This document shows, piece by piece, positions 1 to 29,784 of a DNA stretch of 29,784 bases. How positions within the stretch are numbered: position 1 is the stretch's first letter; every line of letters starts with the position of its first letter. Under the pieces are notes generated by a model, which saw only the letters and a program-made list of their open reading frames with translations, had not been told where the DNA came from and ran no database searches. Location: contig NZ_CP132195.1 of NCBI RefSeq assembly GCF_030718935.1, positions 1-29,784 of the forward strand, given 5' to 3'. The position numbers were made by a program, and so were the translations under genes. This DNA comes from Psychrobacter sp. M13 (GTDB taxonomy: Bacteria; Pseudomonadota; Gammaproteobacteria; Pseudomonadales; Moraxellaceae).

Positions 1-1569
1 ATGCGCCTGTCTACTATTAATCTACAAAAGCGTTTGAGTACTCACTCAAATCAATTACCGCTATGGTTTACGCTAGTAGCAGCATGGCTTGCAGGGGCTA
101 TTTTCTTATTTGCGCTAGCGCCTTATGGGTTCTGGCCGCTAGCAATAGTGTCACCAGCGATTTTATATGCGCTGTTGGTACCAAGTATGAGTGGTCGTCG
201 CGCTTTTATTATTGGTGAAGCTTACGGTATGGGGTTATGGTGCGTCGGCGGCTTTTGGCTCTATACTGCCATCCATGATTATAGCGATACTCCAGCATGG
301 CTTGCGTTGATTATGATTGCGTTGATGGGTCTTGGCATGGGACTGTTTCATGGATTTTTAGCATTAGTTTTTAACCGTATGGTAGGCAAACAACCCTTTT
401 CATTTGCAGCTCTCTGGGTGCTACAAGAATGGTTAAAAACTTGGTTATTCACAGGCTTTCCGTGGCTGTTTGTTGGCTATGCGTTTACTGAAGAGTATTG
501 GTTATCGTCCTTAGCACCTATTGCTGGTGTTTTTGCCGTCTCTTTTGTTGCCATAATATTGGCTGTAAGTTTAGTAGAGCTACTGCGTCGGCGCAGTAGT
601 TATGCCGTCGTTTCTGTACTGTTATTAGCCATTAGCACATCATTATGGCTGGTCAATCCGCAATGGACAAAACCTAAGGGCACACCTGATCTGTCAGTGT
701 CATTGATTCAAGGTAATATTTCACAAGATATAAAGTGGCTGACTCAATATCAAGTAGAAACGCTAAAGATTTATGCGAAGTTAACACGTAGCGAGTGGGG
801 TAGTGATATTGTGGTGTGGCCTGAATCATCTATTCCGATGTTTCAGGATGAGGCTGCGGGCTTTATTAGTGAAATGATAGAAATGGCCAATGCGACCAAT
901 ACGACATGGATAACTGGTATCCCTTATAAGGATAAAGCGGCATTCAATACCAGTACGGATAAGTATCTCCCATTTTATAATAGCGTGATTGCTCGAGGTG
1001 TAGAAGCTGAAGGCTTATATAAGAAGCAGCGTCTAGTGCCTTTTGGAGAGTATATTCCATTTGAAGGTTTGCTCGATATCTTCCCAAATTTGGCCGGTAG
1101 TCAGGATATCAAGAGCTATAGTCGTGGTAGTGATCAGCAGTCACCGCTACAGGTACGTGGACACAATGTAGGTACAGCAATTTGTTATGAGGTAGCTTAT
1201 CCAGACACCACGCGTAAAAATGCAATCGATACTGACTTTTTGTTGACCGTCTCCAACGATGCCTGGTTTGGCACTTCAGCAGGGCCATTGCAACATTTGC
1301 AAATGGTACAGATGCGCGCTCTTGAGAACGGGCGCTGGTTTATTCGAGCGACCAATACTGGTGTTACCGCTATCATTAACCATAAAGGTCGTATTGTAAA
1401 ACGCGCACCGCAGTTTGAGCGTACTGTACTACGTGGTGAGATACAGGCACGGGTTGGCAACACTCCCTTTATGCTTATGGGAAATTATCCTATCTTGATA
1501 ATAATAACCTTGTTATTACTACTAAGCTATTTTGGCAAAGGTCTAACCACACTTAGAAGACGAGGGTAA
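1..1569 (+). CDS. lnt: Apolipoprotein N-acyltransferase (Lnt)
   Basis: Lnt is an inner-membrane enzyme that adds the third acyl chain, taken from a phospholipid, to the N-terminal diacylglyceryl-cysteine of lipoproteins. The 522-residue protein has several hydrophobic segments in the first ~220 residues, then a periplasmic nitrilase (carbon-nitrogen hydrolase) domain and a C-terminal membrane helix (~495-511). The nitrilase triad is visible: Glu275 in WPESS, Lys342 in YKKQRLVPFGEY and Cys395 in AICYE, matching Glu267/Lys335/Cys387 of the E. coli enzyme. The length is normal for the family. The start codon is the first base of the window, so its ribosome binding site and promoter cannot be judged unless the molecule is circular. 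lgt follows on the same strand ~440 bp downstream. lnt is normally a chromosomal core gene, so a copy beside a plasmid replicon is notable. The family call is secure. Confidence 0.96.
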   Translation: MRLSTINLQKRLSTHSNQLPLWFTLVAAWLAGAIFLFALAPYGFWPLAIVSPAILYALLVPSMSGRRAFIIGEAYGMGLWCVGGFWLYTAIHDYSDTPAWLALIMIALMGLGMGLFHGFLALVFNRMVGKQPFSFAALWVLQEWLKTWLFTGFPWLFVGYAFTEEYWLSSLAPIAGVFAVSFVAIILAVSLVELLRRRSSYAVVSVLLLAISTSLWLVNPQWTKPKGTPDLSVSLIQGNISQDIKWLTQYQVETLKIYAKLTRSEWGSDIVVWPESSIPMFQDEAAGFISEMIEMANATNTTWITGIPYKDKAAFNTSTDKYLPFYNSVIARGVEAEGLYKKQRLVPFGEYIPFEGLLDIFPNLAGSQDIKSYSRGSDQQSPLQVRGHNVGTAICYEVAYPDTTRKNAIDTDFLLTVSNDAWFGTSAGPLQHLQMVQMRALENGRWFIRATNTGVTAIINHKGRIVKRAPQFERTVLRGEIQARVGNTPFMLMGNYPILIIITLLLLLSYFGKGLTTLRRRG

Positions 1570-2006
1570 TAGTAAACTTAGTCATAATAATTTAATCAGC
1601 ATAAATTTTATTGTAGGGTTCATGTTTCAGCTGCTTTAGAATCTAAGTCTTGATCAAGCGATTCTACGAAACTTTCAGATATTATCATGCTGTAGATATC
1701 TCTAACCAAATGACCATATTCGTGACATGCATCGAATCTACTTTTCTCCATAGTTTTTTGGTTATTCAAAAAGATAAAAGGTATTCACGCCTCAGTTGGT
1801 TGATTAGATTTAGGGAGAATATTACATTATTGGAATAATTTTTTTCCGCTTGCTGCGCGCAAGACAAACAGATGTTTCGAAATATTTATCCCAGCACCAC
1901 GTTATGATTGTTGACACTCTTTTGTTCTGAACAGACGGTCGTGTTCGCAAGGGTCGAACTTTGCTATTATAACCAACATTCTATTATCAATAATTATGAT
2001 ACCTTT
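1570..2006. other. lnt-lgt intergenic region
   Basis: About 440 bp without a convincing gene. A 62-codon open frame at 1650-1838 has no ribosome binding site and no recognisable motif. A TTGACA hexamer lies at 1911-1916 and a TATTAT at 1965-1970, but they are too far apart to form one promoter. The lgt promoter is probably near 1940-1970. No strong terminator is seen after lnt. Confidence 0.4.
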
Positions 2007-2891
2007 ATGATGATTCATCCTCAGTATGATCCCGTTGCGCTGTCTTTGGGCCCAGTAGAAGTGAACTGGTATGGTTTAATGTACCTGCTGGCATTTGCCA
2101 CCGCTTATGGTCTGGCTTGGTATCGTAGTACCAAACGCGACAATTGGACCACCGATATGGTGTCTGATTTGGTCTTTTATGGGGCGCTTGGCGTTATTTT
2201 AGGCGGTCGGATTGGCTATGTGCTGTTTTATCAATTCGGCGAGCTACTACAAAACCCAGCCTACCTATTAAAAGTTTGGGAAGGCGGTATGTCTTTCCAC
2301 GGCGGCTTTATTGGCGTCATGATAGGTATGTGGTTCTTTGCGCGTAAATACAAAAAAACCACCTTTCAAGTATTCGATTTTATCGTTCCTTGCGTGCCAA
2401 CTGGCTTACTGTTTGGTCGTATCGGTAATTATATCAATGGTGAACTATGGGGGCGCGTATCAGACGGTGGCTATAATTGGCTGACCTACTTTCCGCAAGC
2501 CGCTGCCTTTGATATGGAGCAATTACAGAGCAATCCACAATTGCAAGAATTGATGATTGAGGTTAATGGTCAGTACATACTGCCTCGTCATCCATCGCAA
2601 CTATATGAAGCCTTCGCCGAAGGTCTGCTGCTATTTATCTTTTTATGGTGGTACTCATCAAGGCCGCGTCCACGTATGGCCGCTTCTGCCGTGTTCTTAC
2701 TGGGCTACGGTATCAGCCGCTTTATCATTGAATTCTTCCGTCAGCCAGATGCTGATCAAGGATTTATCCTTTTAGGCTGGATGACTAAAGGTCAACTCCT
2801 AAGCGCACCGATGATTATCGCCGGCTTAATCATGCTGATTTGCGCTTATAAACGTGGTATCTATGATTGGGGTAAGCAGTCTGCTTATTAG
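2007..2891 (+). CDS. lgt: Prolipoprotein diacylglyceryl transferase (Lgt)
   Basis: Lgt moves a diacylglyceryl group from phosphatidylglycerol to the lipobox cysteine of prolipoproteins, the first step of lipoprotein maturation in the inner membrane. From 2007 the protein has 294 residues, the usual family size. It shows the N-terminal DPVALSLGPVEVNWYGLMY region, the MSFHGGFIG motif and the Lgt signature GRIGNYINGELWGR, followed by HPSQLYEA. The frame is open upstream to 1908, but those 33 codons match nothing in the family and the known N-terminus begins at the MMIHPQYDP stretch, so 2007 (or the adjacent ATG at 2010) is chosen. No good Shine-Dalgarno is visible. With lnt just upstream and lspA at 18948-19655, the window encodes the whole lipoprotein pathway. 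The function is secure; the start is moderately so. Confidence 0.96.
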   Translation: MMIHPQYDPVALSLGPVEVNWYGLMYLLAFATAYGLAWYRSTKRDNWTTDMVSDLVFYGALGVILGGRIGYVLFYQFGELLQNPAYLLKVWEGGMSFHGGFIGVMIGMWFFARKYKKTTFQVFDFIVPCVPTGLLFGRIGNYINGELWGRVSDGGYNWLTYFPQAAAFDMEQLQSNPQLQELMIEVNGQYILPRHPSQLYEAFAEGLLLFIFLWWYSSRPRPRMAASAVFLLGYGISRFIIEFFRQPDADQGFILLGWMTKGQLLSAPMIIAGLIMLICAYKRGIYDWGKQSAY

Positions 2892-3029
2892 GTATGAGAA
2901 ACAATCATGTATGAACTAATAAAAATGAACGCCGTGCTAACAAGATACTGTAGTGGTCTATATAAGTGATCAATGGTTAGGTGGTATGGCGTCAAATTGT
3001 AGTGATCAAAAGGTTTAAAGGCAATGCTA

Positions 3030-3233
3030 TTATCGCTCTACTAGACGTTCTTCAATCATCTCGGTGAGCAGCTGCGTCACTGTTTTTCGGCTATCAAGTG
3101 CATGCTTTTTGAGCGCAATGTACTTTTCTTCATCAATATTGAAGTTAACCCGTACTGTTTTTTTCGGAGCGTTTGTCACGTCTGACAAATCTAGCGTGTT
3201 TTTAGCGTCCTTACTTGGTCTACCAGCTTTCAT
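3030..3233 (-). CDS. Ribbon-helix-helix partition protein, ParG-like
   Basis: A 67-residue basic protein directly downstream of parA (9-bp gap, same strand). The first ~27 residues are polar and probably flexible (KAGRPSKDAKNT). The rest fits a ribbon-helix-helix fold: a VRVNFNID strand, then helices IALKKHAL and TVTQLLTEMIEERL. This size, tail-plus-RHH design and position match ParG-type centromere-binding proteins that partner small ParA/ParF ATPases. A ribosome binding site AAGGTG precedes the ATG. It probably binds the ACTC-box arrays at 3898-3931 and 4982-5036, repressing the operon and forming the partition complex. The RHH fold is well supported; the ParG role is inferred from context and from the boxes. 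Confidence 0.8.
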   Translation of the reverse strand: MKAGRPSKDAKNTLDLSDVTNAPKKTVRVNFNIDEEKYIALKKHALDSRKTVTQLLTEMIEERLVER

Positions 3234-3242
3234 ACTTGCACC

Positions 3243-3881
3243 TTATTTTTTATCAAAAAATGTTTTAACTTCGTTTACTAGGGCTGTCATCTCTTGAACT
3301 GCGTTACTATTAGCTGATTCAGTATCGAATACCGTTTTACCTAATGAGGCGCTATTCGGATAACTCACACGCTGCATGATTCTACTGTTTAGCACAGGTA
3401 GACCGTACTCTAGTAAAACTGAGGCGACCTCTTTACCAATATTAGTATTCTGGATAGCACGAGATACTACAAATGCTGCTTTGAGTTTGCCATCCGTCAT
3501 CTCTATACGCTGCTTCACTAAGTCAACTAAATCGCTAGTCGCCCAGACGTCATAGGGACTAGGTTGCACTGGGATCAATACAAAATCAGCTGCTTTAATA
3601 GCGGACAAAGCTAAGCTAGTTGCTTGCGGTGACCCATCAATCACTACATATTCTTTATCAGACACGTTTTTTAGATCTTTATCTAGCGTCGGCCGATCAA
3701 GCCCAATCACTGGTACTGGGTTGTCTTCATCAACAGCTCGCCAATCGCGTGCACTTCCCTGCTGATCACTATCTACTAATAATACGCTATGCCCTTGCAG
3801 CTGTAACCCACGAGCTAATTGAGTGGCAATAGTTGTCTTGCCGCTACCCCCTTTTTGATTTAGTACGGCAATGACTTTCAT
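3243..3881 (-). CDS. parA: ParA/ParF-family partition ATPase
   Basis: A small Walker-type ATPase of 212 residues that drives plasmid segregation. It carries the deviant Walker A motif (QKGGSGKT, residues 9-16), the LLVDSDQQGSARDW Walker A-prime region and a VVIDGSP Walker B-like segment. There is no N-terminal DNA-binding extension, as in the short ParF class. The frame is open four codons further up, but the ATG at 3881 has a GGAG box six bases upstream and gives the canonical MKVIAVLNQKGG start. It is the first gene of a two-gene operon with the RHH protein at 3030-3233. An array of four ACTC boxes lies just upstream in the predicted leader, which suggests autoregulation by the partner. Confidence 0.93.
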   Translation of the reverse strand: MKVIAVLNQKGGSGKTTIATQLARGLQLQGHSVLLVDSDQQGSARDWRAVDEDNPVPVIGLDRPTLDKDLKNVSDKEYVVIDGSPQATSLALSAIKAADFVLIPVQPSPYDVWATSDLVDLVKQRIEMTDGKLKAAFVVSRAIQNTNIGKEVASVLLEYGLPVLNSRIMQRVSYPNSASLGKTVFDTESANSNAVQEMTALVNEVKTFFDKK

Positions 3882-3897
3882 AGAGAGCTCCATTTTC

Positions 3898-3931
3898 TTG
3901 AGTATTTGAGTATTTGAGTATTTGAGTATTT
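3898..3931 (-). repeat. ACTC-box operator array upstream of parA
   Basis: Three full and two partial copies of the octamer TATTTGAG in tandem. On the minus strand this reads ACTC-AAAT-ACTC-AAAT, four ACTC tetramers separated by four-base AT spacers. The array sits between the predicted parA promoter and the parA ribosome binding site. The TP228 ParG protein is known to bind ACTC tetramers separated by 4-bp AT-rich spacers, so this is probably the operator of the partition operon. The same octamer recurs at 4982-5036. Confidence 0.75.
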
Positions 3932-3936
3932 CTAAG

Positions 3937-3965
3937 ACTTTACTTAATAGTTAGATGAATAGCAA
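3937..3965 (-). promoter_or_regulatory. Predicted parA operon promoter
   Basis: On the minus strand, -35 TTGCTA (3965-3960) and -10 TAAAGT (3942-3937) are spaced by 17 bp. Transcription would begin near 3930, directly at the ACTC-box array, so a bound RHH protein would block initiation or clearance. The hexamers are only moderate matches. Confidence 0.45.
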
Positions 3966-4129
3966 CATTTTTTAATCAAAGTAGCGATATCTTCAGTATT
4001 GATTTAATCTCTATTCTAATAATAATTATAGAACTACCTCAATTTGTAAAATCCTGAGTTGGCATAGTAAACTACCTCCTGAAACATAATGTGCAGCTAT
4101 TGGGTATCATTTTAAGCTGCTAAAATGGG

Positions 4130-4158
4130 TACTTAATGCGGTTAGCATTCGTTATAAT
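4130..4158 (+). promoter_or_regulatory. Predicted promoter of the Cro/C1-type regulator
   Basis: A perfect -10 TATAAT (4153-4158) lies ~49 bp before the start codon of the gene at 4207; the -35 at the right distance is poor (TACTTA, 4130-4135). The region upstream (3966-4129) holds no gene. The short sequence AACTACCTC occurs there twice, near 4031 and 4071, with no assigned role. Confidence 0.45.
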
Positions 4159-4206
4159 CCAGCCGCCAATCAAAAACCACAAACAATTTATAATTAGGAA
4201 GCTATT

Positions 4207-4431
4207 ATGGTGAAATGTCACTTATCGACTATCATGGGCGAAAGGCGTCTTAAAATTGCCGATGTCTCAAGAGATACTGGTATCAATCGCGGCACCATCA
4301 CCCGTATGTATAATGAAGAAGCTACTAGAGTTGACTTAGATGTTATTGAGTCTGTATGCAATTACCTTAGAATTGATATTGGTGATTTATACGAAATAAT
4401 AAATGAGGACAGCAGTGAATCGTCAGCTTAA
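4207..4431 (+). CDS. Small Cro/C1-type (XRE) transcriptional regulator
   Basis: A 74-residue protein that is almost entirely one helix-turn-helix domain of the Cro/C1 type. MGERRLKIADVSRDTG and INRGTITRMYNEE form the DNA-reading pair, and VIESVCNYLRIDIGDLYEI is typical of the compact HTH_26-like family. A ribosome binding site (AGGAAG) lies seven bases before the ATG and a TATAAT box lies at 4153. Placed between the partition locus and the replicon, it may control plasmid maintenance genes, possibly the unknown gene at 4588 through the TGTAGAGAGT repeats at 4443 and 4533. The DNA-binding fold is clear; the target is unknown. Confidence 0.85.
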   Translation: MVKCHLSTIMGERRLKIADVSRDTGINRGTITRMYNEEATRVDLDVIESVCNYLRIDIGDLYEIINEDSSESSA

Positions 4432-4498
4432 GCAAGCTTATTTGTAGAGAGTAATTACTTTTAAACAAACAAAAAGACCTATAGAAGATTACTTTATC

Positions 4499-4526
4499 TT
4501 GCAATAGATTAAAATATAGGTATAAT
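4499..4526 (+). promoter_or_regulatory. Predicted promoter of the 89-aa gene, flanked by TGTAGAGAGT repeats
   Basis: -35 TTGCAA (4499-4504) and -10 TATAAT (4521-4526) are separated by 16 bp, a strong match. The decamer TGTAGAGAGT occurs at 4443-4452 and again at 4533-4542, on either side of the promoter and in the same orientation. This is a plausible operator pair for the neighbouring XRE protein. Confidence 0.55.
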
Positions 4527-4587
4527 TTGACCTGTAGAGAGTCATTTTAACCTTTATTTATTTTTAATAGTCTATAGGAGAATAACA

Positions 4588-4857
4588 ATGAGCGCCAATT
4601 TATCGCGACTTAACACCTGCACTTGGTTTAGTGACAACGCTAAGTCTTTAGCCTATCAACTGTTATCAAATCTACAAATACAACAGGGCACACAGTTAGC
4701 ATCATTACTTAGCGTTGACTCTATTCTTTATAATGACGAAGCAGTCTATGTGTGGGTGCAACGACAGCTAGATGCTGGACTTGTTGCTGATGATTACGCT
4801 TTAAGCACGCTTGAGACTGCTTTCATAGATACTATAGACGATGACCAAGCTGCTTAG
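4588..4857 (+). CDS. Hypothetical protein, 89 aa
   Basis: I do not recognise this protein. It is small (89 residues), acidic at the C-terminus (DTIDDDQAA), with no membrane segment or signal peptide. The central part, SLAYQLLSNLQIQQGTQLAS followed by YVWVQRQLDAGLV, looks helical and could be a degenerate winged-helix or a small adaptor fold, but nothing is diagnostic. It is a credible gene: it has a strong promoter at 4499-4526, a ribosome binding site (TAGGAGA) eight bases before the ATG, and a good rho-independent terminator at 4933-4964. Its place between the partition genes and the replicon suggests a plasmid backbone role. Confidence 0.7.
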   Translation: MSANLSRLNTCTWFSDNAKSLAYQLLSNLQIQQGTQLASLLSVDSILYNDEAVYVWVQRQLDAGLVADDYALSTLETAFIDTIDDDQAA

Positions 4858-4932
4858 TTTTAGTGGTAGATGTAGCAACCTAATTATTCTAATTTATCTC
4901 AAATTATTTAGCATTTAATGTAGGTTATTACT

Positions 4933-4964
4933 AAAAAAAGCTACCATGATCGGTAGCTTTTTTG
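4933..4964 (+). terminator. Rho-independent terminator after the 89-aa gene
   Basis: A stem AAAGCTACC / GGTAGCTTT with a short ATGATC loop is followed by a T run. The A run on the other side means it could also work on the minus strand. Confidence 0.85.
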
Positions 4965-4981
4965 CACAGCTTAATTTTACA

Positions 4982-5036
4982 TATTTGAGTATTTGAGTAT
5001 TTGAGTATTTGAGTATTTGAGTATTTGAGTATTTGA
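4982..5036. repeat. ACTC-box array, candidate centromere (parS)
   Basis: Six exact tandem copies of TATTTGAG plus a partial seventh. On the minus strand this is ACTC-AAAT repeated, identical to the unit upstream of parA but longer. It lies in a gene-free stretch just after a terminator and ~1.1 kb from the parA promoter. An array detached from any promoter is what one would expect of a partition site, with the parA array serving as operator. This follows the TP228 ParFGH model and is inferred. Confidence 0.7.
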
Positions 5037-5231
5037 TGCGGATTCAATTATCGAACTTAGGAAGGTTGTTAATAACAATCTGTTACAAAAATTAATTGGG
5101 ATAAGGATCTTAAGTATTAGCATTTACTTTGTATATCTTATTTTGCGCGTTATCGTATTTCTTATCAGATTGATAAAAAGCAAAATCAAGATACAACATA
5201 GGTTCAAGTGCTCTAAAATCAGTTGAAAAAG

Positions 5232-5292
5232 TACAGATATAATATTAAAAATAACATCAAATAAATACAGATATAATATTATAAATAACATT
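5232..5292. repeat. AT-rich direct repeat, two copies, 34-bp period
   Basis: TACAGATATAATATTA starts at 5232 and again at 5266, and the similarity continues through AAATAACAT in each copy with about one mismatch over 26 bases. The repeats precede the rep promoter. They could be protein binding sites or a remnant of a duplication. The stretch 5037-5231 shows nothing else. Confidence 0.6.
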
Positions 5293-5314
5293 GAAAAGCT
5301 TGCTATATAAGGGC

Positions 5315-5343
5315 TTGAACGAGTTGTAATAAAGGTGTAAACT
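5315..5343 (+). promoter_or_regulatory. Predicted rep promoter
   Basis: -35 TTGAAC (5315-5320) and -10 TAAACT (5338-5343) are spaced 17 bp apart. Transcription from ~5350 would give a leader of ~130 nt containing the hairpin at 5362-5392. The hexamer match is moderate. Confidence 0.4.
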
Positions 5344-5353
5344 CAAGAGCTAG

Positions 5354-5436
5354 AAAAACGAAAGCCCCGACAGTTGGACGCTGTCAGGGCTTGAATGAAG
5401 TTAAACTGCGGCAGCAGAGATAACCCCAAAATCGAA
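5354..5436 (-). ncRNA. Predicted counter-transcribed RNA controlling rep (RNAI-like)
   Basis: On the minus strand a promoter TTGTGT-17 bp-TATAAT (5470-5465 and 5447-5442) faces away from rep. About 80 nt further is a strong hairpin (arms 5362-5373 and 5381-5392, one mismatch), followed on that strand by TCGTTTTTC, a rho-independent terminator. The transcript would be fully complementary to the rep mRNA leader. ColE2-type plasmids are known to control Rep synthesis with such an antisense RNA against the leader. A smaller stem, CTGC/GCAG, lies nearer the 5' end. The RNA is inferred from promoter, terminator and position. Confidence 0.65.
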
Positions 5437-5481
5437 TGGTTATTATATCTCTACTAACGCGCTAACACAAGCGTAAATGAG

Positions 5482-6480
5482 ATGTATAACTTACAAAAAG
5501 TAAACCCAGAAAATTGGCAAAACATTCCTATTTTACGTCAATTTTTTGACGACCTACCGACAAATCCCTACTGCACAAATGAGAAAGGTTTTACATACAT
5601 TCGTAGTAAAAATCAAGCTATCCAGCACCGTTATATACAGCCTAATCACCCAAGCATTTGCAAATGGCTTGTCTTTGATATTGACGACCCACAAGCCCTA
5701 TTTGCTTACTATGATAACGGCTTACCACCGCCTCAATTTATCGCCGAAAATGACATTAATGGTCATGCTCATTGTGGCTATAGAATAACTACCCCAGTTG
5801 GTGTAGGCGGTCAATCAAGCATCAAGGCTACGCGATACCTTGCTAACGTGCAAAGAGCGTTAGCTGATGCCCTTGGTGCGGATCTAGGATATAGCGGTAA
5901 TCTTATCAAAAACCCTTGTTACGTGAAGCAAGAAATCGACCCCGATACACTGCCTTTTTGGTCAGATAAAGACGATTATGCTGATAATGGAGAGCGTGAC
6001 GAGCATAACGTATATTTAACAGGCGCACAGCCTAGCTATACACTCGCGGAGCTATCAAACAATCTCGACCTATATCTGTATGACATTAAAAAAAACCCAG
6101 CAGCTAACGACTCAGGCTATGGGCGTAATTGCTCAACATTCTACGGCCTATGCCCTTATGGTTACGCACTAGCTGGTAGCTCCTACAGCGAGATAGTGCG
6201 CCAGCTACAGCCCATCGCTGACAACATCAATAATAACTATGATGTGCCGATGCAATATGGCGAGGTCAAGCACATTGTGCGCAGCATTGCTCGTTATTGT
6301 GCGAGGATGAATTTTAGCGAGTCACATAAGCGGTTTTCAGAGCTGCAAGCCGTTAGGGGTGCTAGGGGTGGCAAGGTGTCTAAACGCCCACCAGTAAAGA
6401 CCTCAGAAAGCACTACAAAGCCTTGGCTAGAGCTAAATATAAGCCGAGCCACGTATTATAGACACAAAAAAAATAAATGA
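5482..6480 (+). CDS. rep: ColE2-type replication initiator (replicase/primase family)
   Basis: A 332-residue initiator. Residues ~1-165 match the replicase family of ColE2-like Rep proteins (RYIQPNHPSICKWLVFDID, then ENDINGHAHCGYRI and LIKNPCYVKQE). Residues ~200-275 look like the PriCT-1 primase C-terminal domain (GRNCSTFYGLCPYGYAL). The basic tail ends in a helix-turn-helix-like ISRATYYRHKK, probably for origin binding. ColE2 Rep is known to bind the origin and make a short primer there. The ATG has no Shine-Dalgarno box, which is also a feature of ColE2 rep, where the structured leader supports translation. A counter-transcribed RNA is predicted across the leader, and an origin-like sequence begins at the stop codon. 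Confidence 0.9.
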   Translation: MYNLQKVNPENWQNIPILRQFFDDLPTNPYCTNEKGFTYIRSKNQAIQHRYIQPNHPSICKWLVFDIDDPQALFAYYDNGLPPPQFIAENDINGHAHCGYRITTPVGVGGQSSIKATRYLANVQRALADALGADLGYSGNLIKNPCYVKQEIDPDTLPFWSDKDDYADNGERDEHNVYLTGAQPSYTLAELSNNLDLYLYDIKKNPAANDSGYGRNCSTFYGLCPYGYALAGSSYSEIVRQLQPIADNINNNYDVPMQYGEVKHIVRSIARYCARMNFSESHKRFSELQAVRGARGGKVSKRPPVKTSESTTKPWLELNISRATYYRHKKNK

Positions 6481-6525
6481 GACTGGATAAGCCATAATCA
6501 GATAATAGCTCTTTTGCACGCTATG
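6476..6525 (+). other. ColE2-type replication origin
   Basis: Starting at the rep stop codon, the sequence runs GAGACTGGATAAGCC, then TCAGATAATAGCTCTTTTG, closely resembling the ColE2/ColE3 minimal origin as I remember it (GAGACCAGATAAGCC, TCAGATAACAGC, CTTTTG). A small inverted repeat ATAGC/GCTAT (6505-6524) sits at the equivalent of the ColE2 origin hairpin. The position immediately after rep also fits. The comparison is from memory, not alignment. Confidence 0.8.
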
Positions 6526-6779
6526 GTGATATGTGGGAAGAGGTTATTCGTTAAGCCTATCTACACAATAAGACGTATTCCACGCAAACCAATTCCAGAG
6601 AGTCTAGGTTCCCGATTGTGACCCTGCGTTAATTTTGCCCACCGCTTAGGCTATCCATAGAAATTTAGCTTTGCCTTAGCTTTTAAGCGCTTGCCATAGC
6701 ATTAACTTGCTTACTCACCACAGCTGCTCGCCATGATTGGCCGCAAGGCATCTATGCAATGTTTATAAACCACAGGGGC

Positions 6780-6823
6780 TTGGGTGTGTGCATTCATACA
6801 TTTGGGTGTGATCATTCATATAT
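6780..6823 (+). repeat. Two tandem 22-bp repeats downstream of the origin
   Basis: Units at 6780-6801 and 6802-6823 both begin TTGGGTGTG and contain CATTCATA; 19 of 22 positions agree. They lie ~260 bp after the predicted origin. They may be iteron-like or host-factor sites, or may belong to the primosome assembly region. Confidence 0.6.
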
Positions 6824-6839
6824 CGCGTAATGTGCACAA

Positions 6840-6880
6840 GATTAAAAAGCTCTAAAAAATTTTGCGCTTTTTTTTTAATC
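6840..6880 (+). terminator. Terminator-like hairpin after the origin
   Basis: GATTAAAAAGC pairs with GC, a T run and AATC (6866-6880). The 3' arm holds nine T residues, so it could end rep-strand transcription. The stem is AT-rich with a long loop, so strength is uncertain. Confidence 0.5.
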
Positions 6881-7023
6881 GAAAGCTATCATTTAGCATT
6901 ATCTAATTGTCTATCTCTATTTGCCCCAAATTTGACCGTCAGAGAGTTTTAAAGCTAATCTGGTACGTTTCCTATCCCTGATATTTGAAACGCCCTACAC
7001 GCAATTACAGGAGCGTGTATTTT

Positions 7024-7124
7024 TTTGCCCGATAATAATGATAGGGTAGTAATATCATAAGATAGTATGATAGTAAAATAATATGATAATATTACTTGAT
7101 ATCCTATCCTATCATTGATATAAT
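7024..7124 (+). promoter_or_regulatory. Strong kfrA-operon promoter with overlapping inverted repeat
   Basis: -35 TTGATA (7096-7101) and -10 TATAAT (7119-7124) are 17 bp apart, an almost consensus promoter. It lies in the right arm of an imperfect inverted repeat: the left arm contains AATGATAGG and AGTAATATCAT (from ~7027), the right arm ATGATAATATTACT and CCTATCATT (to ~7117). KfrA proteins are known to repress their own promoters, so this is a likely KfrA operator. Confidence 0.7.
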
Positions 7125-7132
7125 GAATGCAA

Positions 7133-7160
7133 GAAGTAAGAAGTAAGAAGTAAGAAGTAA
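7133..7160 (+). repeat. Four tandem GAAGTAA heptamers at the transcription start
   Basis: Four exact copies of GAAGTAA run from 7133 to 7160, starting two bases after the expected transcription start of the promoter at 7096-7124 and ending 33 bp before the kfrA ATG. They may be operator half-sites or an mRNA leader element; copy number could vary by slippage. Confidence 0.7.
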
Positions 7161-7193
7161 GAAAAACATCAATCATATAAAGGGTTACAGACA

Positions 7194-8135
7194 ATGAGCA
7201 TATCAAAAGAGTTAGAGCAAAATATCCATGACACTATCAATACACTCGTTGAGCAAGACGTTAAACCCACGTATGAAGCAATAAGGGGCGCTGGCGGCTA
7301 CTCGTATAACTCGATCAAACCCGCATTAAAGTCATGGCGCGAGAACAAAGCTGCCGCAGGTGAACCAAGAGAGCAAAAATCAACTGAGATCACGGTTGAT
7401 GAGGAACTAAAAACCCTCGTCTTAGATGAGCTTGAAACGATGGTCACTAATTTACTTGTTACTGTTACCAGTCAGGCACAAGAAAAGGCTAATGAGACGC
7501 TGCATTTAGAGCGTTCAGCTCATGACGATGTTGTTAAGGATTTGAAGGGCGAGATTGTTGAGCTTGAGAACTACATTGATAAAACTGATGCCGAGGTTGC
7601 AGCGCTAAAAGAGGGTACGGCTACACTTGAAAAAACAAATGCTGATCTAGTCGCCAAAGTTGAGCAAACAACCAACGACAACCAAGCGCTAAAACGTCAT
7701 GTTGAGAGCGTAGAGAGTGACAACGCTAGCCTTAAAACTGCTAACCAATCGCTAACGACTGATTTGACCAAAGCCAACGCTGAAAAATCGAGCCTAATAG
7801 AGCAAAACGACAAGCAAAAATCAGCTATCGAGAAGTCATCGAAACAGTTTGATGATCTGCAAGCCAAAAGCAACGAGCAGCTGACCCAAATTGCAACGCT
7901 TAGCGGTGAGATCAAAGGGTACGATAAGAGTGACAAGCAGCTACGAGCCGAGCTTGAAAGCCTAAAATCTAAGCATGACGATTATGTCAGTCAGATCGCC
8001 ACCCTTAAAGAGCAAAATAAGCAGCTATCTAGTGACGTTAGTGACTTTGAATTAGCCCAGCAAACCGAAGCAGATTTAGCCGAGTCTGATAGCAAAAAAA
8101 CGCCCATGCCACGCAAAACCACAGCTAAAAAATAG
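7194..8135 (+). CDS. kfrA: KfrA-like DNA-binding coiled-coil protein
   Basis: A 313-residue protein with an N-terminal KfrA-type DNA-binding domain (about 1-75, including VKPTYEAIRGAGGYSYNSIK) and a long, nearly uninterrupted coiled coil from ~95 to ~290 rich in Glu, Lys, Ala and Ser. The tail is basic (KKTPMPRKTTAKK). KfrA proteins of plasmids are autorepressors that can form filamentous multimers and help stabilise or segregate the plasmid. The gene has a strong promoter with repeats and a good AAAGGG ribosome binding site eight bases before the ATG. It is the first gene of an operon with the exonuclease gene at 8145 (9-bp gap). The domain assignment is firm; the role in this plasmid is inferred. 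Confidence 0.88.
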   Translation: MSISKELEQNIHDTINTLVEQDVKPTYEAIRGAGGYSYNSIKPALKSWRENKAAAGEPREQKSTEITVDEELKTLVLDELETMVTNLLVTVTSQAQEKANETLHLERSAHDDVVKDLKGEIVELENYIDKTDAEVAALKEGTATLEKTNADLVAKVEQTTNDNQALKRHVESVESDNASLKTANQSLTTDLTKANAEKSSLIEQNDKQKSAIEKSSKQFDDLQAKSNEQLTQIATLSGEIKGYDKSDKQLRAELESLKSKHDDYVSQIATLKEQNKQLSSDVSDFELAQQTEADLAESDSKKTPMPRKTTAKK

Positions 8136-8144
8136 AGGTGCAAA

Positions 8145-9362
8145 ATGAGTATAGTAATTCAAAGACAAGGCGAGCAAGAGCGCCCCCAAGAGCCAACCAT
8201 TAAGCTAAATAAAAGCCTGTTATTGGCTTGTGAGGAGCTTGAGCGGATCGGTGATAGTTTATGTAATGACACGCGCATCAAAGCAACCGCTCTTGGCGTT
8301 AATGCTATCAACCGAGAGTTTGAGACAAACATTGATTTACACGCGATAAGAAAGCTTAAATTTGATAAGTTCAAGAATAATTTTGATAGACAAATCAGCG
8401 CCCAATTGGTTGGCTATGAGCTTAAATATTTAGCTGAGAAGGTTAGGGCCGGTACAGCAATCTTTCAACACATTGGCGATCTTGCAGACGTTGAGAGCGC
8501 CCTGAAAATGAATATCACCAGTCATTTACATAGCAAGACAAGCCTAGTCAAACACATGCGTCAAAATAAGCTTAAATTTAAAGACGGTTATAGCTTAAAT
8601 GAGCCGCATAAGCTCTATTGGGGTAAGCGTGAACAATATCAGATGCACTTCTTTTTTCCCTTCCAATACCGCCCTATGACAACAACCGAGATCGAGCGAG
8701 AAGCCAAACAAGCGATCAAGGTTAGAAAGGCAGCTGCTAAGAAAGCTTTGCAGACCAAAAAACAGAACGCAATAATTGAGAAAAAACGCCTAAAATCTGC
8801 TGATGTTATCATCAAAAAAATCGCTGCTAGTGTTGATGATTATCTATTAAACAGTGACCCCAATACCCCGCTTTTTTTAGACACTGAAACCACTGGCTTA
8901 AATAGAAAAGATAAGGTAATAGAGATCGCTATTATTGATCTTAATAACACCGTTGTCATTGATACGCTACTCTATACCAAAACAGCGATAAACCGTGATG
9001 CCTATAATGTGCATTATATAAGCAAGTCTGATATAGCTAATATGCCAAAATTTAGCGAGATTGAGAGCCATATAGCTAGGCTTATAGAGGAGCGAAAACT
9101 TTATATATTTAATGCTGATTTTGATTTATATATGATGAAAAATTCCGCTACTGATAACTTTAAAACAGAAGCATCATCTATTGAATGTTTGATGAATATT
9201 GCAGGAGATAGACTCAATAATGGCTATCGTATTAGCTTAGGTAATGCTTGTGAGAGCGTAGGCGTTAAATGTGGCGGTCATAGAGCTGTATCTGATACCC
9301 TAGCATCAATTAATTTATACAAGGCACTGATCGCCAAAATAGAGGATAAGGAGCTAGCTTAA
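8145..9362 (+). CDS. DEDDh-family 3'-5' exonuclease with novel N-terminal domain
   Basis: A 405-residue protein. The C-terminal third (~240-400) is a DnaQ/RNase T-like exonuclease. Exo I is LFLDTETTG with Asp246 and Glu248, Exo II is NADFD with Asp327, and Exo III is HRAVSD with His379 and Asp384, so all four DEDD residues and the histidine are present. Residues 1-~200 match nothing I know; they are basic and helical, and a Lys/Ala-rich linker (~185-230) follows. The ribosome binding site GAGGTG lies four bases before the ATG, 9 bp after kfrA, so the two genes are co-transcribed. The 3' end overlaps the convergent gene at 9354 by 9 bp. Its place between kfrA and the mobilization genes suggests a role in conjugative DNA processing or plasmid upkeep, which is inference. 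The exonuclease fold is secure. Confidence 0.88.
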   Translation: MSIVIQRQGEQERPQEPTIKLNKSLLLACEELERIGDSLCNDTRIKATALGVNAINREFETNIDLHAIRKLKFDKFKNNFDRQISAQLVGYELKYLAEKVRAGTAIFQHIGDLADVESALKMNITSHLHSKTSLVKHMRQNKLKFKDGYSLNEPHKLYWGKREQYQMHFFFPFQYRPMTTTEIEREAKQAIKVRKAAAKKALQTKKQNAIIEKKRLKSADVIIKKIAASVDDYLLNSDPNTPLFLDTETTGLNRKDKVIEIAIIDLNNTVVIDTLLYTKTAINRDAYNVHYISKSDIANMPKFSEIESHIARLIEERKLYIFNADFDLYMMKNSATDNFKTEASSIECLMNIAGDRLNNGYRISLGNACESVGVKCGGHRAVSDTLASINLYKALIAKIEDKELA

Positions 9363-9686
9363 ATCTAAACTGCTTGCCTGATTATTATCATTGTTTTTAG
9401 CGATATTTTGAGCGTGATTGCTGTCTTTAACTTTATCATTGACGGTTAGAGTATCAGCTAGTCTTTTAGTAAGATCGCGTTGATGTTGCTTAGTTAAATA
9501 TTTTTTATTTTCAGCGTTGTCAATAAACAGTTTTCGTAAGTCATTGTTGTTGTCGTCACTTAGCGCATTATCTAGCCATGTTCCCAGTGTTACAATAGCA
9601 TCATTTTTGTCATTATTAAGCGCCTGTTTAATTTCTATTAATTTAGCAAGATTTTCAGCAAAAAAATCATCTTTAATAATAGACAT
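9354..9686 (-). CDS. MobC-position accessory protein, 110 aa
   Basis: A hydrophilic, helical 110-residue protein that I do not recognise by sequence. It is rich in Asn, Asp and Lys (DDNNND, KNNDNNQ), with no membrane segment. A good ribosome binding site (AAAGGAA) lies seven bases before the ATG. It is transcribed away from oriT, opposite to the relaxase gene. In RSF1010-type mobilization regions the small accessory protein MobC is encoded in just this position and orientation, so it may be the functional equivalent that helps open oriT. That is a positional argument only. Its 3' end overlaps the exonuclease gene by 9 bp, tail to tail. Confidence 0.65.
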   Translation of the reverse strand: MSIIKDDFFAENLAKLIEIKQALNNDKNDAIVTLGTWLDNALSDDNNNDLRKLFIDNAENKKYLTKQHQRDLTKRLADTLTVNDKVKDSNHAQNIAKNNDNNQASSLDLS

Positions 9687-9810
9687 ATCTTAATTCCTTT
9701 AATGTTACAATCAATCTACAATATATCATTATTTAATAGAGGTTAGCAATATCAAAAATACACAAGACCGTATCTTTTCACGGGCGTAGTTGTATTTTAA
9801 CCCTCTGTTA

Positions 9811-9876
9811 AGAGCGAACTTAGGAGTTTAATCAAAAAGACCCACAAGGGGTACTATTTTTTGATTAAACTCCTAA
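9811..9876 (-). other. oriT: Origin of transfer (oriT) with RSF1010-like nic core
   Basis: A perfect 19-bp inverted repeat (arms 9820-9838 and 9858-9876, 19-nt loop) is followed on the minus strand by TAAGTTCGCTCT (9822-9811). This matches the RSF1010/R1162 nic core TAAGTGCG^CCCT at 10 of 12 positions and has the same geometry, with the inverted repeat 5' of the core. Nicking would fall between 9815 and 9814 on the minus strand, so the relaxase gene would be transferred last. A second, imperfect inverted repeat built on AAAATACA/TGTATTTT lies just to the left (~9754-9798). The rest of 9687-9942 has no gene. Confidence 0.8.
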
Positions 9877-9942
9877 AGCCCGACCTGCGGTGCAACAGCA
9901 AAAGCCAAAGACAAAAGCAAAAGATAAGCGGAGCTAAGTATT

Positions 9943-12534
9943 ATGAACAATAAAGGTTTTCATGTCAGTGTTAAGCCAGTTACTAAAGGTAATGGCGGTA
10001 GCGTGATTGCTAAATCTGCTTATAACTCAGGCTCAAAACTGGAAGATAAAAAGACTAAAAAGGTTCACGATTATAGCTCAAAAATGACCGATAAAAATAT
10101 CAAGCTAATTGATAAAAATGGCGTTGAGACTATCAAGAATATTGAAAAAAACGTAGCTCATTCAGTGCTGATTGTGCCAAGAATTGCGGATAAAATAACC
10201 GTTGATCGTGAACAATTTTGGAATGATATTGAGCTTATTGAGAAGTCAGCCAAAGCACAGTTAGGCGTTGAAATTGATGTCATGTTTCCTAAAGGTTTAA
10301 GCGCAGATCAGCGTATAGAATTAGTTGAAAGCTACAGTCAAGAGTTAGCAGATCGCTACAATATTTTAGTCGATGTTAATATTCATAAACCGCATACTCA
10401 CGTACAAAAAAAAGATGATGGTCAAGTGCTAGAGATTACCAAAGATAATCATCATGCTCATATACTGCTATCAAGTCGTGAGATTATACAAAACTCTGAT
10501 GATAGTTATTCATTATCTAAGCGCAAGAATTGGGGCTTATGGTCTACTGGTGAGCGCTTGAAAAAAGGCCTGAATGGACGAGGTGACGAGCTTAAGTATC
10601 AGCGTAAATTGTGGGCGGATCTTGCTAATGATCTATTGCCTGATAATTTAATGATAACTGAAAAATCGTATCGTGAGCAGGGCATTAATCAGTTACCAAA
10701 AATGAAGTTGGGTAAGTCGTTATACAAGGATATTTTAAAGGGTAAAAATTCAGTTGTTAATGAGTATAACGAGACTATTGACGAGCTTAATAAGTACATA
10801 AAAGCTAATGATATTGTGATCGACTACGGCGATCAGGGGCGTATTGACAACGAGATTAATGAACAAGACTTCAAAGGCGTAACCGTTGCTTATAAAAAGC
10901 GTAAGCCTTTCGCTAATATCAACATTAATAACCTGTCCTATAGCACCCCTAAAAAGGAGCTAGATAAGGCAGTTGATAATGTCAAACTCTTAGCGGATTT
11001 TATGAGTTTAGCTGACAATATTGAGCTAAGAAATAAAACTGAGCGCAGCGCTTTATTGTCAACTATTAACGCTATTGACGAGCGCTTGTCTAAGCAAGCC
11101 GAGCAAGTTATCTTTCTCAAAGATAGGTATCAAAAAACACCTAACGCCTACGCCCATTTAGGGCAAGAATTTAGCGCAGATATAGATCTTGTTACTAGCC
11201 GTATTCCCTCGATCAAGACGATAGACGAGGTCAAGGCAATCAAAGAAGCGGTTAAGCTGGTAGAGCAGTTTAAACAAGACGAGATGATACAAACTACTCA
11301 AAGCGTTAATGAGTTAAAAAAACACCTCGATCAGATTGATAAGCAGACCCTAGATAATCAAAGAATTATCAAAGAATTAATACCTATTCATGGTGAGATT
11401 ATCAATGCTAGTAAGGCACTTAGGGCGCTAGAAAAGCCGTTTAATACTACGCTTGATAAGGTGCAAAAAGAGCTTGATAAGATTAATGAGTTAGTCATCG
11501 AAAAGAAGATGAACAAGGACAGATGGACTGCCGCATTTAACCGCTTAGTTGACATTGAAGTCACTGACAATATGCAGACGTTTGATAAGTTCAAAGCGCT
11601 TGCAGATTATGACGTTGAAGCCCTCAAAGAGCTAGAGCATACCTATGAGCAGCTCAAGCATATCAAAGCCTATCAGATCGACGATAAGACGCAGCAGCAG
11701 CTTGATAATTTAGTGCAATCTATTAGTGATTATAAAGACAAAACCGATAGCGATTTAAAGGCGCTCAAGCTGCAAATAAATACTTCTGAGAAGTCTTATC
11801 AGCGCCTAGAGCCGTTATATACCCAGCGCACGGATTTGCTCGATCAAAGCGCGGCAGTCATCGAGCAAGATGATGATTTGCATGACGAGATCATAACCAC
11901 CAAGACGACCCAATTGAACAACGATAGGCTCAACGAATGGCGCGAGAGAACCCATCAACTACACGCTCAGTTAATCAGACATAACGAACAAGTTGAGCGA
12001 GAGCAAGAAGCCAAACGGCAAGCCGAAGCTGCCGCTGAAAAGTTGGCGGCACAAAGACGCCAGGATCAAGAAAAAGAGCAGCAGATTAAAGTCTATAAAG
12101 ACCGCATCAATGTATTCATTGACGGTGTTATCGAGTACGTTACAGATATTGATTTTAACGCGATCAACGCTCCTGATGCGCTAATAAATAGTGCTCAAGA
12201 ATTGGCAGCGAGAGCGGCTATTCTGGACGGTCATAAGAATACAGATAGGCTGACCCCTATCCAGCGAAGCGAAAGCGACAACTTGACTGAAAAAGCTGAA
12301 ATAACGGCTAAAAATGCTACTAAAAACTTTACTGATCAGCTCGATACTCTACCCAATAATAAACAAAAAGTTGAGGTTATTGAGCAGCTAAGCGCTAAGT
12401 TTAATCAAGTGCTTGAGTGGCAAACAGGTAACGAGACGATCAAAGAGATACTACCGCAGCTGGAGCAACAGCAGCAGACTATACAGCAAAGCCTTGATAG
12501 GGCTAACAGCTACTCAGCACCCCGACCATTTTAA
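9943..12534 (+). CDS. mobA: MobA/MobL-family relaxase (MOBQ type)
   Basis: An 863-residue relaxase that nicks oriT and pilots the strand during mobilization. The N-terminal domain (about 1-250) has the MobA/MobL fold: a candidate catalytic tyrosine at Tyr27 in SAYNSG, and the metal-binding histidine motif NHHAHILL with His171 and His173, preceded by HKPHTH. The rest (~270-860) is long, charged and mostly helical, with strong coiled-coil character and Gln/Glu-rich stretches (EQEAKRQAEAAAEKLA). I see no primase domain like that fused to RSF1010 MobA. A GGAG box lies nine bases before the ATG, and oriT is immediately upstream. The 279-aa membrane protein gene follows after 12 bp. No type IV secretion or coupling protein is encoded here, so the plasmid would be mobilizable rather than self-transmissible. 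Confidence 0.92.
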   Translation: MNNKGFHVSVKPVTKGNGGSVIAKSAYNSGSKLEDKKTKKVHDYSSKMTDKNIKLIDKNGVETIKNIEKNVAHSVLIVPRIADKITVDREQFWNDIELIEKSAKAQLGVEIDVMFPKGLSADQRIELVESYSQELADRYNILVDVNIHKPHTHVQKKDDGQVLEITKDNHHAHILLSSREIIQNSDDSYSLSKRKNWGLWSTGERLKKGLNGRGDELKYQRKLWADLANDLLPDNLMITEKSYREQGINQLPKMKLGKSLYKDILKGKNSVVNEYNETIDELNKYIKANDIVIDYGDQGRIDNEINEQDFKGVTVAYKKRKPFANININNLSYSTPKKELDKAVDNVKLLADFMSLADNIELRNKTERSALLSTINAIDERLSKQAEQVIFLKDRYQKTPNAYAHLGQEFSADIDLVTSRIPSIKTIDEVKAIKEAVKLVEQFKQDEMIQTTQSVNELKKHLDQIDKQTLDNQRIIKELIPIHGEIINASKALRALEKPFNTTLDKVQKELDKINELVIEKKMNKDRWTAAFNRLVDIEVTDNMQTFDKFKALADYDVEALKELEHTYEQLKHIKAYQIDDKTQQQLDNLVQSISDYKDKTDSDLKALKLQINTSEKSYQRLEPLYTQRTDLLDQSAAVIEQDDDLHDEIITTKTTQLNNDRLNEWRERTHQLHAQLIRHNEQVEREQEAKRQAEAAAEKLAAQRRQDQEKEQQIKVYKDRINVFIDGVIEYVTDIDFNAINAPDALINSAQELAARAAILDGHKNTDRLTPIQRSESDNLTEKAEITAKNATKNFTDQLDTLPNNKQKVEVIEQLSAKFNQVLEWQTGNETIKEILPQLEQQQQTIQQSLDRANSYSAPRPF

Positions 12535-12546
12535 GGATAATAGGAC

Positions 12547-13386
12547 ATGAGCGATCAGCAGCTACATGACGACATTAAAAATATCGTCAGCGCATTAAAA
12601 GGCATCATTCCGATACTGCAAAGCATGGGCGATACGGCAAGCGATACGATTGATAAAAGGCTTGATAGCAGCCTTGACAATGTTGACGTTAAAGTTAATG
12701 AATTGAGCCATGCGATCACCCAGCTAAAGCAGAGTGTAGATTACACTGAACGCTCTATAGTGAGCGCAGATCGTCAAGCCTTGAGACACCTAAAACAAGG
12801 CGTTGAGCGCTTTGTTAATACTGATGTAAACGACGAATATAGTCGTCAAATATCACAAGTTATCGCTAGGCTTGAGCCACTTGTTGAGAGAAAAATTAAT
12901 GATGCTATTGACAAGTTAGTTGAGCATAAAAAGCTTTTCATTAGCAATCATAATGAGCAAGTTGATGAGATCAATGACAAGCTCGAAACCAACATGGCCA
13001 CAATACAAGAAACATTGCTTGAGACTATCGAAAAAATGAGCAAGGCAAGCGCTGCGGCAAGCACTAAATTTGATAAGGATTTAGCTGAGATTGAGCAAGT
13101 CGCAGAAGCGCATACAATCGCCCTTCAGAGCGTTAAAAATTCAACCGATACAACCGCACAAAATATGAAAGTAACGCTAACCAGTATCAAGCGAAGTGCT
13201 ACTTTTATGTCGCAGTCGCCAGCAACGATGACCGTCATGGGCGCAGGATTTTTAGCTTTATGTTTGATAGCTTCAATCGTCTATATCAATGAATTATGGA
13301 TAGCCATGTTTATATCAATAATCGTTTTAGGTTCTTTTTTAGCAATGATTTGGGGTTTTATGGCATGGCTTGATACTAAAGAATAA
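12547..13386 (+). CDS. Coiled-coil membrane protein in MobB position
   Basis: A 279-residue protein with a long helical, coiled-coil body (~1-220) and two hydrophobic segments at the C-terminus (about 226-245 and 250-272), ending in WLDTKE. It lies 12 bp after the relaxase gene and is certainly co-transcribed. In RSF1010 the relaxase-stabilising protein MobB, which has a membrane segment, is encoded downstream of oriT with mobA. By position and topology this protein could link the relaxosome to the membrane or coupling protein. Sequence similarity to MobB is not visible by eye, so the role is inference. A bidirectional terminator follows. Confidence 0.7.
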   Translation: MSDQQLHDDIKNIVSALKGIIPILQSMGDTASDTIDKRLDSSLDNVDVKVNELSHAITQLKQSVDYTERSIVSADRQALRHLKQGVERFVNTDVNDEYSRQISQVIARLEPLVERKINDAIDKLVEHKKLFISNHNEQVDEINDKLETNMATIQETLLETIEKMSKASAAASTKFDKDLAEIEQVAEAHTIALQSVKNSTDTTAQNMKVTLTSIKRSATFMSQSPATMTVMGAGFLALCLIASIVYINELWIAMFISIIVLGSFLAMIWGFMAWLDTKE

Positions 13387-13447
13387 TCATACACAGCATA
13401 GCATTATATGGTTTAGATGCTAAAAAAATATTCGTTTTAAAAAGAAG

Positions 13448-13473
13448 AGAACCCTGCACAAAGGCAGGGTTCT
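13448..13473. terminator. Bidirectional terminator between mob operon and TA operon
   Basis: A perfect 10-bp stem AGAACCCTGC / GCAGGGTTCT with a six-base loop. On the minus strand it is followed by CTTCTTTTT, so it ends the higBA transcript; it can also stop the mobilization operon coming from the left. Confidence 0.85.
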
Positions 13474-13507
13474 GCAACTACACAGAATATATGACGGTCT
13501 TGATAGT

Positions 13508-13810
13508 TCAGACATTAAAACCTATATGTTTTCCTGTGGGAAGCTCAACATCAATACGCAGTTTACCACCCATTGCTTCAACATATTTTTTCATAGTTGA
13601 AATCTTAAGATCGCTACCACGATTTTCTATTGCTGAAAGAGACGGCTGTTTAATGCCAAGTGCTTCAGCCAGCTCTTTTTGTGAGAGTTTTAATTCTTCA
13701 CGGATACAGTAAAGCTGATTTTCTAAAAATAGGTTGTTCGCTATGTCTTGAATACGAGTTTGGCTCTCTGGAGAGCGTTTAGCTAATAATTCTTGCAGTG
13801 TTTTAGCCAT
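13508..13810 (-). CDS. higA: HigA-type antitoxin, XRE family
   Basis: A 100-residue protein with a Cro/C1-type helix-turn-helix in the middle (LSQKELAEALGIKQPSLSAI, about residues 42-61) and a short C-terminal strand region (LRIDVELPTGK). It is the second gene of a toxin-antitoxin operon and overlaps the end of the toxin gene by 8 bp. A GGAG box inside the toxin gene lies nine bases before its ATG. Toxin-first order is typical of higBA loci. The antitoxin should neutralise the toxin and, with it, repress the operon by binding the palindrome at 14173-14190. On a plasmid this pair probably acts as an addiction module. Confidence 0.88.
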   Translation of the reverse strand: MAKTLQELLAKRSPESQTRIQDIANNLFLENQLYCIREELKLSQKELAEALGIKQPSLSAIENRGSDLKISTMKKYVEAMGGKLRIDVELPTGKHIGFNV

Positions 13811-14159
13811 TTGATGAGTCTCCTAAGGTTGTAAGATGAAGCTCATACTGCTGGTCTGCAGTTGCTAGCATTTCTTTGTAAAAGCGCTTTTTGTTACCTT
13901 TGTCGCCAATACAGAGCACAATAGCTTGACGTAGTGGGTCAAATGCAAAAAAAGCTCGGAGTGGTTTACCGCGGTGCTGAACACGTAGTTCTTTCATGTT
14001 GGTAAATTTAGAATCATATACGGTATCAACTAAGGGGCGACCTAAGCTTGGACCTTGCTGCTCTAGAACAACTAAAGCTGCCAGTACCTTTTCTTGAGTT
14101 GATTGATCTTGCTGCTCAAGCCATTCATTAAATAGCTCTGTTGTGATCACAGTCCACAT
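13803..14159 (-). CDS. higB: HigB/RelE-superfamily toxin
   Basis: A 118-residue protein of the RelE/HigB (phage Gp49-like) superfamily, whose members cleave mRNA on the ribosome. Diagnostic stretches are FNEWLEQQDQSTQEKVLAAL, LGRPLVDTVYDSKFTNMKEL, RVQHRGKPLRAFFAFDP and ILCIGDKGNKKRFYKEM (with VLCIGDKGNKKRFYKEM in the actual protein). The length is full for the family. The predicted promoter places the transcription start only ~12 nt before the ATG and no Shine-Dalgarno box is seen, so translation may be nearly leaderless and weak, which would suit a toxin gene. The antitoxin gene overlaps its 3' end. Confidence 0.88.
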   Translation of the reverse strand: MWTVITTELFNEWLEQQDQSTQEKVLAALVVLEQQGPSLGRPLVDTVYDSKFTNMKELRVQHRGKPLRAFFAFDPLRQAIVLCIGDKGNKKRFYKEMLATADQQYELHLTTLGDSSNG

Positions 14160-14172
14160 ATTAAAACCGTTA

Positions 14173-14206
14173 TATAGATTATAGTCTATATTTTATAGTG
14201 AGTTAA
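14173..14206 (-). promoter_or_regulatory. higBA promoter and operator
   Basis: On the minus strand -35 TTAACT (14206-14201) and -10 TATAAT (14183-14178) are 17 bp apart. The -10 lies inside the near-perfect palindrome TATAGATTATAGTCTATA (14173-14190; 6-bp arms plus a nearly symmetric centre), a likely binding site for the antitoxin. Confidence 0.65.
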
Positions 14207-14471
14207 AGCAATTTTCAAATAAAAAAATACGTTAAAAGTTTTTATTTTATAGGCACTATCTGCATTTACCAATCATTCTTAGTATGTTTAAAATACTCTA
14301 AGAATGCAGTACCCTAGTGAGGACTTGAACCTTCAGCTGTAGGCTACTGATAACAATAGCCTACATTATTTATAGCAGCTCATTGTACATAGCAGTGTAC
14401 CTTTCAACGTGAAGCAATCGTATTCCTATTCTTTGATTAGTCTCTGAAAATCCTTAAATATAAGACCGCCT
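14207..14471. other. Intergenic region with two hairpins and a tRNA-3'-end-like fragment
   Basis: Two inverted repeats are present: CATTCTTAG / CTAAGAATG (14274-14282 and 14298-14306) and TGTAGGCTA / TAGCCTACA (14338-14346 and 14357-14365). The second may end the rcnR-mntP transcript from the right, though no clean T run follows. Between them, on the minus strand, GAAGGTTCAAGTCCTCA (~14317-14333) resembles the T-arm of a tRNA, but the 5' stem does not pair properly. No gene is seen. Confidence 0.45.
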
Positions 14472-15020
14472 TTAAACCACCATGTTCACACCAATAGCAA
14501 TCAATACCAAACCGCCCAAAGCTTCTGCCCAACTGCCCAGCCATGTTCCTGATTGACGTCCTATATAAGCTCCTAAAATACTTAAAATAGCGGTCGTCAG
14601 TGCAATGATTAAACATGCCAAATAAGCGTTAACGGACAATAAATTCAAAGTAAAACCTGCACCCATCGCATCAAGACTGGTGGCTATAGCCAACGATAGC
14701 AATGTCTTATGACTCAAATTGATCCGAGTATCATCATCGTTTACTGAACGTGACTCATAGAGCATCTTGATGCCAAGCGCTACCAGTATGACAAAAGCAA
14801 TCCAAGAAGCCCCTTCAGCAAACCAACCTAGCATGGTAGAGCCAAGCGCATAACCAATGAGTGGCATTATCCCCTGAGCAACCCCGAAATAGACACCAAT
14901 GAGCAACGCCATTTTTATAAACTGTGGCTTAGAATCCCCTCTGTGAGTGGATCCAAGACCGATTGAAGCCGCAAACGCATCCGCAGCCAGTGCTAACGCC
15001 AACAATAGTATTTCTAACAT
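14472..15020 (-). CDS. mntP: Manganese efflux pump MntP
   Basis: A 182-residue, six-helix inner-membrane exporter of the MntP (DUF204) family, which expels Mn2+. Both family motifs are present: [11 protein letters not shown] near the N-terminus with Asp14, and [12 protein letters not shown] in the second half, with the C-terminal [10 protein letters not shown]. Length is normal. It lies 33 bp after the RcnR-like regulator on the same strand, so the two form an operon under the RcnR operator at 15351. No yybP-ykoY manganese riboswitch, the usual control element for mntP, is seen upstream. This suggests the pump is here wired to nickel/cobalt sensing or has changed substrate. Family assignment is firm. 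Confidence 0.93.
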
Positions 15021-15053
15021 AGAAAATAGTACCCTTTAAGATGTTTTATTCTT

Positions 15054-15329
15054 CTACTTCATATAAGTTTTTAGTATCGACAACACGTCTTCTATCTCTT
15101 GTTGACGTTGTTGCTGGGTAAGGTCTTCTGCTCCTAAATGTTCTTTTATATGCTCTTCCAACACCTCCTTCATAAGACCGTTTACCGCCCCCTTTAATGC
15201 CGCTATCTGCTGTAAGAGAGCCATGCATTCAGGATTGCCTTCTAATGACGCCTCTATTGCTATCGACTGCCCTTTGATACGTCTGATACGCCCTAGCAAC
15301 TTTTTCTTACTTTTTTGAGTGTGTGACAT
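15054..15329 (-). CDS. RcnR/DmeR-type Ni/Co-responsive repressor
   Basis: A 91-residue all-helical repressor of the CsoR/RcnR family. It opens MSHTQKSKKKLLGRIRRIKG and continues ALLQQIAALKGAVNGLMKEV, very close to RcnR. The four metal ligands of E. coli RcnR are conserved at the same numbers: His3, Cys35, His60 and His64, which marks the nickel/cobalt rather than the copper or formaldehyde branch. It is divergent from a DmeF-like exporter gene across a perfect RcnR site, the arrangement of dmeRF loci. Metal binding would release the repressor and open both sides. It is the first gene of an operon with mntP. Confidence 0.93.
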   Translation of the reverse strand: MSHTQKSKKKLLGRIRRIKGQSIAIEASLEGNPECMALLQQIAALKGAVNGLMKEVLEEHIKEHLGAEDLTQQQRQQEIEDVLSILKTYMK

Positions 15330-15350
15330 TATTTTTATTGCCTCATTTTA

Positions 15351-15365
15351 TACTGGGGGGTAGTA
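15351..15365. promoter_or_regulatory. RcnR operator, TACT-G6-N-AGTA
   Basis: The 15-mer TACTGGGGGGTAGTA fits the known RcnR recognition sequence (TACT, six G, one base, AGTA) without mismatch. It lies 22 bp before the regulator's ATG and 68 bp before the DmeF start, so one site can control both divergent transcripts. Confidence 0.92.
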
Positions 15366-15432
15366 TATTTACTAATGTTGTTTATAATACGTGAAATTAT
15401 CATATTTTCATACACAGCTAGGGATTTAAAAC

Positions 15433-16382
15433 GTGAAAGAATCAACTATTCAGTGGGAACACTCTCATGATTTCGGTGTCGATAGCGCCCAAAACAAATC
15501 TAAAGTAAAGATTGTATTTTGGTTGACGACGATAATAATGGTTTTAGAGATCGCTGCTGGTACATGGTCTGGCTCTATGGCATTACTTGCTGATGGGTGG
15601 CACATGGGCACGCATTCAGCCGCATTTCTTATCGCTATTTTTGCTTATTCGTACGCTAAAAAGAACGCTAATAATAAATCATTTAGTTTTGGTACGGGCA
15701 AGGTAAATTATCTCGGTGGTTTTGCAAGTGCCATTGCATTAGCCATTGTCGCATTATTAATGATTTTAGAATCAGTCCAACGAATATAGAATCAGTCCAA
15801 CGAATAATAGAGCCAAATAATATACATTTTAACGAAGCCATTATCGTTGCTATTGTTGGTTTGATAGTAAACATAGTGTCGGCATTTATACTTAAAGATG
15901 ACCATGACCATCACCATCACGATCATGGTCATGGTCATGGTGATTCCGACCATCATCATGACCATGATCACAATATGAAAGCGGCTTATTTACATGTGTT
16001 AGCAGATGCACTCACTTCTGTGCTTGCTATCGTGGCGTTATTAACTGGTAAATATATGGGCATCATCTGGATTGATCCTGTCATGGGCATTGTCGGTGCA
16101 ATAGTGATTCTTCACTGGTCTTATGGATTGATCAAAGAATCGAGTAGCGTGCTTTTAGACAAATCTGTTGATGTTTCAACTTTTGAGAAGATATCACAGA
16201 CTCTCGATAAGAGAAATACGATTATTAACGATATTCATGTCTGGAAAATAGCATCAACCCACCAAGCTGCCATTCTTTCAGTGTCCTCACCATCCCCTTT
16301 AAGTACGGAAGAATACAAAAAAATATTATCAGAATCCCTACCTCAACTGTCTCATGTCTCTGTTGAGGTTAATAAAACCTGA
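15433..16382 (+). pseudogene. dmeF: DmeF-like cation diffusion facilitator, frameshifted by a 20-bp duplication
   Basis: DmeF proteins are inner-membrane Co2+/Ni2+ exporters of the CDF family. The gene starts with GTG at 15433 (AGGGA box upstream) and encodes WEHSHDF, the metal-site helix ALLADGWHMGTHSA and FGTGKVNYLGGFAS, then stops at 15789 just after LESVQRI. The rest (IIEPNNIHFNEAI..., a His/Asp-rich cytoplasmic loop at ~15897-15972, HVLADALTSV, and the C-terminal domain to 16382) continues in another frame. The cause is an exact tandem duplication of 20 bp (15767-15786 and 15787-15806). Removing one copy restores a single 309-codon frame. Apart from that the gene is intact, so the mutation is recent or reversible. 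It is divergent from the RcnR-like gene and shares its operator. Confidence 0.93.
15767..15806 (+). repeat. Exact 20-bp tandem duplication inside dmeF
   Basis: Two adjacent identical copies of TAGAATCAGTCCAACGAATA. Twenty is not a multiple of three, so the second copy shifts the frame and creates a TAG stop at the junction (15787-15789). Slipped-strand deletion could restore the gene. Confidence 0.95.
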
Positions 16383-16411
16383 ATGGGGTGATTTGAATCT
16401 AGGAGAGTGCT

Positions 16412-16759
16412 TTGAGTATATGGTTTAAGTACGCAATCACTGCTTCACTGGTTGTTATTATCTCTGAGGTTGCCAAACGTAGCGACAGAGTCGGTGCTTT
16501 GCTTGCCTCCTTGCCTTTAGTCACGCTCCTTACCTTAATTTGGCTATATGTTGAAAAGCAGCCGATAGCTAAGATAAGTAATCACGCCTACTATACCTTT
16601 TGGTATGTCCTTGGAACTCTTCCTTTTTTCTTGTTATTCCCTTACTTGCTCAACAAATTTGGTTTTGGTATGGCACTGCTGTCTAGTAGCTTGCTAACGG
16701 CTTTATTTTTTGCATTATTCGCAACCGTACTACAAAGCTTTAAAATTAATCTTTTTTAA
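16412..16759 (+). CDS. DUF3147 family small membrane protein
   Basis: A 115-residue hydrophobic protein with about four membrane segments, and SEVAKRSDRVGALLASLPLVT between the first two (about residues 18-38), characteristic of the DUF3147 family. The function of the family is unknown. The start is TTG at 16412, supported by an AGGAG box seven bases upstream and by the absence of a good ATG. It follows the dmeF frame by 29 bp on the same strand, so it probably belongs to the same metal-induced transcript. Because dmeF is broken, polar effects on this gene are possible. Confidence 0.82.
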   Translation: MSIWFKYAITASLVVIISEVAKRSDRVGALLASLPLVTLLTLIWLYVEKQPIAKISNHAYYTFWYVLGTLPFFLLFPYLLNKFGFGMALLSSSLLTALFFALFATVLQSFKINLF

Positions 16760-16822
16760 TCAATGGTAAGTACTTACCTGATTTTTATAGGCATATTTAT
16801 AGAGTAGATTGAGAGGTAATCT

Positions 16823-16945
16823 ATGAAAAATAAAGGATTTTTATTGCGGGCAGTAGCAGTATGTATTTTGATTTGTGGATTGATAGCTGCAATTATAATT
16901 AGGCTTAACTTGATGCCGTCTAGTACTTTATCTAATATATTTTAA
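16823..16945 (+). CDS. 40-aa single-pass membrane peptide
   Basis: A short gene of 40 codons: a basic start (MKNKGFLLR), a hydrophobic helix (about residues 9-26), then RLNLMPSSTLSNIF. The ribosome binding site GAGAGG lies seven bases before the ATG, and a strong hairpin begins three bases after the stop codon. The topology is a membrane-anchored microprotein. It lies 63 bp after the DUF3147 gene and may be the end of the dmeF operon. No family is recognised; it could be a chance frame, but the start signal and terminator argue for expression. Confidence 0.55.
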   Translation: MKNKGFLLRAVAVCILICGLIAAIIIRLNLMPSSTLSNIF

Positions 16946-16947
16946 AA

Positions 16948-16979
16948 AGCTGTAAGGTGCTAGTTAGCACCTTACAGCT
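16948..16979. terminator. Shared bidirectional terminator
   Basis: A perfect 13-bp stem (AGCTGTAAGGTGC / GCACCTTACAGCT) with a six-base loop separates two convergent small genes. A TTTTT run follows on the minus strand; on the plus strand the tail is AAAATTC, so it should work best for the minus-strand gene at 17024. Confidence 0.8.
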
Positions 16980-17023
16980 AAAATTCTAAGCACGTATCAT
17001 AAAAATAATATGAACCTAAATTT

Positions 17024-17149
17024 TTAATGACAGTGGTAAGTACCTCTTTTGGTGTCGTTATGGCAACCAGATGCGTTAGTTCTACCACCATGAGCAAATG
17101 CGGAAGATACAAATGTTGCTGCCAGCACTACGATCAATAGCTTTTTCAT
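17024..17149 (-). CDS. 41-aa exported Cys/His microprotein (YHCH motif)
   Basis: A 41-residue gene encoding a clean signal peptide (MKKLLIVVLAATFVSSAFA, cleavage before His20) and a 22-residue mature part, AHGGRTNASGCHNDTKRGTY followed by HCH. The mature sequence matches the short Cys/His motif (HGG...GCHNxxxxGxYHCH) found in many secreted and envelope proteins and thought to bind metal. Here it stands alone as the whole mature protein, with two cysteines and four histidines. The ribosome binding site AAAGGA lies eight bases before the ATG. Surrounded by metal-efflux genes, it could be a periplasmic metal-binding peptide; that is inference. Confidence 0.75.
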   Translation of the reverse strand: MKKLLIVVLAATFVSSAFAHGGRTNASGCHNDTKRGTYHCH

Positions 17150-17273
17150 AAATTTATTCCTTTAGTGTTAGGTTTAGTTACAAACCATGACATATCTATT
17201 CGAACAAAGCTGATTATTTAGCTCTAGCACAGTCAAACCATAATGCTAATCCGATATAGCGTTTATTTTTTGA

Positions 17274-17343
17274 CTATGTCCCAACGGAACCATCTAATAA
17301 GGCTCATTAATCAATTAATAGACTGCTGTAGTGGAACCACTTA
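17274..17343 (+). repeat. Left nested inverted repeats of the recombinase segment
   Basis: The outer arm 17274-17292 (contains CCCAACGGAACCA) pairs with 18061-18079, 16 of 19 positions. The inner arm 17317-17343 (contains GACTGCT and GGAACCACTTA) pairs with 17996-18022, 24 of 27 positions. The inner arm ends exactly in the stop codon of the recombinase gene. Possible termini of a small element, or recombination sites for the enzyme. Confidence 0.75.
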
Positions 17344-17973
17344 ATGAGCAATGATAAGTTCCGGTCTTTCCTTGCCCACATCAGCAATCAGATGCCGTGA
17401 GCACTTGGCCATTTTTTGAATATCAGAATAGCTATGACCTGATTTGAGTAGACTAGCGATGATCTTGCGCTTTTCGGTATCTTTCCTACGTCCTGAATAT
17501 TTACCTTCTGCCTTAGCACGAGCAATACCTTGCATTTGACGGTTACGGCGATCCTCATAATCTTTTCGAGCAATGGCTGCGAGCATATCCAGCATCATCG
17601 AATTAATGGCCTGCAATACACTACTCATAAATTCAGTGCTGCTTTCAGATTGAAGCGCCATATATGAGGTCGGCAGCTCTTTTGATACGATAGAGAGCTT
17701 TTTTTCTGATAGCATTCTTTTGAGCGTATCCCAATCAGCTTGGCTCAAACGCGCTAAGCGATCAATCTGCTCAACTAAGATCACATCGCCCTTATGAGCA
17801 TCTTCAATCAGTTGCATAAGCTTGGGTCGTACCAAGGTAGCTCCTGATTCGTTTTCGACATAGAAGGCGGCAATTTTGTGGCCATGATCTTTGGCAAATG
17901 CTATGAGTTCGCTTTTGGCACGCTTAGCATCTTGTTCTTTGGTAGACGCTCGTAGATACGCTCTGATAAACAT
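17341..17973 (-). CDS. Serine recombinase (resolvase/invertase family)
   Basis: A 210-residue small serine recombinase. The N-terminal catalytic domain has the active-site serine in RAYLRASTKEQ (Ser10), VENESGATLVRPKLMQLI, and the arginine-rich VEQIDRLARLS stretch. A long helix (~115-145) leads to AEGKYSGRRKD and a C-terminal helix-turn-helix ending in CSRHLIADVGK. The ATG at 17973 is preferred because an AGG box lies five bases upstream; a GTG two codons earlier is also in frame. Such enzymes resolve plasmid multimers or transposon cointegrates, or invert DNA. The gene is framed by two nested inverted-repeat pairs, and three AGTCTGTT octamers lie just upstream, likely binding sites. Confidence 0.93.
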   Translation of the reverse strand: MFIRAYLRASTKEQDAKRAKSELIAFAKDHGHKIAAFYVENESGATLVRPKLMQLIEDAHKGDVILVEQIDRLARLSQADWDTLKRMLSEKKLSIVSKELPTSYMALQSESSTEFMSSVLQAINSMMLDMLAAIARKDYEDRRNRQMQGIARAKAEGKYSGRRKDTEKRKIIASLLKSGHSYSDIQKMAKCSRHLIADVGKERPELIIAH

Positions 17974-17986
17974 AAACACCTAAAAT

Positions 17987-18079
17987 AGTCTGTTATAAGT
18001 GGTTCCATTATAGCAGTCTGTTTTAAGTAGTCTGTTAATAGGTTTGAGGGCAGAAATAACTGGTTCCATTGGGGTATAC
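17987..18079 (+). repeat. Right nested inverted repeats and candidate res site
   Basis: This holds the right inner arm (17996-18022, TAAGTGGTTCCA...) and right outer arm (18061-18079, TGGTTCC, TTGGGG). AGTCTGTT occurs three times in the same orientation at 17987, 18015 and 18029, just upstream of the recombinase start, as expected for a res-type site made of repeated subsites. Confidence 0.65.
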
Positions 18080-18339
18080 CCTAGGATAATAGGAAATCCA
18101 TCGTGGATGACAAAACCTATTTAGTTTTTAAACGATATGGATTGGTCGATAGCGTGTAAGATAAGCTGGAAAAACGAGTAGAGTATTGAATCATCCATAC
18201 TGGGCTTAAAATGAATTTTTTTTGTGAGTAATTTCTGCTCGATGTTATTCATTTGTCGCCATCGTGAGTCATGGCGACTTCTGATTCAATCAGAGAAAGC
18301 AATTTTGAGCAATAAGGCATGCTTGCAGCAGGGTTTGTT
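18080..18339. other. Intergenic region
   Basis: No gene is seen. An 8-bp inverted repeat GTCGCCAT / ATGGCGAC (18255-18262 and 18271-18278) could be the transcript end of the DUF3817 gene, but no T run follows on either strand. Confidence 0.5.
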
Positions 18340-18702
18340 CTAGGCTTCTTTACTTACGCTTTTTTGTAGATTCTTTTTTAGTAAATGATCAAATATGAAC
18401 GGGCCAAATGGTAAGAGTGATCCGAGTACGCCCGCAGGTATTACCCAACGAGGAATTTTTACTTTAATAGCTGTGCCTACAAGTACTACGATATAGACAA
18501 TGAATAGTACACCGTGCGCCATACCGATATATTTCACACCTTCTGGAATGTCCATCATATATTTTAGTGGCATGGCGATGAAGAGCAATAATAAGAAAGA
18601 GGTGCCTTCTAGGTAGCCTGTAAGGGTAAGACTTTTTAACGCGGTCTCTTGTTTTTTTCTAAGGCTGTGAATTTTTTCAATAGTTGGCTGAGCCTGTGAC
18701 AC
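18340..18702 (-). CDS. DUF3817 family membrane protein
   Basis: A 120-residue protein with three hydrophobic segments and the DUF3817 pattern LTGYLEGTSFLLLLFIAMPL, MPLKYMM and GVKYIGMAHGVLFIVY, ending PFGPFIFDHLL. Family members are small integral membrane proteins of unknown function. The start is GTG at 18702, preceded by AAAGGA ten bases away; the hydrophilic N-terminus (QPTIEKIHSLRKKQE) fits. It is the last gene of a long minus-strand row (cadA, ccmFGHI, lspA), 245 bp after lspA, so it probably has its own promoter. Confidence 0.88.
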   Translation of the reverse strand: MSQAQPTIEKIHSLRKKQETALKSLTLTGYLEGTSFLLLLFIAMPLKYMMDIPEGVKYIGMAHGVLFIVYIVVLVGTAIKVKIPRWVIPAGVLGSLLPFGPFIFDHLLKKNLQKSVSKEA

Positions 18703-18947
18703 TATATTTTCCTTTTGTTATTATCAATAAAGAATTTATGGATTATTCAATGTTGCTATAATAATGGCTCTACGCAGAGCTTTTAAGTATTGGGTTTTAA
18801 GACCTAAAATGAGTGAGTACCTATACCAGTCATACATTACCTTCCAGTTCACATTTTGTAAACATACTCAAGTATAAACAGTATTTTTCCGTATAGAGTG
18901 ACTACGACGCTAGTTCATTTTGTTCGTGATAATCGGCATCAATGTGC

Positions 18948-19655
18948 TTATTTATTACGCTTACTTTCTAAAAATATCATGTCAATTATAATCAATGCGA
19001 CACCGACACAGACACCTATATCTGCAACATTGAAAATAGGATAATTCCAGACATCAGCATAATGCACATGGATAAAGTCAACCACTTTACCAATTCTTAA
19101 ACGATCGATTAAGTTGCCAATCGCACCACCGAGCATTAAGGCTAACCCCATGGACAATAGCTTGGCTGCACGTGGCGATTTGATTAAATAAACCGTTAAA
19201 AAGATAGCCATTACAAAAGCTAAGCCTGAGAAAAACCATTTCTGCCAACCGCCAGCGTCGGCTAAAAAGCTAAATGCTGCCCCATAGTTATAAGCGAGTG
19301 TCCAGTTGAGAAATGGTTCAATGACCGGTACGGGGTCATTGAATGCTAATTTGGTTTGGGCCAACCACTTGGTCCATTGATCAAGTATTAATACCATTAT
19401 CGCCAATAAATACCAGATAAAAGCGCGACTGCCATTGGCAACCATTTTTGGCATTTTGTCCAACTTACCTTTAGTTGTTATGGAGTTGCCTGAAGTCACG
19501 TACATAGCTTTAGGCGTATGATTCATGGTTTTAGAGTCAATCGATTGATGAGTACTACTCACAGCTATAGGTACTTTATTGTCAGCAATATTAGTACTAG
19601 CCGATTCAACGCTATTCAATTTAGTACTATCTAATCTGTCGGTAGATTCAGTCAT
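18948..19655 (-). CDS. lspA: Lipoprotein signal peptidase (LspA) with long N-terminal extension
   Basis: LspA is the aspartyl protease of the inner membrane that removes signal peptides from diacylglyceryl-prolipoproteins, the second maturation step. The core (about 76-233) has four membrane helices and the family motifs LDQWTKWLA, NYGAAFSFL, GAIGNLIDRL..VVDFIH and FNVADIGVCVG, with catalytic aspartates Asp193 and Asp212. The reading frame adds ~75 residues upstream that are hydrophilic and rich in Ser, Thr, Asn and Lys, against a family length of ~165. No strong ribosome binding site is seen at 19655; in-frame ATGs at residues 48, 51, 68 and 71 could be the true start. LspA homologues (PbrC) are known partners of lead-resistance ATPases, and a CadA/PbrA-type pump is encoded at 24472. 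Confidence 0.95.
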   Translation of the reverse strand: MTESTDRLDSTKLNSVESASTNIADNKVPIAVSSTHQSIDSKTMNHTPKAMYVTSGNSITTKGKLDKMPKMVANGSRAFIWYLLAIMVLILDQWTKWLAQTKLAFNDPVPVIEPFLNWTLAYNYGAAFSFLADAGGWQKWFFSGLAFVMAIFLTVYLIKSPRAAKLLSMGLALMLGGAIGNLIDRLRIGKVVDFIHVHYADVWNYPIFNVADIGVCVGVALIIIDMIFLESKRNK

Positions 19656-19795
19656 AGTTGTTTTCTTTATCTGTGTTTATACAATGAACAATGTTAAACG
19701 TATATGTTTTGGTATACGACTATTAATCGCGCCACTTTTATAAACGGCTCCACTTACCGCTCTGGTATTATGAAACTTACGGTAATAATTTTTTA

Positions 19796-21076
19796 TTAGG
19801 GAATCTGTTGATTGATTTCAACATTAACCTGAGTCTGTTCAGCGCTAATCACTATAGGATTACCAGATAAGTCGCCTGACTCTGCTATGGCATTACCGCT
19901 ATGACTAATACGAGCAACGACTGCTAACTGAGTTTTGTCACTACGAGCTGAATTTAACGTGCGATCTGGCATCATCGCATCAAGATTGCTTAAGCGGATA
20001 CTGGCCTCACCTTGCTTAATAACACTAATGGGTAAACGTTTGGCGGCAAACGGTGGACCTCCTTTAACGTCACGAATCGCAATAAATAACACGTCATCAC
20101 CCTTGACTAACGGTAATAAACTGGCGTTAATTTTCACTGTCACGTCAATACCTTCTAGTGCTTGCTTTTCTTGCGTGCTAACGTAGTTGCTCAACTCATC
20201 TAAGCTTGCTAATGCTTTAGTATGATTACCTGGTTTGGTCACAATACTGTCTTGTAAGCGTTTAATCCAACCTTGCGCTTGGGCAAAGTTACTACTACGA
20301 GTCTCACCCATTGCCATGAGCATTTGAGCCCGTTCATGCTGCGGATTTTTAGCTAATATAGCTTGTAATACACGGCGAATATTAGCGTCTAACTGACCTT
20401 CATTAACAAAAAAGCTAGTCTGAGCATAAGTGGTGGCGATTTCTTCATTTTCAGGAGCTAAACGATAGGCACGCGATAAGGCTTCCAGCGCAGAATCAGT
20501 TGCCTCCATAGATAAGAAAAGCTCGGATAGGCGCATCCAGCGATTAGGATCATCAGCATTACGATGAACATTGGTTTGCATAGCGCTAATCAGCTGACGA
20601 CCATCTTCAAACGCCCATGATGGCGGCTTGTCAATTTTAGCTGTCAATAGGTCGTCAGCCACTTGTCCTACTTTGTCCTCAGCTGTCCACAAATCAAACA
20701 CGGGCGTACGATTGCCTATTAGTAAGTACGCCATTGCAGCCAATATTGGGATCCAAGCTGCGACAATTAAACGGCTTTTGACATCAGGGGTGACCATAGG
20801 TGTTATCTGACGCTGCGCATCTAATAGCTGACGCTCCAGCTCCAGCTTTTGATTTTGATAATGGCTATTATTAATAGTACCGCTGTCTTTATCTGTTTGT
20901 AGCTCAGCTAAACGTTCGCGAAATACTGCAACATTAATATCTAGCAGTTGATTGTCTATTGGTTTGGACTGCGAACGCGGTGCTCGTAGCCATGGCATAA
21001 TAGCAATTAGCGCAAATATAAGAGCAATCAGCAAGCTTAGAGTTACAAATAAGCCAAAAGTAGAAAATAGGGTCAT
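19796..21076 (-). CDS. ccmI: Cytochrome c maturation protein CcmI
   Basis: CcmI (CycH) is the apocytochrome c chaperone that hands the substrate to the heme-ligation complex CcmF/H. The 426-residue protein starts with a membrane helix (~5-28), a cytoplasmic loop with the typical VAVFRERLAELQTDKDSG and YQNQKLELERQLL, a second helix (~107-122), and a periplasmic part with TPR-like helices (NRWMRLSELFLSMEATDSAL, then ALSRAYRLAPENEE) followed by a beta-rich C-terminal domain. The start overlaps the ccmH stop in an ATGA, showing tight translational coupling. lspA follows 140 bp downstream. No ccmABCDE are in the window. Confidence 0.92.
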   Translation of the reverse strand: MTLFSTFGLFVTLSLLIALIFALIAIMPWLRAPRSQSKPIDNQLLDINVAVFRERLAELQTDKDSGTINNSHYQNQKLELERQLLDAQRQITPMVTPDVKSRLIVAAWIPILAAMAYLLIGNRTPVFDLWTAEDKVGQVADDLLTAKIDKPPSWAFEDGRQLISAMQTNVHRNADDPNRWMRLSELFLSMEATDSALEALSRAYRLAPENEEIATTYAQTSFFVNEGQLDANIRRVLQAILAKNPQHERAQMLMAMGETRSSNFAQAQGWIKRLQDSIVTKPGNHTKALASLDELSNYVSTQEKQALEGIDVTVKINASLLPLVKGDDVLFIAIRDVKGGPPFAAKRLPISVIKQGEASIRLSNLDAMMPDRTLNSARSDKTQLAVVARISHSGNAIAESGDLSGNPIVISAEQTQVNVEINQQIP

Positions 21077-21648
21077 TTTTTGTCCTCTATGCTAGTAATA
21101 TCGTGGTCGACATTCTCAGCTTGCGATAATAGACGATCAAGCTCAGCCTTTTCCGCAGAGGTCAAGGCAGCAGTACTGTCCACTGTAACGCCGCTTTGAC
21201 CACTGGCGACAACTTGGCGACGCTTACTTTGCCAAAACCAGCCGATGATTAAGACGAGCAATAACAGTGGTGGAAAAAACCATAGGATCCATGTCGATGG
21301 TCGCATAGGCGGCTTGTAGCTAATAAAGTCACCGTAGCGCTCTTGCATATAAGCGCGTATTTCAGCATCACTACGTCTATCTTTAATTGAATCATAGACT
21401 TTTTGCTTTAGATCCTGTGCAATCGGCGCATCAGAGGCTGCAAGGTTCTGATTTTGGCATTTTGGGCAGCGAAACTCTTCTATTAATCCACGATACTGAG
21501 CTTCTTGCTGTGGTGAGTCAAAATCGTATACGTCAATAGCTGCGTTTGCCGTCATGTTAAGCAGACACGCTAGTATTAAGCTTATTATTTTTAAAATTAT
21601 ATTGGGTTTTATTTGAGGAGCTCTTATTCGAGTAACGTTCATTTGCAC
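21073..21648 (-). CDS. ccmH: Cytochrome c maturation protein CcmH
   Basis: CcmH is the membrane-anchored thiol-disulfide protein that keeps the CXXCH heme-binding cysteines of apocytochrome c reduced. The 191-residue protein has an N-terminal signal (~18-37), then the family motif FRCPKCQNQNLAASDAPIA with Cys61 and Cys64, a three-helix domain (DRRSDAEIRAYMQERYGDFI), and a membrane anchor (WILWFFPPLLLLVLIIGWFW). The frame opens with GTG at 21648, but the ATG at 21642 is an equally good start with AGGAG nine bases upstream. It overlaps ccmG at the 5' end and ccmI at the 3' end. Confidence 0.94.
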   Translation of the reverse strand: MQMNVTRIRAPQIKPNIILKIISLILACLLNMTANAAIDVYDFDSPQQEAQYRGLIEEFRCPKCQNQNLAASDAPIAQDLKQKVYDSIKDRRSDAEIRAYMQERYGDFISYKPPMRPSTWILWFFPPLLLLVLIIGWFWQSKRRQVVASGQSGVTVDSTAALTSAEKAELDRLLSQAENVDHDITSIEDKK

Positions 21649-22301
21649 ATCTCCTCAACCTGAATGGGATCAGGACTATCGTTGTTCTTATTAGCCTCAT
21701 TAAGCACTGTCAGGCACGGCTTAACACGCTGTTGCCAATTGGCTTCATTAATCTCACCAACAATATGCTGACGAATGATGCCATCTCCATCCACAACAAA
21801 GGTTTCGGGCGCACCAGTTATGCCTAAGTCTAGAGCAAACTGACCCAATGAATCCTGAATAGACATAGAAAATGGATCACCGCCTCGGTTTAAGTAACTG
21901 AGCGCATTACCAATCTCATCCTTATAATTCACACCAACGATATCAACGCCGCGCTCTTCTAGTTGCATTAAAAACGGATGCTCAATAACGCAAGTTGGGC
22001 ACCATGAGCCCCAAACATTAAGTAAAAACGGCTTATCTGGCAAATTATCATTGGTGATAGTACGGGTAGTATCTGCTAATAACGGCAGCTCAAAGGTAGG
22101 AACCGGACGCTCAAGAGCGGTATTGGTCACAATGTCTGTTGGTTTACCTAAGCGCATGTACAATATAACTACCAAACCAAAAAAGAGGATAAGCGGAATT
22201 AAGAACCATAGCTTCGTCTGCTTTTTTTTCATTGTCTTTGGGTTACGCTGCTTACTGTTTTGGCTATCTTTTTGCTCAGGAGTATTATTCGACATAGTCA
22301 T
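21639..22301 (-). CDS. ccmG: Thiol:disulfide interchange protein CcmG (DsbE)
   Basis: CcmG is the periplasmic thioredoxin-like protein that passes electrons to CcmH and apocytochrome c. The 220-residue protein has a Lys-rich cytoplasmic N-terminus, a membrane anchor (about 31-49) and a thioredoxin domain with the active site WGSWCPTC (Cys101, Cys104), GVNYKDEIGNALSYL and the cis-proline region GITGAPETFVVDGDG. The AAAGGAG box six bases before the first ATG lies at the end of ccmF. All four ccm genes abut or overlap, so they form one operon read from ccmF to ccmI. Confidence 0.94.
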   Translation of the reverse strand: MTMSNNTPEQKDSQNSKQRNPKTMKKKQTKLWFLIPLILFFGLVVILYMRLGKPTDIVTNTALERPVPTFELPLLADTTRTITNDNLPDKPFLLNVWGSWCPTCVIEHPFLMQLEERGVDIVGVNYKDEIGNALSYLNRGGDPFSMSIQDSLGQFALDLGITGAPETFVVDGDGIIRQHIVGEINEANWQQRVKPCLTVLNEANKNNDSPDPIQVEEMCK

Positions 22302-24350
22302 TTATTTCTCCTTTAGTGTCGACATCGTCGATGCTGAGATTGCCTGCTCAATAGCTACCTCATTGACTCCATCAGTAGCCAGATCACCAGTAACTAGCAA
22401 TGGAGCTTTAACTTTTTTGATGCGGTATCGTTTATCAAGCATGCTAATTAATCCACCTAGAGCCATGATAATTGCCCCTAACCAAATCCAGCGAATTAAT
22501 GGTTTTACATAAATCCTTAATGCCCATTGGTTACTACCATCGGCAATAGGTTCGCCCAGTGCGACATAAACATCGCGCATTAGGCTAGCATCAATGGCCG
22601 CCTCAGTGGTCGGCATAGTGCTAATGATATAAGTACGCTTTTCTGGATTCAGTTTCGCCACTTCACGACCGTTTTTGGATACCACGACTTGCGCCTGCGT
22701 TGCATCAAAGTTACTACCCTTTATTTCAAAAAATTCAGTTACTTCAAAATCGTAACCTTGAACATTGACTGTATCGCCAATACCCATTGCTACGTCACGC
22801 TCAATACTCAAGCTACTAGTAAAGGCTATGCCAATGACAGCAACCAATACGCCAATATGAGCAGTCTGTTGACCCCAATAGCTCAGACGCAACTGCCGCA
22901 AACCGTTAAAAAGATTAGGCGCATTCTTAGTTTTATCTTTAAAATCAACTGCCATCCATAGCAGTACCCAAAAGCTAACGGCTAAAGTCACACCAATATT
23001 AAGCATAGACGATGGATTAACAAAGTAAGTAATAATGGCGGCTAATACTAAGCTACTAACGGCGATGACCATGCCTATACCCAGTAGTGGACGGGTGTCT
23101 TTTTTCCAGCGAATATTTGAGCCCATACCCATAGCTATTAATAACAGCCATGTTAAAGGTACAAATAGTGCATTAAAATAAGGAGGGCCAACGGACACTT
23201 GTCCTAAACCAAAGGCATCAGCGATAATAGGATAGAGGGTGCCGAGCAGCACCACTAAGGTTGCAATCAAAATGATAGCGTTGTTGATCACTAAAAAGGA
23301 CTCACGTGAAATCAGCTGATATTGACTTTCAACGGTTAAATGCCAACCGCGAACGGCAAACATTAATAGACCACTACCGATGATAATGCCAAGAATAGCT
23401 AAGATGACCAAACCACGCGTCGGATCAGCGGCAAACGAATGCACTGAGGTGAGAACCCCAGAGCGCACGAGGAACGTGCCAAGCAAGCTTAAGGCAAAGG
23501 CGAAAATAGCCAGCATGATGGTCCATGCTTTAAACACCCCGCGCTTTTCGGTGACTGCTAATGAATGCAGCAATGCTAAGCCGACAAGCCAAGGCATAAA
23601 CGAGGCGTTCTCTACAGGATCCCAAAACCACCAACCGCCCCAGCCAAGCTCGTAATAGGCCCACCACGACCCTAGTGCAATACCAATGGTCAAAAATCCC
23701 CAAGCCGCTAGCGCCCATGGACGTGACCAGCGTGTCCAAGCAGCATCTAAACGCCCTTCCCACAATGCCGCCATACAAAAAGCAAACGGCACGACCATAC
23801 CCACATAGCCCATATATAACATGGGTGGATGAATAATCAGACCGAAATCTTGTAGGACAGGATTTAAATCAGCGCCATCGACCGCTAAATTGGGTAAAGT
23901 ACGCTCGAACGGTGACGAGGTAAATATCAGCATCGTTAGCATCATTAACTGTACACCAGCCAAAATTACTAATACCCGCGCGCGCATTGACAGCGGCAGA
24001 CCACGGCTAAAGTAAGATACTAGTGCACACCATGTCGCCATGATGGTCATCCATAGCAGCAAAGAGCCCTCGTGTCCGCCCCATGTCGCCGATAACTTAT
24101 AGTACCAAGGCAACAGCGTATTGGAATGCTGCGCGACGTAACTGAGGCTAAAATCATTATAATAAAAACCTGCTATCAAAGCGCCAAATGACGTTATCAT
24201 GGCGGCAAACTGTGCCCAAGCTAAGCTAGGGGCTAGTCGTTGCCAAGCAACTTGGTTACGAATAACACCAATAGTTGGCAGAATTACCTGCAATAACGCC
24301 AATACAAAAGCGGTAAGCAAGGCAAAATAGCCCAATTCTGTAATCAACAT
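22302..24350 (-). CDS. ccmF: Heme lyase CcmF
   Basis: CcmF is the large integral membrane heme lyase subunit that joins heme to apocytochrome c. The 682-residue protein has many membrane helices and the tryptophan-rich heme-handling motif GWGGWWFWDPVENASFMPWL (~236-255), plus WGGHEGSLLLW and FGLIIHPPMLYMGYVG near the N-terminus with conserved histidines. It is of full length and shows no lesion. It is the first gene of the ccmFGHI operon and lies 121 bp after cadA on the same strand, so metal-induced read-through from the cadA promoter is possible. The upstream ccmABCDE genes for heme export and the CcmE chaperone are missing. Confidence 0.95.
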   Translation of the reverse strand: MLITELGYFALLTAFVLALLQVILPTIGVIRNQVAWQRLAPSLAWAQFAAMITSFGALIAGFYYNDFSLSYVAQHSNTLLPWYYKLSATWGGHEGSLLLWMTIMATWCALVSYFSRGLPLSMRARVLVILAGVQLMMLTMLIFTSSPFERTLPNLAVDGADLNPVLQDFGLIIHPPMLYMGYVGMVVPFAFCMAALWEGRLDAAWTRWSRPWALAAWGFLTIGIALGSWWAYYELGWGGWWFWDPVENASFMPWLVGLALLHSLAVTEKRGVFKAWTIMLAIFAFALSLLGTFLVRSGVLTSVHSFAADPTRGLVILAILGIIIGSGLLMFAVRGWHLTVESQYQLISRESFLVINNAIILIATLVVLLGTLYPIIADAFGLGQVSVGPPYFNALFVPLTWLLLIAMGMGSNIRWKKDTRPLLGIGMVIAVSSLVLAAIITYFVNPSSMLNIGVTLAVSFWVLLWMAVDFKDKTKNAPNLFNGLRQLRLSYWGQQTAHIGVLVAVIGIAFTSSLSIERDVAMGIGDTVNVQGYDFEVTEFFEIKGSNFDATQAQVVVSKNGREVAKLNPEKRTYIISTMPTTEAAIDASLMRDVYVALGEPIADGSNQWALRIYVKPLIRWIWLGAIIMALGGLISMLDKRYRIKKVKAPLLVTGDLATDGVNEVAIEQAISASTMSTLKEK

Positions 24351-24420
24351 ACGGTCTAACCTTATTTACTCTAATGCGGTTGCACTTTACTGTAGCGGTG
24401 GGATTGTTATTATTAGAACC

Positions 24421-24469
24421 CACCCTCGAAATCTGCTGCTATCTCTAGTTTTCAACTGATTTCGAAGGG
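24421..24469. repeat. Inverted repeat between cadA and ccmF
   Basis: CCCTCGAAATC and GATTTCGAAGGG form arms with one bulged base around a ~26-nt loop. It directly follows the cadA stop codon, but no T run follows on the cadA strand, so it may only attenuate transcription into ccmF. Confidence 0.5.
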
Positions 24470-24471
24470 TT

Positions 24472-26688
24472 TTATTTAACTACTTTAGGCGGAGTTACCA
24501 GTGGAGGCGCGCCTTTAAAGCGCAGTAAACGCAGTGCATTAAGGGTAACCAGAACCGTAGCACCAGCGTCAGCCAACACAGCGATCCATAAACCAGTAAT
24601 GCCGAATACGGTCGTGATCAAAAAGACGCCTTTGAGACCCAAAGCGAAAATGACGTTCTGATGAATGTTGCTCATGGTGGCGCGCGACAGTGCAATCAGA
24701 TGCGCCATATCTGTCACGCGACTTTTTAATAATGCGATATCGGCCGTCTCAATGGCCACATCGGTACCACCACCCATCGCGATGCCAACATCAGCGGTTG
24801 CTAGCGCTGGCGCATCGTTAATACCATCACCCACCATCGCTATTTTGCTGTTATTCTTCATCTCGTTAAGCAAGCGCAGTTTGTCCTCAGGCAACAGCTC
24901 AGCTTCCCATTCCACGTCTAAATTACTGGCAAGTGCTTGAGCGGTTAAGCGGTTATCGCCTGTCAGCATGACGGAGCGCACACCCATCGCTTTAAGCTGA
25001 GCCACACCTTCATGAGCGTCGTCTCGTAACTCGTCTCTTAGTGCTACCAGTCCAAGCACCGCTCGACTTTGTTCATCGAAAAGAACTGAGACGGTCTTGC
25101 CCTCATTTTGCAGCGCCTCAATTTGTGCCTGTTGTTTGGATGAAATCAATGCCTCATCGGCTGCATAAACAGGCGAACCGATAGCTAGCGCGCGCCCAGC
25201 GATAGTTGCGTGTACCGCTTTACCCGCAGTAGCAGAAGCTTTAGAAGCCACAGGTATGACAACTTTGGCGGCTTTAGCATGACTGACAATGGCTTCAGCA
25301 AGCGGGTGACTAGAACCTGTCTCCACACTGGCAAAGAGCGCCAATACCTTATCTTTACCTTGAGAACCCTGATCCTGAGAATCCTGACTTTGAACACTTG
25401 GGTACTCTTGAATAAAGGCAACAATGTCAGTAACGCGTGGCTTACCCTCAGTTAAGGTGCCGGTTTTATCAAAAGCGACTGTCTCCACTTTGCCGATGGT
25501 TTCTAAAGCACTACCCCCTTTAATCAGCAATCCGCGGCGCGCACCGACCGCCAGACCAGAAGCAATGGCAGCTGGTGTGGATAGCACAAGGGCACAGGGA
25601 CAGGCAATTAGCAATAGTGCCAAACCGCGATACAACCAAGTTCCCCAATCGCCGCCCATAGCTAACGGTGGCACGACGATAATTAATGCGGCAATAGCCA
25701 TCACTGCTGGAGTGTAATAGCGACTAAACTTTTCAATGAAACGGGCGGTAGGCGCTTTAGAAGCTTGCGCTTGCTCTACCAGTTCAATAATTTTTGCAAT
25801 CGTATTATCGGCAGCCGTTTTCTCCACCCGTACTTGTAACACGCCATCGATATTAATCGACCCTGCAAATACAGTATCTCCCATATTTTTAGCAACAGGA
25901 ACCGACTCTCCAGTAACAGGTGAATCATCTAGGCTGGATGCACCTTGAACAATCTCGCCATCGGCAGATACTCTATCGCCAGGACGGACGAGCACAAGAT
26001 CATTCACTTGTAGTGAGGACGCTGGAACATCACGTTGCCCCCCTTGCGCATCGAGTAAAATGGCGGTCTTTGGAACCAACGATGCTAAAGCTCTAATGCC
26101 AGCACGAGCGCGATCAGCAGCGATACTCTCGAATAGCTCTCCGATTGAGAACAAGAAAACAACCGCTGCGGCCTCTTCAGCCTCACCAATGACAAGAGCA
26201 CCAAGCACGGCAACGGACATCAGCGTTTCAATTGAAAAAAACGAGCCTGTTTTAGCCAGTGCCAAAGCTTTGCGAGCAAATGGAAAAACACCTACAATTA
26301 CGGCAATGGCAAACACCCATATGCCATAAGCGGGGAAAAGTAATGACAGCGCATAAGCGCTACCCATCAAAATGCCGAGACCAACAACCTGTTTGCCTTT
26401 GTGAGTTTGCCACCACCGCTTATCCTGCGGGGCCATCTGATTATCGCTGTCAATATCGATAGCCGATACAGTTTGTTGACCAGTATTGGCAGAGATGCCG
26501 AACCCTAGGCTTTTGATGGTTTTTTCAATATCACTAAGTTGAGTCGGCGCACCAGGGGCCAAGCTTAGCTCTAGCGTTTCTGTAGCAAAATTTAGCTCAA
26601 CATCAGAAACCCCAGGCATACGTTTCAAAGCTGTTTCAATCTTGCCGATGCAACTGGCACAGTCCATACCTTCAATATTATATTTCAT
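24472..26688 (-). CDS. cadA: Heavy-metal P-type ATPase (Cd/Zn/Pb efflux, CadA/PbrA type)
   Basis: A P1B-type ATPase of 738 residues that pumps soft divalent cations out of the cytoplasm. It starts with one heavy-metal-associated domain (GMDCASC, Cys10 and Cys13). Then come the A-domain motif SPVTGESVP (~256-264), the transmembrane metal site CPC (363-365) in LLLIACPCALVLSTPAA, the phosphorylated Asp407 in DKTGTLTEGKPRV, SSHPLAEAI, and GDGINDAPALATADVGIAMG. The CPC site and the absence of copper-type motifs indicate the Zn/Cd/Pb group. It is divergent from a MerR-family regulator; a MerR-type promoter with a 19-bp spacer sits 26 bp before the ATG. Substrate choice among cadmium, zinc and lead is not certain. 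Confidence 0.96.
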   Translation of the reverse strand: MKYNIEGMDCASCIGKIETALKRMPGVSDVELNFATETLELSLAPGAPTQLSDIEKTIKSLGFGISANTGQQTVSAIDIDSDNQMAPQDKRWWQTHKGKQVVGLGILMGSAYALSLLFPAYGIWVFAIAVIVGVFPFARKALALAKTGSFFSIETLMSVAVLGALVIGEAEEAAAVVFLFSIGELFESIAADRARAGIRALASLVPKTAILLDAQGGQRDVPASSLQVNDLVLVRPGDRVSADGEIVQGASSLDDSPVTGESVPVAKNMGDTVFAGSINIDGVLQVRVEKTAADNTIAKIIELVEQAQASKAPTARFIEKFSRYYTPAVMAIAALIIVVPPLAMGGDWGTWLYRGLALLLIACPCALVLSTPAAIASGLAVGARRGLLIKGGSALETIGKVETVAFDKTGTLTEGKPRVTDIVAFIQEYPSVQSQDSQDQGSQGKDKVLALFASVETGSSHPLAEAIVSHAKAAKVVIPVASKASATAGKAVHATIAGRALAIGSPVYAADEALISSKQQAQIEALQNEGKTVSVLFDEQSRAVLGLVALRDELRDDAHEGVAQLKAMGVRSVMLTGDNRLTAQALASNLDVEWEAELLPEDKLRLLNEMKNNSKIAMVGDGINDAPALATADVGIAMGGGTDVAIETADIALLKSRVTDMAHLIALSRATMSNIHQNVIFALGLKGVFLITTVFGITGLWIAVLADAGATVLVTLNALRLLRFKGAPPLVTPPKVVK

Positions 26689-26713
26689 AATAATTTACCC
26701 TTTGAATAGTGAT

Positions 26714-26744
26714 ATTATGAACCCTCTAGTGGCTTTAGAGTCAA
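26714..26744 (-). promoter_or_regulatory. MerR-type cadA promoter/operator
   Basis: On the minus strand -35 TTGACT (26744-26739) and -10 CATAAT (26719-26714) are separated by 19 bp, the over-long spacer typical of MerR-family activation. Inside the spacer is the dyad ACTCTA...TAGAGGGT. As remembered, this closely resembles the PbrR operator (TTGACTCTATAGTAACTAGA followed by GGGT). Confidence 0.88.
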
Positions 26745-26830
26745 GGTTGTCTATCTACAGTTTTGTAAATTTAATTTCTCTAGCGCCAGTCTTTACAGCC
26801 ACTTTAATTATTTAAATCATAGAGGTTATT

Positions 26831-27241
26831 ATGACAATCAAAATTGGTGAGCTCGCTAAATGCACAGGAGCTACAGTAGAAACCATTCGCTATTATGAAA
26901 AGGAGGGGTTATTACCAGAGCCTTCTCGCAGCGCAGGGAATTATCGTTTATATAATGAAGAGCACATTGAGCGTCTACAATTTATCCTACACTGCCGTAC
27001 GCTTGACATGGCTTTAGACGAAGTAAGAATCTTACTTGAATACTGGGAGGAACCTGATAAAGACTGTGGTGATGTGAGCTCCTTACTAGATGAGCAAATT
27101 CATGCCGTAGAAATAAGAATGGAAGAACTGATGTACTTAAAGCAGCATCTGACTGTTTTGCGCCAGAAATGTGCAAGTAGTGCACCAGCGGTATCATGTG
27201 GGATATTAAAGGCTCTTGCCGATAATTCTTGTCATAAATAG
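26831..27241 (+). CDS. MerR-family Cd/Pb-responsive regulator (CadR/PbrR type)
   Basis: A 136-residue MerR-family activator. The winged-helix domain KIGELAKCTGATVETIRYYE and GNYRLYNEEHIERL leads to the long dimer helix. The metal-site cysteines are Cys79 (PDKDCGDV), Cys114 (LRQKCAS) and Cys123 (VSCGIL), with a further Cys134 at the end. As remembered, the 9-residue gap between the last two main cysteines matches PbrR better than CadR of Pseudomonas, where it is 7. It is divergent from cadA and should twist the 19-bp-spaced promoter when metal binds. The AGAGG box lies six bases before the ATG. Confidence 0.92.
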   Translation: MTIKIGELAKCTGATVETIRYYEKEGLLPEPSRSAGNYRLYNEEHIERLQFILHCRTLDMALDEVRILLEYWEEPDKDCGDVSSLLDEQIHAVEIRMEELMYLKQHLTVLRQKCASSAPAVSCGILKALADNSCHK

Positions 27242-27296
27242 CATCTATTTTTACTAGTCAAATCGTGAAACTTAAATACGCCCTGATCTTAAGCAC

Positions 27297-27331
27297 AAAA
27301 AAACCAGCAATGATAGTAAGATCACTACTGG
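27297..27331 (-). terminator. Terminator between the regulator and the CHAP-like gene
   Basis: The inverted repeat CCAGCAATGAT / ATCACTACTGG (27304-27314 and 27321-27331, 9 of 11 paired) is followed on the minus strand by TTTTTTT. It ends the gene at 27374 and may also serve the plus-strand regulator. Confidence 0.75.
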
Positions 27332-27373
27332 GTTGGAGGAAAGAATAACTATGTTGTGCTGACTTATCAGGTC

Positions 27374-28096
27374 TTATTTATCATTCATAGCAAGGTAGAT
27401 ATTGCGATCTGATGCGGATGCATCATCAACGAATTTTGAATCGCGCCATGTCGTATAAGCATAGACACCACTGTATGGACTGATACTTCTTTGACGAAAG
27501 TCAGAAATCCAATTCTCGCCGTCAAAAATTTGAATATGACCGTATGGACGTTTTGATGAGCGATCATAGACGATAACATCACCCACTTGAGTCGGCATGT
27601 CATTGCTGATTTTGCTGAAACCTGCTTTATCAAGCGTGCCACGAGTAGCATATTGATAGGCTGCTGGGTTAGGGGTAAACTCGTAGCCAGCTGATTGTAG
27701 CGCTTTACGTACATAGCGGGCACAATATCCAGAGCTGCCAGATAAAGCCACTCGTGATGCTTGCGCAGCAGCACGAGCAGGTGCTGAATTACTATCAGGA
27801 ACCGTATTAACTTGCTGCTGTTGTTTTTCAGCATATAAGCGGCTGTTTAATGATGAAAGCTGACTCTCTTTTTGCTTGGCTTGCGCACTTAAATTGCTAA
27901 TTGCTTGACTGATTTCGTCGTTATTTGAGACATAATCACCGCTTTTTGTGCTGTAGAGGTTCTTTGATGAACCGTAGTTTGATGCCACAGAAGTATTAGT
28001 GATAGTATTATTTGTTTGAAAGGTTGTTATAGCCGCACCACTCGTTTGTGCTATGCCCATACCCAGTACTGATAAAATCAATAAAGCCTGTTTCAT
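27374..28096 (-). CDS. Secreted CHAP-like (Cys/His) peptidoglycan hydrolase
   Basis: From 28096 the protein has 240 residues: a signal peptide (MKQALLILSVLGMGIAQTSG), a Ser/Asn/Thr-rich stretch with a short coiled coil (ISQAISNLSAQAKQKESQLS, Gln run near residue 92), and a C-terminal domain with a candidate catalytic Cys125 in SGYCARYVRKAL and His187 in YGHIQIFDG, preceded by QVGDVIVYD. That is the CHAP/NlpC-like amidase or endopeptidase pattern. The frame is open to 28153, but the shorter start gives a proper signal peptide and leaves the palindrome at 28128-28145 in the promoter region. A role in cell-wall turnover or in opening the wall during transfer is possible, not shown. The fold call is moderate. 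Confidence 0.78.
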   Translation of the reverse strand: MKQALLILSVLGMGIAQTSGAAITTFQTNNTITNTSVASNYGSSKNLYSTKSGDYVSNNDEISQAISNLSAQAKQKESQLSSLNSRLYAEKQQQQVNTVPDSNSAPARAAAQASRVALSGSSGYCARYVRKALQSAGYEFTPNPAAYQYATRGTLDKAGFSKISNDMPTQVGDVIVYDRSSKRPYGHIQIFDGENWISDFRQRSISPYSGVYAYTTWRDSKFVDDASASDRNIYLAMNDK

Positions 28097-28127
28097 AAAT
28101 CTACTACCTACGGTTAATTCAAAATAG

Positions 28128-28145
28128 GCTGTTATCAATAACAGC
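28128..28145. promoter_or_regulatory. Perfect palindrome upstream of the CHAP-like gene
   Basis: GCTGTTATCAATAACAGC has two 8-bp arms around CA. It lies 31 bp before the preferred start codon and is a good candidate operator. I see no convincing -10 next to it. Confidence 0.5.
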
Positions 28146-28153
28146 GCAGTCAA

Positions 28154-28894
28154 TTAAATTTCAACAACTCAAGCATATACGCGTCGTAGTGAGTAATACT
28201 TATGTTGCAAAATGCTTATCTAAAGTGTGATCAGGAGCGCTGGCAACCTTGTTAAAGCCATGTGAAGCTATTGAAAATCAAGCGGTTGACCAAAACACAA
28301 AGCCGACTTTAGCACAAGCTATAAAACATGTCACCACTGTTGAAAATCACAAAATAACTCTCTTTATGATAAAAAGAGCATTGAAAAAACCTATTTTTCT
28401 ATGTAATTTTGTGTAACATACATAGAGTATAGCTGACTAAATTGACAACAATTTCTACTGTTTTATAAGCAAAAAAACGTCTGATGGTTAAATCTATAAT
28501 TTAGATTTAACCATCAGACGTTTTTTTATTGGATTGAAGTAATTATGCTATATAGGGTTTAACTAATTATTAAGATAATATAATAATTTATAGTGTCAAT
28601 ATAGATTTTAATTCCCTACTAGCTTATGTAATATTACGTAATTGTTTCGATACATCCTGTATATTCTTGTATTATTCCTTAATTGTTTATCCGTTTTAAG
28701 AGTAAATAATCAATAAATCGGCTTACATTGTCATCAAAAGTTACAAATTCAAAGGTATTTTTGCTTTTAAAGTCTTAATAGCTAATTAAATTTTTGATCG
28801 AGAATCATTTTATAAGCAATAAAACAGTCTTATACCTGCCTCATTTACTTTTAACGCTAACACTATAATCAAACTATTGTTAACTTCTAACACA
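28154..28894. other. 741-bp gene-poor region
   Basis: AT-rich, without a convincing gene. A ~55-codon plus-strand frame at about 28250-28420, readable from a TTG, contains TLAQAIKHVTTVEN but has no start signal or known family; it may be a gene remnant. The only strong structure is the 26-bp inverted repeat at 28471-28527. The stretch 28528-28894 shows nothing beyond AT-rich sequence. Confidence 0.5.
28471..28527. terminator. Perfect 26-bp inverted repeat, probable bidirectional terminator
   Basis: Arms 28471-28496 and 28502-28527 are exact complements around a 5-nt loop. The outer ends are seven A and seven T, and the core is ACGTCTGATGGTTAAATC. The A/T-tailed form fits a bidirectional rho-independent terminator, placed where the DUF411 transcript and any plus-strand transcript would meet. 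The arm is unusually long, so a small mobile-element remnant is an alternative. Confidence 0.7.
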
Positions 28895-29545
28895 CTATAA
28901 TTGCTGCTCTACAGATTCAATATCAGCATAAACTTGAGTCGTTCCGTCTTTATTGAGCTGCATAATTTGATAAGGCTGAAACTTATTTTGATACTCCATA
29001 CCTGGGCTACCAACAGGCATGCCAGGTACGGCAAGACCCATAGCTTGTACTGGCGGATTCTCTAAAAATTGCGCCATATACTTAGCAGGTACATGGCCTT
29101 CAAAGACGTAATCATCAGTAGTGACTACCGTATGACAAGACCGCATCTCAGTTGGAATGCCGTAACGCTCTTTAAATCCTGCTAAGTCCGCAACATCGTG
29201 CGCAGTTGCACTTAGACCATTATCTTCTGCATGACTTATCCATTCTTTACAGCAGCCGCAATTGGCATCTTTATAGACCGTGGCTGAGACGTTTTCTAGT
29301 AGGTCTGGTTTACTTACTGACATTGTCATCATATGAGCACTTTTAGCGTTTGGTTCATCTTCCTTTAAAGTGATAGCTGTTGCATTTTCGGTTGTTACTG
29401 ATGTTGTGCTTGCATCAGATACGCCACTACTCGGTTGGCTACAAGAAAATAGTGATGAGGCGGCAAGTAATACTAACGTACTACGCAACCCCTTAGACAG
29501 ATGACGATTGAATATAAGACTGGATTTCATTTTTAAGGGGGTCAT
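28895..29545 (-). CDS. DUF411 metal-binding protein, predicted lipoprotein
   Basis: A 216-residue envelope protein with a DUF411 domain (about 85-215): VYKDANCGCCKEWISHAED with a CGCC metal-binding motif, EMRSCHTVVT, EGHVPAKYMAQFL and GLAVPGMPVGSPGMEY. Such proteins often sit in copper or other metal resistance clusters. The N-terminus is a basic region, a hydrophobic stretch and SSLFSC, with Cys35 as the candidate lipidated residue (Phe at -2 is unusual but tolerated). A Ser/Thr-rich linker follows, as in lipoproteins. It is therefore a natural client for the Lgt, LspA and Lnt encoded in the same window. The start at 29545 has a GAGAGAG box upstream; the ATG at 29530 has none. Confidence 0.9.
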   Translation of the reverse strand: MTPLKMKSSLIFNRHLSKGLRSTLVLLAASSLFSCSQPSSGVSDASTTSVTTENATAITLKEDEPNAKSAHMMTMSVSKPDLLENVSATVYKDANCGCCKEWISHAEDNGLSATAHDVADLAGFKERYGIPTEMRSCHTVVTTDDYVFEGHVPAKYMAQFLENPPVQAMGLAVPGMPVGSPGMEYQNKFQPYQIMQLNKDGTTQVYADIESVEQQL

Positions 29546-29784
29546 AGTGCTCTCTCATGTATTGTAAATATTGTGAGCCAGAGAAGGCCACGTAACACTT
29601 CATATCGTTTAACAAGGTAGCATAATAACCCATCAAACGGGGTACGTAAATTTATCCATTGAGCAGTGCGGACTGGTATCATAAGCAGTTTTTATTTTGA
29701 AATGCTGCCTGTAGTATTAACGGGTCTATCTGAGTTTTGGATTTTGACTAAAAATTCAAAACTCATAATTTTGGATAATTTGCG
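29546..29784. other. Right-end region, possible lnt promoter if circular
   Basis: No gene. A hairpin GAGTTTTGGA / TTCAAAACTC (29732-29741 and 29755-29764, 9 of 10 paired) encloses TTGACT (29744-29749), with TAATTT 16 bp further on (29766-29771). If the sequence is circular, this weak promoter and hairpin lie immediately before lnt, making lnt and the DUF411 gene a divergent pair. Confidence 0.35.

Follow-up and report, generated by a model that had tools for sequence, protein, structure and literature searches.

A Psychrobacter plasmid with second copies of lipoprotein and cytochrome c maturation genes beside a cadmium-type metal-resistance operon

The stretch of DNA analysed here, the window, is an entire contig of 29,784 bp (C2) from a genome whose other contig, C1, is the chromosome (3,177,391 bp; 3.18 Mb). 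A Pfam scan of 28 window proteins revealed the plasmid genes ParA, Replicase, KfrA_N and MobA_MobL. In the circular record of pPspP2G3a, a closed relative near-identical to the window plasmid, the DUF411 gene, 239 bp and lnt follow one another without interruption, while the identical 239 bp are split across the ends of C2; the contig is therefore most likely circular. On the circle lspA and lnt lie about 10.9 kb apart, bringing the lipoprotein genes close together. A chimeric join of chromosomal and plasmid DNA was ruled out, as the window is a separate contig, its closed relative has the same block, and the block also lies on chromosome-sized contigs of other species. No pdif (XerC/XerD) borders were detected with two consensus patterns.

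Three genes of lipoprotein maturation accompany the plasmid functions:

1..1569, + strand: lnt, apolipoprotein N-acyltransferase, second copy (Pfam LNT_N and CN_hydrolase; 79% identity to the chromosomal copy)
2007..2891, + strand: lgt, prolipoprotein diacylglyceryl transferase, second copy (Pfam LGT; 83% identity to the chromosomal copy)
18948..19655, − strand: lspA, signal peptidase II, second copy (Pfam Peptidase_A8; 62% identity to the chromosomal copy)

The domains of all three are full length, with Pfam scores far above cut-off. Alignment to solved structures showed that the E/K/C blocks of Lnt (WPES, KQRLVPFGEYIP, ICYEV), the HGG and GRIGNYINGELWGR blocks of Lgt and both Asp blocks of LspA (GNLIDR, FNVAD) are kept; these blocks hold the active-site residues. 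Open reading frames, Pfam hits and alignments thus agree with the preliminary description, which had placed intact copies of the three genes beside plasmid replication, partition and mobilization genes. The mechanically called lgt frame begins earlier, at a TTG at 1908. LspA, at 235 aa, contains Peptidase_A8 only, and a C55-PP phosphatase of the PbrB/PbrC type was not found among the 28 window proteins scanned. Simple relocation of chromosomal genes was ruled out: Lgt, LspA, Lnt and CcmF are all still on the chromosome. Enzymes hardened against metal through fewer cysteines were considered and rejected; cysteine counts are about equal in island and chromosomal copies, and higher in the island copies for LspA, so the island enzymes are not visibly metal-hardened.

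That the plasmid copies duplicate the targets of natural Lgt, LspA or Lnt inhibitors such as globomycin or myxovirescin, as had also been suggested, is very improbable indeed. LspA is a known antibiotic target (PMC6952399, in the part available), but the 28 window proteins scanned include no antibiotic-related gene, and such resistance leaves the ccmFGHI genes and the cadA/cadR context, described below, unexplained.

On the opposite strand, cadA, ccmFGHI, lspA and a DUF3817 gene form a single co-directional run downstream of a conserved CadR-type promoter:

26831..27241, + strand: cadR, MerR-family Cd/Pb regulator, divergent from cadA (family scan; cadR annotation in pPspP2G3a)
26714..26744, − strand: CadR/PbrR-type promoter TTGACT-N19-CATAAT, reading into cadA, with the dyad ACTCTAAAGCCACTAGAGGGT at 26721-26741
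24472..26688, − strand: cadA, heavy-metal P-type ATPase, first in the run (Pfam)
24351..24471, − strand: conserved cadA-ccmF gap, its RNA more structured than shuffles (z −3.7)
22302..24350, − strand: ccmF, cytochrome c haem lyase, second copy (88% identity to the chromosomal copy)
21639..22301, − strand: ccmG/dsbE, thioredoxin-like, WCPTC (Pfam Redoxin; annotated DsbE in a relative)
21073..21648, − strand: ccmH, thiol protein of the haem ligation complex, CPKC (Pfam CcmH)
19796..21076, − strand: ccmI, apocytochrome c chaperone (Pfam TPR_CcmH_CycH, Ig_CycH; annotated in pPspP2G3a)
18340..18702, − strand: DUF3817 small protein, last in the run (family scan)

As in CadR/PbrR-type cad operons, a MerR-family regulator lies divergent from a P-type ATPase and the dyad sits in a spacer of 19-20 bp. 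The promoter is kept in all 13 islands compared, four of which have a single dyad substitution. The − strand of the cadA-ccmF gap has no U tract or terminator-like site, and a weak terminator-like site lies between lspA and DUF3817. A second CadR operator, for example before lnt and lgt, was not found in the window within 3 mismatches. Transcription may continue beyond cadA, and lnt and lgt may be metal-induced.

The ligation half of cytochrome c maturation System I is complete (CcmF, CcmG, CcmH and CcmI, with CXXC in G and H), while CcmABCDE, which provide haem export and the chaperone, are missing from the 28 window proteins scanned; the only CcmE of the genome is on C1. The chromosomal ccmFGHI locus is separate from ccmE, so it may in part be a matter of operon structure that FGHI were copied and ABCDE were not. 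CXXCH proteins are absent from every frame of at least 60 aa in the window and in the P2G3 plasmid, in a scan that did detect the annotated cytochrome c of a copper island; the plasmid ccm genes must therefore serve chromosomal cytochromes. Neither ccmF, ccmG, ccmH and ccmI nor the closeness of lspA and lnt on the circle figured in the preliminary description.

Between this run and lnt lie three further features:

27374..28153, − strand: CHAP-domain protein, predicted peptidoglycan amidase/endopeptidase (Pfam; likely start 28096)
28895..29545, − strand: DUF411 protein, possible lipoprotein (Pfam; Cys after LAASSLFS, judged by eye)
29731..29765, unstranded: 15-bp inverted repeat between the divergent DUF411 and lnt genes, largely conserved among islands

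The repeat is a candidate shared operator or terminator. DUF411 had been predicted to be a lipoprotein; by eye this is possible, but a lipobox pattern scan of the plasmid proteins did not flag it, matching only CcmH and an RNaseT-like protein, neither a likely lipoprotein.

Second copies are widespread in the genus. Among 105 Psychrobacter genomes, lspA is doubled in 47, lnt in 45, ccmF in 52 and lgt in 22, whereas the control, CcmE, is single in 103, missing from 2 and doubled in none. Second copies of lspA and lnt occur together in 42 of the 105 (Fisher 4e-20), and pairs on the same contig are spaced 10.7-11.1 kb apart in 29 of 37 cases. The complete lipoprotein pathway had been suggested to be a portable module; lnt and lspA do co-occur strongly, but lgt is the least constant part, and in 13 Cd-type loci chosen by hand it adjoins lnt in only four. 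The order cadA-ccmFGHI-lspA is identical in 12 of these 13. The block occurs on plasmids and on chromosome-sized contigs, so that it is portable and metal-linked as had been proposed, but it is not confined to lipoprotein genes, ccmFGHI lying between cadA and lspA. LspA is single in each of 36 evenly drawn non-Psychrobacter genomes of the order, and its doubling is therefore not general there.

In phylogenies, island Lnt (support 100/100) and island LspA (99/100) each form one clade apart from the host chromosomal copy, which excludes recent duplication of the host's own lnt and lspA. Island CcmF splits into two clades, and the island Lgt group is weakly supported (83/0) and nested near a few chromosomal sequences. 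The dN/dS of the island genes, 0.07-0.14, indicates purifying selection.

Overlapping gene sets were found in unrelated metal or copper islands of Rhodobacterales, Halomonas, Actinomycetota, a cyanobacterium and Firmicutes. In 80 loci of the Rhodobacterales type, lspA is present in 80, DUF411 in 79, SCO in 77 and M23 in 75; the flanks contain CcmF in 16 and neither lgt nor CcmI in any. Twenty genomes of this type were tested, and 19 have an extra lnt and all 20 an extra lspA. The island of the Dinoroseobacter pDSHI03 type resembles the window in its lspA-lnt pair, DUF411, a peptidoglycan peptidase (there M23) and metal transporters, and two such Rhodobacterales plasmids also have ccmFGHI or lgt; it differs in that its Lnt is only about 30% identical and in adding SCO, PCuAC, Dsb and LD-transpeptidase genes. 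In a small sample of ten further neighbourhoods of plasmid lnt, metal, copper or cytochrome genes lie no more than 7 kb away in nine, as against none of four plasmid lepB neighbourhoods, likewise a small sample. A Deinococcus lnt neighbourhood showed no clear metal gene; one from Meiothermus holds metabolic genes for the most part.

Recurrence of the module and its linkage to metal genes are direct observations. A rival reading is that these are housekeeping genes acquired by chance, or kept for making plasmid loss hard. Essential genes could stabilise a plasmid, and the module is near-identical across hosts. We nevertheless consider this quite improbable, given that this host retains its chromosomal copies, that the genes are under purifying selection, that overlapping sets have been recruited to metal islands of other phyla, and that plasmid lepB lacks such linkage in all four neighbourhoods read.

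A copper island of Psychrobacter and Moraxella (G027 contig 2, the KCTC 72983 plasmid, M. osloensis pSKB0120-2) is like the window in that lgt adjoins metal genes; those of G027 and KCTC 72983 also share DUF411, CHAP and ccm genes with it. The copper island has copRS, copAB, cytochrome c and tatABC where the window has cadRA and lnt. CcmF of the G027 island is of separate origin, and the ccmGHI-lspA stretch of KCTC 72983 belongs to the Cd type (94% DNA identity). The enzymes might mature only plasmid-encoded metal-handling proteins: the copper island has genes for a cytochrome c and, near tatABC, for a multicopper oxidase, and the module itself encodes one possible lipoprotein, DUF411. This seems unlikely, however, as three extra enzymes would hardly be needed for one lipoprotein, and the window and the P2G3 plasmid both have ccmFGHI without a CXXCH protein.

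Two kinds of precedent are known: pbr/cad operons contain an lspA gene, pbrC, and Gram-positive copper elements carry lit2-lgt2. The pbr lead operon of Cupriavidus metallidurans comprises pbrABCD, in which PbrC is LspA, under a MerR-type promoter; pbr and cadA-pbrC loci share with the window a P-type ATPase with an LspA homologue, the −35 TTGACT and the 19-bp spacer (PMC3431237, in excerpt). In that operon LspA forms a fusion with a C55-PP phosphatase, which may depend on LspA to mature, and the excerpt does not name Lgt, Lnt or Ccm; the kit of the window is far larger and lacks the phosphatase. In Enterococcus and Listeria, lit2 and lgt2 lie on metal-induced mobile copper elements (Armbruster 2019, via PMC8275575 and PMC8689077), and these sources propose that copper-induced Lit2 of Gram-positives caps the alpha-amino group adjacent to the sulphur of the thioether. 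Like the window, such elements place second lipoprotein-modifying genes on mobile metal-resistance DNA, there beside copper pumps and an oxidase; unlike it, they are Gram-positive, copper-related and limited to Lit and Lgt, and genes for LspA, Lnt or cytochrome c are absent from two lit2-lgt2 stretches (Enterococcus, Listeria). The combination of Lit (named TIGR01906 on the Enterococcus record) next to Lgt with a CopY-type regulator has no counterpart in the Pfam matches to the 28 window proteins.

These elements lend some support to a remodelling of surface lipoproteins by extra Lnt and Lgt, such that the N-terminus binds less metal; Lnt likewise caps the alpha-amino group. We regard this as rather unlikely, since chromosomal Lnt is already there and since it leaves ccmFGHI, LspA, the LD-transpeptidases and the Dsb/SCO genes of the same islands unexplained. 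None of the literature matches listed reports, in its title or the opening of its abstract, the combination of lnt, lgt, lspA and ccm on one plasmid or island, and the main text of the P2G3 genome paper (PMC4754876) does not contain the word "lipoprotein".

With a little better than even confidence, we propose that the module is a mobile, metal-linked back-up for thiol-dependent envelope maturation steps blocked by soft metals. Entry of Cd, Pb or Zn would lead CadR to switch on cadA, and ccmFGHI and lspA would probably be expressed by read-through; lnt, lgt and DUF411 lie in the same block. Soft metals are expected to bind cysteine thiols, namely the prolipoprotein +1 Cys before Lgt acts, the apocytochrome CXXCH, the CXXC of CcmG and CcmH and the catalytic Cys of Lnt. 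Because these steps need free thiols, maturation flux would drop, and added enzyme, working on the host's own chromosomal prolipoproteins and apocytochromes, may restore it while pumps clear the metal. That the module protects envelope assembly when metals stress the cell, a possibility raised in the preliminary description, stands as the best reading, the benefit itself being one that we infer. Copper impairs lipoprotein acylation (PMC6538781, PMC6593411; both in part), and Cd leaves less cytochrome c in the membranes of a cadA mutant, an effect attributed there to haem synthesis, through HemN (PMC7283390). As a counterpoint, the published demonstration of lipoprotein maturation as a target concerns copper, while the pump and regulator of the module look Cd/Pb/Zn-specific.

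On this back-up reading, spare copies of metal-poisoned machinery would be part of how cells withstand toxic metals. More tentatively, and with somewhat less than even confidence, metal islands of several phyla may carry, in addition to pumps and sequestering or oxidising proteins, a third and previously unrecognised class of determinant: mobile kits of spare parts for metal-poisoned thiol-dependent envelope maturation, which might cover lipoprotein acylation, cytochrome c ligation, disulphide exchange, LD-transpeptidation and copper insertion. Envelope targets of toxic metals have so far been discovered singly, in laboratory strains; those described for copper are lipoprotein acylation, LD-transpeptidases and disulphide formation (PMC6593411, in part). 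If vulnerable steps are indeed repeatedly packed into resistance islands, the islands name both the targets and a tolerance mechanism distinct from efflux, and an island's gene list would become a genetic read-out of envelope damage by metals. The same reading, if true, would account for additional lnt, lgt, lspA and ccm copies that appear in annotated genomes.

The plasmid contig (29,784 bp) is one of two in the M13 genome, its partner of 3,177,391 bp being the chromosome. The preliminary description placed all three lipoprotein maturation enzymes, Lnt, Lgt and LspA, on this plasmid beside rep, par and mob genes, and this was borne out: the coordinates hold, the domains are full length, and alignment showed that the conserved blocks of solved homologues are retained.

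Lipoprotein maturation genes of the plasmid
1-1569: lnt, intact, full-length family match
2007-2891: lgt, intact, full-length family match
18948-19655: lspA, intact, full-length family match

The backbone encodes ParA, a Replicase-family Rep, a KfrA_N protein and a MobA_MobL relaxase. The proposed lipoprotein-processing module stands as far as these three enzymes go, but it is not devoted to lipoproteins alone: ccmF, ccmG, ccmH and ccmI, which cover the haem-ligation half of System I for cytochrome c maturation, lie between cadA and lspA and had been overlooked. Simple relocation from a chromosome lacking these genes does not apply, as the same genome carries its own chromosomal Lgt, LspA, Lnt and CcmF, each in an open frame. 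Plasmid and chromosomal proteins are 83% (Lgt), 79% (Lnt), 62% (LspA), 88% (CcmF), 79% (CcmG), 73% (CcmH) and 77% (CcmI) identical.

The cadA, ccmFGHI, lspA and DUF3817 genes are co-directional, running from 26688 down to 18340, with cadR divergent. On the strand of this run, the cadA-ccmF and ccmI-lspA gaps yielded no terminator-like site; a weak candidate of 5 pairs (18767-18780) separates lspA from DUF3817. The promoter into cadA, TTGACT-N19-CATAAT, spans a dyad and was found in all 13 islands compared, four of which have one substitution in the dyad; the published PpbrA has an identical −35 element and a 19-bp spacer (PMC3431237). The cadA-ccmF gap (24351-24471) is conserved in sequence, lacks a U tract, and as RNA folds better than 200 of 200 shuffles (z −3.7); it may govern how much ccm transcript is made relative to pump transcript. 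DUF411 and lnt diverge across the contig ends, with a 15-bp inverted repeat, for the most part conserved, between them. The CHAP gene and DUF411 are separated by a perfect 26-nt hairpin flanked on either side by T runs (28471-28527), likely a bidirectional terminator.

The gene order lgt, lnt, DUF411, CHAP, cadR/cadA, ccmFGHI, lspA, DUF3817 is the same in pPspP2G3a, a plasmid of strain P2G3. Thirteen Cd-type loci from other Psychrobacter genomes were selected for clustering in copy-number tables. Twelve keep the cadA-ccmFGHI-lspA run, the exception (L017) retaining only lspA, DUF411 and lnt, and several sit on chromosome-sized contigs. In four of the 13, lgt adjoins lnt, its absence being taken from the genome-wide lgt match list where the stretch ends near lnt. 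Lower-identity ccm products occur in two cadA-type loci, L018 (CcmF 87, CcmG 75, CcmH 89, CcmI 88%) and L023 (CcmG 75, CcmH 88, CcmI 89%).

Among 105 Psychrobacter genomes, at least two matches were obtained for lspA in 47 genomes, for lnt in 45 and for ccmF in 52; lgt has at least two strong matches in 22 and only a weak second match in three more. These are match counts from mostly draft genomes, in which a split gene may count twice (G075 for lgt). Co-occurrence is pronounced: lspA and lnt are both doubled in 42 genomes, and 5 and 3 genomes have one doubled alone (Fisher 4e-20). The two genes lie 10.7-11.1 kb apart in 29 of 37 same-contig pairs and within 14 kb in 35, the pairs being those with listed coordinates and the M13 plasmid's own pair being measured across the presumed circular junction; genomes with the genes on different contigs or in unlisted places are left out of these distances. 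The control CcmE was never doubled: 103 genomes have one match and 2 lack it. As the chromosomal ccmFGHI locus of M13 is separate from ccmE, operon structure may account for part of this contrast.

Plasmid and chromosomal copies were compared in trees of 30-37 rows per gene, from which rows with stops or low coverage were dropped and locus L013 was excluded. Island Lnt (17 rows, support 100/100) and island LspA (18 rows, 99/100) each form one clade, while island Lgt forms one weak group (11 rows, 83/0) common to Cd-type and copper-type islands. Identity of LspA and Lnt to the M13 plasmid copies is 94-100% for island and 60-82% for chromosomal proteins. Among island copies of the seven maturation genes, dN/dS is 0.07-0.14 (5-13 copies per gene, non-independent pairs at dS 0.05-2, four pairs only for Lgt). 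By these trees, identities and dN/dS values, the module is a mobile block derived from Psychrobacter-like genes and kept by selection; beside these values, carriage as a mere passenger or through addiction seems quite unlikely.

Copper-type islands (KCTC 72983 plasmid; G027 contig 2) carry tatABC, a copper ATPase, DUF305, copAB, DUF411, a cytochrome c, copRS, lgt and CHAP genes. On a Moraxella osloensis plasmid, the annotation of a similar stretch names tatC, a metal ATPase, DUF305, a multicopper oxidase, silR and lgt; the part retrieved shows no ccm genes. The tatABC set, another duplicated envelope machinery, sits beside the copper ATPase in both genera (L004:26328-27920, KCTC 72983; L030:1647-3239, Moraxella, where tatC alone is named, and tatA and tatB correspond to unnamed ORFs of matching sizes). 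In G027, ccmFGHI adjoins the copper-type island; on the KCTC 72983 plasmid the annotation gives ccmGHI-lspA, alongside which lies a ccmF match broken into two pieces, and this ccmGHI-lspA stretch is Cd-type, with 94% DNA identity to that of M13. Island CcmF falls into two clades, both 100/100, of 15 rows and of 2 rows (the G027 copper island and cadA-type L018), which indicates at least two separate recruitments of ccm sets, and their exchange among islands.

No CXXCH motif occurs in any frame of at least 60 aa on the M13 or P2G3 plasmid, and the scan detected the annotated cytochrome c of a copper island as positive control; plasmid ccmFGHI must therefore act on chromosomal cytochromes. DUF411, judged by eye, looks like a lipoprotein, the sole plasmid protein to do so; a simple lipobox pattern failed to pick it out. 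With DUF411 on one side and the empty motif scan on the other, enzymes kept for dedicated substrates appear unlikely.

Beyond Psychrobacter, the survey started from plasmid records carrying lnt, ccmF or lgt. Roseovarius pTHAF8_a and Dinoroseobacter pDSHI03 carry SCO, DsbB, thioredoxin, PCuAC, M23, DUF411, ZIP, lspA, lnt, LD-transpeptidase and pump genes; pTHAF8_a also has ccmFGHI, and pDSHI03 has lgt plus a multicopper oxidase. Halomonas pHAL1 has pump-lspA-lnt-LD-transpeptidase; Roseibium has copper genes, DsbD, lgt, cytochrome c and ccmFGHI; Stutzerimonas has cadR, a cation transporter, ZIP, lnt and lspA. Plasmid records of Enterococcus, Listeria and Lactococcus carry lgt, the Lactococcus stretch having a two-component system, DUF2933 and CHAP, with no metal gene named. 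In a Roseomonas plasmid island, the metal ATPase is separated from lnt-ccmF-dsbE by an undecaprenyl-diphosphate phosphatase (L206:4782-5609), which is reminiscent of PbrB from the lead operon.

When 84,980 species genomes were searched with Dinoroseobacter Lnt, 231 relatives emerged, and the 80 best were retained. Near these lie lspA (80/80), DUF411 (79/80), ZIP (78/80), SCO (77/80), PCuAC (76/80), M23 (75/80), LD-transpeptidase (44/80) and CcmF (16/80); lgt and CcmI were found near none of the 80 within flanks of at most 10 kb, some contigs being shorter and the pDSHI03 lgt lying 10.2 kb from lnt. Of 20 of these genomes tested, 19 have at least two matches for lnt and all 20 at least two for lspA. 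Across 21 named genera, the Lnt of this island type (L035-L062) is 89-100% identical over its best segment, and the value is 82% in a Porticoccus MAG (L069), pointing to very recent and wide transfer.

Ten plasmid lnt neighbourhoods, diverse in genus by choice, were drawn from an evenly spread 60 of 289 records that include misfiled chromosomes. Metal, copper or cytochrome c genes lie within 7 kb in nine; in Rhodococcus, Kineococcus and Microbacterium they include ResB, CcdA and TlpA genes, which there represent the System II equivalent of Ccm. In Meiothermus the only such genes are a nearby pump and regulator, with lgt adjoining lnt, and Deinococcus has no clear gene of these kinds within 7 kb. 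For the control lepB, four plasmid neighbourhoods (from a spread 40 of 375 records) contain no such genes, if one "toxic anion resistance protein" is regarded as falling outside these kinds (Fisher 0.005 for 9/10 versus 0/4, both samples small).

The lnt gene of E. coli was originally identified as cutE, a copper gene, and the name CutE appears in one of the annotations. Copper reportedly also hits cytochrome c assembly (Durand 2015). Copper impairs E. coli lipoprotein acylation (PMC6538781), which a commentary attributes to modification of the +1 Cys thiol ahead of Lgt, naming LD-transpeptidases and disulphide formation as further targets (PMC6593411); in a Rubrivivax cadA mutant, Cd lowers membrane cytochromes c and b, and the authors point to HemN (PMC7283390). 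Island gene lists agree with these targets, and for this reason we modestly favour a reading in which the extra enzymes would back up metal-inhibited, thiol-dependent steps of envelope maturation. Lipoprotein remodelling is doubtful, and drug resistance, raised in the preliminary description, is very improbable. Earlier reports already describe lspA (pbrC) with cadA/pbrA under MerR-type control (PMC3431237, PMC1526738) and a co-transcribed, copper-induced lit2-lgt2 on a mobile element (PMC8275575, PMC8689077). Among the papers listed by our literature search, none describes a mobile block that combines the full lipoprotein pathway with cytochrome c ligation, or the cross-phylum pattern.

Several further features were observed on the plasmid. 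Arrays of the 8-nt repeat TTGAGTAT beside the parA start (3890-3939) and upstream of rep (4969-5050) are probably iterons or partition sites. The backbone contains a Gp49/HTH toxin-antitoxin-like pair of HigBA type (13508-14159), with matches in Acinetobacter plasmids too. A cation diffusion facilitator gene (15433-16382) is split into two ORFs (15433-15789 and 15861-16382) and appears broken; positions 15759-15798 hold an imperfect 20-nt tandem repeat. The adjoining metal repressor and MntP genes look intact. At the module edge, a resolvase gene (17341-17979) lies between 27-nt inverted repeats (17317-17343 and 17996-18022, 89% complementary). Roughly this stretch, 17317-18022, recurs at 92-95% identity in at least nine other Psychrobacter plasmids and at least one Moraxella plasmid among the best 40 of 86 records, and so looks like a discrete mobile unit.
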